From NCBI GenBank assembly GCA_015272395.1, contig JACYLQ010000036.1, positions 1 to 64,000 of the forward strand: a DNA stretch of 64,000 nucleotides, given 5' to 3'. Of the stretch, positions 1 through 64,000 are shown one piece after another. Position numbers and translations under genes: made by a program. Under the pieces are notes generated by a model. That model was not told the origin of the DNA. It saw only the letters and a program-made list of their open reading frames with translations, and ran no database searches. This DNA is from Calothrix sp. C42_A2020_038 (GTDB lineage Bacteria; Cyanobacteriota; Cyanobacteriia; Cyanobacteriales; Nostocaceae). Numbering within the stretch: position 1 is the stretch's first letter; each line of letters opens with the position of its first letter.

Positions 1-55
1 ACGAAACTTGCAATGCAAGTTGGAACCCCCTAACTTTAGTTATGGGGTAGTTCAG
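1..55 (+). mobile_element. Right end of an IS200/IS605-family (tnpB) element
   Basis: The first 55 bases match the segment at 18839-18893 that follows a tnpB remnant. Shared blocks are ACGAAACTT, TTGGAACCCCC and GGGGTAGTTCAG. A hairpin is visible: CCCC (27-30) and TAAC (31-34) pair with GTTA (39-42) and GGGG (44-47), leaving T43 as a bulge. In this family the right end carries the transposition hairpin and encodes the scaffold of the TnpB guide RNA (omega-RNA). The tnpB gene itself would lie left of the window, so I cannot tell whether the element is intact. Confidence 0.7.
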
Positions 56-183
56 ATGATTAGTAATTATCTACTGACAAGATAAAAAAGTTTAAATAAC
101 TTTGGACTTGTAGCAACTGTGGTGTACATTAAGTATTAAGTTATGTGTCAATTCTGAACGATATCACCTGATTGGAGAAAAGA

Positions 184-513
184 ATGAGTACGGGTGTAAT
201 TACTATCACTGATACTGAATTTGAAACTGAAGTTTTGAAATCTGAACAGCCCGTATTACTGTATTTTTGGGCTTCTTGGTGCGGTCCTTGTAGACTGATG
301 ACATCGACGGTAAATAATGTTGCTAGTATTTATGGTGACCGCCTTAAAATAGTCAAAATGGAAGTTGACCCCAATCCTGCTGCTGTCAAGCATTACCAAG
401 TAGAAGGTGTACCTGCTTTTAGAATAGTTCAAGACGGTAAACTTTTGGCAGCTACTGAAGGCGCCATTGGTAAAGATAAATTGTTTAGCTTTATTGATAG
501 CCATTTAAACTAA
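184..513 (+). CDS. Thioredoxin family protein
   Basis: A 109-residue thioredoxin fold that would act as a cytosolic dithiol-disulfide oxidoreductase. The active site WCGPC is canonical and sits in the usual context (FWASWCGPCR), and the cis-proline loop GVPAF is present. The length is normal for a thioredoxin. I place the start at ATG 184 because GGAG at 174-177 is a well-spaced ribosome binding site; a TTG four codons upstream is also in frame. It has its own upstream region of about 130 bases after the IS end and is followed 53 bases later by an aminotransferase on the same strand, so cotranscription is possible. Which thioredoxin class it belongs to (m, x, y or other) cannot be told by eye. 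Confidence 0.93.
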   Translation: MSTGVITITDTEFETEVLKSEQPVLLYFWASWCGPCRLMTSTVNNVASIYGDRLKIVKMEVDPNPAAVKHYQVEGVPAFRIVQDGKLLAATEGAIGKDKLFSFIDSHLN

Positions 514-566
514 TAAAGGTTCTTGACGCGCGGTCTTGGCTGTCGGGAATATCGGATTTTGAAATC

Positions 567-1775
567 ATGAAGCTACCTGAAATGCAGTTTGCCAAACGTT
601 TACAACCCCTGCAAGTCAATGTATTTGCGGATATGGACATAGCCAAGACGAAAGCTTTGGCAGCGGGGAAAGAGTTAATTGATTTGTCGCTAGGTTCCTC
701 GGACTTAGCGGCAGAATTACATGTTATTGATGCTATTACGAAATCACTAAACGACCCACTAACCCACGGTTACTTACTTTTCGGCGCCACTCAAGAATTT
801 CGGAGCGCAGTAGCGACTTGGTATGAGCGAAAGTTCAGCATTTCCATTAACCCGGAAACTGAAGTATTACCTTTGATTGGTTCACAAGAAGGAACAGCTC
901 ATTTACCTTTAGCAATTCTCAATCCTGGTGACTACGCATTGCTACTTGACCCTGGTTATCCTTCTCATGCAGGTGGGGTATATTTGGCTTCAGGATTAAT
1001 TTATCCGATGCCAATACGGGCGGAAAATGATTTTTTGCCGTTGTTTACAGATATTCCTGTGGGTGTCTTAGATAAAGCGCGCCTTATGGTGTTAAGTTAC
1101 CCACATAACCCGACTACCGCAACTGCACCTTTATCTTTTTTTGAAGAAGCAGTTGCTTTTTGTCAACAGCATAATATTGTTCTAGTTCATGATTTTCCCT
1201 ACGTTGATATAGTCTTCTTTGACCGCGAAAAAAAACTTATAACTAACTCTAGTCTTGCTCCCTCAATATTCCAAGCTGACCCAGAAAAAAGCGTCTCTAT
1301 TGAGTTCTTCACGTTATCAAAGTCCTACAACATGGGTGGTTTCCGCATTGGCTTTGCTATTGGTAACGCTGACTTAATTCGTGCGCTACGTCAGGTTAAA
1401 GCTGCCGTTGACTTTAACCAGTACCGAGGAATTTTAAACGGGGCCGTTGCTGCTTTAACCGGACCCCAAACAGGAGTTGAGACTGCTGTTGCTACTTTTA
1501 AAAGGCGCCGTGATGCTTTTGTCAGTGCCTTACAACACATTGGTTGGGATGTACGAGTACCCCAAGCCACAATGTACGTTTGGGCTAAACTACCAGCTCC
1601 TTGGAATCAAAATTCGATCGAATTTTGCACAAAATTAGTTCAAGAAACAGGTGTAGCTGCTTCACCAGGCGCAGGCTTTGGTTTGGCAGGTGAAGGTTAT
1701 GTCCGCTTTGCCCTTGTTCGTGACCCTTCAGTTTTAGAAATTGCCGTCCAAAAAATCTCAGAATTTCTGCGGTAA
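567..1775 (+). CDS. Class I/II aminotransferase, LL-diaminopimelate aminotransferase-like
   Basis: A 402-residue fold-type I PLP enzyme. The PLP-binding lysine is K252 in the motif TLSKSYNMGGFRIGF, and the cofactor-binding stretches around G105-SQEG, the SYPHNPTT segment (178-184) and the D209 region are all present, so it should be catalytically competent. The overall pattern resembles the cyanobacterial proteins annotated as LL-diaminopimelate aminotransferase, which make LL-diaminopimelate for lysine and peptidoglycan synthesis. Related enzymes act on aspartate, alanine or aromatic amino acids, so the exact substrate is inferred. It lies 53 bases after the thioredoxin gene. ATG 567 matches the usual family N-terminus; no strong ribosome binding site is visible. 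Confidence 0.85.
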   Translation: MKLPEMQFAKRLQPLQVNVFADMDIAKTKALAAGKELIDLSLGSSDLAAELHVIDAITKSLNDPLTHGYLLFGATQEFRSAVATWYERKFSISINPETEVLPLIGSQEGTAHLPLAILNPGDYALLLDPGYPSHAGGVYLASGLIYPMPIRAENDFLPLFTDIPVGVLDKARLMVLSYPHNPTTATAPLSFFEEAVAFCQQHNIVLVHDFPYVDIVFFDREKKLITNSSLAPSIFQADPEKSVSIEFFTLSKSYNMGGFRIGFAIGNADLIRALRQVKAAVDFNQYRGILNGAVAALTGPQTGVETAVATFKRRRDAFVSALQHIGWDVRVPQATMYVWAKLPAPWNQNSIEFCTKLVQETGVAASPGAGFGLAGEGYVRFALVRDPSVLEIAVQKISEFLR

Positions 1776-1972
1776 ATTTACAAATGTTTTATTAGCGGTT
1801 AATGAAAAGTTTATAAAATTTGCCTTAAATTTCAGTATTCTCAAGCTAGACTACAGAGAGAATACTGAATATTATCGTTGTATATCAAACATCAATCAAT
1901 CGTATTACTGACAATTGGTTGAAAATAATAACTATGCACTTATCGCTAGCCTTATTGGCTAGATTGAAATTT

Positions 1973-2509
1973 ATGAGCAGAAAACTGGGCAGAAGTCTAG
2001 GTATTTGTTTTGGTGTTAATGTAGTTATAATAACAGGATTGGCAAGTGTGACAATAACCCCAGCCCAAGCAACATCATTAAAAAATGTTCCATTTGAGCA
2101 AAAAGAAGAATTTAAAATACTTTTGAATCAAAATAAAGATATTTCTAATAATTTGCTCAAGCTATCCCCTAATATCAAAAATTTCTTGAGTAATAAGCAT
2201 GATAACGAAATTGAGTATCGGTTATTTCAAGAAACCCAAGATACTCTCAACGAAGTTAAACAAGCAAGTAAAGTCACCCAGGAAAATATTGATGGCAAGA
2301 CAATAGTATATTTTTATAGCCTAGAATCAACAAAACCTACAGATCAACTTAGTAATAACACAAATATTTCGGGCACTTATCAAATTCTAAGAAAGTTGCC
2401 TGCTCCTCCAGCTAGAAGAAAAGTATCTGAGCCAGCGACTGGTTTTGGAGTAGTAATATTAAGCTATTTTACTGTGCAGCATAAGCTAAAGCGAGTGGGG
2501 AAGTATTAA
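1973..2509 (+). CDS. Secreted protein of unknown function with a PEP-CTERM-like tail
   Basis: I do not recognise the family. From ATG 1973 the protein (178 residues) begins with a basic n-region, a hydrophobic stretch and a TPAQA site, which together make a typical signal peptide. In-frame starts at TTG 1919 and ATG 1934 would only lengthen the n-region. The middle is polar, rich in N, K and Q, and helical in character. The last 27 residues have the layout of a sorting tail: a SEPATGFG motif, a short hydrophobic helix and a basic end (KLKRVGKY), like a diverged PEP-CTERM/cyanoexosortase signal. No exosortase gene is in this window, so processing is an inference. No operon partner is evident. 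Confidence 0.6.
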   Translation: MSRKLGRSLGICFGVNVVIITGLASVTITPAQATSLKNVPFEQKEEFKILLNQNKDISNNLLKLSPNIKNFLSNKHDNEIEYRLFQETQDTLNEVKQASKVTQENIDGKTIVYFYSLESTKPTDQLSNNTNISGTYQILRKLPAPPARRKVSEPATGFGVVILSYFTVQHKLKRVGKY

Positions 2510-2721
2510 ATCCTAAAAAGCTGATTTTAACTTGCATTTTTGCGTAAATTTAAAATTTGAGCTAATATTGTTTAACACATATAATCATGTATAAAAATTT
2601 TTATTTATTACTTCAGACTGCATGAAATAAATCAATAAAGTTTAGAAATTCAACGAGTTTTGTGCAGTTATTTTGAGTCCAGTAGTTATCGTTGAGTTTT
2701 TACCTAATTGAATAGGGAGAA

Positions 2722-3144
2722 ATGACAGCGCAATTACTTGATACGAAACAACAGTATGAGTCTTATCCATCTAGACGCATTCTATTGATAGAAGATAACG
2801 ACATGAATAGAATGTTGCTTAGTGATTATTTAGCTTATTTTCATTATGATGTTATGGGTCTGCCAGAAGCATCAGGATTTTTCTCTACGCTTGAGCTATT
2901 TCAACCCGAATTAATCCTCTTAGACCTAAAGTTGCCGGATATTGATGGCTACTCAGTATTAAAAGCAGTAAAACAAAAGCCAAAGTATTCAGCAATACCA
3001 GTTATTGTCGTTTCAGCTTTCGCATTTAAAGCTGATCAAGATAAAGCAATGAAATTAGGTGCGAGTCGTTACTTCGTCAAACCAGTAAATCTGAATGAAT
3101 TGGTGGCAGCGATTGAAGAGGAATTGGCTCACTTTTCTAACTAA
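2722..3144 (+). CDS. Single-domain response regulator (CheY-like)
   Basis: A 140-residue receiver domain with no output domain. The phospho-acceptor is D68 in LILLDLKLPDIDG, the acidic pair is E24-D25, the switch serine is S98 (IVVSAF) and the conserved lysine is K120 (YFVKPVNL). This is complete and typical of a two-component receiver that works through protein partners. ATG 2722 follows a good GGGAGA ribosome binding site. No histidine kinase is adjacent: the KdpD-like protein downstream lacks a kinase domain. The partner is therefore unknown. The N-terminal 17 residues before the domain are unstructured in appearance. Confidence 0.92.
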   Translation: MTAQLLDTKQQYESYPSRRILLIEDNDMNRMLLSDYLAYFHYDVMGLPEASGFFSTLELFQPELILLDLKLPDIDGYSVLKAVKQKPKYSAIPVIVVSAFAFKADQDKAMKLGASRYFVKPVNLNELVAAIEEELAHFSN

Positions 3145-3179
3145 AATATTTATTATCATTCAGGTTCTCAAGCGAGTTA

Positions 3180-3359
3180 TTAATCAGCTTTTTGGTTGGT
3201 GATATAGTCCTCAACACTTTGGCTCAAACTCTGTACAGAACTGCCAATTTGGGAGATTTTTCGTTGCATCTGTGCTAGTAACAAAACTGCGGTTTGCAAT
3301 TCGTTAAGGGTTTCAGCCATTGCGTCGCGATATTGAGATTCAAATTCTTGTGCGTTCAT
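3180..3359 (-). CDS. Small conserved-looking hypothetical protein (59 aa)
   Basis: A minus-strand reading frame of 59 codons starting at ATG 3357-3359, preceded by an AAGGATG ribosome binding site. The product begins MNAQEFESQYRDAM and is highly helical and amphipathic, with regularly spaced leucines (about residues 18-30) and Q/S-rich heptads, suggesting a short coiled coil. It is convergent with the response regulator, whose stop codon lies 36 bases away. I do not recognise the family. The good ribosome binding site and the clean amphipathic pattern make it more likely real than chance, but a homology search is needed. Confidence 0.6.
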   Translation of the reverse strand: MNAQEFESQYRDAMAETLNELQTAVLLLAQMQRKISQIGSSVQSLSQSVEDYITNQKAD

Positions 3360-3992
3360 AATTGAGCATCCTTATATTCAAATTTATCTGTGGCTGTATT
3401 TAGCATAAACATTAGATACGAGCAGATAAATCCGTTGAACCGCCGAATTGCAAGGGTTTTTGTCAATTTCCGAGATATTTACTAATTAAACGATATATTC
3501 ATTTCATTTTGATAAGAAAATGTAAAAAAAAACTTATCGATTACTAAGTTACAAACAAAATTGCTCATTACAAGCCCTTGAGGAGGCGCGGAAAGTCTTT
3601 CGAGCAATCATACTTTATAAATACTGATATTAGTTTGTAAAATCTTTGACATACTATATACATAAATGTGAAGATACGTTATTCAAAGATGTTGTCTAGT
3701 GGTCTGTGTCATTAATTTTGAGGTGTTGTGGAACAGGTGTCCTCGCCTGTGCATTTTGCAGGCAGGGATGCCTGACCCACAAGATATTATTAATACCACC
3801 AAAACTCATAACACACACGACTAGTTAACTTTCATGAATTTGGGTAATTTACCTGCTGTATTTCAGTCTTTGATTTCCAAATTGTGTCAAATTTCGTAAA
3901 CTTAGAATATCTTAATATAATGTTTCTATCTTTTTGGCGGCATCAGCAAATTAGTAAGTAGATATTAAATCATATGTACTATAAAAGGAATT
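3360..3992. other. Gene-free stretch with a MITE-like insertion
   Basis: No convincing coding sequence. It holds the divergent upstream regions of the 59-residue gene and of the KdpD-like gene, and a MITE-like element at 3696-3824. The remainder is AT-rich with no recognisable RNA motif. Confidence 0.6.
3696..3824. mobile_element. MITE-like element with terminal inverted repeats (copy 1)
   Basis: The left end TGGTCTGTGTCATTAATTTT recurs at 8697. The right end is an imperfect reverse complement (about 16 of 21 bases) and both ends are flanked by CTAG, compatible with a TA target duplication as made by IS630/Tc1-type transposases. No transposase is encoded. Two small hairpins lie inside: ACAGG/CCTGT at 3733-3750 and CAGGC/GCCTG at 3759-3774; the latter belongs to the palindrome family seen elsewhere in the window. 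Confidence 0.65.
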
Positions 3993-5117
3993 ATGTATTA
4001 TTCCTCGTCTTTCTCCTCTTCTGGTCAGTCGCACATTGGTTCAAGCCGACGTGGGAAGCATAAAATTTTTATTGGAATGGCGCCTGGTGTTGGCAAAACT
4101 TACAAAATGCTTGAAGAAGCGCATCAAATGAAGGCAGAGGGTATTGATGTTGTGATTGGTTTTCTGGAAACCCACGGACGTAAAGAGACAGCAGAAAAAG
4201 CTGTTGGGCTTGAAGTAGTTAAGAGAAAAGCTATTGTTTACCAGAACGTAACTTTAGAAGAGTTTGATACTGATGCGGTTTTAAAGCGCTGTCCGCAACT
4301 TGTTTTAGTGGACGAACTTGCTCATACTAATGTTCCTGGTTCGGTACGCGAAAAGCGCTACCAAGATGTCGAAGTGATTTTACAGGCAGGAATTGATGTT
4401 TACTCAACTGTGAATATTCAGCACTTAGAAAGCTTAAATGATTTAGTAGCAAGAATTACAGGTATTATTGTTCGCGAACGTATTCCCGACCGCTTGCTCG
4501 ACGAAGCGGATGAAGTTGTAGTGATAGATGTAACACCAGAAACTTTGGAAGAACGGTTGCGCGAAGGTAAAATTTACAGGCTTGAAAAAATTGAGCAATC
4601 GTTAGAGAATTTTTTCCAGCGACGCAATTTGATTGCATTGCGCGAACTGGCTTTACGGGAAGTTGCAGATACTGTCGAAGATGAAGGAAATTCTTCCAAC
4701 TTCAAGGGACAAAGTTGTCATATTCACGAACGAGTTTTAGTTTGTGTTTCGACGTATCCAAATTCGATACAGTTGCTGCGTCGTGGCGCCAGAATTGCAA
4801 GCTATATGAATGCTCCTTTATATGCAGTATTTGTTGCAGACTCCGACCGCTTTTTAAGCAAGCAAGAAAGTCTACATGTTGAAACTTGCGAAAAGCTATG
4901 TAAAGAATTCGGTGGTGAATTTTTAAGAATAACGAGTTTTAATATTCCCGAAGAAATTGCGAAAATCGCATCTGAACTTCATATTACCCAAATAGTTATC
5001 GGTGAAAGTCAAAAATTAGGATGGAAACGCTTTTTCAAGAGGTCTTTCACACAGCGATTAATGGAATTAATACGACACCAAAATATAGATTTACATATTA
5101 TTGCAACCGAAAACTAA
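3993..5117 (+). CDS. kdpD: Truncated KdpD: N-terminal KdpD domain plus Usp-like domain, no kinase
   Basis: A 374-residue cytosolic protein. Residues about 20-230 are the KdpD N-terminal domain, with Walker A GMAPGVGKT (28-36) and the DELAH motif (107-111). Residues about 245-370 resemble a universal-stress-protein domain (HERVLVCVSTYPNS, then VIGESQKLGWKRFF). The four membrane helices and the histidine kinase of full KdpD are absent. Short KdpDs of this design are known in cyanobacteria, for example Anabaena. Full KdpD senses K+ and turgor and drives kdpFABC through KdpE; neither kdpFABC nor kdpE is in this window, so the target is unknown. ATG 3993 fits the family start. Confidence 0.9.
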   Translation: MYYSSSFSSSGQSHIGSSRRGKHKIFIGMAPGVGKTYKMLEEAHQMKAEGIDVVIGFLETHGRKETAEKAVGLEVVKRKAIVYQNVTLEEFDTDAVLKRCPQLVLVDELAHTNVPGSVREKRYQDVEVILQAGIDVYSTVNIQHLESLNDLVARITGIIVRERIPDRLLDEADEVVVIDVTPETLEERLREGKIYRLEKIEQSLENFFQRRNLIALRELALREVADTVEDEGNSSNFKGQSCHIHERVLVCVSTYPNSIQLLRRGARIASYMNAPLYAVFVADSDRFLSKQESLHVETCEKLCKEFGGEFLRITSFNIPEEIAKIASELHITQIVIGESQKLGWKRFFKRSFTQRLMELIRHQNIDLHIIATEN

Positions 5118-5136
5118 TATATATATAAAGAATCGG

Positions 5137-5154
5137 GCGGGCAGGGATGCCCGC
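5137..5154. repeat. Palindromic repeat GCGGGC-AGGGAT-GCCCGC
   Basis: Perfect 6-bp inverted repeat with a 6-base loop, followed by CCACAAG. It lies between the convergent kdpD and chlN genes, where it could also act as a bidirectional terminator. Related copies occur at 3759, 15773, 17426, 25515, 60972 (half) and 63034. Confidence 0.7.
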
Positions 5155-5170
5155 TCCACAAGACGTTTAG

Positions 5171-6589
<1,419 letters not shown>

Positions 6590-6597
6590 TTATGATT

Positions 6598-6666
6598 TAA
6601 GAGTTATGAGTTAAGAGTTATGAGTTTATAAATTCCTAACTCCTAACTCCTAACTCCTAACTCCTA
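6598..6666. repeat. Heptamer repeat cluster (GAGTTA / TAACTCC)
   Basis: Several GAGTTATGA-type units are followed by four to five tandem TAACTCC heptamers, so the two halves can fold on each other. The array overlaps the stop codon of the DUF5331 gene and fills the gap before chlN. Such short tandem repeats (STRR) are typical of heterocystous cyanobacteria. Confidence 0.8.
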
Positions 6667-7392
6667 TCCGTTAGGGAACAGGCGCGCTATTTCCGAGTCT
6701 TCAAAAACATTAGCGCCAAATTCCCCATTCGCTTCGCCTTTTTGGGCTTGTGTTTCCTCACTCCAAACATCCATCAATACGTCGCTAAATCCATGTTCGT
6801 CGTCCGACGTATTGATATCTTCGAGTTCGTTATAAGTTTGATTCTTATTTGTTAATTCAGTATCAAAAGATACATCTCCACCAAAGTCGTCATCTACAGC
6901 CATTGAGTCCAATTCAGGTTCTGCCGTCTCTTCGATACTGGCGCCGATACCATTTAGAGACATTTCCCTAATCTCACTAGTATCTGTATCATCTATAGAG
7001 AAACTGCTAATTGCTGTACCATTATCAAAACCACTAGTAAGTAAACCAGGTACTTGCTGATCAGATTCATCTGTAGCCGTATCATGTTGATCTTTTTGAT
7101 AAGGGATGACACGATTACCCAGCACAACATCTGGGTCGAAGTGTAAACCCAAAACTTCTACAAGTGTATCTGCATCTGGATTCAGTTTGGAAAAAGGTAG
7201 CATCAACTGCGCTAGCTTTGGTTCTAGTGCGTTGACTACTCCCAGGATGAGGTAACTGGATGGTCGCTTGCCACCATCTGGTGTGTACACAGATTCAACT
7301 TGCATTTGCAAGGTAATCCACTCGCGGTTAGCTTGGAAGAATTGCAACCACTTCTGTTTTAGAGATTCTGTAAAGCTGTAAAAAAATGCCAT
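6664..7392 (-). CDS. DUF5331 protein encoded between chlL and chlN
   Basis: A 242-residue protein starting MAFFYSFTESLKQKWLQFF, the pattern I associate with the cyanobacterial DUF5331 family, which is commonly found between chlL and chlN. The first ~100 residues look folded (LILGVVNALEPKLAQLMLPF, then VLGLHFDP). The remaining ~140 residues are strongly acidic and low in complexity (many D, E, S, T), probably disordered. I choose ATG 7392, preceded by AGGGG; an in-frame start at 7431 would overlap chlL. Function is unknown. Operon position suggests a role linked to dark protochlorophyllide reduction, but that is inference only. Confidence 0.8.
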   Translation of the reverse strand: MAFFYSFTESLKQKWLQFFQANREWITLQMQVESVYTPDGGKRPSSYLILGVVNALEPKLAQLMLPFSKLNPDADTLVEVLGLHFDPDVVLGNRVIPYQKDQHDTATDESDQQVPGLLTSGFDNGTAISSFSIDDTDTSEIREMSLNGIGASIEETAEPELDSMAVDDDFGGDVSFDTELTNKNQTYNELEDINTSDDEHGFSDVLMDVWSEETQAQKGEANGEFGANVFEDSEIARLFPNG

Positions 7393-7423
7393 ATAGCCCC
7401 TATCCTGAGAAAGAGATAATGAT

Positions 7424-8290
7424 TTATACAATCATCAAGTCTAATTCTTCTTCCGGATTAGGAACTGGGGGTTTACTCGGATTTAAGTAAAAATCCGATA
7501 ACAAAGCAAATAATTCCCTATCTTGAGCATCATTGGGGACAACTCCTTCAGGACGTGCTAAAATTTGGTCGGCAATGCTGAGGTAGTAGTCACATACGTA
7601 CTTTAATGAGGGGTCGTAATCTGCCATCTCGAACAACGTTTTACCTTTAACGCGCGAAACGCGAATATCTTCTATAAGTGGCAGCACCTCCAAAACTGGC
7701 ATTGGTACAGCTTCAACATATTTATCAATCAGGTCACGTTTACTAGTACGGTTGCCAATCAACCCAGCTAAACGTAATGGGTGAGTTCGTGCTTTTTCGC
7801 GAACCGAAGCTGCAATTCGGTTTGCTGCAAACAAAGCATCAAAACCATTGTCTGTAACAATCATGCAGTAGTCTGCGTAGTTCAAAGGCGCCGCAAAACC
7901 GCCACAAACAACGTCACCAAGAACATCAAACAAGATAACATCGTACTCATCGAAAGCATTGAGTTCTTTAAGCAATTTCACAGTTTCACCAACCACGTAG
8001 CCACCACATCCTGCACCTGCTGGTGGACCACCTGCCTCAACACAGTCAACACCACCGTAACCCTTATAGATTACATCTTCTGGCCAAACATCTTCATAGT
8101 GATAATCTTTCTCTTGTAAGGTATCAATAATTGTCGGAATTAAAAATCCAGTCAAAGTAAACGTACTGTCATGCTTTGGGTCACAGCCTATTTGTAATAC
8201 TTTTTTACCCCGCATCGCGAGGGCAACGGAAATATTACAGCTAGTCGTAGATTTACCGATACCACCTTTTCCATAAACTGCTAGTTTCAC
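7424..8290 (-). CDS. chlL: Light-independent protochlorophyllide reductase iron-sulfur ATP-binding protein
   Basis: ChlL (288 residues) is the NifH-like reductase of the dark-operative enzyme. As a homodimer it holds one [4Fe-4S] cluster and passes electrons to the ChlNB component at the cost of ATP. The P-loop [11 protein letters not shown] is at residues 7-17. The two cluster cysteines lie in PPAGAGCGG and GDVVCGGFA, and the switch regions ([13 protein letters not shown]) are intact. It is the first gene of the minus-strand chlL-DUF5331-chlN set, with an upstream gap of about 560 bases that should contain the promoter. It could be mistaken for NifH, but the ChlL-specific C-terminus and the neighbour chlN settle the call. 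Confidence 0.98.
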
Positions 8291-8849
8291 GTTTTTGCCT
8301 CTTATCCTTGCTTATATTAATTTCGTTTACATAAAAGCAGCTTGGGATGAGCAACACCCCTTTTACCAAGCTTGTGGGAAATCCGTGAGGTGCTTGAATG
8401 CAATTATTGTTCAATTCAAAATCAAAATAAAGAGGTCGATTTAGTCAAAAAGAGCTTAATATAAATTATTTAAGACTATTTATGCTTAAAATTGTTTTTA
8501 ATCTATTAAATTTCTTTATTAAACCAAAAAAAATCAATTTATAATTATTTATTATTTTTATTTTATAAAAATAGTTACAATAAACAAAAATATCTAAAAA
8601 TTTTTATATGTAAGCTTTTGACTCTCAAATAAGAGGTTCCACCAGTTGTGTTTAGTTCTGAAGAAAGCTATACCCAACTTATGATTCTTAAGTAGTGGTC
8701 TGTGTCATTAATTTTGGTCGTATAAATCATTTCTTGTGCTTCAGTCATACAAAGTCTGTGCTACAACACCCTAAAACTAATGACACAGACACTTAATCAG
8801 GTTTACTGCGTTCCTTGTAAAGAATTATCAAATTTATCAAAAAAGCAAC
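8291..8849. other. AT-rich chlL upstream region with a MITE-like copy
   Basis: No supported gene. The part next to chlL (8300-8640) is very AT-rich and presumably holds its promoter and leader; no specific operator was identified. The distal part carries the second MITE-like copy (8688-8796). Confidence 0.6.
8688..8796. mobile_element. MITE-like element with terminal inverted repeats (copy 2)
   Basis: The left end AGTGGTCTGTGTCATTAATT is identical to copy 1 at 3696-3824. The right end reads as its reverse complement with about two changes (ACTAATGACACAGACAC). The element is bounded by TTAAGT and ACTTAA. It is about 109 bases, too short for a transposase, and its interior differs from copy 1. 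Confidence 0.7.
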
Positions 8850-9107
8850 CTAGGCTGTTTCTTCACCCGTGCGGATATCTTCCAAAGTTTGCCAACCAGG
8901 ATGCCACAACTCACGGTCTTGTAGTATTGTCGCGTTTATCCAAAAGCGAACATTTGGATCACAAGATGACACCATTTCTGCATAAACCCATTTTCCCTGG
9001 TTTTTGCGGTTAACTACTTCAAAATGGCGCCAACCATCAACTTTTTTCTGTGCTGTCCACTTGGAACCAAGTAAATACGGAAATTTTTGCTTTTTTGATT
9101 TAGGCAT
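8850..9107 (-). CDS. TIGR02450 family tryptophan-rich small protein
   Basis: An 85-residue protein with the pattern KWTAQKKVDGWRHFEVV and further tryptophans at WVYAEM, FWIN, LWHPGW. This is the signature of the short, Trp-rich TIGR02450 family (DUF2389), found in cyanobacteria and other bacteria and without known function. The N-terminus is basic (MPKSKKQKFPYLLG). A perfect 7-bp inverted repeat (TTGACTC-AAAAA-GAGTCAA, 9121-9139) sits 14 bases upstream of the start codon and could form a leader hairpin or operator. No operon partner is apparent. Confidence 0.85.
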   Translation of the reverse strand: MPKSKKQKFPYLLGSKWTAQKKVDGWRHFEVVNRKNQGKWVYAEMVSSCDPNVRFWINATILQDRELWHPGWQTLEDIRTGEETA

Positions 9108-9120
9108 AAATACTTAAAAC

Positions 9121-9139
9121 TTGACTCAAAAAGAGTCAA
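9121..9139. promoter_or_regulatory. Perfect 7-bp inverted repeat upstream of the TIGR02450 gene
   Basis: TTGACTC (9121-9127) and GAGTCAA (9133-9139) are separated by five A. On the minus strand it lies in the leader directly before ATG 9107. Possible operator or hairpin; no regulator can be named. Confidence 0.35.
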
Positions 9140-9321
9140 AAAAAATATTAAATTATATTAAATACTTTTAATTATAGTAAAAAGTGAGACTTTAGGACTT
9201 TGTTGGGAATGCCAACCTGAAAAAATAAACAAACAGTGTACTAGTTGAGTTATGGAGGCTAATTATTCGGTAGGATACTCGAAATTACCTTTGCCTCTGT
9301 TGAAAAGCATTTCGCCTACTT

Positions 9322-10377
9322 ATGCAAGAATCTACAGTTATTTGGTCTTCTTTACTACAACAAATACTCGACCATGAATCATTATCGCGCGCGCAAGCAG
9401 TTGAGTTGATGCAAGGTTGGCTGAATGAAGCTATACCACCAGAATTATCAGGAGCCATATTAATCGGACTTCAAGCCAAGGGTGTTTGTTCTGAGGAGTT
9501 GGCAGGGATGGCACAGGTTTTGCAATCTTTGTGTGTTGGGGGAATTAGAGAAGAAACAAACGAATTAGCTTCTACTCCCCTAATTGATACTTGTGGGACT
9601 GGAGGTGATGGTGCCTCTACCTTTAATATTTCAACTGCGGTAGCATTTGTAGCAGCAGCAGCGGGTGTAAGAGTCGCCAAACATGGTAATCGTTCGGTAT
9701 CGAGTCGGGTCGGCAGTGCAGATGTACTGGAGCATTTAGGTGTAAATTTGAATGCACCAAGTGAAAAGGTGCAAGCAGCTGTTAAAGAAGTGGGAATTAG
9801 TTTTTTATTTGCCCCTGGTTGGCATCCAGCGATGAAAGCAGTGGCAGGACTACGAAAAAGTTTAAAGGTAAGGACGGTATTCAATTTACTCGGTCCATTA
9901 GTAAACCCAATGCGTCCGACTGGTCAGGTAATGGGAGTGTATGACCCGAAATTGCTAGACACTATAGCTAAAGCGATGTTGCAATTGGGTACAGATAAAG
10001 CAATTGTGTTACATGGACGCGAACGACTCGACGAAGCGTCTTTGGGAGATTTAACTGATCTAGCAGTTCTTTGTGATGGTCAAATAGAGATGGCGGTACT
10101 AGACCCAGAATCTCTGGGCTTAACTCCAGCACCTGTTACAGAACTCCAAGGTGGAGATGTGGAAGAAAATGCTGATATTTTAAAAGCTGTATTGCAGGGT
10201 AAAGGAACATTAGCACAAACTGATGTCGTAGCCTTGAATGCAGGATTAGCGCTAGAAGTTGGTAATGCTGTTCCTTGGAACTCACATGAACAAGGAGTTC
10301 GGCTTGCAAAAGAGATTTTGGCTAGTGGTGCAGCTTGGGATAAATTGGAATGCTTGGTTGAGTTTCTTGAGTCTTAA
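9322..10377 (+). CDS. trpD: Anthranilate phosphoribosyltransferase
   Basis: TrpD (351 residues) transfers phosphoribosyl from PRPP to anthranilate, the second step of tryptophan synthesis. The glycine-rich PRPP loop [17 protein letters not shown], the KHGNRSVSS motif, the GWHPAM stretch and the DEAS/LGD magnesium-binding region are all present. Length is normal and ATG 9322 fits the family. No other trp gene is adjacent, as is usual for the scattered trp genes of cyanobacteria. Its last 56 bases overlap the 3' end of the convergent lipoprotein gene, so read-through transcripts of the two would be antisense to each other. Confidence 0.97.
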
Positions 10378-11365
10378 CAGGAACATGAGGACGGAATTCG
10401 ACGATATCGCGTTTGATGGTGATATCGTAGTTTCCGAAAAAGTCATGTCCTAAAAGTCCAGTTTCAAGTTCTTCCCCTGCGATCGCTACAGGAATTTGGC
10501 TGACTTTGACTTCTCCAACTTCCATTGAGTTTACATAACCAATGGGAAAAGTAACAGCTTTGGAACTGGCAGTATTGGCTTTTGCTTTACCTACAGGTAT
10601 AACCGAGAGGGCTTCTGCCATTTTTGGAGTAATAACAGTACCACTGGCGCCTGTATCAACTATCATTTCAAAAAATTGGTTGCTGTTGAATTTGACCTCG
10701 ATAACAGGTGTACCTCCGATCCTGCGCTTGATTGGAACTGTAATTACCTCTTCCTGAATTTGTTTGTTGATAACAACAGATTCAGGTTCAAAGATATTGG
10801 TCTTGGGTTCCTCAATTTGAGGCTGTTTCTTAGGTTCGCGTGCAAAAACGGGAGCGATAATTTTGGATGATTTAGGAGAAACTACTGTTTGAGGTGTAGT
10901 CACAATTTCAGGAACAACTACTATAACTTGAGTTGCTTGAGGTTGTGGAGTTGGTTTAACTTGAGAGGGAACAGCTTTAATTTGTGCTTGTTTGAGTCTT
11001 TGCTGGTACTCAGCAATTTTATTTTGTGCAATTGAATAATAGGGGCTATCACGCTGAACTTGTTTCATCAGAGCAATTGCATCTTGATATTGCCCTGCTA
11101 CTAGAGTCCAATCCGCAGAAGATTGAGCAGATTGACTTATACTAAATGCACCAGCTGCTTTATCCAAACCCAACTCAAATGTATTTGGTTGATTTGTACT
11201 TGCAGAGATCGACTCCGATGTTGAAGTTGCAGCAACCGTTTGATTGGAAGTCTCTGTCTGAACAGACATTGAAGTAGGTTGCCTTTCTGTTTTGGTTTGA
11301 TGTTTGTCACAACTAGTAGTCAGAACTGCTAGCGTAACTAATATCAGATAGCACGAGTTACGCAT
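10322..11365 (-). CDS. Retropepsin-like aspartyl protease lipoprotein
   Basis: A 347-residue protein. The N-terminus is a lipoprotein signal (hydrophobic stretch then LTTSC, with C19 as the lipidated cysteine). A polar linker and a TPR-like helical pair (about 70-115, [19 protein letters not shown]) follow, then a P/Q/V-rich spacer. Residues about 215-325 form a single-domain aspartyl protease: the catalytic motif [12 protein letters not shown] and the downstream [12 protein letters not shown], in the order expected for TIGR02281/gag-asp families. It should sit on the periplasmic side of a membrane and act as a dimer. Substrate is unknown. The gene end overlaps trpD by 56 bases. Confidence 0.88.
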
Positions 11366-11581
11366 CCGAGTAATTCGATTCCGCTTGATTACATGTCATT
11401 TTACCTGTGAGGATAGCTGAAATCTACTGCCGCTAGCCACTTTTCTCTAAAATATTTATTTTTTTATCAAACAAGCATGTTAATTTTTTGTTAACCGAAT
11501 AATAAATCAATAAATAAAGATAAATTTAACTAATAAATCTAGCGACTAATTCACTCGTGGCATAATTGACCATCGAAACCT

Positions 11582-11598
11582 TAACTCTCAAAGAGTTA
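11582..11598. promoter_or_regulatory. Inverted repeat upstream of carA
   Basis: TAACTCT (11582-11588) and AGAGTTA (11592-11598) form a perfect 7-bp palindrome with a 3-base spacer, 38 bases before the carA start codon. It could be an operator; no regulator is identified. Confidence 0.35.
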
Positions 11599-11636
11599 GA
11601 AAATCCTAACCTCACCCAATACTTATCTTGCAGCAT

Positions 11637-12803
11637 ATGGCATTGTCTGAAGCTATACCCGCTATACTTGTACTAGCAGATGGAACATCTTACCGTGGTT
11701 GCTCTTTTGGCGCCACAGGTACCACTATTGGAGAAGTAGTTTTTAATACTGGGATGACAGGATATCAGGAAGTCTTGACTGACCCTAGTTACTGTGGTCA
11801 AATCATAATTTTTACTTATCCAGAATTGGGAAATACGGGTGTAAATCCTCTTGATGAGGAATCTGAACGTCCACAGATACGAGGCGCCATTGCTCGTAAT
11901 ATTTGCCACCGTCCTAGTAACTGGCGTTCAACTCAATCGTTACCTGACTACCTGAAACAGCACCAAATACCAGGTATTTACGGTATAGATACTCGCGCCC
12001 TAACTCGTAAAATTCGTAATGTCGGAACAATGAATGGCGGTATCTCTACCTCCATCCTCGACCCAGCGGAATTGCTTGAACAAATTCAAGCGGCACCAAA
12101 CATGAAAGGCTTGAATCTTGTCCGCGAAGTGACAACACAAAGGGTATACGAATGGTCAGACCCAACTCAACCCAGTTGGGAATTTAATCCCAAATGTCAA
12201 ATCAATTCAGAGCCAACTTACACAGTTGTAGCTTTAGACTTTGGCGTAAAACGTAACATTCTCAGACGATTAGCTAGTTACGGTTGCCGTGTAATTGTTG
12301 TTCCTGCAAATACTAGTGCAGAAGAAATTCTAAAATACAACCCTGATGGAATCTTTCTTTCTAATGGTCCAGGAGATCCTGCAACCGTTTCTGATGGGAT
12401 TGAGACGACCAAGGCATTACTCAAAGCCGAAAAGCCGATATTTGGAATTTGTATGGGACACCAAATTTTAGGTCACGCTTTCGGAGCAGAAACTTTTAAG
12501 CTAAAATTTGGACATCGCGGTTTGAATCAACCTGCTGGTTTGACTCGTCAAGTTGAAATTACTAGCCAGAACCACAGTTTTGCCATTGACCCGGATTCGC
12601 TACCATCCTCAGTTGTGGAAGTAAGCCATCTCAATCTAAATGACCGTACAGTCGCTGGTGTTCGTCACAAGCAGTTGCCAATATTTTCAGTCCAGTATCA
12701 CCCCGAAGCCAGTCCCGGCCCACATGATGCTGATTACTTATTTGAGCAGTTTGTAGAAGCAATGCGGGTTTCTCGCAAATCACAAATCGCAAATTTTCGA
12801 TAA
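11637..12803 (+). CDS. carA: Carbamoyl-phosphate synthase small (glutaminase) subunit
   Basis: CarA (388 residues from ATG 11637) hydrolyses glutamine and channels ammonia to CarB for carbamoyl phosphate, the precursor of arginine and pyrimidines. The N-terminal CPSase domain ([15 protein letters not shown], then [17 protein letters not shown]) is followed by a class I glutamine amidotransferase with LSNGPGDP, the nucleophile cysteine in [10 protein letters not shown] and the His-Glu pair in [11 protein letters not shown]. All catalytic residues are present. A TTG three codons upstream is in frame but ATG 11637 matches the family start. carB is not adjacent. The next gene downstream encodes a STAS protein. 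Confidence 0.97.
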
Positions 12804-12859
12804 AAGTGACGAAATAGTTGCTAGTTTAGCATAGACAGAATGAACCAAAAGCATGTATA

Positions 12860-13261
12860 ATGGAGCGTTCGCTTTCATATGAGGAGGGAATTATTGCTGA
12901 ACCACTAAATTTAACCGTTAGCCTGCGAGGCACTCGCGAAGTTCGGGATAACTGTCAGCTATTCCGTCTCACAGGCTTATTAGATGCCTTCTCCGAACCG
13001 ACATTCCGTAAGGTGATTGGAGGCAAAATAGATGATGGTCCTAAGAATATCATCTTAGACCTTTCACAAATCGATTTTGTTGATAGTTCCGGCTTAGGCG
13101 CCCTCGTACAACTTGCTAAACAAGCACAAAATAACGAAGGTACTTTCCAGATTGTCACAAATGCTCGTGTGACTCAAACAGTCAAACTGGTTCGTCTAGA
13201 AAAGTTTCTCGCTTTGCAACAAAGCGTTGATGCAGCTCTAGAAAATCTTAAGCAAGCTTGA
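12860..13261 (+). CDS. STAS-domain protein, anti-sigma factor antagonist type
   Basis: A 133-residue protein whose core from about residue 17 (LNLTVSLRGTREV) to the end is a STAS domain of the SpoIIAA type. The key DSSGLGALV loop holds the serine that is phosphorylated in family members. Such proteins act in partner-switching control of sigma factors or of other targets. The partner kinase or phosphatase is not in this window. The start is uncertain. ATG 12860 is the first in-frame start, but a strong GAGGAGGGA ribosome binding site lies inside the frame just before ATT codons at 12890-12893. The reading could therefore begin there with a rare start, or the motif is coincidental. A terminator hairpin follows. 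Confidence 0.9.
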   Translation: MERSLSYEEGIIAEPLNLTVSLRGTREVRDNCQLFRLTGLLDAFSEPTFRKVIGGKIDDGPKNIILDLSQIDFVDSSGLGALVQLAKQAQNNEGTFQIVTNARVTQTVKLVRLEKFLALQQSVDAALENLKQA

Positions 13262-13287
13262 TTACATGTAGTAGACAAGCTACAATT

Positions 13288-13335
13288 AGCTATCCGATAT
13301 CCCAAATCTGGATAGCTTTAATTTTTACCAATTTT
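13288..13335 (+). terminator. Rho-independent terminator after the STAS gene
   Basis: AGCTATCC (13288-13295) pairs with GGATAGCT (13310-13317), an 8-bp perfect stem, followed directly by the T-rich tract TTTAATTTTT. It lies 27 bases after the stop codon. Confidence 0.75.
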
Positions 13336-13520
13336 TAGATAAAATTAGCCCTCTAGAACACAATAATGCGCTAAAGTGTTATCTACAGATGGCTTGAATT
13401 GTGAAGCAAAGATTAAAAGTAGTATTTATGTAACCTTAACGATGTTCTATTGACCCGCATGGGAGATTGCGCTGCTTAGTTTTGACCTAAACCCAGTAAG
13501 CAAATAGCTATGTATAATCT

Positions 13521-14033
13521 GTGAGGAACGATGAATCTGTGAAATCAAAGGAGGAAAAGCAATTTGAAGCAATCAAGGAGTTAGATCAGCATCTTCCTTG
13601 TAATCAAAGCCAGAGAACAGCAGTTTTGAAATTGCCTTATCGAGCGTCTTTGAATGAACTTCAAAAACTTTCCCCTACTGCTTTAGCTTACTTGGGTGAT
13701 GCAGTGTACGAACTGTACATCAGAATGTACTATCTCCTGCCGCCGCAGCGACTAAATAGTTACCATCGCTCGGTTGTTGAACAAGTACGCGCGGAAATGC
13801 AAGCGAACCATTTGCAGGCACTTGCACCACATTTGACTGAGATCGAATTAGAAATCGTCCGTCGGGGTCGCAATGCAGCCACCAGGCGACCAAAACGAGT
13901 TCCAGCCGAAACATATCAACAAGCAACAAGCTTAGAGACTTTAATAGGTTACTTGTATCTAACTGACGAAGCGCGTTTAATCGAACTCCTGCACAAACTA
14001 AATCTCAAATCAGATCTCGGATTAAATCATTAA
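13521..14033 (+). CDS. mrnC: Mini-ribonuclease III
   Basis: A 170-residue protein with an RNase III catalytic domain and no double-stranded-RNA-binding domain. The motif LAYLGDAVYELYIR holds the metal-binding aspartate, and the second acidic region is LETLIGYLYL. Mini-III enzymes mature 23S rRNA ends. The frame opens with GTG 13521 (a second GTG at 13539 is possible) and no in-frame ATG precedes the conserved domain, so a GTG start is likely. It is followed 131 bases later by rlmB, another 23S rRNA gene, on the same strand. This pairing supports an rRNA-maturation role. Confidence 0.9.
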   Translation: MRNDESVKSKEEKQFEAIKELDQHLPCNQSQRTAVLKLPYRASLNELQKLSPTALAYLGDAVYELYIRMYYLLPPQRLNSYHRSVVEQVRAEMQANHLQALAPHLTEIELEIVRRGRNAATRRPKRVPAETYQQATSLETLIGYLYLTDEARLIELLHKLNLKSDLGLNH

Positions 14034-14164
14034 ACTCAAAAGTCAGAAAAAGTAAGCCTTTTTGGAATTACTGTCTACCCGATTCTTAGAATTTGGGTGA
14101 TTCGTGATGATATGAATGCCTACCTAAACATGAAACCAGAGACTTACCACATTTACATTTAATC

Positions 14165-15340
14165 ATGGCTAACAAAACCAAAAAAATTAATACTCCTCGC
14201 GAACAGCAACGCGGACAATCTCTAAAAATCAAGGGTAAACGTGTTGTTGGACATTCAGTTGGAACTCCAAGAAAAGCTCAGGGCAATGGTAACGCTCCAA
14301 ACCCTCGCTCACAATCAAAGTTCTCGCTGCCAAATTTGCCTAAACGATTCGACAAAGACAAAGATACTAGTAGTGATGCTCCGCATCCCCGTCGAAACGT
14401 TAAGTTTTCTTCTCCTTCAGTTAAACAAGTTGAAGATATAGTTAAGCCGACTCGCCAAGGCATAAAAATAAAAGGTAAGCGTGTGGTTTCGCACTCAGTC
14501 GGCACGTCAAAACTTGCCAAAGATGACACGGAAATCAAAACAGATGATCACTCAGAGAGTAATGACATGATTTACGGGCGTCATCCCGTTCTGACGGCGT
14601 TAGAAAATCAGCGCCATCTCAACCGCATTTGGATTACCCCTCGCTTGCGTTATGACCCTCGTTTTCATTCTCTTATTCTTCAAGCGAAGGAAAATGGTAC
14701 AGTAATCGATGAAGTCGAACCAAGGCGCCTCGATCAGATTACTGAACAAGCAAACCACCAAGGTGTAGCGGCACAAGTTGCTCCCTACAGTTATGCTGAT
14801 TTGCATGAGTTGATCACCGAAGCCTTCAAAAAGAGCTATGCGCCAGTAATTGTAGTTGCAGATGGTATCACCGATCCCCATAACCTCGGTGCAATCATTC
14901 GTACAGCTGAAGCGATTGGTGCCCACGGATTGGTCATACCACAACGGCGTTGCGCTGGTATCACTTCCACAGTCATGAAAGTCGCTGCTGGTGCGCTAGA
15001 AAACTTTAGTGTCGCACGAGTTACTAACCTTAGCCGTGCGTTGGAAGACCTCAAAGCCGCAGGTTTTTGGATTTATGGCACTGCTGATAATGCAAGTGTT
15101 CCATTGCACTCAGTTGATTTTGGCAACCCTAAAGACGAAAAGAAACTTAGCCCTATCGTTATCGTGATTGGTTCTGAAGGCGAAGGATTAAGTTTGTTGA
15201 CGCAGCGCGCTTGTGATGTTATTGTTTCGATCCCATTAACTGGCAAGACTCCTAGCCTCAATGCATCTGTTGCAGCAGGCATGGCACTTTACGAAATTTA
15301 TCGTCAGCGTTGGGTAAATACTTTACATCCTGATAAGTAA
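14165..15340 (+). CDS. rlmB: 23S rRNA (guanosine-2'-O-)-methyltransferase RlmB, TrmH/SpoU family
   Basis: A 391-residue protein. Residues about 136-385 form a SpoU-type methyltransferase: an N-terminal substrate-binding part ([13 protein letters not shown]) and the trefoil-knot motifs [27 protein letters not shown] and [17 protein letters not shown]. The reaction is SAM-dependent 2'-O-methylation of a 23S rRNA guanosine. The first ~130 residues are an unusual basic, Ser/Pro-rich extension in which a module of the form [13 protein letters not shown] appears twice (about residues 21-35 and 101-115), a probable internal duplication. It may be an RNA-binding tail. It lies downstream of mini-RNase III. 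Confidence 0.95.
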
Positions 15341-15449
15341 GCGACAATTTCTTGGAAAAAGTTAGGGTAAAAGAGTATAAAGAAATGTAAATGCACTTTT
15401 TTCAACGTACCTTTTACACACAGTTCAAAACATCTACTTGGTGAAAGCC

Positions 15450-15752
15450 ATGACAAGCGTTTGGAATAACTTCAAAGAATTGTTGATCAACGTATATCAG
15501 AACTTCGGGATGGCGTGGTGGGTTGAGGTTAAAACTCAAAACCCACGTTGTACCTATTATTTCGGACCGTTCTTAACTTCAACAGAAGCTAGTGCCTCTC
15601 AGAAAGGTTATGTTGATGACCTTGAGCAAGAAGGCGCCTCCGGTATATCTGTTACAGTCAAGCGCTGTAAACCAGGTGTTTTGACAATCGCAGAAGACCT
15701 GGGGGAATGGATTGACCGTAAAGTCCAGCCTATCTTTAGCGGTCAAATGTAA
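15450..15752 (+). CDS. DUF1816 domain protein
   Basis: A 100-residue protein with the pattern AWWVEVKTQNPRCTYYFGPF and a C-terminal RCKPGVLTIAEDLGEW, the hallmark of DUF1816. The family is short, mostly cyanobacterial and distantly similar to CpcD-like linker domains of phycobilisomes; its role is unknown. ATG 15450 is preferred; TTG 15438 and GTG 15441 are in frame upstream. It follows rlmB by about 110 bases on the same strand. Two palindromic repeats (15773-15790 and 15822-15850) lie just after its end and may serve as a terminator. Confidence 0.9.
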   Translation: MTSVWNNFKELLINVYQNFGMAWWVEVKTQNPRCTYYFGPFLTSTEASASQKGYVDDLEQEGASGISVTVKRCKPGVLTIAEDLGEWIDRKVQPIFSGQM

Positions 15753-15772
15753 TTCAAGGCGCCTTTTGTAAA

Positions 15773-15790
15773 ACAGGCATCCCTGCCTGT
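15773..15790. repeat. Palindromic repeat ACAGGC-ATCCCT-GCCTGT
   Basis: Perfect 6-bp stem of the same family as 5137-5154, directly downstream of the DUF1816 gene. Confidence 0.65.
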
Positions 15791-15821
15791 TCAATATCAT
15801 GTCTTGTTGATTGCCCACAAA

Positions 15822-15850
15822 GTAGAGACGCGATTGAATCGCGTCTCTAC
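15822..15850. repeat. Palindromic repeat GTAGAGACGCGAT..ATCGCGTCTCTAC
   Basis: A 13-bp nearly perfect inverted repeat with a 3-base centre. The family recurs at 20330-20358, 23745-23772 and 36313-36340, with degraded or half copies at 45832 and 60527. All are intergenic. Confidence 0.85.
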
Positions 15851-15917
15851 GACTATTTGATTGCATTTCCATTTTTCCAAAGCTTCATCAAGCTAAACAC
15901 AATCAACGTAAGAAAAG

Positions 15918-16295
15918 TTATTTTGCAACACTATCACCTGATTTTGAGGGCCATCTAACAGTCAAAATTGTGCAGTCAGACTCAGCTACCCAGTTATGGG
16001 AAACTCCTGGGCGCCAAAGAACATAATCACCTTCATCAGATAGTACAATGTTTCTGTCTTCAAATTCTAGGCGAAATCGCCCACTAATCAAAATCGAAAG
16101 CGTTGTGGCTTGATGATTTACAGCCCATTGAGTTCTACTATCACCAGACGAATGTACAGCCCATTTCACTTCAAGTTCTTCGGTGTGGCGTGCGTCTTCA
16201 AGAGGGTCAATGAAGTGACCAATAAACCAGCCCCTACGACTTGCACCTTCTTGTTTAGCGTTACCAAAAACAACTTGATTATGACTTGATTGCAT
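15918..16295 (-). CDS. Cupin-domain protein
   Basis: A 125-residue single-domain protein. The beta-rich core includes KWAVHSSGDSRTQWAVNHQATTLSILISG and the cupin-2-like end EGDYVLWRPGVSHNWVAESDCTILTVRWPS, so it is most likely a small cupin. Only one clear histidine (GVSHNW) of the usual metal set is visible next to H in VNHQATT, so metal binding and activity are uncertain. It could be a sugar- or signal-binding protein rather than an enzyme. ATG 16295 is the only good start. It is on the minus strand together with the membrane protein upstream (16388-17098). Confidence 0.75.
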   Translation of the reverse strand: MQSSHNQVVFGNAKQEGASRRGWFIGHFIDPLEDARHTEELEVKWAVHSSGDSRTQWAVNHQATTLSILISGRFRLEFEDRNIVLSDEGDYVLWRPGVSHNWVAESDCTILTVRWPSKSGDSVAK

Positions 16296-16344
16296 CGCTA
16301 TAGTTCAGTATTTAGGTTCTGGTATTCGTGACATCTCCTAAAGG

Positions 16345-16378
16345 TCAAAGGGCAGAGTTTTTATTCCTTGCCCTTTGA
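16345..16378. terminator. Inverted repeat between two minus-strand genes
   Basis: TCAAAGGGCA (16345-16354) and TGCCCTTTGA (16369-16378) form a perfect 10-bp stem, 10 bases past the stop codon of the 16388-17098 gene. It lacks a clear T-tract, so it may be a terminator or a dispersed repeat; TCAAAGGGCAAGGATG recurs near 25543. Confidence 0.5.
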
Positions 16379-16387
16379 TGTTCAAGA

Positions 16388-17098
16388 TTATTTTGCGGAT
16401 ACAGTTGCTTCAGGATTAACTGTTTCTGTCTGACTATAACGTTGAGTCAAACCAAGAACTGACTGCGCTGTTGGTAAAGCAGATGTTGCAGTTTGCACAG
16501 ACGCAACAGGAGTAGTAATAACCTGATAAGCAACGGAAGACATTGGAGCTACAAGAGGTTTTGTTGCAGGTCGTTTTGGTAAAACTGGTTGTTCTACAAC
16601 TGAAGCTGTTGTTACAGTCTCTTTCGTTGGTTGTTTTCTGATTGGAATTTCTTCTAAAACAGGTTGTTCTGAAACAGAGATTTCCTTTATTTCTTCCTTC
16701 ACAACTTCATTTCGCACCAGGGATGCTACATAGTCTCGGTCTAAAAACCAATTGAGGGAAGAAAGCATTGGACTTGTGGGTGCTACCTTGAGTTCACTGA
16801 TTTGAGCATCTTTATACAGTATTTCGGTTTGAAGTTGAGATACTCGCTTTTCTAATTTAGATGACTCTTTTGCAGACTGATGCCAAGCTAGTACCGATGC
16901 AGTTGCGACTGTCACCCCTAACGTTAACAAAGCTCCGATTTGAGGAGTGAGAATATCTCTGAGTTGACCATCAAAGACTTGTCGATTTTCCAGTTGGATC
17001 TGTACTGGCTTAGAACCTTGTGTAATTAATAAGGCACCGAAACCAGCTAGCAATGTACCTGAAATTACAACGGTTGGCAAGAATATTTTTTTGAGCAT
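16388..17098 (-). CDS. Two-helix membrane protein with coiled coil, unknown function
   Basis: Family not recognised. From ATG 17098 the protein (236 residues) starts MLKKIFLPTVVISGTLLAGFG, a first transmembrane helix. A short polar loop and a second helix (IGALLTLGVTVATASVLAW) follow, then a coiled coil (about 75-105, ESSKLEKRVSQLQTEIL). The C-terminal half is low-complexity, rich in V, T, P, Q and S, and probably disordered. The frame extends upstream to TTG 17167 without a good ribosome binding site. The layout resembles small membrane-anchored scaffold proteins. The neighbouring cupin gene is 93 bases downstream on the same strand. Confidence 0.65.
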   Translation of the reverse strand: MLKKIFLPTVVISGTLLAGFGALLITQGSKPVQIQLENRQVFDGQLRDILTPQIGALLTLGVTVATASVLAWHQSAKESSKLEKRVSQLQTEILYKDAQISELKVAPTSPMLSSLNWFLDRDYVASLVRNEVVKEEIKEISVSEQPVLEEIPIRKQPTKETVTTASVVEQPVLPKRPATKPLVAPMSSVAYQVITTPVASVQTATSALPTAQSVLGLTQRYSQTETVNPEATVSAK

Positions 17099-17514
17099 AC
17101 GAAAACCTACTGGTATCCAGTTTACGTTCTGAAATAGCGACTCTTTCAACTGCACCCTCGCAGACAAGTCATTAAATGCCTCAGTATTCCTAATTTACGG
17201 AACTACTGAACCTAGATAAGTAACTTTTGCTTACTTATACTCTTAAAAGTAATAACTAATTGAAGCATTAACTGTATAAATTTGGTAAATTTATTAAAGT
17301 TTTCGTAAATTTTTTACATTGATAGTGTTACTTCTACAAATAAATACTTAGGTACTTCTACTAAAGTTAACAATTTTGTAGCAAATAATACGTATAGCGT
17401 TTCCGATTCTAATTAAGTAGATTACGGCGGGCAAGAATGCCCACCCCACAAGAAATATACTGAATTATTCCACGCTTCATGTAGACTCGGAACTGCTATA
17501 CGTAGCACTCAAGA
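17099..17514. other. Gene-free stretch with a second MITE-like family
   Basis: No coding sequence supported. It contains the inverted-repeat element at 17389-17504; the rest is AT-rich upstream sequence of the membrane-protein gene. Confidence 0.6.
17389..17504. mobile_element. MITE-like element, TIR TACGTATAGC..TTCCGA
   Basis: TACGTATAGCGTTTCCGA (17389-17406) matches the reverse complement of 17487-17504 at 16 of 18 positions. The interior carries a palindrome GGGCAAGAATGCCC (17429-17442) followed by CCCCACAAG, the same unit found at 5137, 25515 and 60972. At 60919 a similar end (TATAGCGGTTCTGAGTC) is again followed by the CTTGTGGGGCGGGCATCC unit, so this looks like a dispersed family. Confidence 0.65.
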
Positions 17515-18108
17515 TTATTTGTTTGTATCAAAACGACAATAAATTCCCTGTTCACGCTGCATGAGCTGATAACCGACTAATTCACGTCGTAAAGTCGCAC
17601 AATCTGGATGGTAACGTTTGATAATCTCATTAACAGTACGTTCAGGATATTTAATTCCGACTTCAAACTTTTCTACCAACCATTTGAGAATAACCAGTCG
17701 CTTCTTTCGACTAGCAGGAATTTCTTTCAAACGTTGCACAGCTTCAGAGTTCTGGAAATCTCCTTCAATATAGGTTTTTAATACTTTATTTTCCCACGCT
17801 TGTGTACTAACATCCTCAACCAAAGAAGCCATTTTTTCTGGTGTAAAAATTTCTGTACTCAAGTTTTGTAATACTTCACTATCTAATTGATACAAATGAG
17901 CATTTCCTTCCGGACGCATACTAACTAAATTTAACTCTTTTAATCTCGCTAGATGGTGAGATACCGTTGGTTCTTTTAATTGCAGCAATGCAGCTAACTC
18001 CTCTACACTACATTCTTGAGAAGCTAAAATTCCTAAAATTTTTAACCTACTTTCATCTGCTAAAGCTTTAAAAAAGCGCAGCAAAATTTTAAATTGCTCA
18101 TTCTTCAT
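17515..18108 (-). CDS. ArsR-family regulator with C-terminal DUF2087
   Basis: A 197-residue protein. Residues 1-90 form an ArsR-type winged helix (FKALADESRLKILGILA, then EPTVSHHLARLKELNLV), the recognition helix being around TVSHHLARL. The C-terminal part (about 125-195, SRKKRLVILKWLVEKFEVGIKYPERTVNEII) matches DUF2087, a small helical domain often fused to such regulators. The usual ArsR metal-binding cysteines are not evident (only ECSVEEL in the alpha-3 region and one near the C-terminus), so the signal may not be a metal. No obvious target gene is adjacent. ATG 18108 is a clear start. Confidence 0.88.
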   Translation of the reverse strand: MKNEQFKILLRFFKALADESRLKILGILASQECSVEELAALLQLKEPTVSHHLARLKELNLVSMRPEGNAHLYQLDSEVLQNLSTEIFTPEKMASLVEDVSTQAWENKVLKTYIEGDFQNSEAVQRLKEIPASRKKRLVILKWLVEKFEVGIKYPERTVNEIIKRYHPDCATLRRELVGYQLMQREQGIYCRFDTNK

Positions 18109-18389
18109 ATTTTGGTATAATTGATTCGATACTCATCTAATTAGAGATGAATCTAATTACTGTGCTGCCCTCCTTTAACACAGCATTCCATTTGTGGATT
18201 TTTATATTTTTTACAATCAATTTTTAATTTTGTAGTCTTTTGCCAAGGAAAATTAAGTTTCTTAAGTAGTTCTTTACATTTTTACATTTGAAGCTGCTGC
18301 GAACCTAAAAATCCTTATTTTGACTAATTACGATATCCGTCTAAATATATAAGTAATTTTTAATCAAATCATTAGAAAATTTAAAGTCA

Positions 18390-18773
18390 ATGAACCGAGG
18401 TAGATTAAAAACTGTGGCTAAAAAACGCGAGATAGAACGTAAACTAGCGGCTCATCGTAAATCTTTGCATGGTCAATTAGTCAACCAAACTTTAATTCTC
18501 GGTAAACATATCAAAACCGAGAAAGTATCTGTTAAAGCTTGGCAGAAAAATTATGGTAAATCCATAGGGTTTAAATCACCCGCGTCTTTTCAATCCGAAC
18601 TAGTACGCAAGGCTGAGAGTGCTGGCGGTATAGTTTTAATGTTTTCGACTCGTAAAACCGCACTATCTCAAACTTGTTTGTGCGGTAATAAACAGAGAAA
18701 ATCATTATCTCAACGTGTTCATCATTGCTCCGTTTGTGGATTAAATATGCAACGTGATATTTTGTCTGCTTAA
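18390..18773 (+). pseudogene. tnpB: tnpB (IS200/IS605 OrfB) remnant
   Basis: 127 residues corresponding to the C-terminal third of a TnpB RNA-guided nuclease. It contains the helical KREIERKLAAHRKSLHGQLVN segment, the RuvC-II glutamate context IKTEKVSVKAWQKN, the zinc-finger cysteines (TCLCG and HHCSVCG) and the RuvC-III aspartate in QRDILSA. The N-terminal domain and RuvC-I aspartate are missing and the frame stops right after RDILSA, where intact relatives continue. No tnpA is present. It is a decayed insertion and not an active nuclease. The right end follows at 18839-18893. Confidence 0.88.
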
Positions 18774-18838
18774 TGGCAGTGGGATAGAGTGGGTGTCAAT
18801 CCAATAGCTCGTAAGAAGTCGGAACCATTTAGGGTAAA

Positions 18839-18893
18839 CGAAACTTATGCTCACTTGTTGGAACCCCCCGGATTTACCCGTGGGGTAGTTCAG
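18839..18893 (+). mobile_element. Right end of the IS200/IS605 remnant (omega-RNA-like hairpin)
   Basis: Homologous to window bases 1-55. Stem CCCC (18865-18868) and CGG (18869-18871) pair with CCG (18778-equivalent positions 18878-18880) and GGGG (18882-18885), leaving T18881 as a bulge, exactly as T43 in the first copy. The terminal GGGGTAGTTCAG is identical in both. The element ends near 18893, before GGCGCC at 18905. Confidence 0.75.
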
Positions 18894-18960
18894 CTGTTAG
18901 TATCAGGCGCCTACAGCTTATAATTTAGATTTTCCTTATATCTACAAGTGTTGTTCGCCT

Positions 18961-20247
18961 TCAACTAAACTGCTCTTCAACATCAAGGTTAAAGAGCATT
19001 TGCAGTGCTTGCATACATTTACGGCGAGCTTCAACATCTTGTTGTGCCCGTAATTGTACCATTGGGTCGTGTAAAATTTTGTTAACGATACCGCGCGTTA
19101 AAGCCTCAATCACTTCTTGATGCTTCTCACCAAATTCTGAGCCTAGACGTGACAAAGCTTTTTCTAACTCTTGTTCGCGAATAGATTCGATTTTAGAGCG
19201 CAAGCAGCTAATGGTGCTGACAGTTTCTAAGCTGCGCCACCAGATGTCAAAAGCTTCAACTTCTTGTTCTAGCAATCCCTCCGCTTCTTGGGCCATTTTA
19301 CGACGGCTTTCTTGGTTTTGGGCAACGACTGCTTTCAAATCGTCAACATTAAATGCTTGAACATGTTCTAGTTCGTTAACATCGGCATGGACGTTACGTG
19401 GTACTGAAATATCGAATAACATCAGACGACGACTTGGCTCTAAAACCATTTCCAACTTGGCGCGGTCGAGTATTGGTTCAGTCGCTGATGTGCTAGTAAA
19501 TACCATATCGCTTTCGGCAATTACTGACATCATATCGGCGAGTAGGTGAGTTTTGATTGGTTGTCCAGGAAACTGCTGTGCTAACTCAGTCGCGCGCGCC
19601 ATCGAACGATTCACAATACAAATTTGTGCAACGCCTCTTGCAACTAAGTGTTGCACTAGTAACTTCGACATTTTGCCGGCGCCAAGGATTGTAACACGAC
19701 ACATGTCAAGGCTTCCAGCTTTGATTTGGGCTAATTCAACTGCTGCTGAACTAATAGAGACAGCGCCAGTACCAATACTTGTTTCTGAACGTACTCGCTT
19801 TCCAGCTGTAAGCGCATGTTTAAATAATCGATTCAAAATTGTTTTGATACCATCATACTGTTGCCCAAGTTTGTGAGTATTTTTAACTTGAGCAAGAATT
19901 TGACCTTCTCCGAGAACCAAACTGTCTAAACCACCAGCAACACGCATTAGATGCATAACCGCATCATTATGAAGCAGCATGAACAAGTATGGTCGCAAAG
20001 CTGACACAGATAATTTACTATGTTCACTAAGAAACTGAACTACTTCGCGAATACCAAGTTCAGTTTCATGAGCAACGATATAAATTTCCAGACGGTTACA
20101 AGTACTGAGAATAGCCACTTCTTCAACATGAGGGTAATTAAGAAGCTGCGTAATTGCTGTTTCAACCTGTGGCTCTGGAATACTTAATTTTTCCCGGACT
20201 TCTACGGTCGCGGTTTTATGGCTTAAGCCGATTACTGCTATATTCAT
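18961..20247 (-). CDS. hemA: Glutamyl-tRNA reductase
   Basis: HemA (428 residues) reduces glutamyl-tRNA(Glu) with NADPH to glutamate-1-semialdehyde, the committed step of tetrapyrrole (chlorophyll, haem, bilin) synthesis. The catalytic cysteine lies in [11 protein letters not shown], followed by the [17 protein letters not shown] substrate region, the NADPH-binding [16 protein letters not shown] motif, and a C-terminal dimerisation helix with RREMAQEAEG-like sequence. Length is typical. It is transcribed towards the tnpB remnant. The upstream gap to glpX holds heptamer repeats and a GTAGAGACGCG palindrome, so hemA and glpX are probably separate units although on the same strand. Confidence 0.98.
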
Positions 20248-20329
20248 CTGCTAAATCGTAATTTGTAACAATGTTTTGTAAGAGGGTTTAGAAGTTATGA
20301 GTTATGAGCGATTGATTAATATTGGCTTC

Positions 20330-20358
20330 GTAGAGACGCGATTTAATCGCGTCTCTAC
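20330..20358. repeat. Palindromic repeat GTAGAGACGCGAT..ATCGCGTCTCTAC
   Basis: Nearly identical to 15822-15850. It is flanked by GAGTTATGAG units (20293-20308) and ACTCATAACTCCTAACT heptamers (20361-20377), so the whole cluster could fold as a nested hairpin between glpX and hemA. Confidence 0.85.
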
Positions 20359-20391
20359 TAACTCATAACTCCTAACTATTAACTTTCTTGC

Positions 20392-21429
20392 CTAACGCAG
20401 TTGAATTGTCTCTGGGTTGTCGAACATATGGATAGTATCGACAAACCGAGCGGTTCTTGACTGACTGGAAATGACTAAGCTTTGGGTTCTAGCACCACCG
20501 TGGAAAAAGCGAACACCTTCCATCAAGGTTCCAGGAGTTATACCACAAGCAGCAAACAATACGTTTTCACCTGAAGCCAATTCATGAGTATCGTAAACTC
20601 TATCAGGCTCAGTAATGCCCATTTCCTTGAGTCGGGCCATATTTCCTTCTTTGCTTTCTCCAATTAAACCTGTTTTGACAACTTCTGGGTCATAAATTAA
20701 CTGTCCTTGGAAGTGTCCACCCAAGCACCGCATTGCAGCAGCAGAAATCACTCCTTCCGGTGCCGCACCAATACCCATCAGCGCGTGAATGTTGGTTCCA
20801 GCAAAAGCGCAGGAAATGGCAGCAGAAACGTCACCATCGCTGATGAGTCGAACTCTAGCACCACACGCACGAATTTCCTGAATCAATTCTTTATGACGCG
20901 GACGGTCCATAACTACCACTACCAATTCCTCGACTGAACGGTTCAAGCATTCAGATAAGATTTTAAGGTTTTCGGTAGCAGACTTATTGATATCTACATG
21001 ACCTTTTGCTTGGGGAGGTGCGGCAAGTTTTTTCATGTAGAAGTCTGGAGCTGCAAACAAACCGCCTTTTTCTGAAATTGCCAATACTGCCATTGAGCCA
21101 TTTTGACCGTAGGCTACTAAGTTCGTACCTTCACATGGGTCAACGGCGATGTCAATTTCAACTAGTTCTTCAGGGTTACAAAAGTTTTTTGCATCCGGGC
21201 GGGTACAAATACCGACTTCTTCACCGATATACAGCATTGGCGCCTCGTCACGTTCACCTTCGCCAATTACAATGCGTCCACGCATGTAAATTTTGTTCAT
21301 ACGTTCGCGCATTGCTTCTACTGCTACTTGGTCAGCAGTATTCTTTTCGCCCTTACCCATCCAGCGCGAGGAAGCAATAGCTGCTTGCTCAACTACTTCA
21401 ATAATTTCCAACCCAAGAGTATTTTCCAC
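20392..21429 (-). CDS. glpX: Class II fructose-1,6-/sedoheptulose-1,7-bisphosphatase
   Basis: A 345-residue GlpX-type phosphatase. In cyanobacteria it is the dual F/SBPase of the Calvin cycle, dephosphorylating both fructose-1,6- and sedoheptulose-1,7-bisphosphate. Motifs: [18 protein letters not shown], the metal/phosphate site [13 protein letters not shown], and [19 protein letters not shown] place the start at GTG 21429, which gives the usual (M)[17 protein letters not shown]-terminus and has GAGAGGG upstream; the frame stays open to TTG 21471. Activity of such enzymes is redox- and AMP-controlled in relatives. The upstream 400 bases are shared with the divergent glutaredoxin gene. Confidence 0.96.
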
Positions 21430-21825
21430 AGAGTCTGCCCTCTCAATTGCTTGAATTTGCGTCGTTTCCAACAGCTATTTCAGTCTTCAAGTCTACCAAA
21501 GGGCGGATACCACAATAAACTAGTCTTTGCCCGGACTTGATAAATTTTTGCTGCTGACTATACTCAATTTCAGAATCTCTGGATTTACAGAACTTTCACT
21601 CTATTAATATCGATTGTAGCTATTTTAACGTTTATATAACCATCCCACTGATGATTTTTTCTATTATTCGTGGTCACAAAACCAATTGGCAGATGCTTCT
21701 AAGCAGCTTTAACATCTATAATCATTTCAACTCATAATTTAAGTCAAGTTTGATAGCACTGCGTTAAGCATTCATCAACTAATGTATTTTTGGTAAACAT
21801 TAATTACGTGTTTATACTGGGAAAA
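21430..21825. other. Divergent intergenic region glpX / grxC
   Basis: About 400 bases without a supported gene. It must hold both promoters. I see AT-rich sequence but no repeat, known riboswitch motif or clear operator. Confidence 0.6.
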
Positions 21826-22134
21826 ATGCAAAATTTTATTAACTCACTACTTGGGCGCCATCCCGAACAAATAAAAGCAAACGTTGAAATTTACACTTGG
21901 CAAACCTGCCCCTATTGCATTCGCGCCAAAATGCTACTGTGGTGGAAAGGTGCGGAATTTACTGAGTATAAAATAGATGGTTCGGAAGACAAGCGTGCTT
22001 TGATGGCAGAACGTGCTAACGGGCGCCGGACTGTTCCGCAAATTTTTATTAACAATCAACACATCGGCGGATGCGATGATATGTACAAGTTAGACACTCA
22101 AGGAAAGCTTGACCAGCTTCTTAGCCAGTCATGA
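21826..22134 (+). CDS. grxC: Glutaredoxin 3 (dithiol class)
   Basis: A 102-residue glutaredoxin. The active site TCPYCIRAK (CPYC) is classical, TVPQIFINNQHIGGCDDMYKL carries the cis-proline and glutathione-binding GGCDD motif. It reduces protein disulfides and glutathione mixed disulfides in the cytosol. ATG 21826 gives the normal family length; GTG 21796 region and the frame up to 21790 would add 12 residues not seen in the family. It is convergent with the membrane-protein pair on the minus strand, with a hairpin in between. Confidence 0.96.
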   Translation: MQNFINSLLGRHPEQIKANVEIYTWQTCPYCIRAKMLLWWKGAEFTEYKIDGSEDKRALMAERANGRRTVPQIFINNQHIGGCDDMYKLDTQGKLDQLLSQS

Positions 22135-22185
22135 TTCGTTGTTTGATAACCATTGGTTAACAAATTGAGGCGCATGTAAAATAAA

Positions 22186-22204
22186 TGGGAACCAATAGTT
22201 CCCA
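22186..22204. terminator. Bidirectional terminator-like hairpin
   Basis: TGGGAAC (22186-22192) and GTTCCCA (22198-22204) form a perfect 7-bp stem with a CAATA loop, lying between the convergent glutaredoxin and membrane-protein genes. Confidence 0.55.
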
Positions 22205-22216
22205 AATTATTATTGG

Positions 22217-22924
22217 TTAGCGATAGCCTAAAATTTCAGAAACTGCTGCGACTACATCTAAGTAAAAGTTACCCTGTACTGCTCTAAACATTTCAAATTG
22301 AGTACCAGGAGACCCAAAAAATGGTCTTAGGAACCAACCTAGTTGCATTCCGATAAAGCCATAAAGTAGTAACCATGACCTTAAGATACTTGTGCGGGTT
22401 TTTTTACCGACTTCATCTTGTTGTGATAGGAGTTGCATTCCTTCGTAAAGAAATTTGACTCCGAATGACCCTGTTATTCCAAAGATAGCAACGTTTAGTA
22501 GTTTAAAAAATTGGTATGCTTTGGGAGCAGTGATTAAGAAGAAAAGTGTTACTGGTGCAAAGCTAAATAACAAAACACTGATTACCGAAATTGCTGTCAT
22601 TAATACGACAAAATGTTGTTGAACGCTGCTACGGGAACCAAACAGAACGTTAAAAAAGAACAAGGTGGGAAAACAGATAATAAGTGTTAATAAATAGAAA
22701 GCAGGTAGCTTGATGGCACTTGATAATGCTTGGGCAAAGCTATGTGATGAACCGATAATGGCGCCGTATATTGCAAAGAATATTGAACTGGAAACAAATA
22801 ATGATGTTACTTTGCTTTGTAAGCGTATACTTTTCTTAATTTCTTCTAGGAAGCTTTGACGGTCTCTAAGTAAGCTAAGTAGTACCGAGAAGTGTTGAAT
22901 ACTTTGTGTCTTTTTTTGAAGCAT
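22217..22924 (-). CDS. Multi-pass membrane protein, paralog A
   Basis: A 235-residue integral membrane protein with about five to six hydrophobic helices. A cytosolic amphipathic N-terminus (LLRDRQSFLEEIKKSIRLQSKV) comes first, followed by signatures QALSSAIKLPAFYLLTLIICFPTLFFFN, SVLLFSFAPVTLFFLIT and a C-terminal SWLLLYGFIGMQLGWFLRPFFGSP. It is clearly paralogous to the next gene (22994-23698), with about half the residues shared. I recall similar sequences annotated in databases as actin-binding WH2 domain proteins, a name with no support in the membrane part. Function unknown. It ends a minus-strand run with the flavoprotein gene. Confidence 0.8.
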   Translation of the reverse strand: MLQKKTQSIQHFSVLLSLLRDRQSFLEEIKKSIRLQSKVTSLFVSSSIFFAIYGAIIGSSHSFAQALSSAIKLPAFYLLTLIICFPTLFFFNVLFGSRSSVQQHFVVLMTAISVISVLLFSFAPVTLFFLITAPKAYQFFKLLNVAIFGITGSFGVKFLYEGMQLLSQQDEVGKKTRTSILRSWLLLYGFIGMQLGWFLRPFFGSPGTQFEMFRAVQGNFYLDVVAAVSEILGYR

Positions 22925-22993
22925 GATTTTATTAATGACAAAAAAGGAGAAAAAATTGAGATTTGTTATAGGTACCTGAGTCTACCTAGCACA

Positions 22994-23698
22994 TTAACGA
23001 AAACCTAATAAATACATTATTGATTGCAGTACACTGAGGTAAAAGTTACCTTCTCGTTCTCGAAATAGTTGAAACATTGAGTCAGGTGTGCCAAAAAATG
23101 GTCGTAGTGTCCATCCTAATTGGCTGCCGACAAATGCATAAAGTAGTAACCAAGAACGGATAATTTTACGACGCACGTCGCTTCCTTCTCCATCTTGCTC
23201 TAAGATAATTTTTGCGGCTTGATGTAGTGATGAAATACCAATAAATCCCGTCAGAGCAAAAATAATTACGTTTAATAGAATAAGGAATTGGTAGTTATTG
23301 GTAGTGATTAAAAAGAAAAATGTTATTGGTGCAAAGCTAAAAAGTAAAACGCTTGTTACTGATACTGCTGTTAAGACTAAAGCAAAGTGCTGTAGGAATG
23401 ACCGCTTGGAACCGAAGATAATGTTGGAAAAATACAACGTTGGTAAGCAAATTAGTAGTGTGATTAAGTATAAAGCAGGTAGTTTAACTGCTGATGATAA
23501 CGCTTGCATCCAACTGTGGTAGGCGCCGATGATTCCGCCATATATTGCCAAAAATAAGGAACTACATACTAGTAAGGAAATGATTTTACTTGGTAATCTT
23601 ACTCCTTGTCGAATTTCTTCTAGGAATGTTTGCCTTTCCCGTAGTAAGGTAATTAAGATTGCAAAGTTTTTATTTCCTGTGGTTCGTTTCTCTAACAT
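22994..23698 (-). CDS. Multi-pass membrane protein, paralog B
   Basis: A 234-residue protein starting MLEKRTTGNKNFAIL at ATG 23698. The frame is open to 23785 but the extra residues derive from a palindromic repeat. The architecture is the same as in paralog A: N-terminal RERQTFLEEIRQGVRLPSK, then QALSSAVKLPALYLITLLICLPTLYFSN, SVLLFSFAPITFFFLIT, and SWLLLYAFVGSQLGWTLRPFFGTPD near the end. The strict conservation of the LRPFFGxP and KLPAxYL motifs suggests a specific membrane function. It lies 69 bases upstream of paralog A and 83 bases downstream of the flavoprotein gene on the same strand, so an operon is plausible. Confidence 0.8.
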   Translation of the reverse strand: MLEKRTTGNKNFAILITLLRERQTFLEEIRQGVRLPSKIISLLVCSSLFLAIYGGIIGAYHSWMQALSSAVKLPALYLITLLICLPTLYFSNIIFGSKRSFLQHFALVLTAVSVTSVLLFSFAPITFFFLITTNNYQFLILLNVIIFALTGFIGISSLHQAAKIILEQDGEGSDVRRKIIRSWLLLYAFVGSQLGWTLRPFFGTPDSMFQLFREREGNFYLSVLQSIMYLLGFR

Positions 23699-23744
23699 GT
23701 TTTTAAGCTGGTTTTTATATATAATTGATTGTAATTGACATCTT

Positions 23745-23772
23745 GTAGAGACGCAATTAATTGCGTCTCTAC
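23745..23772. repeat. Palindromic repeat GTAGAGACGCAATT..AATTGCGTCTCTAC
   Basis: Perfect 14-bp palindrome, same family as 15822-15850 but with CAATTAATTG at the centre. It sits between paralog B and the CruP-like gene. Confidence 0.85.
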
Positions 23773-23781
23773 ACATAGTTT

Positions 23782-25323
23782 TCAATCAAAGTAATCCCCT
23801 CCTGAACCATATTTCCATGCGTCGATTTGACGGCGCCAGTAATACTGTTGCTGTAATGATAGTCTTTTTATCCAAGGTTCCATATGTTGATTTAATGAAT
23901 ATAAAGCTGAGTAAATACCGAGGTTGATGTAATGTACTGTCCAATCAAGCAATGCAATGATTCCAACTTGGGAAATAATTTTCACAACTAGTAGCGGATG
24001 CATTAAACCTGTTTTTAATAGTGTTTGTGTTAGCCCAGAAAATTGAATCACATCTTGCAAAAACGGCTTAAGTATCGGTTCACCTAGTTTTTGCATTTCC
24101 ATGAATACTACTGATAACAAATTATTAATTTGGTTAGGGTCAACTTTTTGGTAGATGCCAACACTCATCGCTTTTTGAAATAACCAAGTGACAGTTAAGT
24201 TGGGTTGGTATGGTTGAAGTAAAGATAAAGCTTTTGATGATAACTCGTTACTTTCCAATGCTTCGTAAACACCTTGCGTTAACCTACGTAAATGTCGCAC
24301 CATTGCTCCAAAACCACCAAAGCTTAACGGAGACTGACTCCCGCTACTATCTCCAACTGCTAAGATGCGATTCCAAGGTGTTTGCAACGGACTTTGACGG
24401 TAGGATGGAAAATAACCAAATAATGCACGTTTAATATCAAGCTGGTCTAATTCAACACCTTGATACTGAGGCATCAAACGTAGATAGTCCTCGAAAAGTG
24501 CTGCTAAATTTGGGCGCCCTTGATGTGCATCCATGTAGGTAAACATGTATGTAGTTCTTCCGTCTCTGGCTGGGAAAGCTTCCCAAAAGTACTGACACTG
24601 GTTATGCAACTCTGTATTAGATGACAACAAGTCACCTGTTCGGTTTTCCGGAAAACCTTCGGCACAAGTACCAACTACCAAACAAAGCGCATCGGGTTTC
24701 TTACCTTGACGTGCTTGTTTCACAATGGGTGAAAAGTGTCCCATTGCATCTATCAAAAGTCTGGTTTTAAACTGGTTGTTAATAATTACACCATCAGGGT
24801 GTACAACAGCTGTGTGGAAAGGGGTATTTTCATATAACTTGCCGCCAGCAGCGAGAAATTTTCGTTTCAGTGTCTCTAATAGATATACTGGGTCTACTCC
24901 AATATTGAGTACATCTTTCACCCAAACTTCGACACCTTGATGAAATGCAACTCGCGCTGGATTATATTCGGTAGCAATCGCATTCTCTAATTCTTGTTCT
25001 GTCAGTAATCCTAACTCTATAAATACCTGCAATTCATGTCGTGAGATATTCCACTCTTGCTCTCTCCCCCGTAAAATGCCTTTTTCTAAGAGTACGACCG
25101 AGGCGCCTTTCTGTGCTAATGCGGTGCCAATTAGAATTCCCAGTGTACCGCCACAAATTACCACATCCGATTCAACATCACCAATATACTCATAATTTTC
25201 TTGAATGGCTGTGGGTACAGCAATATTACCTTCGCGCAACTTTTCGAGCAAAGCATCAGCACCTTGTAACCCACCCCATACATTACCAGGTAGACGTGTG
25301 AGAACTTCTTTAGTTAAAGACAT
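23782..25323 (-). CDS. cruP: FAD-dependent lycopene-cyclase-like protein (CruP type)
   Basis: A 513-residue flavoprotein. The dinucleotide-binding motif is VVICGGTLGILIGTALAQKG, followed by VVLLEKGILRGREQEWNISR; the GREQEWNISR string is typical of the CruA/CruP lycopene cyclase family. A second FAD motif is LLIDAMGHFSPIV and the C-terminal FAD contact is AVGDSSGSQSPLSFGGFG. The C-terminal ~130 residues carry hydrophobic stretches that may dock to a membrane. CruA makes beta-cyclic carotenoids; CruP is a paralog tied to carotenoid protection under oxidative stress in plants. The CruP assignment over CruA is judged from length and memory only. The start may also be ATG 25359. Confidence 0.75.
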   Translation of the reverse strand: MSLTKEVLTRLPGNVWGGLQGADALLEKLREGNIAVPTAIQENYEYIGDVESDVVICGGTLGILIGTALAQKGASVVLLEKGILRGREQEWNISRHELQVFIELGLLTEQELENAIATEYNPARVAFHQGVEVWVKDVLNIGVDPVYLLETLKRKFLAAGGKLYENTPFHTAVVHPDGVIINNQFKTRLLIDAMGHFSPIVKQARQGKKPDALCLVVGTCAEGFPENRTGDLLSSNTELHNQCQYFWEAFPARDGRTTYMFTYMDAHQGRPNLAALFEDYLRLMPQYQGVELDQLDIKRALFGYFPSYRQSPLQTPWNRILAVGDSSGSQSPLSFGGFGAMVRHLRRLTQGVYEALESNELSSKALSLLQPYQPNLTVTWLFQKAMSVGIYQKVDPNQINNLLSVVFMEMQKLGEPILKPFLQDVIQFSGLTQTLLKTGLMHPLLVVKIISQVGIIALLDWTVHYINLGIYSALYSLNQHMEPWIKRLSLQQQYYWRRQIDAWKYGSGGDYFD

Positions 25324-25506
25324 GACAAATAACGCATTACAACTACCAATAACAGTCATGTTAATTTATTCAATCGTATAAACTTAGCTTCTGTACGTAA
25401 ACCCAAATACTTGTAAATATCGTCTAAGTAAAACCACTAGTAAAAATTTTTATTTTGTTTTAAGCTAATATAACGGAATTCCAAATCAAAAAAGACTCAG
25501 AATTTT

Positions 25507-25535
25507 TTTGTGGTGTGGGCATCCCTGCCCGCCCT
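25507..25535. repeat. Palindromic repeat TGTGGGCATCCCTGCCCGCC
   Basis: GGGC-ATCCCT-GCCC palindrome preceded by TTGTGG, same unit as 5137-5154 in inverse orientation. It is in the gap between the divergent CruP-like gene and the polysaccharide cluster. Confidence 0.65.
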
Positions 25536-25619
25536 AAATTATCAAAGGGCAAGGATGCTATAGCAGCAAAATACATATAATAAGTAGCATTTAAACAGCT
25601 AGTAGGCTGTCATTAAGCT

Positions 25620-26924
25620 ATGAAAATTGCTTTTATAGTTGAGAAGTTTCCAGTACTAACGGAAACATTTATTTTAAATCAAGCGGTCGGTCTACTTGTG
25701 CGTGGACATCAAGTTGACATTTACGCGCGTCAAACGGATGACACACCTAAAGTTCATCCTGATGTTTTACGGTATGATTTGCTCTCCTCTACATATTATG
25801 CTCCATCACTTCCCAAAAATTACTTGTGGCGCCTGCTCAAGGCAATAAGTTTGGCAGTGAAGTTTCGTCAATCATACAAAATATTACTGCAATCACTTAA
25901 CTTTTTGAGATACGGCAGACGTGCAGCTTCATTAAGGCTATTCTATTTAGTCATACCTTTTTTAACATCACAACCATACGACATTATCCATTGTCAATTC
26001 GGAATGTTCGCTATTGAAGGTGTCATACTGCGTGAAATAGGCGCCATCAAAGGTAAAATAGTTACCTCTTTTCGCGGATATGATATTAGCTGGTATGTTC
26101 AAGAATATGGAGACAATGTTTATAAAAATTTGTTCCGTAAAGGTGACTTTTTCCTAGCTAACTGCCAATTCTTTCGCAACCGAGCGGTACAACTAGGTTG
26201 TGATCAAAATAAAATACTAGTACATGGTTCTGGAATTGATTGTAGTCGATTTGCTTTTCAGCCGCGTTCTCCAAGTGACACAGGTAAAATTAAAATTGTC
26301 ACAATCGGTCGTTTAATCGAAAAAAAAGGAATCGAATATGGTATTCGTGCTGTTGCAAAAGTTATAAATCAATATTTAGACGAATATCCAAATATTAATA
26401 TCGAATATAACATCATTGGTGGCGGCTGCTTACAAGAGCATCTACAAAAATTGATACATTCACTCAATATGAATGGTAAAATTAATTTACTAGGACAAAA
26501 GCATCAGCAAGAAATTATTGAAATTTTAGATCACTCTCATATTTTTATTGCACCCAGCGTCACTGCCAAAGATGGTAACCAGGATGCACCTGTAAACACT
26601 TTAAAGGAAGCAATGGCAATGGGACTACCAGTTATTGCTACTATCCACGGAGGTATTCCTGAACTAGTCCAAGATGGTATTTCTGGTTTTCTTGTACCTG
26701 AACGAAATGTTGATGCGATTGCGGAAAAGATTAGGTATCTGATCGAGCATCAAAATATTTGGCATGAAATTGGAAAAGCAGGAAGGAGTTATGTAGAAAA
26801 ACATTATGACATTAATAAACTCAATGAAGAACTGGTTGAAATATACGAGAGAGTCAGAAATAATTTACACACCAGACAGCAGTTTGCGACATCCAAAGAA
26901 ACTACTTCGCGAAATGTGGCGTGA
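25620..26924 (+). CDS. Group 1 (GT4) glycosyltransferase, colanic-acid type
   Basis: A 434-residue GT-B fold enzyme. The N-terminal domain begins MKIAFIVEKFPVLTETFILNQ, a start typical of WcaL-like polysaccharide glycosyltransferases. The C-terminal nucleotide-sugar domain has VTIGRLIEKKGIEYGIRAV, then IAPSVTAKDGNQDAPVNTLKEAMAMGLPVIAT with the E-x7-E motif. It would add a sugar to a growing exopolysaccharide or O-antigen-like chain on the cytosolic face. It is the first of four genes in one direction (GT4, ABC permease, ABC ATPase, GT2), and its 3' end overlaps the permease gene by up to 119 bases, so translation is probably coupled. Confidence 0.92.
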   Translation: MKIAFIVEKFPVLTETFILNQAVGLLVRGHQVDIYARQTDDTPKVHPDVLRYDLLSSTYYAPSLPKNYLWRLLKAISLAVKFRQSYKILLQSLNFLRYGRRAASLRLFYLVIPFLTSQPYDIIHCQFGMFAIEGVILREIGAIKGKIVTSFRGYDISWYVQEYGDNVYKNLFRKGDFFLANCQFFRNRAVQLGCDQNKILVHGSGIDCSRFAFQPRSPSDTGKIKIVTIGRLIEKKGIEYGIRAVAKVINQYLDEYPNINIEYNIIGGGCLQEHLQKLIHSLNMNGKINLLGQKHQQEIIEILDHSHIFIAPSVTAKDGNQDAPVNTLKEAMAMGLPVIATIHGGIPELVQDGISGFLVPERNVDAIAEKIRYLIEHQNIWHEIGKAGRSYVEKHYDINKLNEELVEIYERVRNNLHTRQQFATSKETTSRNVA

Positions 26925-27693
26925 CCTACTCGCATCGCGCGAATTAGCATGGAGGTTAATGGTGCGTGACATTAACTCACAATATCGTCAATCAATTCTT
27001 GGGATTACCTGGGCATTTGTACCACCAATAGTCATGGCAGCAGGATTTACACTTGCTAACGATGCCAATGTTATCCAAGTTGGTAAAACTGACATACCAT
27101 ATCCAGCTTACGTTACCTTTAGTACAGCTCTTTGGCAAACCTTTGTCGAAGCCCTGAATGCACCATTACAAGCGGTGACAGTCGCAAGACCGATACTCGC
27201 AAAAGTCAACTTCCCGCGCGAGGCATTAATAGTAGCAAAATTCGGCGAAATTTTATTTAACTTTGCGATTAAAGTTCTTCTTATTATTGGATTATTTATC
27301 TGGTTTAAAATATCAGTTACATGGACAGTTATCTTAACTCCGGTTGCAATTATTCATTTAATCTTACTTGGTACTTTAATTGGTTTACTACTGGCGCCAT
27401 TAGGGCTTTTATATCAAGATATCTCTAGAGGACTAAGTTTAGTTACAGGATTTTGGTTATTTTTGACACCTGTAATATTTCCAGTGCCAAAAACAGGTAT
27501 TTTTGGAGCTTTAGTCAATTTTAATCCGGTTACACCTTTACTTGTAACAGCGCGCGAACTGGCAACTACAAGTGATTTATCTCAAACTACGGGTTTTTGG
27601 GTTGTCAGCATTATTACCTGGATTGGATTAATCTTGATGTGGATTGTTTTTCGTTTAGCTATGCCTTTTGTTGTTGAGCGAGTAGGTTCGTAA
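26806..27693 (+). CDS. ABC-2 type polysaccharide export permease (Wzm-like)
   Basis: An inner-membrane permease of up to 295 residues with about six helices. The motif EMWRDLLASRELAWRLMVRD, then INSQYRQSILGITWAFVPP, is the conserved cytosolic entry of Wzm/TagG-type exporters of cyanobacterial type. Other features are the TALWQTFVEALNAP loop and the C-terminal SIITWIGLILMWIVFRLAMPFVVERV. The N-terminal region before EMWRDLL (YTPDSSLRHPKKLL) is also conserved in relatives. The start is therefore ATG 26806 or 26824, inside the end of the GT4 gene. It pairs with the ATPase that begins 4 bases after its stop. Confidence 0.9.
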   Translation: MTLINSMKNWLKYTRESEIIYTPDSSLRHPKKLLREMWRDLLASRELAWRLMVRDINSQYRQSILGITWAFVPPIVMAAGFTLANDANVIQVGKTDIPYPAYVTFSTALWQTFVEALNAPLQAVTVARPILAKVNFPREALIVAKFGEILFNFAIKVLLIIGLFIWFKISVTWTVILTPVAIIHLILLGTLIGLLLAPLGLLYQDISRGLSLVTGFWLFLTPVIFPVPKTGIFGALVNFNPVTPLLVTARELATTSDLSQTTGFWVVSIITWIGLILMWIVFRLAMPFVVERVGS

Positions 27694-27696
27694 ATT

Positions 27697-28965
27697 ATGG
27701 CTTATTTAATCAACGAACAAATTGATACCAAAAATACTACAAAGCCGCTCATTTCAGTCGAAAATGTGTCCAAAAAGTTTTGTCGTAACCTCAAGCATTC
27801 TTTGAAGTACGGTGTTCAAGATATTATTACAGAAATAGTTGGTAAAAATCGGAATAGTCAAAAACTACGTAAGGGTGAATTTTGGGCATTAGAAAATATT
27901 AACTTGCAATTACAGCCAGGTGAAGCACTTGGTTTAGTCGGCGCCAATGGAGCGGGTAAAACAACTTTATTACGTTTAATTAGCGGTTTAATCAAACCTG
28001 ATACAGGATGTATTAGGGTACGTGGTCGAGTCGGACCTTTGATTGCATTAGGCGCCGGATTTAACCCAATTTTGACAGGACGTGAAAACATATACGCCAA
28101 CATGTCGATATTGGGATTATCCACACATGAAATTACCAAGCGCTTGCAAGATGTCATCGACTTTGCCGAAATTGAAGCTGCAATTGATGCACCCGTACAA
28201 ACTTATAGTTCAGGAATGGCGGCACGTTTAGGATTTGCTTGCGCTGTACATATTCAACCTGATGTACTTTTGATTGATGAAGTTTTAGCTGTTGGAGATA
28301 TAAAGTTCAGGATGAAGTGTTACCAAAAACTAGCACAACTACGCGAACAGGGAACAGCTTTTATTTTAGTTGCTCACAACCCACATGTTGTACTTAATGT
28401 ATGTGAATCTTCGATTTACTTGGCAAACGGGAATATTGTCACTTCGGGTAACACAGGTGATGTGATTAGGACTTATGAAGATGATTTAAACATGGTAAAT
28501 TACAGCGATGCTGAGAGTATTATGTATTTACCAGCCAAACCTGAATCTGAAAGTATGGGTGTTGATGTTATTTCTTTGTGCTTTCAGAACCATCATGGTC
28601 AAGTAATACCAGTATTAATATCTGGTGAATTTGCTACTTTAGTAATTAAATGTAAAGCTTACAAAAATATCGATAACGCTAATGTGGGCGTGATAATTTC
28701 TGCTTTATCAGGACAAAATGAGCGTCTTTTATATATTACATCTGCAAGTGATAATGCATTACTTAAAATAGCTTCTGGTGTTGTTGAAATTCAAATGCAA
28801 ATGCCTTACTGTTGCTTACTACCAGGTTTATATAGTGCCAAAATATATATTAAACAGGGGGTGGAATCATTAGATATTGTCCAGTCTTTTCGATTTGTTG
28901 TGAAGGGGAATCAAGTTACTAGTCAGTCTTTATTTTATCAGCCTCACAGTTGGAAAGTAAATTAA
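27697..28965 (+). CDS. ABC transporter ATP-binding protein, polysaccharide export (Wzt-like)
   Basis: A 422-residue ATPase. Residues about 10-265 hold Walker A VGANGAGKTT, the signature YSSGMAARLGFA and Walker B VLLIDEVLAVGD, plus the RGRVGPLIALGAGFNP motif typical of Wzt/TagH ATPases. Residues about 285-420 form an extra beta-rich C-terminal domain (SLCFQNHHGQVIPVLISGE to FRFVVKGNQ) that matches the Wzt carbohydrate-binding type, which in O9a-type systems recognises the terminal modification of the polymer. Here it implies export of a completed, end-marked glycan. It is separated from the permease by only 3 bases, and the GT2 gene starts 1-7 bases after its end. Confidence 0.94.
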   Translation: MAYLINEQIDTKNTTKPLISVENVSKKFCRNLKHSLKYGVQDIITEIVGKNRNSQKLRKGEFWALENINLQLQPGEALGLVGANGAGKTTLLRLISGLIKPDTGCIRVRGRVGPLIALGAGFNPILTGRENIYANMSILGLSTHEITKRLQDVIDFAEIEAAIDAPVQTYSSGMAARLGFACAVHIQPDVLLIDEVLAVGDIKFRMKCYQKLAQLREQGTAFILVAHNPHVVLNVCESSIYLANGNIVTSGNTGDVIRTYEDDLNMVNYSDAESIMYLPAKPESESMGVDVISLCFQNHHGQVIPVLISGEFATLVIKCKAYKNIDNANVGVIISALSGQNERLLYITSASDNALLKIASGVVEIQMQMPYCCLLPGLYSAKIYIKQGVESLDIVQSFRFVVKGNQVTSQSLFYQPHSWKVN

Positions 28966-28966
28966 T

Positions 28967-29983
28967 ATGATTATGTCAAAACTTGTCTCAACTATCATAC
29001 CCTGTTACAACGCTAGCAGGTGGATAGCGGAAGCCATCGACAGTTGTTTACGCCAAACATATTCTGATATAGAAATTATTATTATCGATGATGGCTCTAG
29101 GGATAATTCTCTAGAAATTATCAAGAGTTACGCGCAAAAAAATCCAAATATTATCTGGCACCACATTCCTCATACAGGAGGAAATCATGCTCGCAATGTT
29201 GGTTTCTCTTTATCAAAAGGCGAATACATCCAATTTTTGGATGCGGATGATTATATTCTACCAGAGAAAATTGAACACCAAGTCAATTTCTTAGAATTAA
29301 CAGGCGCCGATGTGGTTTACGGAGATTGGCGCCATCAATATCATTATAGTAATGGTAGATGCACACTGGGAGATATAAAAATAACTGGACAGCAAACTGA
29401 TATTCTCGAATCATTACTTGGTACATGGTGGGTAGCTGTAGCTGCTTTGCTTTACAGACGTAAAGCAATTCAAAATATAAATGGATGGGATGAGACTTTG
29501 ACTACTGCACAAGACAGAGATTTTTTAATTTCCGTGGTTATGAGTGGTGCTAAAGTTGTATATCAACCTGGTTGCAATTCGATTTATAGACGCTATGGAG
29601 ATGTGACTGTTTCCACAGTTTCTAAACCACGCTGGATAATGGGTCATTGTCTTGTTCTAGAAAAAGCAGAGCGTGAACTAGCTTTTTCACAAAAACTTTC
29701 GAGTAATTATCGATGTGCTTTAGCTGCTGGTTACTTTGAAATGGCACGATACTCACTCCTTGAAGACTATTCATTGTACTTAAAGCTGCTAGATGCTGCG
29801 ATGATACGATGCCCCAATTTTCAAGGTAACAGCAAAAATCGCATCTATAATCTTCTCAAAGCGCTTATCGGTTTTCGACGCACTGAACGAATAGTGTGCC
29901 TAATTATACTTGCCAACAAACGTCTCAGTTCAGTTGTTCAGATATTTGCCGAACTCAAAAGAGTATCCGGCGCCATACCCTAA
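28967..29983 (+). CDS. Family 2 glycosyltransferase
   Basis: A 338-residue GT-A fold enzyme. The N-terminal nucleotide-binding motif is VSTIIPCYNASRWIAEAIDS, then IEIIIIDDGSRDNSLEII; the DXD-like motif is QFLDADDYILPEKI, with the catalytic-site region GWDETLTTAQDRDFLI (ED/DxD type). The start is ATG 28967, or ATG 28973 (MSKLVSTII), which better fits the family. It transfers a sugar onto an acceptor in the same glycan pathway as the upstream GT4 and ABC exporter, to which it is tightly linked. Donor and acceptor cannot be predicted. Confidence 0.92.
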   Translation: MIMSKLVSTIIPCYNASRWIAEAIDSCLRQTYSDIEIIIIDDGSRDNSLEIIKSYAQKNPNIIWHHIPHTGGNHARNVGFSLSKGEYIQFLDADDYILPEKIEHQVNFLELTGADVVYGDWRHQYHYSNGRCTLGDIKITGQQTDILESLLGTWWVAVAALLYRRKAIQNINGWDETLTTAQDRDFLISVVMSGAKVVYQPGCNSIYRRYGDVTVSTVSKPRWIMGHCLVLEKAERELAFSQKLSSNYRCALAAGYFEMARYSLLEDYSLYLKLLDAAMIRCPNFQGNSKNRIYNLLKALIGFRRTERIVCLIILANKRLSSVVQIFAELKRVSGAIP

Positions 29984-30025
29984 TACTGTAAATTGTTAAA
30001 TTAATACAACTTATTATTTGGAAAT

Positions 30026-30187
30026 ATGAATCGCTCGAAAATAGTAGCTATACTTACAGGCGCCATCTCAATTTTTTTAGCTGTCGCTTATTTAATCATT
30101 GTGCAGTTCCTTGATTTTAGAGGCGAAATGAAACCAGCACCTGTTGGTATGCTCAATCCTCCAATAGTAATATCTACTCAAACCTGA
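30026..30187 (+). CDS. Mini membrane protein (53 aa)
   Basis: A short frame of 53 codons with one hydrophobic helix at about residues 6-28 (VAILTGAISIFLAVAYLII), then a polar tail rich in proline (KPAPVGMLNPP). A weak ribosome binding site (GGAA) precedes ATG 30026. It lies 42 bases after the GT2 gene in the same direction. The single-helix layout looks like many unnamed cyanobacterial small membrane proteins. Real coding is supported by the clean hydrophobic pattern and the GGCGCC site in frame as Gly-Ala, but homology is not proven. Confidence 0.6.
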   Translation: MNRSKIVAILTGAISIFLAVAYLIIVQFLDFRGEMKPAPVGMLNPPIVISTQT

Positions 30188-30525
30188 TGTTCGGAAAATA
30201 CAAGTATATTTTTTGACAAAAAATACTTGTGTTTTAACTTTCTGCTCCCCACTCCTCTGTAATGTTCAGTGCTAAAAGTGAATCATAGGTAAAAAATGAT
30301 GATCACCATATGATATATTGATAAAATCTTATATAAGAATAATTTAGAGCAGATATCGCTGATTTTTCTCAAATGAGAATTCCCTTTTGAGCGATATAAA
30401 GCTAACCTATAACTAATAAGATTAAACAAATATTAATTTGTGTAAGTTGCAATTTTTGGGTATCTGAGGTGAAGTGGGTGGTCAACAACCCTTAAGTTAA
30501 TGCTGCAAATCTAGAGGTTAAATTA
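30188..30525. promoter_or_regulatory. Upstream region of the CO2-uptake operon
   Basis: 338 bases without a gene before ndhF. It contains a TGATGATCACC/ATATGATATATTGAT stretch (30297-30322) and a perfect palindrome CTTATATAAG (30328-30337). In other cyanobacteria the low-CO2 operon is repressed by the LysR-type CcmR/NdhR at AT-rich palindromes; these are candidates only. Confidence 0.4.
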
Positions 30526-32412
30526 ATGGCTCAGTACTTGCTTGACACCATTTGGTTGGTGCCATGCTATGCCCTTCTTGGCGGGCTTATAGCATTATTT
30601 TGGTCGCCTGGGGTAAATCGTCTCACCGGACCAAGACCAGCTGGTTATGCGAACATGATAATGACATTCACGGCATTTATTCACAGTGCCTTGTCACTAT
30701 TCGCAATTTGGAACCATCCAGCAATAGAGATATTCATTCCTTGGTTTTCAACTGCCGGTTTAAATGTATCTATAGATATAGAAGTAACAGCTGCTAACGT
30801 TGCTGCGATGACTGTAATCTGTGGGCTGAATTTTCTAGCACAGATTTATGCTATCGGCTATATGGAAATGGACTGGGGTTGGGGACGTTTCTTTTCGTTG
30901 TTAGGTCTATTTGAAGGGGGATTATGCTGTTTAACTCTTTCTAATAGTCTTTTTTGCAGTTATGTGATATTGGAGATACTAACGCTAGGAACTTATTTAT
31001 TAGTAGGGTTATGGTTTAGCCAACCTTTAGTAGTAACGGGAGCGCGCGATGCATTCCTGACAAAACGGATAGGTGATTTAGTTTTGTTGATGGGTGTGTT
31101 GGCAATATATCCATTAGCAGGAAGTTGGAATTATACAGACTTAGCGGAATGGTCAAAAACTGCGAATATAAACCCCACATTAATATCTCTAGTTTGTTTA
31201 GCGTTAATCGCAGGTCCAATGGGTAAGTGCGCCCAGTTTCCACTCCACTTGTGGTTGGATGAGGCAATGGAAGGTCCTATACCAAGTACAATCTTACGGA
31301 ACTCGGTAGTTGTTGCAAGTGGCGCCTGGGTTCTGATCGAGTTGCAACCAGTATTTAGCTTATCTTCGTTTGTGTCTTCCGCAATGGTAATAATTGGTTC
31401 TTTAACAGCAGTTGGAGCTTCACTTATTGCCATAGCACAAATAGATGTTAAGCGCTGCCAGTCTTACTCAGTAAGCGCTTACATGGGCTTGGTATTTATC
31501 GCTGTCGGAACTCAGCAAGACGAAGCAGCATTATTGCTAGTGCTTAGTCATGCTCTAGCAGCTGCGTTACTAGTAATGTCCACAGGTGGAATTGTTTGGA
31601 ACAGCATTACTCAAGATATCACTCAACTCGGTGGCTTATGGTCACGCCGTCCAATCTCAGGTTTAGCTTTTATAATAGGTGCGCTTGGATTGATTGGATT
31701 CCCACCATTAGGAAGTTTTTGGGCATTGCTCAAACTAGCAGATGCACTTTGGACAACAAACCCAGTTTTAGTAGGAGTTATTATTGCAGTCAATGCATTA
31801 ACTGCATTTAGCTTAACTCGCGAGTTTGGGTTAATTTGGGGTGGTAAAGCCAAGCAAATGAGCCAACGTTCTCCAGAAGTTTTCTGGCCTATGACACTAC
31901 CAATGGTAATTCTTGTTGGATTTGTATTACACCTACCATTGATACTGCAAAGCTTATCTTTACTACCTGCTTGGGCTGTACTAAATAAAGATGTGGCTCT
32001 TTTACTAGTTTGGTCGAGTATTTTCGGTTGCAGCATTGCTGCCGTAATATACTTAGGAGATTTTATTCCCAAACCTGTCAAACTTCCTTTCAAGTCTTTA
32101 CAAAACTTGTTAGCTTATGATTTTTACACTCCCAAACTATACCGTATGAGCATCGTTTTGAGTGTTGATTTAATCTCAAAACTTGCCGATATTGTTGACC
32201 GCTTTGTTGTTGATGGTATCGTTAACTTATTTGGTTTAGTTTCCCTTGGTGGTGGTGAAGGACTCAAATACAGTAACTCTGGACAAACACAATTCTACGC
32301 ATTAACTGTTTTGCTAGGAGTTAGTTTATTGGGCGCCTTTGTAACCTGGCAATTTTGGGGAGATGAATTTATGCATTTGATGTCTGCTTCAGTATCTTTG
32401 CTTCCTCAATAA
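30526..32412 (+). CDS. ndhF3: NAD(P)H-quinone oxidoreductase subunit NdhF, CO2-uptake type
   Basis: A 628-residue antiporter-like membrane subunit with about 15-16 helices. The conserved core is ILTLGTYLLVGLWFSQPLVVTGARDAFLTKRIGDLVLLMG, with GPMGKCAQFPLHLWLDEAMEGP (the key lysine and proline kink). Specialised NDH-1MS complexes with such a subunit drive CO2 hydration to bicarbonate in the carbon-concentrating mechanism. The immediate neighbours ndhD and a CO2 hydration protein identify it as the F3/D3/CupA or F4/D4/CupB set. The contiguous three-gene order and the 440-residue Cup favour F3/D3/CupA, but the paralog number is an inference. Confidence 0.88.
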   Translation: MAQYLLDTIWLVPCYALLGGLIALFWSPGVNRLTGPRPAGYANMIMTFTAFIHSALSLFAIWNHPAIEIFIPWFSTAGLNVSIDIEVTAANVAAMTVICGLNFLAQIYAIGYMEMDWGWGRFFSLLGLFEGGLCCLTLSNSLFCSYVILEILTLGTYLLVGLWFSQPLVVTGARDAFLTKRIGDLVLLMGVLAIYPLAGSWNYTDLAEWSKTANINPTLISLVCLALIAGPMGKCAQFPLHLWLDEAMEGPIPSTILRNSVVVASGAWVLIELQPVFSLSSFVSSAMVIIGSLTAVGASLIAIAQIDVKRCQSYSVSAYMGLVFIAVGTQQDEAALLLVLSHALAAALLVMSTGGIVWNSITQDITQLGGLWSRRPISGLAFIIGALGLIGFPPLGSFWALLKLADALWTTNPVLVGVIIAVNALTAFSLTREFGLIWGGKAKQMSQRSPEVFWPMTLPMVILVGFVLHLPLILQSLSLLPAWAVLNKDVALLLVWSSIFGCSIAAVIYLGDFIPKPVKLPFKSLQNLLAYDFYTPKLYRMSIVLSVDLISKLADIVDRFVVDGIVNLFGLVSLGGGEGLKYSNSGQTQFYALTVLLGVSLLGAFVTWQFWGDEFMHLMSASVSLLPQ

Positions 32413-32426
32413 TACTGAGTTAAGTT

Positions 32427-32512
32427 AGAAATTAAGAGTTAGGAGTTAGGAGTTAAAACGTTATTCTCATTACCCATCACTCATAACTCCTAACTTATAA
32501 CTCACAACTCAC
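32427..32512. repeat. Heptamer repeat cluster between ndhF and ndhD
   Basis: AAGAGTTAGGAGTTAGGAGT (from about 32432) and further on ACTCATAACTCCTAACTTAT are inverted copies of the AACTCCT heptamer. They could fold into a hairpin inside the operon mRNA between two cotranscribed genes. Confidence 0.75.
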
Positions 32513-32535
32513 TTTAAACTTATTACACGAAAGTT

Positions 32536-34029
32536 ATGTTAAGTGTTTTAATCTGGGCGCCGATATTAGGTGCGTTAATAGTCGCGTTACTACCTCAAAA
32601 ACTTCCTGCAGGTAATATCCGGTTTATCAGTTTGTTCATTGCAGGATTAGTTTTTCTTTGGAACTTGTTTATTTTACTCAAATTTAGTACAACAAATACA
32701 GGAATTCAGTTTGCGGAGTATCTACCTTGGAATGAAACTCTTGGTTTGAATTACCAATTGGGAGTGGATGGGTTATCTATCCCAATGTTGTTGTTAAACA
32801 GTTTCCTAACCTGGATTGCGATTTATAGTAGTAGTAAACAAGTAGAACGTCCAAGACTTTTTTATTCGCTGATTCTGATGGTTAGTGGTGGTGTTGCAGG
32901 AGCTTTTGCAGCACAAAACTTACTGTTATTTTTCTTGTTTTACGAATTTGAATTAATACCTTTTTACCTATTAATTTCAATTTGGGGTGGTCAAAGACGA
33001 GCTTACGCAGGAATTAAGTTTTTAATTTACACTGCTGTTTCAGGAGCTTTAATTTTGGCAACGTTCTTAGGAACAGTATGGTTAACAGGTACAAGCTTCG
33101 CAATGAATACTATTTCGGTTCAGTCGTTGTCAACTGGGCTACAGCTTTTGCTTTTGGTTGGAATTGTACTGGGCTTTGGTATCAAAATACCTTTGGTACC
33201 TTTCCATACTTGGCTTCCTGATGCCTACGTTGAAGCATCGGCACCCGTAGCTATTCTGCTTGGTGGAGTCTTAGCAAAACTTGGAACTTATGGTTTACTC
33301 CGGTTCGGTCTAGCAATGTTCCCTTCAGCATGGAGTATTATTGCTCCAACTTTAGCAATTTGGGGTGCAGGTAGTGCAATTTACGGAACTGTAACTGCTA
33401 TTGCTCAAAAAGATATTAAGCGCATGGTCGCGTATAGTTCGGTTGGGCATATGGGTTACATTTTAGTGGCTGCTGCCGCTAGTACACCTCTAGCACTTGT
33501 TGGCGCCGTTGCCCAAATGATAAGTCATGGTTTAATACTGGCAATGCTTTTCCACTTAGTAGGATTAATTGAAGTCAAAGTTGGCACGCGCGAGCTTGAT
33601 AAACTTAATGGTTTGATGAGTCCAATTCGAGGTTTACCATTAACAAGCGCACTTTTAGTACTCGGTGGTATGGCAAGCGCTGGTATTCCAGGAATGACAG
33701 GTTTTATAGCGGAGTTTATCGTTTTCCAAGGTAGTTTTTCCGTCTTTCCTATCTCAACACTACTGTGTGTCGTTGCTACAGGTTTAACCGCAGTATATTT
33801 TGTAATTTTGCTCAACCGTACCTGCTTTGGCAAATTAGATAACAAAGAAGCATATTATCCCCGCACGTTGTGGTCAGAAAAAATTCCTGGTTTAATTTTG
33901 GCCGGTTTAATCATATTTTTGGGTATTCAACCGAACTACTTGGTACGTTGGAGTGAACCAACCACTACAGCAATGGTAGCTGCAATTCCACCTTTAGAAA
34001 AGGTATCTCCACAACTAGCTATGAAATAA
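32536..34029 (+). CDS. ndhD3: NAD(P)H-quinone oxidoreductase subunit NdhD, CO2-uptake type
   Basis: A 497-residue antiporter-like subunit of NDH-1 with about 14 helices. Family motifs are FFLFYEFELIPFYLLISIWGG, then KIPLVPFHTWLPDAYVEASAPVAILL (quinone-oxidoreductase subunit 4 signature) and the loop DIKRMVAYSSVGHMGYIL with the conserved lysine. It forms the membrane proton-pumping arm module together with NdhF of the same operon and carries the Cup protein. ATG 32536 lies 123 bases after ndhF, the gap being filled by heptamer repeats. D3 versus D4 identity is inferred from the gene order. Confidence 0.9.
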   Translation: MLSVLIWAPILGALIVALLPQKLPAGNIRFISLFIAGLVFLWNLFILLKFSTTNTGIQFAEYLPWNETLGLNYQLGVDGLSIPMLLLNSFLTWIAIYSSSKQVERPRLFYSLILMVSGGVAGAFAAQNLLLFFLFYEFELIPFYLLISIWGGQRRAYAGIKFLIYTAVSGALILATFLGTVWLTGTSFAMNTISVQSLSTGLQLLLLVGIVLGFGIKIPLVPFHTWLPDAYVEASAPVAILLGGVLAKLGTYGLLRFGLAMFPSAWSIIAPTLAIWGAGSAIYGTVTAIAQKDIKRMVAYSSVGHMGYILVAAAASTPLALVGAVAQMISHGLILAMLFHLVGLIEVKVGTRELDKLNGLMSPIRGLPLTSALLVLGGMASAGIPGMTGFIAEFIVFQGSFSVFPISTLLCVVATGLTAVYFVILLNRTCFGKLDNKEAYYPRTLWSEKIPGLILAGLIIFLGIQPNYLVRWSEPTTTAMVAAIPPLEKVSPQLAMK

Positions 34030-34086
34030 TCTGAAATCTAAAATCCATTCATTGTCACGCGACAAATCCAAAATAAGGAAATTTCA

Positions 34087-35409
34087 ATGGTATTAACTCC
34101 TGAAAAACAAGCTACTAAACTACCACCTTCGACTCATGAGTTTGCTGATATAATTCATCGCTTAGAAGCAGGTGGTTCGATGCTACCGGATACGCCGGAA
34201 AATTTAATGCAAATTATTGGTATATACAAAGCTTATGCTGTACCAATGGATTTTTACTGGCGTGACCTACTTTATATTGCAGAACAAGTATTTTTAGACC
34301 CATTTCCGTTTTTTAAATATTTTATTTCCGATGAATACTTACAGCGTCATAATCATTATGCTGGGGATGATGCTGATTTAAGAATTTGGCGTGGACCTGC
34401 AACCGCACACCCTGAACTTTTAGAGTTCATGGAAAAAGGTGAGACTATAAAAATGCCGAAGCTCATCCATCACCTTTTACACGACCGGGTAAATATGGAG
34501 TTTGCCGAAGCTTGTATGCGCGCGATGTTATGGCATCGTCACATGTACGCACCTGTCAACCAATTCGATGCTTACTTAGACTCGGATGAGTATCGTGCGA
34601 ATGCTGACCGTGCAATCAAAGCCTACTTTAAACGCAATCCATTAATGCTGGGACTATATAAATTATTCCCAGATATGTTCATCGAACAGTGCCGCCAAAT
34701 GTCATATTACGCTAACCTCGGTTTATTCTGGGAAGTTATGGCGCCTGTCTTCTTTGAAATGTCAGATATTTACGACGAAGGTGGTTTCAAAGGTGTACCT
34801 GATGCAATGAATTTCTTAGTTAATGGTATTTTTGCCATTGCTGGGCGCCCAATTTACCATCATGTTTACATCGATGGTGAATGCTACGAAGTCATTCCCA
34901 AATCAAAAGGTTTCACCTGGCTATACGAAGCTGCACTTCCTTATGTTGAAGCAGTTTTCTACCGTACAGCACCATTCCGTGGTACTAAATCATACAATGC
35001 TCAAGCTGGACAAGTACCCGATGACCAAAAGGATTTTCACTATGGCATCCTCTACGCTGACGTATTCCCAGTTGGAACCGCAGGTATCCCACCAACATTA
35101 TTAATGCAAGATATGTTGCATTTCTTACCAAAATATCTTCGCGATTATTACCTTCAACATTGCCGTGGTGAAGAAGATATGTTAATTCAATTAGGTATTT
35201 CTTTCCAACGGTCAATGTATAACGTTACCTCCGCAGTTATTCAAGCACTGCGAACTGCCTTACTTTACCCATTAGACGACCCCAACCCCAAACATTTACA
35301 AGCAAACCGCGAATTCTTTGAAATGCAACTCAACCGCTTTTGTCGTCCTGAATATGGAATGCGTGATGCCGCGCGGTTACGTCAAATTCAAAGTCAAGAT
35401 TATCGTTAA
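34087..35409 (+). CDS. cupA: CO2 hydration protein (CupA/ChpY family)
   Basis: A 440-residue soluble-looking protein of the ChpXY family. The long conserved stretches IIHRLEAGGSMLPDTPENLMQIIGIYKAYAVPMDFYWRDLLYIAEQVFL and EAALPYVEAVFYRTAPFRGTKSYNAQAGQ are diagnostic in position and order (given here only in part). CupA/CupB sit on the NdhF/NdhD arm and catalyse the NDH-driven hydration of CO2 to bicarbonate with a zinc site. About 440 residues is closer to CupA (about 440) than to CupB (about 385), as I recall. No cupS gene follows. A strong hairpin (35434-35464) ends the operon. Confidence 0.88.
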   Translation: MVLTPEKQATKLPPSTHEFADIIHRLEAGGSMLPDTPENLMQIIGIYKAYAVPMDFYWRDLLYIAEQVFLDPFPFFKYFISDEYLQRHNHYAGDDADLRIWRGPATAHPELLEFMEKGETIKMPKLIHHLLHDRVNMEFAEACMRAMLWHRHMYAPVNQFDAYLDSDEYRANADRAIKAYFKRNPLMLGLYKLFPDMFIEQCRQMSYYANLGLFWEVMAPVFFEMSDIYDEGGFKGVPDAMNFLVNGIFAIAGRPIYHHVYIDGECYEVIPKSKGFTWLYEAALPYVEAVFYRTAPFRGTKSYNAQAGQVPDDQKDFHYGILYADVFPVGTAGIPPTLLMQDMLHFLPKYLRDYYLQHCRGEEDMLIQLGISFQRSMYNVTSAVIQALRTALLYPLDDPNPKHLQANREFFEMQLNRFCRPEYGMRDAARLRQIQSQDYR

Positions 35410-35433
35410 AAGTTTTCTTCTTTCTTGAACGCA

Positions 35434-35472
35434 CCCCAACTAATTGCAAGCAATATAGTTGGGGATTCTTTC
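35434..35472 (+). terminator. Terminator hairpin after cupA
   Basis: CCCCAACTA (35434-35442) pairs perfectly with TAGTTGGGG (35456-35464), with additional ATTG/CAAT pairing in the loop, followed by ATTCTTTCGCT. It is a strong stem 25 bases downstream of the cupA stop codon. Confidence 0.75.
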
Positions 35473-35521
35473 GCTAAGAAACCTTAAGACTTCTCAACGT
35501 ATCCAGAGTTACTGGCGTCAG

Positions 35522-35558
35522 AGAGTGTGTCGTTGGAACTTTTGCCTACGAACACTCT
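35522..35558. repeat. Imperfect inverted repeat
   Basis: AGAGTGT (35522-35528) and ACACTCT (35552-35558) with inner TCGT/ACGA pairing. A second small hairpin, TACCTA..TAGGTA, follows at about 35569-35587. Nothing else is recognised in this gap. Confidence 0.4.
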
Positions 35559-35648
35559 AGAAAAATACCTAAACTTCGTTATAGGTAGGGACTGCGCTCA
35601 ACATTTTTGTTCAATGTCAATTATTAGTAAAAATGAATTAATTTCAAA

Positions 35649-36239
35649 TTAAGCAGACTCAATAACTTGCCCTTGCTGCTGTTGCTGTAACTGGTACATA
35701 TGATTAAATAAATTCCAGCAATATTCTTCTGGTAGTCCGCAAGTTACGGCACCACGTAAAACTATGTTAAAGTACCAATCGTTCGGCGCCGCTTCTTTCG
35801 CAAGCTTATTAACTACTACATAAGTACGAACGTTCTGATATACTTGACCATGAGCGCGAATATCTACTATTTCTCGACGATAACCACCTCTGGGTACATC
35901 TTCGCGTTTGTCTAGTTTTTCACTCAGGCGCCAAGGTAATTTATATAGAACACCTTTAACGCTAGCTTTTGGGTCTGGCACTACATCTAATACACCACAT
36001 TTACGACTATTAGAATAGCGATAAAAACCTAGTCGATAATTTTTGAGTGTTCCGGTTCCAACAACATAAAGATGAGTTTTTTCACCAAGTGACCGTTTCA
36101 GGTCTACTGGACACATACATGAACCATATGCAAAATAATAAAATGTTGATTCTTCACTTTGCTGCCACTCTAAACTTGAGTTTGTTTGACTATCAACACT
36201 AAATTTATTTTGCTGTAATCTCTTACCCAAATTATTCAC
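35649..36239 (-). CDS. Gamma-glutamylcyclotransferase-fold protein
   Basis: A 196-residue protein. The GGCT-like fold is shown by the start motif YFAYGSCMCPVDLKR, a variant of the usual YGSN motif, with the typical RLGFYRYSNSRKCGVLDVVPDP region. The presumed catalytic glutamate of the family falls in the LDKREDVPRGGYRR segment. The first ~30 residues are a polar extension and the last ~25 contain a glutamine run. GGCT enzymes release 5-oxoproline from gamma-glutamyl dipeptides and related amides, but cyanobacterial members have not been assigned. YGSC instead of YGSN is a point of interest. ATG 36239 is the likely start. Confidence 0.85.
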   Translation of the reverse strand: MNNLGKRLQQNKFSVDSQTNSSLEWQQSEESTFYYFAYGSCMCPVDLKRSLGEKTHLYVVGTGTLKNYRLGFYRYSNSRKCGVLDVVPDPKASVKGVLYKLPWRLSEKLDKREDVPRGGYRREIVDIRAHGQVYQNVRTYVVVNKLAKEAAPNDWYFNIVLRGAVTCGLPEEYCWNLFNHMYQLQQQQQGQVIESA

Positions 36240-36312
36240 CTATCTTTATATACAGGTACTACTGGTATTATTTTAACATTGTTTTACGTGTTGTTATGAT
36301 TACATAAATAAT

Positions 36313-36340
36313 GTAGAGACGCTACATGTAACGTCTCTAT
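36313..36340. repeat. Palindromic repeat GTAGAGACGCTACATGTAACGTCTCTAT
   Basis: Imperfect copy of the GTAGAGACGCG palindrome family, lying between two minus-strand genes, just after the end of the eight-repeat protein gene. Confidence 0.8.
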
Positions 36341-36357
36341 TGCGAACAGATATTATA

Positions 36358-39072
36358 TTATCTGCCGCTTAATAAAGTAACAGTTAAATTATTCCAAGTT
36401 TTCAGCACAACCTTGAGGTTGTCTGGCAAGTCTTGGCGCGAGGTATCGTTATACTGTAATGTACCGTCTTCTGTGGTCAAAGTATAAGTGATATAATCAG
36501 CGGCGCCGACTTTGGCAGGATAACTGATGTTTTGAAATTGCTGTGCTTGCTGTTTTAATAACTCTTTAAACTGTTTTGTTTGATTTCCCGAAAGTTTAAA
36601 AACTCTACGCTCAGAATCATTTGTATCACCCAGACGAGTTTGAATTATGCGTCCATCTTCGAGTAAAACAGTTTCGTAAGTTCCACCAGCAATACCACCT
36701 GTAGTTACATATCTGAACACTACCCCATAAGTTAATGGTGGTGGTAATTCGCTCGTGGGTATTGGTACGCTTGAGACATCATTTGTAATTCTACTAGCAT
36801 CAGGATTGAGTCTAACTGCAACTTGATTACTTGTATTGCCAACAAAATTGTTAGTGTGGTAGACAAAACGTTCTCTACCAACTACCACTGTAATACGCCA
36901 TCCTTTGACTGCGGAAGAGGAACTTACACTATTACCTAAGCCAAGATTACCATTCTTCCAAGTCACTTGTTCGGCGCCTGTAATGTTTTGGCGGGATACA
37001 GTAACTTTGGCAACCGCGCGTTTTTGGGCATCAGCTAGTACGCTGTCGAGTATTGGTTTGGGTATACTTGCTACAGGTAAATACTCAAATCGATTACTAT
37101 CTTTGTTAACAGCATACACCCAGTTTTGCATACCATTGGATATAGTGACTTGCGTGTCGAAGTTTTTATGAACTGAGTTACTCAACAATTTAATGTCAGT
37201 AATACGAAGTTTTGCTAATTCTTTCTCTCCTGAACGCTTCAAAGCATCCCTTTTTAAAATTTCTGCAAGTCTTTGTAACAACGCTGGAGTTTGGTCTTGA
37301 TTAACAATTTTAGCATCGGCGCTAACTAAATAAGTCCAAGGACTCAAACCACTATCGACTGTAACTGTCCAACCTGGAGTGGGTCGGTACGACCTATCGC
37401 ATATTGGGTTGAAAGTTAAACCACAAGGGTTGGGAAAAGTAGTTTTTTGCGCTTTGGTAATTTTGAATGTGTTTTGTGACCGTCCAGACCATTGAGAAGC
37501 ATCACGTAAAACAGCATCAGCAATATTTCTGGGTACATTTACGCTACTTGTTTGGTTTTGCTTACCACCTTGAACGAGTTTAAGTTGAGAACCGTTTTCG
37601 CTGACATCATATACCCATGCATCACGACTGTTATACGGAAGAACACTAACTTCCCAACCGGACACAGGTATGGGTGTACAAACAGGTCGAGTCGCTGGGT
37701 CATCACAACCAAAGAACCATTGCTTACGTTTATAAGAAACGACATCAAAAGCTTTTTGTGGTAGTTCCGCAGTTTCAGCAGCTTGAGATAAAACAGCGTT
37801 CGTAACAGCTTTTGGTAAACCTTCCACTAACAACTGTAACGAGTTACCGTTTTCATTGCTCAAGTAAACCCAACGGTCTTTTTCGTCACCAACAGTTACC
37901 TTCCATATATATGATGACACTGAACTTGGACAATCTTGACCCGGAGGACAGTAACGACTAGTTTGCCATTTGCCACTGTCAAATCCAATTACTGATAGTT
38001 TTGATATGGGTATTCCTGTACTTCGAGATGTCCGTTGTAAGATTTTATTACTTACAGCTTGTGGTAATTTACTGTTACTAGCGGCTGAGTTTAATCTAAC
38101 TTGAGAACCATCTGGTTTGACATGGTACACCAGGCGCCGTTTTGCAGCTTCAACAGTAACTTTCCATGCCCTTTGAGCAATTTTGGTACAAGCTTCACCA
38201 ATATTTGGTAAACTTAAACAACCATCAACGGTGATTTCTTCACTATCAACAATTTTTAATTCCGAAGTTGATAAACCTGTGTATTGGGCAGCAGCATTTA
38301 AAACCGCGCGTCTAGCTCTAGATGATAAATTTTGACTAGGAGTATTACTAATTTCACTAGCAGCTTGATTTAGTCGAACTACACTACCACTTTCATTTGT
38401 ATGGTAAACCAAAGTTTGGTCTTTAATACCAACAACAACAACACGCCAACCTGGTACTATTGATTGACTACACACTCGGTTTGGTTCAGCAATTTCTAAA
38501 CATCCATCTTTCCAATCACGACGTTCAGATTGTATTATCCTGATTTGTGAAGTTTTTACTCGTAAACGATACGCTGCTGTTGTAACTACAGCATTACGAA
38601 CTCTGGTTGGTAAACTAACCGATGTCCCATTATCAGGATTAGTGCGATTAGCTAAACGTAGAATACGTCCATTATTATTGGTATGGTAAACAAAATTGTT
38701 ACGACCATCCGATGCTATAACTTGCCATCCTGGTACTAAAGCTTGTGTACAAAGCTCACCTGGTTGTGCTAGCTCTAAACAACCATTATTCCAAGTTCTT
38801 TTGCTTGATTCAACAATGCTTATCTTGGATGGTAAAATACCTTGGCGCCGTGATAAGTCTGAAAAAATCGCATTTCTAACAGAAAGAGGCAAATTACTAG
38901 CACTAACTTTGACCGTTGCTTTGGCTTCTGGTATCGAATTATTAATAGGCGCCGCTGTCGCACCATCAATTAAACTAATACTGCTACTAACAGATAAAAT
39001 ACTGCTTAATACTAAAGCGGTAAAAATATGCCGCTGATTCGTGATAGAACTATTTCTGAAATAAGTTTTCAT
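36358..39072 (-). CDS. Secreted protein with eight ~85-residue repeats, unknown function
   Basis: Starts at ATG 39072 with a signal peptide (MKTYFRNSSITNQRHIFTAL, then SSILSVSSSISL and an ATAAP cut site); the frame is open to 39135. About eight repeats of 80-90 residues follow. Each has a helix (for example LPLSVRNAIFSDLSRRQGI), a strand IKIV-type segment, a W-x-(D/N)-GCLEL-x-P-x-x-x-C cysteine pair and GW-x-V with YHTN-x-x-G-x-x-x-RL. The last repeats lose the cysteines. The C-terminal ~130 residues form a different, non-repeated domain. The repeat resembles PepSY-like alpha-beta modules in layout only. Likely extracytoplasmic; I do not know a function. Confidence 0.8.
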   Translation of the reverse strand: MKTYFRNSSITNQRHIFTALVLSSILSVSSSISLIDGATAAPINNSIPEAKATVKVSASNLPLSVRNAIFSDLSRRQGILPSKISIVESSKRTWNNGCLELAQPGELCTQALVPGWQVIASDGRNNFVYHTNNNGRILRLANRTNPDNGTSVSLPTRVRNAVVTTAAYRLRVKTSQIRIIQSERRDWKDGCLEIAEPNRVCSQSIVPGWRVVVVGIKDQTLVYHTNESGSVVRLNQAASEISNTPSQNLSSRARRAVLNAAAQYTGLSTSELKIVDSEEITVDGCLSLPNIGEACTKIAQRAWKVTVEAAKRRLVYHVKPDGSQVRLNSAASNSKLPQAVSNKILQRTSRSTGIPISKLSVIGFDSGKWQTSRYCPPGQDCPSSVSSYIWKVTVGDEKDRWVYLSNENGNSLQLLVEGLPKAVTNAVLSQAAETAELPQKAFDVVSYKRKQWFFGCDDPATRPVCTPIPVSGWEVSVLPYNSRDAWVYDVSENGSQLKLVQGGKQNQTSSVNVPRNIADAVLRDASQWSGRSQNTFKITKAQKTTFPNPCGLTFNPICDRSYRPTPGWTVTVDSGLSPWTYLVSADAKIVNQDQTPALLQRLAEILKRDALKRSGEKELAKLRITDIKLLSNSVHKNFDTQVTISNGMQNWVYAVNKDSNRFEYLPVASIPKPILDSVLADAQKRAVAKVTVSRQNITGAEQVTWKNGNLGLGNSVSSSSAVKGWRITVVVGRERFVYHTNNFVGNTSNQVAVRLNPDASRITNDVSSVPIPTSELPPPLTYGVVFRYVTTGGIAGGTYETVLLEDGRIIQTRLGDTNDSERRVFKLSGNQTKQFKELLKQQAQQFQNISYPAKVGAADYITYTLTTEDGTLQYNDTSRQDLPDNLKVVLKTWNNLTVTLLSGR

Positions 39073-39382
39073 TGCTACGCGATTGAAATAAGTAAATTCG
39101 TTTGCAATCAAATCGTGGTAGATGATGAATTGCAAGCGACAAAAAATTCTTCATACTATGTTTATATTCTTCGGGATAAAACACTAAACTAGTAAATATA
39201 TCGCCCTGGTTATACTAAGATAGACGCAGGCTTGTTCGCCCTTTGTTCCTTAATCTTCACAGAAACTTTACACAAGACGACCAAGCCTAAATACTAGATA
39301 TTTGTATTGATTATATGGATATAGATTCTGAACTTTTCTACGTATTATAAATTACAATTTTATACACAACAATTATACGTAA
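39073..39382. other. Gap without a supported gene
   Basis: 310 bases between two minus-strand genes, AT-rich. It presumably holds the promoter of the eight-repeat protein gene. No repeat family member or RNA motif was seen. Confidence 0.5.
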
Positions 39383-39880
39383 TTAAGCTGTTAAGGAGTG
39401 GGTATTTAATGAAGCTGGTGGAGTATCAAAGCGAATTGTACATGCAGCCCAGTCTTTTAAATCAGGCGCCAGCCATACTAATCGGCGTAAAATGTCATCA
39501 TTAACCCACAAAACGAAAGGGAAGTTAAACTGCTTACGTAACTCATCGCGCATGAGGTTAGTAGATACAATTAACTGATTAATCGAAACGACGAACTCTA
39601 AACCTCTGATCATCAAAGCTTCGGGTTGAGTCGAACCTAAATTTGTAGTAATCGTACTATAGAGCGTGTCAACCGTTGGAGGTAATACAATTTCCTTGAT
39701 ATTTACAGGTGAAAACTCATACAATAGGCTCACCACATCCTGTTGTCGTGCGGTAGAGTTACAACAAGCAATGAGCAGCGAGAAGTCACCGCTTGCTACC
39801 ATTATTGATCTTGCTAAAGTTTTGATTGCAGCAGTTGAGTTAACTGTACTTTCTCGTTGTGATTTAACTATACCAATCAT
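39383..39880 (-). CDS. Stand-alone N-terminal domain of cyanobacterial TPR/STAND-type proteins
   Basis: A 165-residue frame whose sequence matches the start of large cyanobacterial TPR proteins, as I recall them. The landmarks are DFSLLIACCNS, the LPPTVDTLYSTI stretch, EALMIRGLEFV, STNLMRDELRKQFNFPFVLWVNDD and RLVWLAPDLKDWAA. In those proteins this domain is followed by a long linker and TPR repeats. Here the frame stops soon after the domain (NTHSLTA), with no downstream continuation. It is therefore either a truncated gene or a genuine short paralog. The N-terminus (MIGIVKSQREST) and the start codon look acceptable. Function of the domain is unknown. Confidence 0.65.
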   Translation of the reverse strand: MIGIVKSQRESTVNSTAAIKTLARSIMVASGDFSLLIACCNSTARQQDVVSLLYEFSPVNIKEIVLPPTVDTLYSTITTNLGSTQPEALMIRGLEFVVSINQLIVSTNLMRDELRKQFNFPFVLWVNDDILRRLVWLAPDLKDWAACTIRFDTPPASLNTHSLTA

Positions 39881-40031
39881 TTAACACCCTGACACAATTT
39901 GATGCACTACTAGGAAAATATCAGCAAAATTACTCAAACAAATCACCATTAGAGTCGGTATGTGAGTAATTTTGTTGACATCTATTGGGATAACCTTGAG
40001 TAGATTTTATTCACAGTATCCAAATTGAGGG

Positions 40032-40048
40032 TGGGGTGCATGACCCCA
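40032..40048. repeat. Small hairpin TGGGGT..ACCCCA
   Basis: Perfect 6-bp stem with a 5-base loop in the gap upstream of the TPR-domain frame and downstream of the desaturase gene; possibly a terminator of the minus-strand gene upstream (39383-39880 lies on the other side). Confidence 0.4.
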
Positions 40049-40054
40049 CATCAA

Positions 40055-40106
40055 GTATGAGTTGTGAGTTGTGAACTAACTTCTAACTCCTAACTCCTAA
40101 CCTCTA
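40055..40106. repeat. Heptamer repeat cluster
   Basis: TATGAGTTGTGAGTTGTGAA (40057-40076) is followed by CTAACTCCTAACTCCTAACC, the same STRR family as at 6598 and 32427. It overlaps the stop codon of the desaturase-SDR gene. Confidence 0.75.
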
Positions 40107-41336
40107 ACTTTTACTAAAAATGCGGTAGTACAAAGAGGTACAAGCTTCCTTAAGGGGAAAGAATATATAAGTGAGAGGGTTGATAGTGACAATGATGTTA
40201 CGAAAGTCTCGCTTTGCTAAAAATAGTATTGCTTTGGCAACTTGCTGTGCTGACATCACACCATAAGGGTTAAGCTGGCTTTTAAAAGGGCCGAGAATTA
40301 ACTTGCGTATTGTACAAACGTTGTCTAAACGTTTGAGACTGACAATTTCTCCCAAAGCACGTTTACTGAGTTCATAAAGCGGACTCAACGCGGGAGAGAC
40401 TTCAGCTTCGGAAGTGTTAACCCAAATTTCCTTGGTTGCTTTGGCATCTGCGCCCGTTATAGTGGTCATGAATATATCTATTAACCGCAGCGCACTAAAA
40501 GTATTTATTTCATAGGAAGAATTTATTGCTTCTGATGTCCGGGCGCCATATACGTTAATTCCGTGATTGATAATCAAGATATCAACTTTCTGTAAGCTAT
40601 CTTTGAGTGAAGCTTCATTACCTATTTGCCATGAAAGCACTTTTATTCCATCTGATGTGGATATTTGTTCAGGACGAGTTGTGAGTGCTACAACTTTAGC
40701 TTTGTGCTTGACAAGTTCCGCTGTTAACGCTTGACCTAAAGCACCAGATGCACCAGTTATAGCGACTGTTTTGCCTTGCAGCGAGAGTGCTGTCCCAATT
40801 AATTTATCCACCAGAGGAAAAACACCACTATAGTATGCGTTTACATTATCAAAATGATGGCGCCAGTGGTAAGTACGATTTACTAACCACACGGATGGAA
40901 CTTCTTCTAGAGGTCCGGGTAAATGTGTATAGTCAGTATCAATCGTGCCTTGAAAATATCTTACACTTGCACCATAAAGAAAACCCCAAGCATAAACCAC
41001 ACCTAACCAAAACCCTGCTTGATTAACAACAAAAGCTAGTGGTGTGACAACTGCCACAAGTAAACTCGATTCTAAAATATCATGGTATAGCTGTGATTCT
41101 TGGTAAGCTTTAAGGGAGACTATCGAAAAATCTCGCTTATAAGCAGTATGGTGTTTATTGTGCCATTTGGCTAGCCAACGGACTTGATGACACAAAACAT
41201 GATAGCTATCTCTTAACACCTCGGCAAGCAGTAGTGAAAGCAAAGCCCAAATAGTAAATTGAATGCAAGTAAATACTATAATGCCCCAATTGATCTGGAT
41301 TGCTTGTATTGCGTTCAAACGAGTTAATATCTCCAT
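40104..41336 (-). CDS. Bifunctional sterol-desaturase-like / short-chain dehydrogenase protein
   Basis: A 410-residue fusion. The N-terminal half is a membrane di-iron hydroxylase/desaturase: hydrophobic helices plus the histidine clusters HVLCH (47-51), HNKHH and HWRHH. The C-terminal half from about residue 188 is an SDR: GASGALGQAL (nucleotide-binding glycine motif), NHGINVYG, and a degenerate active site with S(E)AE and YELSK carrying the Y-x3-K pair. The order is the same as in cyanobacterial proteins named bifunctional sterol desaturase/SDR. The substrate is unknown; carotenoid or lipid hydroxylation is plausible. ATG 41336 is the start. Confidence 0.85.
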   Translation of the reverse strand: MEILTRLNAIQAIQINWGIIVFTCIQFTIWALLSLLLAEVLRDSYHVLCHQVRWLAKWHNKHHTAYKRDFSIVSLKAYQESQLYHDILESSLLVAVVTPLAFVVNQAGFWLGVVYAWGFLYGASVRYFQGTIDTDYTHLPGPLEEVPSVWLVNRTYHWRHHFDNVNAYYSGVFPLVDKLIGTALSLQGKTVAITGASGALGQALTAELVKHKAKVVALTTRPEQISTSDGIKVLSWQIGNEASLKDSLQKVDILIINHGINVYGARTSEAINSSYEINTFSALRLIDIFMTTITGADAKATKEIWVNTSEAEVSPALSPLYELSKRALGEIVSLKRLDNVCTIRKLILGPFKSQLNPYGVMSAQQVAKAILFLAKRDFRNIIVTINPLTYIFFPLKEACTSLYYRIFSKS

Positions 41337-41586
41337 ATTGCGCTATTGATATCGCTGTTTTTCTTAATCATTCTTAATAATCCAACAAGGACGAGCTTTC
41401 GGTCGAGTTTTGGACAAAACTAAATTATTTTTTCCTCTGTGCTTTGAAAATACAGTAAATATTATGACTTTATAAGAGTTATGGGAAGTTTGAAATATCG
41501 CCATCTGAGTCAGTAGTGATGCAACTTACAAATAAAATATGGGGTCATACCTGTATCATGCTTGGTGAGATTTACAAGAGTAAACA

Positions 41587-42819
41587 ATGATGAGTATTGT
41601 TAAGTGGTGTGTTAATGGCAATGGTAAGCAGCGTTACTTTGCGGCATTGATGGTTTTGAGTTTAGCGGTAACGATGTTTTTTTCTTTACCAACTACCGCA
41701 CAAATGGCTTCTCGCTTACCGAATAGCGAATTACGGGGAGTGTGGCTAACTAATATAGATAGCAATGTGCTGTTTGAAAAGCAACGCTTAAATGATGCTT
41801 TACAGCGTCTTAAAGAATTAAATTTTAATATAGTTTATCCAACGGTGTGGAACTGGGGTTGGACTTTGTATCCAAGTAAAGTTGCCCAAAGAGTTATCGG
41901 ACGCAACCTTGACCCTGAACCAGGATTACAAGGACGAGATATGCTGAAAGAGGTAGTAGAATCTGGACACGCAAAAGGTCTAAAGGTAATACCCTGGTTT
42001 GAGTTTGGATTTATGGCGCCTGCTGACTCACAATTAGCTAAACGACATCCGACTTGGCTTACTAGTCGCAGTGACGGAACCAAAATTGTCAAAGAAGGCA
42101 CCCATGACCGAGTATGGTTAAATCCATTTCGTCCTGATGTCCAACAGTTCATGCTAGATTTAATCGTAGAAATAGTTAAAAACTATGATATAGATGGTAT
42201 TCAATTTGACGACCATTTTGGTTTACCCTCAGAACTTGGGTATGATTCCTATACTGTAGCGTTATATCAGAAAGAGAATCGCGGTAAGTTACCTCCAAAA
42301 AATCCTCAAGACCCAGAATGGTTACGTTGGCGTACCAATAAAATTACAAACTACATGAAGCGGGTATTTACTGCGATCAAAGCTGCCAAAAAAAATTGCT
42401 TAGTTTCAGTATCGCCAAATCCACAACGGTTTTCCTATGACTTTTTCTTAGCAGACTGGCAACGTTGGGAACGAATGGGACTCATTGAAGAGCTTGTCCT
42501 GCAAATATATCGCAATGATTTGAAAGTATTTAACAGCGAATTAGACCGTCCAGAAGTAAAAACCGCGCGAAGCCATATCCCCGTTAGCGTAGGTATCATT
42601 AGTGGTTTGAAGAATAAATATGTTCCGATGCAACAGATTCAAACACAAGTGCAAAATGCGCGCGAACGTAAATTTGCAGGTGTCTCATTCTTCTTCTACG
42701 AAACCCTATGGAATATGAGTAACGAACCAATACAGCAGCGTCAAGCAAGTTTAAAAAGCATGTTTCCAACACCAGCAACATACCCAAATTTACTACAAGG
42801 GTGGAAAGGCAGTAGATAA
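41587..42819 (+). CDS. Family 10-like glycosidase (GHL10/UPF0748)
   Basis: A 410-residue secreted protein. The N-terminus has a hydrophobic signal (YFAALMVLSLAVTMFFSLPTTAQ), then a TIM-barrel domain opening with LRGVWLTNIDSNVLF and the motif NFNIVYPTVWNWGWTLYPS. The acidic catalytic candidates lie in VIPWFEFGFMAP and YDIDGIQFDDHFGLP; GISFFFYETLWN closes the barrel. The GHL10 family is predicted to cleave glycans, and some members act on peptidoglycan or cyanobacterial sheath material. The substrate is not known. The signal length suggests export to the periplasm or surface. A terminator-like hairpin (42854-42880) follows. Confidence 0.9.
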   Translation: MMSIVKWCVNGNGKQRYFAALMVLSLAVTMFFSLPTTAQMASRLPNSELRGVWLTNIDSNVLFEKQRLNDALQRLKELNFNIVYPTVWNWGWTLYPSKVAQRVIGRNLDPEPGLQGRDMLKEVVESGHAKGLKVIPWFEFGFMAPADSQLAKRHPTWLTSRSDGTKIVKEGTHDRVWLNPFRPDVQQFMLDLIVEIVKNYDIDGIQFDDHFGLPSELGYDSYTVALYQKENRGKLPPKNPQDPEWLRWRTNKITNYMKRVFTAIKAAKKNCLVSVSPNPQRFSYDFFLADWQRWERMGLIEELVLQIYRNDLKVFNSELDRPEVKTARSHIPVSVGIISGLKNKYVPMQQIQTQVQNARERKFAGVSFFFYETLWNMSNEPIQQRQASLKSMFPTPATYPNLLQGWKGSR

Positions 42820-42853
42820 TAGTTAATTTTCAGTATTGAGGTCAATTCCCCAA

Positions 42854-42880
42854 CCCCCCTTATTCAAGAGGGGGCTTTTT
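42854..42880 (+). terminator. Terminator after the glycosidase gene
   Basis: A C-rich arm CCCCCTT pairs with AAGAGGGGG (about 42855-42874), followed by CTTTTTAA. Good rho-independent layout, 35 bases after the stop codon. Confidence 0.75.
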
Positions 42881-42968
42881 AAGAGAAGTCCTAGTGTAAT
42901 GTGGTACAGAATTAGCTAATCTTAAAACAGCTTTCGAGGCATATTAAAGTTAAAATCAATAAAAACTT

Positions 42969-43862
42969 ATGTCAGAAAATAAGGAAATCAAACGGGTGCT
43001 TCCAATCACGAAGCCGAAACAGAACACAGACACTATCACAAATGCAGAATCTACTGAAAAAGATGCTGAACAGTCAAATTCTGGATTATTTCAAGCGATA
43101 GGTATTATTTCGGGTGTAGTAGATTTCCCGGAAGATCACAAATCTGCCACTATTACAATCAATGGTAATAAATACCCATTGTTGTATATTGCTAGTAATA
43201 AAGGGTTAAGAGCTTTTGATGCACTTAAAAAGAATATACAAGCAAATGGCAACCATCAACGATTAATAGTCTACCCAAGAGTAACTCATTTTCCAAGACG
43301 CGACGAACCCCATCAAATTGCATTTCAACTTGTGGCATTTGATTCAGGTAACAACTCAGGAATGTGTCAGGAGTTGAAGGAATTTGAATTTAAGCTAAGT
43401 GGAATTTGGCAATTTATTCCAGTCTGCCAAGTTCCTTGTATTTCTATCTTCAAAAACTTCACAACAGATCGATTGGAGTTCGTGAAAAAATCAGATGTTG
43501 GTAAACGGGTTAAATACATGAAAGCAAGTCACATTCCTTTATTTTGGAGGGATGCACCTGTACCACCATTTCGATTTAATCCCAAAATACCTAAAGAACA
43601 ACAGAGACGACCATACTTTGTTTCTATAATTGCTAAATTCCTTCCTCAAAAGAATGTATTTGGATTTGAGTTACTCAAGGAAATGCCCCAAGAAGAGTTA
43701 CCCAAATTTTTTAAAGCTAGTAAGAAAATGAAAGCTGAAGCTCTTTCATTACGTAAAGGAGAATCTGCACCCAAAAAAGATTCAAATCCACAAAACACTG
43801 AGCAGACTAATAAGCTTACCATGCCCCAAAAACGTGCCGCCGACTCTAACGAAAAAAATTAG
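42969..43862 (+). CDS. Hypothetical protein (297 aa), cyanobacterial type
   Basis: I do not recognise a named family. After a polar N-terminus (about 1-40), the sequence has a beta-rich stretch: LFQAIGIISGVVDFPEDHKSA, ITINGNKYPLLYIASNKG, RLIVYPRVTHFPRRDEPHQIAFQLVAF. This looks like an OB-fold or similar small barrel with a conserved HFPRR turn. A second part, ELKEFEFKLSGIWQFIPVCQVPCISIFKNF, looks repeated in style. The C-terminus is a basic, disordered tail. A nucleic-acid-binding role is conceivable from charge and fold pattern, but not shown. ATG 42969 is the only good start. It stands alone between the glycosidase and marR. Confidence 0.7.
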   Translation: MSENKEIKRVLPITKPKQNTDTITNAESTEKDAEQSNSGLFQAIGIISGVVDFPEDHKSATITINGNKYPLLYIASNKGLRAFDALKKNIQANGNHQRLIVYPRVTHFPRRDEPHQIAFQLVAFDSGNNSGMCQELKEFEFKLSGIWQFIPVCQVPCISIFKNFTTDRLEFVKKSDVGKRVKYMKASHIPLFWRDAPVPPFRFNPKIPKEQQRRPYFVSIIAKFLPQKNVFGFELLKEMPQEELPKFFKASKKMKAEALSLRKGESAPKKDSNPQNTEQTNKLTMPQKRAADSNEKN

Positions 43863-43891
43863 GAGTATCCCTTCAGTAATTATGTTATGAT

Positions 43892-43905
43892 AATATTACG
43901 TATGC
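43892..43905. promoter_or_regulatory. Candidate MarR operator upstream of marR
   Basis: AATATTACGTATGC ends 14 bases before ATG 43919. The same word with one change (AATATTACGTATAC) occurs at 44485-44498, before the first MFS gene. Shared, palindrome-like words next to a MarR gene and its linked transporter are typical operator positions. Confidence 0.5.
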
Positions 43906-43918
43906 TAAATAATCCAAT

Positions 43919-44386
43919 ATGGTAACGACATCTGGTAGTGGGCAAGTAGTTGCATCGTGGCAACAGGTATTGGCGCCGCATGGTCTTGGTTATAGAATCA
44001 AACTGCTTTCGCAACTTTTAACGCGGAAGTTCACCGAAAAGTTGGAACCTTACGGACTCACTCCTTTCCATTGGTTAGTACTATGTTGTTTATGGCAGGA
44101 AGATGGTTTGCCAACTTCTTGCATTGGGGATAAGTTACAACAGGTTGGTGGGACTTTGACAGGTGTACTTGACCGAATGGAAGAGCGTGGTTTAGTTCGG
44201 CGGGAACGCGATCCAAAAGACCGTCGCATCTGGCGCATTTGGTTAACTGATGCAGGAAGGGAGTTTGAAACGATTTTACCTCCTATAGGAGTTGAGCTAC
44301 GCGAGCAAGCAATGCAAGGTATTTCTCCTGATGAACGCGAGATTTTTTCACAAATACTCAATAAAGCCATAGCAAATCTATCTTAG
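43919..44386 (+). CDS. MarR family transcriptional regulator
   Basis: A 155-residue winged-helix repressor. The N-terminal dimerisation helix (GYRIKLLSQLLTRKFTEKLEPYGLT) precedes the wHTH core with PTSCIGDKLQQVGGTLTGVLDRMEERGLVRRERDPKDRRIWRIWLTDAG (in part), where RERDPKDRR is the characteristic MarR wing. ATG 43919 is the start. It is followed about 200 bases later by two MFS efflux genes on the same strand. By analogy with emrRAB-like loci it probably represses them and itself; the duplicated AATATTACGTAT motif supports that. Confidence 0.92.
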   Translation: MVTTSGSGQVVASWQQVLAPHGLGYRIKLLSQLLTRKFTEKLEPYGLTPFHWLVLCCLWQEDGLPTSCIGDKLQQVGGTLTGVLDRMEERGLVRRERDPKDRRIWRIWLTDAGREFETILPPIGVELREQAMQGISPDEREIFSQILNKAIANLS

Positions 44387-44484
44387 TGTGCTTTTGCGTA
44401 AATCCTCTAGGCATATGAATTCAAGCCAGGTGTACAGTAAGTTCTCCTGATTGGGTGAGGTGAACACTAAGATTTTTATGTAAA

Positions 44485-44498
44485 AATATTACGTATAC
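44485..44498. promoter_or_regulatory. Candidate MarR operator upstream of the MFS genes
   Basis: AATATTACGTATAC, matching 13 of 14 bases of 43892-43905. It lies 87 bases before the presumed start of the first MFS gene, in an AT-rich promoter-like stretch. Confidence 0.5.
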
Positions 44499-44584
44499 AA
44501 AATTATTTAAATAAAGAATTATATTTATTTAAAAATACATTTATTAGGCTAAATAAAAGAGTTCCAATTAAATAATTTTATTTT

Positions 44585-45835
44585 TTGATCCAGGTGCTAT
44601 TACCAGCTTTTCGTTCACGTAACTACCGCTTATTTTTCATTGGACAAGGTATTTCGCTGATTGGGTCATGGATGACTCAACTGGCCACAGTTTGGTTAGT
44701 TTATCGTTTGACTAACTCTCCTTTAATGTTGGGGGTAGTTGGGTTTACAAGCCAGATACCTAGTTTTTTTCTATCACCGTTTGGCGGTGCATTTGCCGAT
44801 AAATTTTCTCGTCATAAAACTTTGATTGGTACACAAGTTTTATCAATGATGCAGTCGCTAGCATTAGCGGCGCTGGCATTAACAGGAACGATTCAAATTG
44901 GGCACATAATTGCTTTAAGTTTGTTTCAAGGTTTTATCAATGCCTTTGATGCACCGGCACGTCAAGCATTCGTACCAGAATTAATCGAACAACGTGATGA
45001 CTTAGCGAATGCAATAGCCATTAACTCGACTATGTTTAATGGTGCGCGTTTGATTGGCCCTGCGATTGGTGGTTTGTTACTGGCGCGCGTTGGTGCAGCG
45101 TACTGTTTTTTGATAGATGGACTTAGCTACATTGCTGTGATCATTGGGTTGCTGGCAATGCGAATTCAGTCTAAGCAAATTCCCAAATCAAATGTTAGTC
45201 CAATACAACGAATTAAAGAAGGTTTTAATTACGCCTTTGGTTTTGCACCAATTCGAGCCATATTATTACATGCAGCCATAATTAGTTTATTTGGTATTCA
45301 ATATACCATACTTGTACCTATTTACGCTGAGAAAATTCTGGGAGGAAGTGCAGAAGTATTAGGGTTTTTAATGGCTGCATCCGGAGTTGGCGCTTTAGCA
45401 GGTGGGATATATTTAGCTACAAGAAGAACTATAGCTGGACTTGGGCAAGTAATTGTTTTTGCAGCAACTATTCTTGGACTGGGGCTAATTGCATTTTCGA
45501 TCTCTCGGCATTTACCGCTTTCATTACTTACAATGCTGTTTGTTGGACTCGGCACAATTCTACAAATTGCATCTAGTAACACAGTACTACAAACAATAGT
45601 AGAAGAAGACAAACGTGGTCGAGTGATGAGTTTATTCACAATGTCGTTCTTAGGAATGATACCATTTGGTAATTTATTAGGAGGAGCGTTAGCAGAACGA
45701 ATTGGGGCGCCGATTGTATTAATTATCGACGGTATTATTTGTATCATGGCTTCGATATTGCTAGCAAAAAAGCTGCCATCACTCAAACGCTTAGTTGTTC
45801 CGATTTACGAACAAAGAGGAATTAAACACCTGTAG
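44585..45835 (+). CDS. MFS transporter, EntS/DHA3-like exporter
   Basis: A 416-residue, 12-helix carrier. Sequence landmarks are LPAFRSRNYRLFFIGQGISLIGSWMTQLATVWLVYRL, then GAFADKFSRHKTLIGTQ (the MFS motif A region), QGFINAFDAPARQAFVPEL and EEDKRGRVMSLFTMSFLGMIPFGNLLGG. This is the DHA3/TMS_PBP-type family of exporters for siderophores or drugs. No ATG precedes the conserved start; TTG 44585 (MIQVLLPAF) or GTG 44594 is used, and I report the former. It probably forms a unit with the next MFS gene, 60 bases downstream. Confidence 0.88.
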   Translation: MIQVLLPAFRSRNYRLFFIGQGISLIGSWMTQLATVWLVYRLTNSPLMLGVVGFTSQIPSFFLSPFGGAFADKFSRHKTLIGTQVLSMMQSLALAALALTGTIQIGHIIALSLFQGFINAFDAPARQAFVPELIEQRDDLANAIAINSTMFNGARLIGPAIGGLLLARVGAAYCFLIDGLSYIAVIIGLLAMRIQSKQIPKSNVSPIQRIKEGFNYAFGFAPIRAILLHAAIISLFGIQYTILVPIYAEKILGGSAEVLGFLMAASGVGALAGGIYLATRRTIAGLGQVIVFAATILGLGLIAFSISRHLPLSLLTMLFVGLGTILQIASSNTVLQTIVEEDKRGRVMSLFTMSFLGMIPFGNLLGGALAERIGAPIVLIIDGIICIMASILLAKKLPSLKRLVVPIYEQRGIKHL

Positions 45836-45894
45836 AGACGCTTCGGTTCCTCATGGTTTATGAATGAACGCGCTTTTTTTAAGGAGTCTTAAGC

Positions 45895-47472
45895 GTGGCG
45901 AATATTAGTGTAGTAAAAAAAACTAATTCTCCTTCGCAAGTACCACTACTAACTTGGATTGGTGTATTTGCGAGTATACTGGGGGCGTTCATGGCGGCAT
46001 TGGATATTCAAATAACAAACGCATCGCTGCAAGAAATTCAACTGTCTTTAGCAGTTTCTTCAGATGAAGTTTCTTGGATATCTACATCATATTTAGTTGC
46101 CGAAATTATTGTGATTCCCCTATCTGGGTGGTTATCGCACGTCTTTACACTGCGTAGATATTTATTAGTTAATACCGCTTTATTTATTTTCTTCTCAGTA
46201 TGTTGTACTTGGGCATGGGATTTAAACTCCATGATACTATTTCGCACGCTACAAGGCTTGGCTGGAGGAGTTTTAATTCCTAGTGCGATGACAATTGTAC
46301 TGATAAGTTTACCTAGCGCCAAACAACCAATTGGGCTAGCTGCGTTTGGTATAAGCATTGTATTGGCGCCTTCGATTGCTACCATATTAGGAGGTTGGTT
46401 AACTGAAAATTTGAGTTGGCACTATAATTTTTATATTAATCTGATTCCAGGCGCCTTAATATTTGCTGGTATTTGGTATGGAATTTATCAGCAAAAACCT
46501 CAGTATCATTTATTGCAACAATGTGATTGGTTGGGAATTGCCTCGATGATAATTGGTCTAGGTTTTTTACAAGTTCTGTTAGAAGAAGTAACTCATCAAA
46601 AAAACTTTAGTTCACAGATAATTGTTCGTTTCAGCGTAGTTGCGATTATATTAGTATTATTTTTTGCAATTGAATTAAAGCGAAAAAAGCCATTTATAAA
46701 CCTACGATTATTAAAAGAGCGAAACTTTGGTTTAGCAAGTATTATCAATTTTTACATTGGTTTTAGTTTATACGGTTCAATATATATTTTACCTTTATAC
46801 CTGACCCAAATTCAGAACTATAATGTATTACAAATTGGTCAAATATTAATTTGGGCAGGTATCCCACAACTATTTACTATTCCACTTATTCCTAAGATAA
46901 CCCGGTATATCGATGCACGTTTCCTAGTTGCCTTTGGAATAGCTCTATTTTCAATCAGCACTTTCATGAACGCTCGGTTTACTTATCAAACTGGATACGA
47001 CCAATTAATTTGGTCGCAAGTTGTTCAAGGTATAGGCAAACCATTGATTATGGCGCCATTAGCATCAATTGCAACAGTAGGTTTACCGCCAAAAAATGCA
47101 GATTCAAGTAGCAGTATATTTAATGTGATGCTTAATTTAGGTAGCTTAATTGGAGTTACTGCAATGGCAAGTTTATTCACAACTCGTGAACAATTCCACC
47201 TGTATCAGCTTGATAATTCTATGTCACTACATAATCTAGAAACCGAATCTAGAATCAATCAACTTACACAGTATTTTTACAATCGCGGTTTTGATTTAAG
47301 TACAGCCCAAGAACAAGCTCTTAAATCAATTAATAACATAGTTCATCGTGAAGCCTCTATAATGGCTTTTAATGATTGTTTTTATGTTATTGGTATTGGG
47401 TTGTTAGTTAGTTGTATAGCTGTTTTATTCTTTAAGAAAGTTAAAATCACAGGAACTAGCATTGGGTATTAG
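45895..47472 (+). CDS. DHA2 family MFS efflux permease (EmrB/QacA type)
   Basis: A 525-residue, 14-helix drug:H+ antiporter. Landmarks are LGAFMAALDIQITNASLQEIQ (motif D1, with the conserved aspartate), SYLVAEIIVIPLSGWLSHVFTLRR (motif A) and FRTLQGLAGGVLIPSAMTIVL (motif B), plus AFGISIVLAPSIATILGGWLTENLSWHYNFYINLIPG (motif C). The start is GTG 45895 with an AAGGAG ribosome binding site at good spacing. In emrAB-type systems it works with a membrane-fusion protein; none is in this window. It lies behind marR and another MFS gene, so inducible efflux of toxic compounds is likely. Confidence 0.93.
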   Translation: MANISVVKKTNSPSQVPLLTWIGVFASILGAFMAALDIQITNASLQEIQLSLAVSSDEVSWISTSYLVAEIIVIPLSGWLSHVFTLRRYLLVNTALFIFFSVCCTWAWDLNSMILFRTLQGLAGGVLIPSAMTIVLISLPSAKQPIGLAAFGISIVLAPSIATILGGWLTENLSWHYNFYINLIPGALIFAGIWYGIYQQKPQYHLLQQCDWLGIASMIIGLGFLQVLLEEVTHQKNFSSQIIVRFSVVAIILVLFFAIELKRKKPFINLRLLKERNFGLASIINFYIGFSLYGSIYILPLYLTQIQNYNVLQIGQILIWAGIPQLFTIPLIPKITRYIDARFLVAFGIALFSISTFMNARFTYQTGYDQLIWSQVVQGIGKPLIMAPLASIATVGLPPKNADSSSSIFNVMLNLGSLIGVTAMASLFTTREQFHLYQLDNSMSLHNLETESRINQLTQYFYNRGFDLSTAQEQALKSINNIVHREASIMAFNDCFYVIGIGLLVSCIAVLFFKKVKITGTSIGY

Positions 47473-47564
47473 ATAAGTAAGTGTAAAAAAATCTCTAACC
47501 ATTGTTTGCTGAAGAACTTTTTCGATTAGAATGAATAAGAACTAAATTACTATATACAGTATCT

Positions 47565-48443
47565 ATGGCAACCCAACTGAGTGAAGCCAAATCTTCAACT
47601 GAACTGGTAATATCTTGGGAAGCGTTACCCGATGATTTTCAGTTAGAGGATGAACCAGTGGAAAATACAGGTCAGCCGCTTTTAGCTGGTGCTTTGCGCG
47701 AAAGTTTAGAAATTTATGGTCTAATTTTAGCGCAGATGTTGATAGCCTCTAATTTCGCACTTTGTGCGACTCTAAACGGGCAATTCATTGCGAAGGCGCC
47801 TGATTGGCTTTATGTTGCATCAGTTAAAGAGGTTGTAAGCGATCGTAAAAGCTACACACCAAATTTAGAAGGTGATGTTCCTGCGGTTGTAATGGAATTT
47901 TTATCGGATACTGATGGTGAAGAATATTCGGTTAAACGAACTTATCCACCAGGAAAATGGTTTTTTTATGAGCAAATTTTAAAAGTCCCTATTTATGTGA
48001 TTTTTGACCCAGATGGGGGTTTATTAGAATTTTACCAACTTGAAAATGGACACTACGAATTAAAACAACCTGATGAGAATGGGCGCCATTGGATTGACTC
48101 GCTAGGTCTATTTTTAGGAACTTGGCAAGGAACTAAAGAACAAAGAACTGGGTACTGGTTACGCTGGTGGGACTCAGAGGGAAATTTGTTGCTTTGGGCT
48201 GTTGAACGAGTTGAACAAGAACGTCAACGTGCTGAACAAGAACGTCAACGTGCCGAACAAGAAAGCCTACGTGCTGAACAAGAACGTCAACGTGCCGAAC
48301 AAGAAAGCCTACGTGCTGAACAAGAACGTCAACGTGCCGAACAGGAACGTCAACTTGCTGAACAGGAACGTCAGCAAAAAGAACGGCTAATAGCTTATTT
48401 GTTAGCTCAAGGCATTGACCCAAATAACTTGATGCTTGATTAA
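47565..48443 (+). CDS. Uma2-family (DUF820) restriction-endonuclease-like protein with heptad-repeat tail
   Basis: A 292-residue protein. Residues about 15-190 resemble DUF820/Uma2, a PD-(D/E)xK nuclease-like fold abundant in cyanobacteria: PDWLYVASVKEV, VPAVVMEFLSDTDGEE (metal-binding E region), KWFFYEQILKVPIYVIFDP (the conserved YEQ...P pattern). The catalytic motif is not perfectly canonical. From about residue 216 the chain is a coiled coil of eight 7-residue units of the type AEQERQR or AEQESLR, then QQKERLIAYLLAQGIDP. These units are near-identical at DNA level. Function of Uma2 proteins is unproven; many occur as multicopy genes. Confidence 0.85.
   Translation: MATQLSEAKSSTELVISWEALPDDFQLEDEPVENTGQPLLAGALRESLEIYGLILAQMLIASNFALCATLNGQFIAKAPDWLYVASVKEVVSDRKSYTPNLEGDVPAVVMEFLSDTDGEEYSVKRTYPPGKWFFYEQILKVPIYVIFDPDGGLLEFYQLENGHYELKQPDENGRHWIDSLGLFLGTWQGTKEQRTGYWLRWWDSEGNLLLWAVERVEQERQRAEQERQRAEQESLRAEQERQRAEQESLRAEQERQRAEQERQLAEQERQQKERLIAYLLAQGIDPNNLMLD
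48208..48380. repeat. Tandem 21-bp repeat inside the Uma2 gene
   Basis: Units GAACAAGAACGTCAACGTGC and GAACAAGAAAGCCTACGTGC alternate, encoding EQERQRA and EQESLRA. About eight 21-base units, with a 42-base super-unit repeated nearly perfectly, so unit number may vary between strains. Confidence 0.85.
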
Positions 48444-48450
48444 CTCTAAT

Positions 48451-50787
48451 CTAATCATTTCCTCTTCCTCGTGTTGGGATTTGAGGTCTTTTACCAGCAC
48501 CATTATTAACAATATCGCCAACGGGTAAAAGCATAATTGTTCGGTCTGCGCTACCTGTGGCTAGAATTTTTCCATCAGGACTGAAAGCAACGCTAAATAC
48601 GCGGTCTTCGTGTCCTGTATAGGTTCGTAGTTCTTTACCTGTATCAACTTGCCAAAGTTTGACTGTTTTATCGCGGCTGCCACTTGCTAAAACTCGACCA
48701 TTTGGACTGAATGCTACAGTATAAACACGGTCTTCGTGACCAGTGAAAGTACTAATTTCTCTACCGTTTTCGAGATTCCATAATTTAATAGTTTTATCCC
48801 AGCTCCCACTTGCTAAGGTTCTACCATCAGGACTACAAGCAAGTGCGCTGACATCATCGGTGTGTCGCGCGATAGTTAAGAACTTATGTTGTTCGAGGTG
48901 CCAAATCTTGATGGTATTATCGTATCCGCCGGCGCCGCTAGCTAAAACTTTGCCGTTTGGGCTAAAAGCCAAACACAACACATCGTCGGAATGAGCTTTA
49001 AGAACATCAATCTCTCGACCAGTGTCAACTGACCATAGTTTAACAGTTTGATCTTTACTGCCGCTAGCGATTATTTGGCCATCTGGACTAAATGCAACGC
49101 AGTAAACTCGATCATCATGTCCGTTAAACGTACTAATTGCTTCTCCTGTCTGAACATTCCATAGTTTAACTGTGGCATCATCGCTACCACTGGCTAATAT
49201 CTGACCATTGGGGCTAAACACAACCGAATTAACACCACCAGAGGATAACGCTTCTTTGTGCCCGGTAATTGTATTATATTGCTGGTTAACTAAATTCCAA
49301 ATATTGATTGTTTCGTCATAACTACCGCTTGCTAGCAAATTTCCATCAGGACTAAAAGCTACTGATAATACGAAATCGGAATGTTGTTTGAGAGTAGTAG
49401 GAAGTTGATAAGTAGTTATTGGTTGGGAAGATGTAGATTGAGCTTGGTTCGCTGTAGAAGGTTGATTATTTATAGGTGTTTGAGTTGGTATTACAACTTC
49501 ATTAGTACTTGGTTGAGGTGGAGATGCGACTGAAGTTGTTCGTTCTTGTTTTTGAGATATTTCAACAGTAGCTGGTGGTTCAAATCTACCTGATAATCGT
49601 GCAATCTCGCTTTTGATTTGCGAAATATCCTCCTGAGTTTTTTGAATTGCTTGCTGCTGATTTTGCTGTAGCTCTTGGATAGAGGAACGAATCAAATTAA
49701 AATTTTGGGCGATATTATCTATTTGACCTAAACGTTGATTGATTGCATTTATATTTACTTGTTGATTAGTTTGTAGTTGCTCTATTTGTGTACCAAATGT
49801 TGAGCTTAATTGGGTTGTAAAAATATCTAGTGCAGATAATTTTTGATTAATTATTTCTGTATTTTGTTGCTGATTTTTTTGTAATTCCTCAATTCGCTGC
49901 TGTGTTGCACTAAGCTGTTGATTAAATCCATTCACTAACGCTGTAATATTTAATTGTTGATTTGTTTGATATTGTTCAGCTTGTTTACTAGAGTTAGCAT
50001 TAATTTGTTGAGTAAGTGTGTCAATTTGTAAAAGTTTTTGATTAATTGCGTCAACATTTTGCTGCTGGTCTCTTTGTAATTTTTCAACTTGCTGCTTAGT
50101 TGAATTCAACTGTTGCGTAAAACTATCGATTTGAGTTAAACGTTGATTAATAATATTTACATTTTGTACCTGATTTTGGCGTAACTGTTCAAGGTACTGC
50201 TGTGTTGCGTTTAGCTGCTGGGCAATATTATCAATTTGAGTGAGACGTTGGTTTATTGTACTCGGATTGGCTTGCTTGGTTAAACTATCGAGGTGCGTTA
50301 AACGCTGGTTAATCGCATTGATATTTTGCTGTTGACTTTGACGCAATTCTTCCAGGAGTTGCTGCGTTGCACTCAACTGTTGTGCTATGTTGTCAATCTG
50401 AGCCAAGCGCTGGTTGATAGCATTCACGGTTTTCTGCTGGTTGCTTACGGTTTGTGATATCTCAAAATGCAACGTTTCTAGTTGCCCTAAACGTGAGTTA
50501 ATTGTTTCAATGTTTTGTTTCTGAAGATCCCGCAGTTGTTCAACTTGTTGTTGAGTTAGGCTTAACTGTGGATTTGGTTGTACTAGTTCTCCGATTGAAT
50601 TTTGTTGGCGCCGTTGTAAAAAGCGTAAACGCTGTTGGTTTGCTAAATTTAATCCAATTGCTAAAGTCAGAGGAAAAATTGCGTAAGAATACTCTTGGCT
50701 AATGAACGCTGCGAACGCACCCCATATACAGAGTCCCAACAACAGATATTCAATAAATTCAAGCGTGTTGCGTTTAGTCATGATCAA
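48451..50787 (-). CDS. Membrane-anchored coiled-coil WD40 repeat protein
   Basis: A 778-residue protein. Two hydrophobic segments near the N-terminus (about 10-50, LEFIEYLLLGLCIWGAFAAF and YAIFPLTLAIGLNLANQ) anchor it. About 370 residues of glutamine-rich coiled coil follow, built of repeated (I)NQRLxQIDNIAQQLxATQQ-type units of roughly 30-34 residues. A P/T/Q linker leads to seven WD40 repeats from about residue 470, each with the pattern VAFSPDGxxLASGSxDxTIKLWN and WD or FxGH turns, forming a single propeller. It is probably a scaffold. The partner is unknown. The neighbouring Uma2 gene is convergent, 7 bases away. Confidence 0.9.
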   Translation of the reverse strand: MIMTKRNTLEFIEYLLLGLCIWGAFAAFISQEYSYAIFPLTLAIGLNLANQQRLRFLQRRQQNSIGELVQPNPQLSLTQQQVEQLRDLQKQNIETINSRLGQLETLHFEISQTVSNQQKTVNAINQRLAQIDNIAQQLSATQQLLEELRQSQQQNINAINQRLTHLDSLTKQANPSTINQRLTQIDNIAQQLNATQQYLEQLRQNQVQNVNIINQRLTQIDSFTQQLNSTKQQVEKLQRDQQQNVDAINQKLLQIDTLTQQINANSSKQAEQYQTNQQLNITALVNGFNQQLSATQQRIEELQKNQQQNTEIINQKLSALDIFTTQLSSTFGTQIEQLQTNQQVNINAINQRLGQIDNIAQNFNLIRSSIQELQQNQQQAIQKTQEDISQIKSEIARLSGRFEPPATVEISQKQERTTSVASPPQPSTNEVVIPTQTPINNQPSTANQAQSTSSQPITTYQLPTTLKQHSDFVLSVAFSPDGNLLASGSYDETINIWNLVNQQYNTITGHKEALSSGGVNSVVFSPNGQILASGSDDATVKLWNVQTGEAISTFNGHDDRVYCVAFSPDGQIIASGSKDQTVKLWSVDTGREIDVLKAHSDDVLCLAFSPNGKVLASGAGGYDNTIKIWHLEQHKFLTIARHTDDVSALACSPDGRTLASGSWDKTIKLWNLENGREISTFTGHEDRVYTVAFSPNGRVLASGSRDKTVKLWQVDTGKELRTYTGHEDRVFSVAFSPDGKILATGSADRTIMLLPVGDIVNNGAGKRPQIPTRGRGND

Positions 50788-50846
50788 TGCACTGATTCTG
50801 TTGCAGGTAAAAAAACATTCCCAGTAGGGAGTGCGAGTGGTTTTAA

Positions 50847-52016
<1,170 letters not shown>

Positions 52017-52022
52017 AGCTGC

Positions 52023-52028
52023 TATAAT
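52023..52028 (+). promoter_or_regulatory. -10 promoter element of the tRNA-Arg gene
   Basis: TATAAT lies 18 bases upstream of the mature tRNA 5' end and 7 bases after the tocopherol cyclase stop codon. A TGGCAA at 52002-52007 is a weak -35 candidate with 15-base spacing. Confidence 0.45.
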
Positions 52029-52045
52029 CTATGTAGCAATTTTTT

Positions 52046-52367
52046 GGGGCTGTAGCTCAGATGGATAGAGCGAGCGCCTCCTGAATAATCGGGCACCACA
52101 GAGGAAACTTTGTGCGTGAATGTGGTTAAACTCGGTGAAGCCTAACAAGTGAGAATCAGCACTTTATGGTAATACCGAGCCAAGCCTGAATCTAAAAAAC
52201 AAATATATTTAATTCATATTTGGTTAAAATTTGATTCAGGAAGGTGTAGAGACTAAATAGCCACCACCTAAAGGTTTTAAACCTATGGTGAAGATATAGT
52301 CCGGAGAGTGGGGAAACTCACACAAATCTGAAGCGCTAGGTCGCCAGTTCGAGGCTGGCCAGTCCTG
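52046..52367 (+). tRNA. trnR-CCU: tRNA-Arg (anticodon CCU), interrupted by a group I intron
   Basis: Exon 1 is 52046-52082 and exon 2 is 52331-52367. Acceptor stem GGGGCTG pairs with CAGTCCT (two G-U pairs), D-arm GCTC/GAGC, anticodon stem AGCGC/GCGCT, anticodon CCT at 52080-52082, T-arm GCCAG/CTGGC with TTCGAGG loop, discriminator G. No CCA is encoded. The intron interrupts the anticodon loop directly after the anticodon. Confidence 0.92.
52083..52330 (+). ncRNA. Group I intron (IC3-like) in tRNA-Arg(CCU)
   Basis: A 248-nt intron with no ORF. The 5' exon ends in U and the intron ends in G (52330). P1 would be CCU with GGG (52091-52093). P2 has a GAAA tetraloop (CACAGAG-GAAA-CTTTGTG). Core segments resemble those of the cyanobacterial tRNA-Leu intron: AAACTCGGTGAAGCCTAA, TACCGAGCCAAGCC, AGGTGTAGAGACTA and GATATAGTCC (P7). 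P9 also has a GAAA loop (GTGGG-GAAA-CTCAC). These features fit subgroup IC3, and self-splicing is expected. Confidence 0.92.
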
Positions 52368-52724
52368 TAATAACAGTTTTAGTTTCATAATATTCGTCAA
52401 ATTAAGTATTAATCTAACCTTTGCTTTTAAACAGGTTGGGAATACAATTCGGAGTGAATTGTGTCCTGAGATATGTTTTTATAGTGATTGGGAGAATTTT
52501 TTTATATATGGTTACTGAAATCCCCCTGACAGTTTAGCTTTACTTTGGTAAAGTTATAAATCACAAAAGTTAAAAGCCTAATTTTCGCGATGTTAGGTCT
52601 TATTGGTGTAGAACTAAAAAACAAGATTCCCGACTGACTTGAGAGTTCGGAAATCTGAATCATCTAATTCTTTCGCAAAAATCTGGTATTGACTCTGTAG
52701 AAATAATTACGAAGTTATATAAAT
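52368..52724. other. Gap downstream of the tRNA
   Basis: 357 bases without a supported gene. I see an A+T-rich stretch and a weak hairpin (CCTAA..TTAGG at 52577-52597). No recognisable RNA motif or repeat family member. Confidence 0.5.
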
Positions 52725-53291
52725 TTGGGTAAATTAGTGTTGAAAGGTGTTCCTAAATTTACAATTTTGGCTCTACCGCTAATGTTGCTGTGGGGTTATA
52801 GAGAAGTGCGAAATCAGTTCATACAGCCTCAAGCAATTTTAGTTTTAGGTGGTTCTAGTGAAAGACTAGAACGTGAAAAATTTACAGCTAAATTTGCTCA
52901 AAAGCATCCAAAGATACCAATATGGATTTCTGGTGGTAGCCCAAAAGCACCAACCAGACTGGTATTTTCAAAGCAAGGAGTAGATTTAAAGCGACTGCAC
53001 CTCGATTATGATGCAGTAGACACTGTTACCAATTTTACAACCCTTGTTGACGAACTCGAAGCGCGCGGAATTAGAAAAGTGTATTTAGTTACTTCCGATT
53101 ATCATATGCGTCGTGCATCAATTATTGGTCAAATTGTTTTAGGTAGTAGAGGTATTGACTTTAAACCTGTATCCGTTCCTTCTAATGCTTCCCCCGAACC
53201 TGTACAAAAATCTGTCCGCGATGGAGTTCGTTCAATATTATGGTTAACAACAGGTTATACCGGAGCAAAGGGAGAGCAGTCAAAGCAATAA
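52725..53291 (+). CDS. YdcF/SanA-like DUF218 protein
   Basis: A 188-residue protein with an N-terminal hydrophobic helix (FTILALPLMLLWGYREVRNQF) and the DUF218 core: AILVLGGSSERLEREKF, then PIWISGGSPKAP, a YLVTSDYHMRRA motif and an SNASPEP end. The family (ElyC/SanA/YdcF) is linked to cell-envelope metabolism in enteric bacteria; the enzyme activity is not established. No ATG is available: TTG 52725 or GTG 52737 (VLKGVPKF) is the likely start. I report the first. It is a single gene, not in an operon. Confidence 0.82.
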   Translation: MGKLVLKGVPKFTILALPLMLLWGYREVRNQFIQPQAILVLGGSSERLEREKFTAKFAQKHPKIPIWISGGSPKAPTRLVFSKQGVDLKRLHLDYDAVDTVTNFTTLVDELEARGIRKVYLVTSDYHMRRASIIGQIVLGSRGIDFKPVSVPSNASPEPVQKSVRDGVRSILWLTTGYTGAKGEQSKQ

Positions 53292-53326
53292 AGTTAATTA
53301 TAGTTAGTAATTTTGAATTGCTGTGA

Positions 53327-53614
53327 CTATTTCTCTTTGACTAACACGTAAGGTTGTACGATTAGAGTCTCAAAGCGTTTGCTGCGGTCGGTGTTCCAGG
53401 TGCCAAGTTGTTGAATGGAGGGTTTAGTAATTAAGGCTTCATCGATCCAAATTTGCACTTCTTTAGTTTTCTCAGATGCAATTGCAGCTCCGACATCGAT
53501 GATATCAAGCTGCGATGACACTAAAATAATTGCATCTCGCTGTGCGTGAGGAATCAGCCAATCCCATTCTGCCTCATCAAGGCTTTCAATTAATTCTGCT
53601 CTTATATCTGACAT
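53327..53614 (-). CDS. DUF2288 family protein
   Basis: A 95-residue protein matching DUF2288: DIRAELIESLDEAEWDWLIPHAQRDAIILV, then DIIDVGAAIA and a C-terminal TDRSKRFETLIVQPYVLV. The family is short, soluble and of unknown function, found in cyanobacteria and some proteobacteria. The YVLVKEK end is typical. ATG 53614 is the start. It is convergent with the YdcF gene (35 bases). Confidence 0.88.
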   Translation of the reverse strand: MSDIRAELIESLDEAEWDWLIPHAQRDAIILVSSQLDIIDVGAAIASEKTKEVQIWIDEALITKPSIQQLGTWNTDRSKRFETLIVQPYVLVKEK

Positions 53615-53695
53615 GATGTTTTGATTTGTCTTAACTTTTTTTTATTCTATCTCAGTTTGGCTTAGGTAAAGACGTTACATAAAATTTTAGTTATA

Positions 53696-54739
53696 TTACA
53701 GTTCAACATCCGCTTTCATCTCATTAATTTCAAACAAAGATACAATTACTCCTGCAATTGGAATTGAAATAAAAATTCCTAATAAGCCAGCGACCCTGGC
53801 GCCAACAAGTAAAGCAAAAAAAACAACTACAGGATTTAAATTCAAAGCTCCTTGCATAACTCTTGGTGCAATTAAATTGTCTTGAATTTGTTGCAATATA
53901 ATACAAACTAACAGCACCTTTAAAGCTGTCCAAACGCTTTGAGATAAAACAATTAAAGTTGCGATACTAATTGCTAAAGTTGCCCCTATCCCTGGAATTA
54001 TATCTATCACACCAACTATTACAGATAAAATTAAAGCGAAAGGAATTTGTAGTAAGCTAAAAACAATAAATGTAGTTATTGTCAAAAACAAAGTGAGTAT
54101 TAATTGACCACGAAAAAAACCCAAGAAGTTTTTTTTAACAATATTAGTTATATGTTTTCTTCGCTGCTTTGGTACTCCTTTCATTAGGAGTTGCCACAAT
54201 TTGCCACTATCAAGCAGCATAAAAAAAGCTACAACAGCAATAAAAATAAATGTTACGAAATTGGTGATGAAGCTTTGAAATATAGTCAAACTTGTAGCTA
54301 ACATAGATATTGCTTGATTTCGCAATTGCGCTTCAAAAATAGTTAAGTCAATTTGCAAATTGCGACTGCGTAAAAATTCTTCTAACTGATTGGATAGAGG
54401 GACTAATGAATTTAAAAAGTTACTGAGACTGTCAATTAGCTGCTGTCCTTGTGATAAAACAGTCAAACCAACAGTAACAGTTACTCCTGTCAACAATGTG
54501 ATACTAACTAGGAAAACTAAAATTACTGCAATACCATGTGGTAAGTAGCGTCGTAACCATTGCACTGGATAGCTAAGTAAAAAAGCTAGAATTGCTGCAA
54601 ATGCAAAAATAACAATTATTGATTCAAAATAAGCTAGTAGTTGAACGATTGCCCATCCAGATGCAACTAAAAGTAAAAAGCGAACTAAGGTTGAACTGTT
54701 GAGTCGCGACCAAAAGTTCTTAGCTTCTAAGCCTGTCAT
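53696..54739 (-). CDS. AI-2E family transporter (PerM/UPF0118)
   Basis: A 347-residue protein with about eight transmembrane helices arranged as in the AI-2E exporter family: helices at about 17-55 and 60-100, a long amphipathic middle (SQGQQLIDSLSNFLNSLVPL), then VDIIPGIGATLAISIATLIVL and PRVMQGALNLNPVVVFFALLVGARVAGLLGIFISIPIAGV, the signature end. Members export autoinducer-2 (TqsA) or act as Na+/H+ antiporters; the substrate here is unknown. ATG 54739 is the start. Codon use and GGCGCC content are like its neighbours. Confidence 0.92.
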   Translation of the reverse strand: MTGLEAKNFWSRLNSSTLVRFLLLVASGWAIVQLLAYFESIIVIFAFAAILAFLLSYPVQWLRRYLPHGIAVILVFLVSITLLTGVTVTVGLTVLSQGQQLIDSLSNFLNSLVPLSNQLEEFLRSRNLQIDLTIFEAQLRNQAISMLATSLTIFQSFITNFVTFIFIAVVAFFMLLDSGKLWQLLMKGVPKQRRKHITNIVKKNFLGFFRGQLILTLFLTITTFIVFSLLQIPFALILSVIVGVIDIIPGIGATLAISIATLIVLSQSVWTALKVLLVCIILQQIQDNLIAPRVMQGALNLNPVVVFFALLVGARVAGLLGIFISIPIAGVIVSLFEINEMKADVEL

Positions 54740-54838
54740 AGTACATATATAAGATAAATCTTAAGTTGAGATTTAACTTAGCAAAACTCAGGCGCCTCTA
54801 ACTACTTCCTCTGAGTAGAAATGTGAGAGTCACGCATC

Positions 54839-55474
54839 CTACCTTCCTAAATCGTGTAAAGAATTAATAACATCAGTACATTTTTGAGTTATTGCTTCTA
54901 ATTCTTCTTTACTTCCAGATGTCGGAGCCTTTATCACCTCACCAATTCTTACTGTTACAGGTACTGAGCGAGGAATGGCACTACTTTTCTCAATTTCTTG
55001 TGTACCCCACAAACAAACAGGTAACAGTGGTGCCTTTGCTTTTGCTGCCAATAGTGCGGCGCCACGTTTAGGGTCAGTGATTTTACCTGTTGGTGTACGG
55101 GTACCCTGTAAAAATACACCAACAGCCCAACCGTTCTCCAAATATTCTAATGCCGCACGAATTGCTTTTGTATCAGCACTACCACGACTCACAGGATAGG
55201 CTCCGTATAGTTGGATAGCTTTGTTAAAAACAGGGATATCGAATAACTCTTTTTTGGCCATATACGCTACAGGTCGGCGAACGCAATTCGATACAAGCGG
55301 GGGGTCATAGTTACTTGCGTGGTTACTAACTACTACTAGTGGTCCTTCTTGTGGTACATTCTCAGCACCATAAATTCTTCCTCGGAAGTATACGTGAAGC
55401 ATGGGCGCCACAACCGACCACTTGAAGGCATGATAAAGCAGGAGACTGGCAATTGGTTCGCGAATTCTGCTCAC
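54839..55474 (-). CDS. plsC: 1-acyl-sn-glycerol-3-phosphate acyltransferase (lysophosphatidate acyltransferase)
   Basis: A 211-residue enzyme. Motif I is NHASNYDP (NHx4D, the catalytic His-Asp pair), motif II is around YPVSRGSADT and motif III is FLQGTRTPTG (variant of FPEGTRS). It acylates lysophosphatidic acid in membrane lipid synthesis. Cyanobacteria commonly carry several PlsC-like paralogs, so the preferred acyl donor is uncertain. The Q in FLQGTR in place of FPEGTR is a mild deviation. ATG 55474. It is divergent from the ArsR gene, with about 117 bases between. Confidence 0.92.
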   Translation of the reverse strand: MSRIREPIASLLLYHAFKWSVVAPMLHVYFRGRIYGAENVPQEGPLVVVSNHASNYDPPLVSNCVRRPVAYMAKKELFDIPVFNKAIQLYGAYPVSRGSADTKAIRAALEYLENGWAVGVFLQGTRTPTGKITDPKRGAALLAAKAKAPLLPVCLWGTQEIEKSSAIPRSVPVTVRIGEVIKAPTSGSKEELEAITQKCTDVINSLHDLGR

Positions 55475-55590
55475 AATAACATTGTTTAAATCAAACTCAA
55501 CTACAGCATATCACCAGTTGTAGTGTGGTTATTTCCGGACTTTAGCGTCCATAATCAAAATAGATTGCAGTATATTATCAATGACAACCG

Positions 55591-55923
55591 ATGCAAAAAA
55601 ACTCTGCTGCCGTTCCGGATTCAATTATTTTTGGTTTCCATGCTCTTTCTGACCCATTAAGGGTAAAAGTCATAGAACTCTTGCGGCAGCATGAGCTTTG
55701 CGTATGCGATTTATGCGACACTTTGGGGGTAACTCAGTCAAAGCTATCTTTTCATCTCAAAAATCTTAAGGAAGCAGGTTTAGTGCGTTCTCGCCAAGAA
55801 GGACGCTGGATATACTACAGTTTGAACTTAGCTCAGTTTGTGGTTTTAGAACAGTATCTCGCTGAGTTCCGTCGTTTTAGTCCAATACTACCTGCTCGTT
55901 GCTGCGATGATCAAGCTAATTAG
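55591..55923 (+). CDS. ArsR/SmtB-family metalloregulator
   Basis: A 110-residue winged-helix repressor with the classical metal-site motif ELCVCDLC in the alpha-3 helix, which in ArsR binds As(III)/Sb(III) through thiolates. TQSKLSFHLKNLKEAGLVRSRQEGRW is the recognition helix and wing. The C-terminus ends PARCCDDQAN, with two extra cysteines that may join the site. It derepresses metal-efflux genes in relatives; no such gene is adjacent here. Its last 8 bases overlap the 3' end of the convergent PstS-like gene. It is transcribed away from plsC. ATG 55591. Confidence 0.92.
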   Translation: MQKNSAAVPDSIIFGFHALSDPLRVKVIELLRQHELCVCDLCDTLGVTQSKLSFHLKNLKEAGLVRSRQEGRWIYYSLNLAQFVVLEQYLAEFRRFSPILPARCCDDQAN

Positions 55924-56986
55924 CTTCAATAATTTTTTTAACTTCGCTTGATGCTAAGAAATCCATAAAGGATTTAACGACAGGACTCATTGGTTCTTTG
56001 TAGATATAAAATAGTTGGCGCCGAAGGGGGTATATTTTGGAGTCAGGGTTCAAACCATCAATGGGAACTATTCGCACCTTTGTCTGATTTTTAACTTGAG
56101 CGTAAGTAGCATAGCTGATTCCGTTATTTTGAAGTTTTTGAATAATCGGAGTGGTTTCATCGAGTGGATGTGTAGTGATATTAGATGTTGTTCCAAATTC
56201 TTCGTTGTTTAAAACTAATTCTTTAAATGCACTATGAGTTCCGCTAGCAGGGGCCCGGTTAATAACTTGAATTTCACCTTTGCCTCCAACTGCCGACCAG
56301 TTGTTAAGATTTCCTTTAAATATCTCTCTTAGTTGGGCAATTGTTAACCCTTGTTTGAACTCGTTATTTTTGCCAACAATAACCGCGATGGCATCGTGAG
56401 TGAGAAAATTGGCAACAAGTCCTTGAGCTTGTTCTTGTGCCCTCAGAGGACGAGACACAGCAGCTATATCAACTTGATCTGTGCTAATTTGTTGAATTCC
56501 TATATTCGTACCATTCGAGGCAGTTTCAACTATTGAACCAGGACATTTTGATTCAATCAATGTTTTCAGCTTCTTATTAATATGCGCCATACTGGTAGAA
56601 CCATTAATTCGCAGTTTGGCGCCAGATGGTAAACAACTTACTATTGGTTGTGGGGTCGGCTTAGGGATGATGTTCCAAGCGAGAAAGCCTAATAAGATTA
56701 ATCCGAAAGGAATCAATAATGTTTGTACACTTATTTTTTTGTTCTTCGGCTGATTATTCAGAATATTTTCTAAATACTTGATATCATCATTCAAGACTGA
56801 TAACTGTTCCTCAACTTCTATCACTTGTGTCATTAACTGTCGTGCGGTTACTTCGTCTCCTGATATTTGAGCAGCTTGTGCTTGTTGCTCAAGCTGATTT
56901 AATTCGCGAAGTTTTTCTTGATAAGAAAATCTTGCTGTTTCCAACGCTTGTTGTGTATCTTTGGTTGCTATTTTAGATTTATTCAT
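55916..56986 (-). CDS. Membrane-anchored PstS-like substrate-binding protein with coiled coil
   Basis: A 356-residue protein with a mixed layout. The N-terminal ~80 residues are a coiled coil (QEKLRELNQLEQQAQAAQ). One transmembrane helix (about 87-105, VQTLLIPFGLILLGFLAWN) follows. The C-terminal ~240 residues are a phosphate-binding-protein-like domain (LRINGSTSMAHINKKL, DIAAVSRPL, VINRAPASGTHSAFKELVL) with the SGT anion-binding segment. This PBP-like domain in PstS binds phosphate. Fusion to a cytosolic coiled coil and a membrane anchor is not typical of transporters and suggests sensing or scaffolding. No pst permease is adjacent. The next upstream gene on this strand encodes a protein kinase. 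Confidence 0.8.
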   Translation of the reverse strand: MNKSKIATKDTQQALETARFSYQEKLRELNQLEQQAQAAQISGDEVTARQLMTQVIEVEEQLSVLNDDIKYLENILNNQPKNKKISVQTLLIPFGLILLGFLAWNIIPKPTPQPIVSCLPSGAKLRINGSTSMAHINKKLKTLIESKCPGSIVETASNGTNIGIQQISTDQVDIAAVSRPLRAQEQAQGLVANFLTHDAIAVIVGKNNEFKQGLTIAQLREIFKGNLNNWSAVGGKGEIQVINRAPASGTHSAFKELVLNNEEFGTTSNITTHPLDETTPIIQKLQNNGISYATYAQVKNQTKVRIVPIDGLNPDSKIYPLRRQLFYIYKEPMSPVVKSFMDFLASSEVKKIIEAN

Positions 56987-57178
56987 ATAGTTATAGTAAT
57001 TGGATATGACTAATCAATTTTGGGATTTTATGCTAATACTGAGTGTTTATAAATACAGATGTAAATTTGGGTAATGATGTAGAAATATGGCAGTGCTATC
57101 TTTCTACAAAAATTTTAGTAGTCTGTTTTTTTTCATCGGTTTCATACATTAAAGCATCAACAACATCAAATTATTTAA

Positions 57179-58651
57179 TTAAAAACTGGTAACACTACAC
57201 TGTGCTAATTTTAAAGCAATTATATCTAGATAACGCCAATATCTATCACTTTCAGCCCAAACGCGCGAAGGTAAGTGTCCTGGTGGAGCCTCGTCGCTAA
57301 ATTTTAGACTTTGGTGAAATGTTATTGAGTTGTAACTAAGCCATTTTACACGTTGACAAAACAGTACATAGTCTTTTGCAACACTTTCTAATATTTGGCT
57401 TTGGACGCTAAATCCAAATTTGCCATCACTCGCGTTTATCCACAGTTGGTCTATTTTGAGTAATTGCTCACATGGTATTAAGCTAGTTTCGTTAGTTGTT
57501 ATTTTACTACCAGGAGTTTTATTCAGTGTCATACATAATAACTTCCAAGTTTCTAAGTCAGCTTCTTTCCATTTCTTTGATTGAAGTAAAAGTTCAAGTT
57601 TGATATAGTAAATTTCGATTTTAGAAGTTTGTTCGATTTGATTGTTACCTGTAAAATTTGGAGTTAATCTGCTAGGAATTTGTGTTGATGGTAATTGAGA
57701 TGATGTTGTAGGAGGTAAATTATCTAATTGTGTTGGAGATGTTTGAGTACTGACGGTTTTATCCAGCAATGACAGTGCGTGTAGAACTTCCTCTGCTGAT
57801 TGGTATCGATTATTCGGGTAATATTGCAATAATTTATCTAATATTTCACCCAAACCAGTGCTAATCGCATTATCGCTATCTAAATAATTACGCCAAGACC
57901 AACTGACACTAACACCATCTTCACAAGGTATTTTTTGAACAGATTCAATACCCGTTATCAAAGTAATACAGGTGACACCTAAACTATATAAATCACTACT
58001 CTTAAAAACATCACCTCGGAATTGCTCAGGCGCCGCATAATATGAAGTGCCAATAGCAGTAGCTTGCTTTATAAAACTGGAAGATTGCAAAACCTTGGCA
58101 ACACCAAAATCAATTAATACAGGCTTACCATCATCCAATCGCAGAATAATATTGGGTGGCTTAATATCACGGTGTAAAACTTTTTGGTCGTGGACAAACT
58201 TGAGAACAGGCAATATATCATTTAGTAACTGTCTAATTCTCACCTCACTGAACTTACCCTTTGACAATTCCTGCTCCAAAGTTACACCCTTTATAAATTC
58301 CTGAACAATGTAAAGACGTTCTTCGTACAGAAAATGCGCGTGTAAAGTTGGAATTTGCGAATGATTGCCCAAAGTCTCTAAAAGAACAGCTTCCTGCTCA
58401 AACAACTGCACCGCTTTATCCAAGAGTTGCTTGTTTTGAGCAGCAAAACTTAACTGCTTAACCACACAAAGGGGTTTAGATGGTTTATGTTCGTCGATAG
58501 CTAAGAAGGTTTTCCCAAATCCTCCCTTACCAAGAATACGAACTGGTCGATATCTCTCAATCAATAAAAGTTTGTGACCACAACTGTTACAAATCTTTAC
58601 TGTATCGGGATTATCTGGTTGTCGGCAATCTGGGTTAACACAGAAAGTCAT
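57179..58651 (-). CDS. Serine/threonine kinase with N-terminal zinc ribbon and C-terminal GUN4-like domain
   Basis: A 490-residue protein. Residues 1-30: zinc ribbon (CVNPDC, then CNSCG). Residues about 33-290: protein kinase with glycine loop LGKGGFGKTFLAI, the VVKQ lysine, catalytic HRDIKPPNIIL and metal-binding DFGVAK; all key residues are present. Residues about 350-490: a GUN4-like domain (LQSKKWKEADLETWKLL, QLWINASDGKFGFSVQSQ, EAPPGHLPSRVW). GUN4 binds porphyrins and stimulates Mg-chelatase in chlorophyll synthesis. Kinase-GUN4 fusions are known in cyanobacteria, with unproven function. The kinase may be controlled by a porphyrin. Confidence 0.92.
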   Translation of the reverse strand: MTFCVNPDCRQPDNPDTVKICNSCGHKLLLIERYRPVRILGKGGFGKTFLAIDEHKPSKPLCVVKQLSFAAQNKQLLDKAVQLFEQEAVLLETLGNHSQIPTLHAHFLYEERLYIVQEFIKGVTLEQELSKGKFSEVRIRQLLNDILPVLKFVHDQKVLHRDIKPPNIILRLDDGKPVLIDFGVAKVLQSSSFIKQATAIGTSYYAAPEQFRGDVFKSSDLYSLGVTCITLITGIESVQKIPCEDGVSVSWSWRNYLDSDNAISTGLGEILDKLLQYYPNNRYQSAEEVLHALSLLDKTVSTQTSPTQLDNLPPTTSSQLPSTQIPSRLTPNFTGNNQIEQTSKIEIYYIKLELLLQSKKWKEADLETWKLLCMTLNKTPGSKITTNETSLIPCEQLLKIDQLWINASDGKFGFSVQSQILESVAKDYVLFCQRVKWLSYNSITFHQSLKFSDEAPPGHLPSRVWAESDRYWRYLDIIALKLAQCSVTSF

Positions 58652-58934
58652 AGGTATGAGATATAGCTATCCCTAATCTATTCAACCCAGATTAAGAACA
58701 CATTAATAACTCAAAATAGTGAAAGTAACTTATTCAGCGGCGATGTCAAGCTAGTTACAATATCTTTACTACTCAGAATAACTGTAGCAAGATATTGAGT
58801 AATAGTACTATCACCCAGATCAAGTGACATACTCCTACACGTTCCGTTATTGTGGTTAATTATGGTGAAGTGCGGTTGCCAATGTTAATTTATTTAAATT
58901 GTCAGTACGACTCAACAAACTGCGACAAAGGTTT

Positions 58935-60530
58935 ATGAAGCATCTCCGAATTGCTCCGAGTTGGTTACGGTATTTTATTGTTGTAGTGTTGGTGCTAGGA
59001 ATGTGTTTTCGTTTCATTAACCTTGACAGTAAAGTTTTCTGGCATGATGAAACTTTTACGATGTTAAGAGTATCAGGATACACAACTACTGAAGTCAAAC
59101 AACAAGTCTTTAACGGTCGTGTTATTGGCAATAAAAGTCTTGCGAAATTTCAAAGTATTAATGACAACAAAAATTTAAGTAATACAATTAACTCTTTAGC
59201 ACTTGAAGACCCTCAATATCCACCACTTTACTATATATTGGCACGAGCTTGGGTAACAATTTTTGGTGATTCAGTTACAGCGATTAGATGTTTATCTGCT
59301 GTGATTAGTTTGCTATTAATTCCTTGTATGTACTGGTTGTGCTACTTGTTGTTCAAAGTCCCATTAGGGGCACCAGTAATGGCTGTAGTATTAACCATTA
59401 CATCGCCACTTTTGTTTGTTTACTCCCAAGAAGCGCGCGAGTATATACTTTGGGCTGTAATGATTCTATTATCGAGTTCCTGTTTACTCCGGGCGCTACA
59501 ATTACAAATATCACAATCTGCAAAATATCCAGTTTTTAACTGGGGTATATATGCACTCAGTTTAGCACTTAGTATGTACACATTTTTACTGAGTGGATTT
59601 GTAGCGATTGCTCATATAATTTATGTAATTGTAATATCTAAGTTTCGCTGGACTAAGACAGTGGAAGCATTCTGTACAGCGATAGTAGTGAGTTTTTTGT
59701 TCGCTAGTCCCTGGCTAATTATTGTTTTGACCAATTTTTCTAGATTTAATATTACTACAGAGTGGACGATGGCGCCGCTACCTTTGGGCAACTTAATACA
59801 ATCTTGGTTGTTACAACTCACTCGTATTTTTTTTGACTTAGATTGGAACTTAGATAATATTTTTCAATACATAACTGCGCTGTTTTTCTTGAGCTTAGTC
59901 AGCTATGCAATTTATTTTCTGTGTATAACAACAAACATTAAAGTTTGGTTGTTCATCATAACTCTAATTTTTGTTCCAGCGCTACCACTTGTGTTACCTG
60001 ACCTAATTTTCGGTGGAATGCGGTCGGTTTCAGAGCGATACTTAATACCATCATATCTGGGTATAATAATAGCAGTCGCTTACCTTTTGTGCTACCAAGT
60101 AAACAACGGCATATTATCGCGTCGTCAAAATTGCCAAATTATTACAGTAACTGTTATTACACTGGGGTTAATTTCAATTGCTGTTAGCTCTCAGTCAGAG
60201 ACATGGTGGAACAAGGTTGTGAGTTACGGAAACCCAGAAGTTGCTAGAATAATTAATCAAGAGTCGCGCCCGCTTTTAATTAGTGATGATGCCGGAATTA
60301 ACTATGGAAACGTTTTTTCCTTGACTTATTTATTTGAACCAAAAGTTAGATTATTGTTAGTTCAAGAAAACCGAACAGTACCAAGAGTATCAAATCAAAC
60401 CACAAGTATTTTTATCCTGAATCCATCGAATCGATTTCGACGTGATATCGAAAGAGTATATAAATCAAGAACTAACCGTATTTACTCTGATAGATATTAC
60501 TCAGTGTATAAATTACAAAAAACAGTGTAA
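58935..60530 (+). CDS. GT39-like membrane glycosyltransferase
   Basis: A 531-residue protein with about ten to eleven transmembrane helices in GT-C layout. The acidic first-loop motif appears as VFWHDETFTML (D-E, the catalytic acidic pair of PMT/ArnT enzymes) right after the first helix (LRYFIVVVLVLGMCFRFINL). A second landmark is YSQEAREYILWAVM. Members use dolichol-/polyprenyl-linked sugars to glycosylate proteins or lipids outside the cytosol; the acceptor here is unknown. ATG 58935 is preferred over TTG 58899. It stands alone and its 3' end is followed by a degraded GTAGAGACGC-type palindrome near 60527. Confidence 0.85.
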   Translation: MKHLRIAPSWLRYFIVVVLVLGMCFRFINLDSKVFWHDETFTMLRVSGYTTTEVKQQVFNGRVIGNKSLAKFQSINDNKNLSNTINSLALEDPQYPPLYYILARAWVTIFGDSVTAIRCLSAVISLLLIPCMYWLCYLLFKVPLGAPVMAVVLTITSPLLFVYSQEAREYILWAVMILLSSSCLLRALQLQISQSAKYPVFNWGIYALSLALSMYTFLLSGFVAIAHIIYVIVISKFRWTKTVEAFCTAIVVSFLFASPWLIIVLTNFSRFNITTEWTMAPLPLGNLIQSWLLQLTRIFFDLDWNLDNIFQYITALFFLSLVSYAIYFLCITTNIKVWLFIITLIFVPALPLVLPDLIFGGMRSVSERYLIPSYLGIIIAVAYLLCYQVNNGILSRRQNCQIITVTVITLGLISIAVSSQSETWWNKVVSYGNPEVARIINQESRPLLISDDAGINYGNVFSLTYLFEPKVRLLLVQENRTVPRVSNQTTSIFILNPSNRFRRDIERVYKSRTNRIYSDRYYSVYKLQKTV

Positions 60531-60594
60531 AGACGCTATGTTCCTCGTGTCTCTAGAATATCGTATTGATTATTTATACGTTTGGTTTTAAAAC

Positions 60595-60915
60595 AGTTCA
60601 AGTTCATTAATCAGCTTGGGTAAGTCTTTTTGAGAAACTTGACGATGACCAGTTTCAACCATTGAGAGCTACTTCTTCAACTAAAATATCTGGTTGTGGA
60701 GATTCGGGGTTATCGGTTACGTAATAAGAAATTACTCCTCTATCACTATCAACCTCTTCATAGCCAAGAATTTTACTTGCTTCAGGTATATTTTGATGTA
60801 AACGTTGATTTTGCCGAGATTTTAGTTTCTCTAGTTGATTTTGAGCAGTATCAATTGCAACTGCACCACAATCATGACCAGTGTTAATCCTTAGCGAATT
60901 TCTCAATACACCCAA
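60595..60915 (-). pseudogene. Probable gene remnant of unknown family
   Basis: An 86-residue frame (60655-60915) lacks an ATG; TTG 60915 or 60906 would be needed. It ends in AAT GGT TGA, where an ATG in another frame starts a 24-codon frame that runs to about 60588 (MVETGHRQVSQKDLPKLINE). The main frame is polar and has a domain-like piece (EASKILGYEEVDSDRGVISYY), so a decayed gene with a frameshift is plausible. I do not recognise the family. No ribosome binding site was seen. Confidence 0.4.
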
Positions 60916-61219
60916 CTTATATAGCGGTTCTGAGTCAAATGAGGTACAGATTAAATTGATAAATCTCTTGTGGGGCGGGCATCCTTATTAAAAAGCTTAA
61001 ACAAAATTTACAAAAAACGGCTCAAGTTTTATTGAATTAAAATATGTAGATTTCATCGATTAAAATATCGATTTCACAAAAAAAATACTACAGCTATAGA
61101 TGTAGTTAAAAAATTAATATGTTCTCTCGATAGAAGGGTAAATTTAGTATTTTGTATCGTTAGATTAGAGCAGGGAAACAACCTTTGATTTAATAGTTAC
61201 TCAACAAGGAATGAAGACT
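60916..61219. other. Upstream region of the LEA-like pair, with a one-ended repeat
   Basis: About 300 bases. From 60919 (TATAGCGGTTCTGAGTC) to 60983 it contains a partial MITE-like copy including the TTGTGGGGCGGGCATCC palindrome half. The rest is AT-rich and likely the promoter region of the next gene. Confidence 0.5.
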
Positions 61220-62146
61220 ATGGTTGAAAGTAGACAGAACTTTGAACAACGGGATATCCAAGACCGCATTTCAAGTGAACAACCTGATTCTGGTAACAAC
61301 GCGAATATAGGAAACAGACCGGATGCCAAATATAATCAACCATATCAACAGTATGGTGGTTCAGCAAATATCAGTAGTGGATATGCAAGAAATGACTCCA
61401 ACCCTTCAATCGGAACTGGTCAGAATAATCAACAAAATCGTCAATCTGACAAAGACGATACATTGAGCAGAGTTTTACTTGGTGGACTCATCGGTGGTAC
61501 GTTGGGTTCATTAGCTGCTGCTTTTGCTGGAAAAAGAATTGCTCAAGGTTTCAACCATGCTGCTAGAGGTTTAGGAGAAGCTGCAAAAACCGTTGGTTCT
61601 GGTCTAATGCAGACGGGTCAGGGTTTAGGAGAAGCTGTCAAAAGTGTAGCTGAAGGTACAAGCTATGCAGTAGTAGGTGGTGCATTAGACACTGCTTCAG
61701 GTGTTGCTGATGGTGTCACACAAGTAGCAGCAGGTACAATGGATGCTGTACAAAACACGGCTGAAGGTGTAAGCCAGGTTATCAAATCTGGAGCAGACGT
61801 AGTACAGAATACAGCCGAGGGTCTTAGTCAAGCTGTTAAAAGCGGCGCCGACGCAGTACAGAATACAGCTGAAAATGCAAATCAGTCGGTTCAGTATGCG
61901 ACTGATACGTTCAAGTACCAAGCACAGCAAGCTCAATTTTCAACACCTTCTAGCAATCAATATTCTGGTAGCGCATCATATATAGGTAGCCAACCTATGA
62001 ATAGCGGACAGAATAATCCCATCAACGATGCTACCAGTACTACAATAGTTACGCCTTCAGACATTGGAGTGCAAAGATCTACAGCTTCGCTTGATATAGA
62101 TTCATTAGAAGATGAAATTAACCGTGCTGATAGTACTTTTCAATAG
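61220..62146 (+). CDS. LEA/YtxH-like protein, paralog 1
   Basis: A 308-residue protein (from ATG 61220, whose AAGGA site has better spacing than that of ATG 61211). The first ~85 residues are polar and disordered (N, Q, S, G). A glycine-zipper helix follows (LLGGLIGGTLGSLAAAFAGKRIAQGF). Then come ~110 residues of amphipathic Ala/Gly/Val/Thr helix made of loosely repeated 11-residue units such as QNTAEGVSQVIKSGADVV. This resembles group-3 LEA proteins or apolipoprotein-like helices and YtxH-type membrane-associated proteins. It is followed by a shorter paralog. A stress-related role is an inference. Confidence 0.75.
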   Translation: MVESRQNFEQRDIQDRISSEQPDSGNNANIGNRPDAKYNQPYQQYGGSANISSGYARNDSNPSIGTGQNNQQNRQSDKDDTLSRVLLGGLIGGTLGSLAAAFAGKRIAQGFNHAARGLGEAAKTVGSGLMQTGQGLGEAVKSVAEGTSYAVVGGALDTASGVADGVTQVAAGTMDAVQNTAEGVSQVIKSGADVVQNTAEGLSQAVKSGADAVQNTAENANQSVQYATDTFKYQAQQAQFSTPSSNQYSGSASYIGSQPMNSGQNNPINDATSTTIVTPSDIGVQRSTASLDIDSLEDEINRADSTFQ

Positions 62147-62281
62147 ACACCCAATTAATTAATGCGAAAAGGTAGTTCCAAGTATTTTTCTAACTGAAGA
62201 ACTACCTTAATTAAGTATTAACAATAACATAAAGTATCAGCTAATTGCCGTAAGCCCGAACATTCAAAGGACAAAAATATT

Positions 62282-62869
62282 ATGAACAGCAATCAGCAAC
62301 TGTTATCCCCAAATAACCAAAAATCCAGTTATAATTCACCAAGCGAATTGACTGAAACCTATACTGTAGATAACTACTCTCAAACAAACAACAATGAGTT
62401 ATCAAAAGTATTTATCGGAACAATGATTGGCGCCGCGTTGGGTGCAGTAGCAGGAACATTAGCCATTAAGGGTATTGGTGAAAAAGCAAATCAAACTATA
62501 AAAGGTATAGCAAATGTTGCTAGGAATGCTGCAACCAACTTTAATCAAACAGTAAAAACTGTAGGTGAAACAATTAATACTGTTGCTACTGGTGTTCATG
62601 AAACAACAAGAGACGTAGGAGATATTATCAAAGATACTGTTGTTGATGTCAATAATACTGTCAATACATCAGTACATAAAGTCAGGAATACAGCTGTGAA
62701 TGTGAATGATACTGTTAAAAATACTGCAGATATTGTCAAGGAAGCTGCCTCTAATGTCAGTGATACTGTCAGAGATGCAAAGACTGTAAGTTACAATGCA
62801 GGAGAAAATGAGCAGCAAACAGACAACCAAGGCGCCAGTAGTTTTGAAGAACAAAATAAGTACTTGTAA
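62282..62869 (+). CDS. LEA/YtxH-like protein, paralog 2
   Basis: A 195-residue protein with the same plan as its neighbour: polar N-terminus (about 1-40), a glycine-zipper helix (VFIGTMIGAALGAVAGTLAIKGIGE) and a long amphipathic helix of repeated VN-x-TV-x-x-T-type units (NDTVKNTADIVKEAASNVSDTV). ATG 62282 has an AAAGGA site. It lies 135 bases after paralog 1, same strand, so cotranscription is likely, and a strong hairpin (62878-62905) ends the unit. A desiccation- or salt-stress protective function would fit, not shown here. Confidence 0.75.
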   Translation: MNSNQQLLSPNNQKSSYNSPSELTETYTVDNYSQTNNNELSKVFIGTMIGAALGAVAGTLAIKGIGEKANQTIKGIANVARNAATNFNQTVKTVGETINTVATGVHETTRDVGDIIKDTVVDVNNTVNTSVHKVRNTAVNVNDTVKNTADIVKEAASNVSDTVRDAKTVSYNAGENEQQTDNQGASSFEEQNKYL

Positions 62870-62877
62870 TTGTCAAT

Positions 62878-62912
62878 ATTCCCGACTTTTGCAAAAGTCG
62901 GGAATCTAACGG
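62878..62912 (+). terminator. Terminator after the LEA-like pair
   Basis: ATTCCCGACTTTT pairs with AAAAGTCGGGAAT (62878-62905), a 13-bp perfect stem, just after the stop codon. There is a CTAACGG spacer and then CTTTTTCTT. Strong intrinsic terminator. Confidence 0.85.
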
Positions 62913-63033
62913 CTTTTTCTTGGTGAAATACTCCCACCTTCCCCCAACTTAACATTACTGCATAGCAGGTTTTCGATTCGGCTCAACCCAAAAGAGTTAA
63001 TTAAATTAAATTTCTCTGCTTTGGTTAAATGAA

Positions 63034-63047
63034 CAGGCAGGGTGCCT
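63034..63047. repeat. Degraded palindrome CAGGCAGGGTGCCTAT
   Basis: Diverged copy of the AGGCAGGGATGCCT family, between the LEA-like pair and the BcsA-like gene. Confidence 0.45.
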
Positions 63048-63062
63048 ATTCAACATTGATAA

Positions 63063-64000
63063 TTAAACTTTTGCAACTGCTAATGGACTGATGTCAATAT
63101 TTCTGTCAAAAAATATACGCGGTTTTAGAAGTATTCTGAATATTAGTAAGAGTGACTGAAATTCTCCTGGTGTTTTGTTACGTTTCCATTGTCCAGGACG
63201 ACAAAATAACATTTTTACAAGGCGCCGATGTTGTGTCAAGCCAACTGATGTATATCTAACTCGTATAGTTCGGTATTCATTGTTAAGCCCAGTCTGAACG
63301 ATTTCAGCATCTAGTTGCAAATTATCTTCTGCAATTTCTAGATGTACAGGAGTATTTTGGATTAAATCGATTGGTGAATTTTGAGTTAAAGCAATTTCTG
63401 CACCTGCTTCTGAAATAATTGTTGTAACACCCCACAAAGTTTTGTCACCGATATCTAACTTGACTACCCGTCGCAAATCAAACCATTCGTAAACATCTGG
63501 TTTGGGTGCGTCCAAAAGAATTAACAAAGCAATACCAATCATGATGAGGTTATATGTACTCCATAGCCAACCTAAACCAATTCCCCTGATCTTATCGGCA
63601 GTATCTGATGAAGTTGTTACCCATTCGTTGTGTATCATACACATGCCTAAATTACGCCACAAACTCACAGCCGTAGCAATAAATAAAATAATTAAAGGTA
63701 AAGCTAATTTCCAATTAAAGGTGTAACTATTTTTAACCGTACCTTTGGGTGTAACTTTAAAGCCTTTGGAAAAAGGATTAAACATCACCTGAATTACCGT
63801 TAATGCTAAGGGAAAACACAATACCAAAGAGTAAATATCTGAAAGTAAAGCTGAACGGGCGTGATTGTTTAACCAAGCAAAAACTGCTAAATTTACTAAA
63901 TAATAAGGTAAGAAAAAATACATTAATTCTGCTGGAGTCGCTCGTATTGGTATGACACCTAGAAATGAGTAAAGTAAAGGCATGATTAGGAAATAAACGC
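63063..64000 (-). CDS. BcsA-like glycan synthase, C-terminal part (partial at window end)
   Basis: At least 312 residues; the frame is open through 64000, so the N-terminal catalytic domain lies outside. The visible part has four or more transmembrane helices (SFLGVIPIRATPAELMYFFLPYYLVNLAVFAW, then LALPLIILFIATAVSLW, GWLWSTYNLIMIGIALLILLD). A PilZ-like domain follows (about 165-260, EWFDLRRVVKLDIGDKTLWGVTTIISEAGAEIALT), which in BcsA binds cyclic-di-GMP. The SFLGVIPI start matches the end of the BcsA core. Cellulose or another beta-glycan would be made and exported. The product cannot be told from this part alone. Confidence 0.85.
   Translation of the reverse strand, partial: VYFLIMPLLYSFLGVIPIRATPAELMYFFLPYYLVNLAVFAWLNNHARSALLSDIYSLVLCFPLALTVIQVMFNPFSKGFKVTPKGTVKNSYTFNWKLALPLIILFIATAVSLWRNLGMCMIHNEWVTTSSDTADKIRGIGLGWLWSTYNLIMIGIALLILLDAPKPDVYEWFDLRRVVKLDIGDKTLWGVTTIISEAGAEIALTQNSPIDLIQNTPVHLEIAEDNLQLDAEIVQTGLNNEYRTIRVRYTSVGLTQHRRLVKMLFCRPGQWKRNKTPGEFQSLLLIFRILLKPRIFFDRNIDISPLAVAKV

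Follow-up and report, generated by a model that had tools for sequence, protein, structure and literature searches.

Since the 1990s it has been asked why cyanobacteria repeat the HIP1 octamer (GCGATCGC). In the window analysed here, a stretch of 64,000 nucleotides from a Calothrix-type genome (G000), it is another palindrome, GGCGCC, that recurs in nearly every gene. We asked whether GGCGCC has taken the place of HIP1 and what maintains it, in this genome and in six congeners, which together represent the genus g1.

Abundance of GGCGCC in the window and the genome

The iterated sites of the window are listed below by window coordinates; none is assigned to a strand.

1..64000 (starts 460 to 63221): 78 GGCGCC sites, spread across the window
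1..64000 (starts 527 to 59434): 30 CGCGCG sites, a second iterated palindrome, three pairs overlapping
10479..10486: the only HIP1 octamer of the window, GCGATCGC

The initial annotation had estimated about 77 GGCGCC sites by eye, and 78 were counted. At the GC content of 38.75%, 3.4 sites are expected from mononucleotide frequencies. A maximal-order Markov model gave 40.1, but such a model draws on sub-words of the motif itself. When the motif was masked in a sample of 244 kb of the genome (the window and nine 20-kb stretches), counting over both strands gave 570 against 33.7, 21.5 and 15.7 expected at the orders 1, 2 and 3. The whole genome of 6,532,080 bases (6.53 Mb) holds 7,475 copies, one per 874 bases, whereas about 376 are expected from the GC content of the sample, an enrichment of about 20-fold. 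The reversed control CCGCGG occurs twice in the whole genome. The genome-wide count that had been proposed as a check therefore found GGCGCC far above expectation, and not at the expected frequency that would have spoken against a special role.

The longest stretch of the window free of GGCGCC is about 2.9 kb (16010-18905). The spacing of the sites in G000 was more regular than random (CV 0.81 vs 0.98 ± 0.05); in the other genomes of the genus this regularity was less clear or absent. That the sites lie mainly inside genes was borne out, with 1,333/Mb within open reading frames and 600/Mb outside, where frames were called simply (ATG, at least 100 amino acids) and covered 77% of the sample.

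Replacement of HIP1 and maintenance of GGCGCC sites

All seven genomes examined of the genus are rich in GGCGCC and contain little HIP1, which is iterated in most of their relatives. The density of GGCGCC is 1,144/Mb in G000 and 1,511-1,711/Mb in the six congeners (genome sizes rounded), and none of the 210 other genomes of the family exceeds 111/Mb. HIP1 is present in 31-163 copies per genome of the genus, its reversed control in 37-75. As the initial annotation had stated, the window has a single HIP1; the genome of G000 has 147 against 37 for the reversed control, a residue that is still above expectation (O/E 8, from the 7 sites of the 244-kb sample). HIP1 is thus not the highly over-represented octamer of this genome. 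Two marks of an alternate HIP in the sense of Elhai 2015 are a GC-rich palindrome at roughly 1,000-2,000 per Mb and a low or nearly absent HIP1, and GGCGCC in this genus has both; a third is a methyltransferase with a specificity covering the palindrome, for which the genus has a candidate gene (see below).

Four genomes, each from another genus, served as outgroups for HIP1. Twenty of their HIP1 positions align to the genus, four of them common to all four outgroups, and not one is kept in any aligned genome of the genus. One of the ancestral positions is given here (no strand assigned).

31866..31873: HIP1 (GCGATCGC) in 4 of 4 aligned outgroups, ACGTTCTC in G000, HIP1 in none of the seven genomes of the genus

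We conclude that HIP1 is ancestral and was later replaced by GGCGCC in the genus, which agrees with the earlier proposal that GGCGCC substitutes for HIP1. Direct conversion, with HIP1 turning into GGCGCC at the same position, was rejected as the main route, since 17 of the 20 outgroup positions have no overlapping GGCGCC. The other three do overlap, more than the 1.9% that site density predicts (P=0.0065, binomial; few positions), so it is possible that some old HIP1 positions were reused. Strain G194 (HIP1 535) was considered as a further alternate-HIP genome and rejected: no palindrome was found among its 16 top hexamers in 92 kb, and among its palindromic octamers HIP1 itself still ranks first (O/E 21.9, 7 sites).

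The individual GGCGCC sites are maintained within the genus. In the congeners, 195 of 247 sites were kept, compared with 128 of 373 other all-GC hexamers. With a codon-matched control for Gly-Ala, 79 of 90 GGCGCC were kept but only 44 of 144 controls. Occupancy in six or seven of the seven genomes was found for 58% of the 40 fully aligned GGCGCC sites and for 12% of 71 controls. Examples from the window are as follows (no strand assigned).

31321..31326: GGCGCC shared by all six aligned congeners; the outgroups carry GGTGCC, GGTGCA, GGTGCT, GGTGCA
32332..32337: GGCGCC shared by all six aligned congeners; none of the four aligned outgroups has it
33502..33507: GGCGCC shared by all six aligned congeners; the outgroups carry GGTGCG, GGTGCA, GGTGCA, GGCGCT; the site overlaps with a HIP1 position of the outgroups (33505)
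34740..34745: GGCGCC shared by all six aligned congeners; none of the four aligned outgroups has it
34844..34849: GGCGCC shared by all six aligned congeners; the outgroups carry GTCGTC, GTCGTC, GCCGTC, GTCGTC
42015..42020: GGCGCC in 6 of 6 aligned congeners; the single aligned outgroup lacks the site
43972..43977: GGCGCC in 6 of 6 aligned congeners; the single aligned outgroup lacks the site
46365..46370: GGCGCC in G000 and in 0 of 6 aligned congeners; a lineage-specific gain, or a loss in the others

Among the single-step deviations from a majority GGCGCC, 24 of 31 were transitions in the central CpG. A decay footprint of 5-methylcytosine was nevertheless rejected, because the central CpG had decayed in 35 of 366 GGCGCC copies, no faster than other CpGs (428 of 4800 copies), and there is consequently no mutational footprint of methylation.

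CGCGCG is also iterated in all seven genomes, and the turnover of its sites was like that of the controls. No methyltransferase could be matched to CGCGCG: the types L003, L006 and L195, which occur in all seven genomes, were not assignable to it.

A conserved C5-cytosine methyltransferase

The initial annotation had suggested a solitary methyltransferase for GGCGCC. One candidate gene was found in G000.

Contig C32, 50744-51721 (outside the window): C5-cytosine methyltransferase gene

The protein matches PF00145 (E=1.8e-66), and PCQ, ENV, QSRKR and GNAVP, which we take to be the catalytic motifs of C5 methyltransferases, are visible and intact. The gene is present in all seven genomes, the six core copies of the congeners being 80-90% identical to that of G000, and they form one clade (support 1.0). 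It is under purifying selection (dN/dS 0.10-0.17 in eight pairs), and its gene neighbours are conserved in six of the seven genomes. The copy of G062 lies at another locus and has two motif positions changed. The gene tree departs from the species tree, in that the G062 copy diverges first and G000 is grouped with G063, so strictly vertical descent of the gene is not shown.

Using tblastn, no nuclease match was observed within about 1.5 kb of the core copies in the seven genomes. The PF09519 nuclease profile matched none of the seven, and the control genomes were also without a match. The methyltransferase is apparently an orphan as far as a HindVP-type nuclease is concerned. Two further cytosine-type methyltransferases occur in all seven genomes, the L006 type and the L195 type (assigned by length and score only). 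The L006 type was rejected as the determinant of GGCGCC, as 172 of the 217 genomes of the family carry it (E<=1e-30).

Outside the genus, 50 near-full copies are 57-73% identical to the methyltransferase, four of them with an in-frame stop. Here, a full HindVP-like gene adjoins the homologue in 29 of the 43 loci read (two identified by Pfam PF09519, the others by tblastn against three of these genes). The nuclease-bearing genomes had medians of 0.66 GGCGCC/Mb and 0.76 GACGTC/Mb, whereas the 10 genomes without a nuclease match had 13.9 and 10.95 (p=3e-4 for GGCGCC and 5e-5 for GACGTC, in phylogenetically related genomes). Genomes with the HindVP-type nuclease avoid both sites. The pooled comparison by presence of the homologue (n=50 vs 160; p=0.0018 for GGCGCC and 1e-6 for GACGTC, kinship ignored) is the weaker test.

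The HindVP-type recognition site is GRCGYC. From the nuclease partner and the site avoidance, we infer that the methyltransferase of the genus would have the specificity GRCGYC. The suggestion of a solitary enzyme thus fits the gene without a detected nuclease in all seven genomes, but the predicted specificity contains GGCGCC and is wider. GACGCC, GGCGTC and GACGTC are rare in the genus, though GRCGYC would cover them. Although the enzyme is homologous to the methyltransferase of HindVP-type restriction-modification systems (PF09519 nuclease and C5 methyltransferase), the genus does not resemble such a type II system: a nuclease was not detected and the site is enriched instead of avoided. 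An orphan enzyme alone is insufficient for the excess, because the genomes with nuclease-free homologues elsewhere (10 of 43) hold at most 42.6 GGCGCC/Mb.

Explanations for the iterated palindrome

We lean towards the following reading, with moderate confidence. GGCGCC would have taken over from HIP1, as an alternate highly iterated palindrome, in the last ancestor shared by the genus and would have been kept since, most likely as the target of a putative solitary C5-cytosine methyltransferase, the homologue of the HindVP-type (GRCGYC) partner that stands without its nuclease. Methylated sites would be favoured one by one, either by steering repair, as in Elhai's methyl-GC-directed mismatch repair, or by selection of the methylated site itself. 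A further step is more tentative and has in our view a less than even chance of being correct: the methyltransferase, orphaned from restriction-modification, may have made its own site a genome-wide, heritable and actively maintained mark that replaced HIP1 for as long as the genus has existed. CGCGCG, enriched in all seven genomes but with sites that are no longer individually retained, may be what is left of a similar mark that came earlier or was less strict, in a succession of iterated palindromes.

GGCGCC could instead be selected for a DNA function independent of methylation, as a site for binding, recombination or replicon maintenance, with the methyltransferase incidental. We regard this as unlikely. 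In its favour, the results show maintenance of the sites but not the agent, and small plasmid-sized contigs carry as much GGCGCC or more (1,200/Mb on G063 C2, 1,440 on G065 C2, 2,320 on G061 C10 and 3,010 on G063 C3). Against it, the one protein found with a matching predicted specificity is a methyltransferase, kept in all seven genomes, in a search directed at methyltransferases and their nucleases. Moreover, according to PMC4390886, every cyanobacterial genome with such sequences has a putative methyltransferase for them.

It is improbable that GGCGCC accumulated through a bias of mutation or gene conversion, with neither function nor methylation involved. Of the nine kinds of one-step neighbours, five show a reduced O/E in G000 relative to the outgroup G028, as would be expected if GGCGCC had absorbed them; one hardly differs and three are higher (GGTGCC, GACGCC, GGGGCC). 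However, a gain bias alone keeps no old sites, and the occupancy is far above the controls. To our knowledge, no such bias is known for one palindrome within one genus.

Codon usage or base composition can practically be dismissed as the source: although 125 of the 252 coding sites in our sample are codon-aligned, 50 synonymous shuffles left 17.8 ± 3.5, the remaining coding sites fall into the other two frames (52 and 75), non-coding DNA has GGCGCC as well, and the reversed hexamer is nearly missing. The sites are therefore read in several frames, as had been claimed, and the shuffles together with the Gly-Ala control support a drive on the DNA and not on a protein motif.

GGCGCC as a HIP alternative with a methyltransferase was already proposed for Calothrix PCC 7103 (Elhai 2015; PMC4390886), from that genome and fragments including 19 kb of Calothrix D253. 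PCC 7103 resembles the genus in the palindrome, the nearly absent HIP1, GrCGyC-type methyltransferases and about one site per kb; the congener G061 is probably this strain (HIP1 14/Mb in both). New are the spread throughout the genus, the site maintenance, the shared, apparently orphan methyltransferase and the genus-wide CGCGCG. GGCGCC shares with HIP1, which has GATC- and CGATCG-methyltransferases, a GC-rich palindrome at about one per kb across coding DNA and solitary methyltransferases; the sequence differs, and HIP1 is rare in G000. Other alternate HIPs (rCCGGy, GCsGC, GGGATCCC; Elhai 2015) likewise combine low HIP1 with a matching putative methyltransferase, but have different sequences and come from single genomes or pairs.

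In the same paper, exceptional HIPs were described as sporadic and not found in clades, a second GrCGyC methyltransferase was suggested as possibly critical, and the use of methylated HIP sites in mismatch repair was presented as a model. G000 and G060 each have a single GrCGyC-type methyltransferase gene, and therefore a second copy is not required. Taken together, these findings lessen the force of two published arguments, namely that exceptional HIPs are not retained within clades and that a second methyltransferase copy may have been critical. The genus-wide swap, the living outgroups, the shared methyltransferase and the measurable retention of sites make the question of the highly iterated palindromes answerable.

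The GGCGCC excess in G000

The initial annotation had counted about 77 GGCGCC sites in the window and one copy of HIP1, the octamer frequent in many cyanobacteria, and had read GGCGCC as a highly iterated palindrome (HIP) present in several frames and not explained by a protein motif. The counts were right, with 78 GGCGCC copies found and the sole HIP1 at 10479. The count over the whole genome (G000), which had been suggested as a check, gave 7,475 copies in 6.53 Mb, or one in every 874 bases, whereas the reversed hexamer CCGCGG, used as control, had 2. In a 244-kb sample of G000 (the window and nine 20-kb stretches), 570 copies on both strands were observed versus 33.7 expected once the motif was masked in an order-1 model. 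Coding copies occupied all three frames in 180 simply called ORFs, and there were 252 of them versus 17.8±3.5 in 50 shuffles that preserved every protein and the codon usage. We conclude that the GGCGCC finding is real and that its first reading pointed in the right direction.

The sites were spaced more regularly than random in G000 (CV 0.81 versus 0.98±0.05), as was HIP1 in the outgroup (0.84 versus 1.00±0.07); in the other genomes of the genus the regularity was less clear or absent. The regular spacing weakly suggests a saturation effect. When the nine kinds of one-step neighbours of GGCGCC were compared between G000 and the outgroup genome G028, five were lower in G000, one was about equal and three were higher.

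The 244-kb sample lacked TTCGAA, TGCGCA, GTGCAC, GCATGC, GTCGAC, CGTACG, CCCGGG and ACCGGT and had GATC at 0.40 of expectation, perhaps from a further restriction history. Two other features were observed in the window. The tRNA gene was detected by ARAGORN only when introns were allowed, and the second feature is apparently a CO2-uptake NDH-1 cluster.

52045-52368, forward strand: tRNA-Arg(CCT) gene interrupted by a group I intron, which Rfam family RF00028 matches at 52070-52323
30526-35406, forward strand: two proton-antiporter-type NDH-1 subunits, then a ChpXY CO2-hydration gene

Exchange of HIP1 for GGCGCC across the genus

Among the 217 family genomes counted, the seven of this genus contained 7,475-20,380 GGCGCC copies (1,144-1,711/Mb). 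The other 210 had at most 1,053, a maximum reached in a genome with a control count of 1,270. HIP1 was reduced to 31-163 copies in the genus, and elsewhere in the family it mostly numbered thousands; the low exceptions G182 (30), G194 (535), G191 (574) and G184 (990) were not GGCGCC-rich. The residual HIP1 was still above expectation in the samples (O/E 8 in G000, 17 in G061). Four outgroup genomes from four genera provided 20 HIP1 positions alignable to the window, 4 of them common to all four. At none of the 20 was HIP1 kept in any genome of the genus where aligned, which makes it most likely that HIP1 was ancestral and was lost in the genus. Three of the 20 overlap a GGCGCC site, which exceeds the density expectation (P=0.0065). 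Within the genus G000 branched first, then G063 (12,128 aligned columns).

Two side observations were made. In G194 (535 HIP1 in 10.7 Mb), GATC was very low (O/E 0.07 in 92 kb), no alternate palindrome was seen and the top palindromic octamer was still HIP1. Two plasmid-sized small contigs, G063 C3 (loci L363-L367; 3,010 GGCGCC/Mb) and G061 C10 (L373-L377; 2,320/Mb), exceeded the chromosome samples; G063 C2 and G065 C2, also small, did not.

Site maintenance was analysed in alignments of the congeners, which covered 17-37 kb of the window and were 80-82% identical to it. GGCGCC was kept in 195 of 247 genome-by-site comparisons, whereas other all-GC hexamers were kept in 128 of 373 (per-genome p from 0.016 to 2e-9; the comparisons share ancestry and are non-independent). 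At conserved Gly-Ala pairs, the GGCGCC coding was kept in 79 of 90 cases versus 44 of 144 for other codings. At positions alignable across the seven genomes and holding one copy or more, occupancy reached six or seven genomes for 58% of 40 GGCGCC positions versus 12% of 71 control positions. Outgroups had GGCGCC at aligned G000 sites in 0 of 47 comparisons, GGTGCN being a frequent reading there. At 23 positions GGCGCC was present in at least three congeners and absent from G000, showing that turnover is real.

A conserved methyltransferase and its probable specificity

PF00145 gave 9 matches in G000 and 89 across the genus. One sequence group of C5 methyltransferases, L003, was present in all seven genomes, as a single gene in G000 and G060 and with paralogues of about 56-63% identity in the other five. 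The core copies formed one clade (support 1.0) with dN/dS of 0.10-0.17 in 8 pairs. Their neighbourhood was conserved in six of the seven genomes; it holds an mtnW-like gene, which scored below the NCBIfam cut-off, and a gene that by eye looks S-layer-type and that NCBIfam did not match. The analysed G062 copy lies at another locus and is changed at two motif positions; G062 contig ends carry L003 fragments, which suggests a split syntenic copy. The gene tree differs from the species tree, with G000 pairing with G063 and the G062 copy branching first.

HindVP-type systems combine a PF09519 nuclease with a C5 methyltransferase, and the specificity of HindVP is GRCGYC. In none of the seven genomes did a HindVP-like nuclease lie closer than about 1.5 kb to the core copy, and a PF09519 profile search of the seven gave no match, although none was obtained in the control genomes either. 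Outside the genus we found 50 near-full homologues (57-73% identity; four with an in-frame stop). The flanks were read for 43, and 29 adjoin a full HindVP-like nuclease (PF09519 called by Pfam on two, the remainder by tblastn); 10 have none and 4 have partial matches, at least one on a truncated locus. Genomes with the nuclease had medians of 0.66 GGCGCC/Mb and 0.76 GACGTC/Mb, those without it 13.9 and 10.95. The nuclease partner and the site scarcity lend independent support to GRCGYC as the probable specificity of L003-type enzymes. The proposed solitary GGCGCC methyltransferase thus held in part: L003 occurs in all seven genomes with no nuclease detected, but its likely target is the wider GRCGYC.

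Genomes with nuclease-free homologues outside the genus hold at most 42.6 GGCGCC/Mb, so an orphan gene by itself is not enough to produce the excess. The other GRCGYC members GACGCC, GGCGTC and GACGTC are rare in the genus. The central CpG of GGCGCC decays at the background CpG rate, so the sequence shows no sign of methylation. Loci L109 and L110 (Calothrix elsteri CCALA 953 and a Calothrix MAG) carry a HindVP-type pair near a putative MutS-like ORF recognised by eye.

A second palindrome and the published background

CGCGCG was present in 3,399 copies in G000 (30 in the window) and 3,257-8,759 in the other six genomes of the genus. Outside the genus the 217-genome count gave at most 552, G084 excepted (4,254; control 4,241). 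The reversed control GCGCGC was likewise raised in the genus (2,000-5,583), and 47% of its flanking bases in the G000 sample were those of an overlapping CGCGCG. With masking, the order-1 O/E of CGCGCG was 6.7-12.6 in five sampled genomes of the genus versus 0.37 in G028, and G000 had 120 coding copies of CGCGCG versus 16.9±4.7 in shuffles. The hybrid GGCGCG was not enriched in five genomes of the genus (O/E 0.70-1.10); several one-step neighbours of CGCGCG (AGCGCG, TGCGCG, CGTGCG) were enriched. Retention of CGCGCG was at the control level (31 of 88), yet 10 of 13 in G063. CGCGCG sites thus turn over at the control rate, whereas GGCGCC sites do not, and we read CGCGCG either as a less strict target or as an older mark in decay.

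An alternate HIP of the GGCGCC kind is already published. The main text of Elhai 2015 (PMC4390886) describes it for Calothrix PCC 7103, ties it to methyltransferases given as GrCGyC and proposes a mismatch-repair ratchet directed by methyl-GC; the string CGCGCG is absent from it. Among the other papers listed in a literature search, none presents GGCGCC as an iterated palindrome, judging by title and the opening of the abstract, and a search for CGCGCG gave two papers, both unrelated. The same main text describes exceptional HIPs as sporadic and not in clades (Elhai 2015, PMC4390886); since the GGCGCC excess and the HIP1 loss extend throughout the genus, this statement fails for GGCGCC. Taken together, new here are the genus-wide extent, the maintenance at the level of sites and the second iterated palindrome, along with one conserved methyltransferase gene of probable GRCGYC specificity and no detected nuclease. 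We infer that methylation would be the cause of the site maintenance in this genus.
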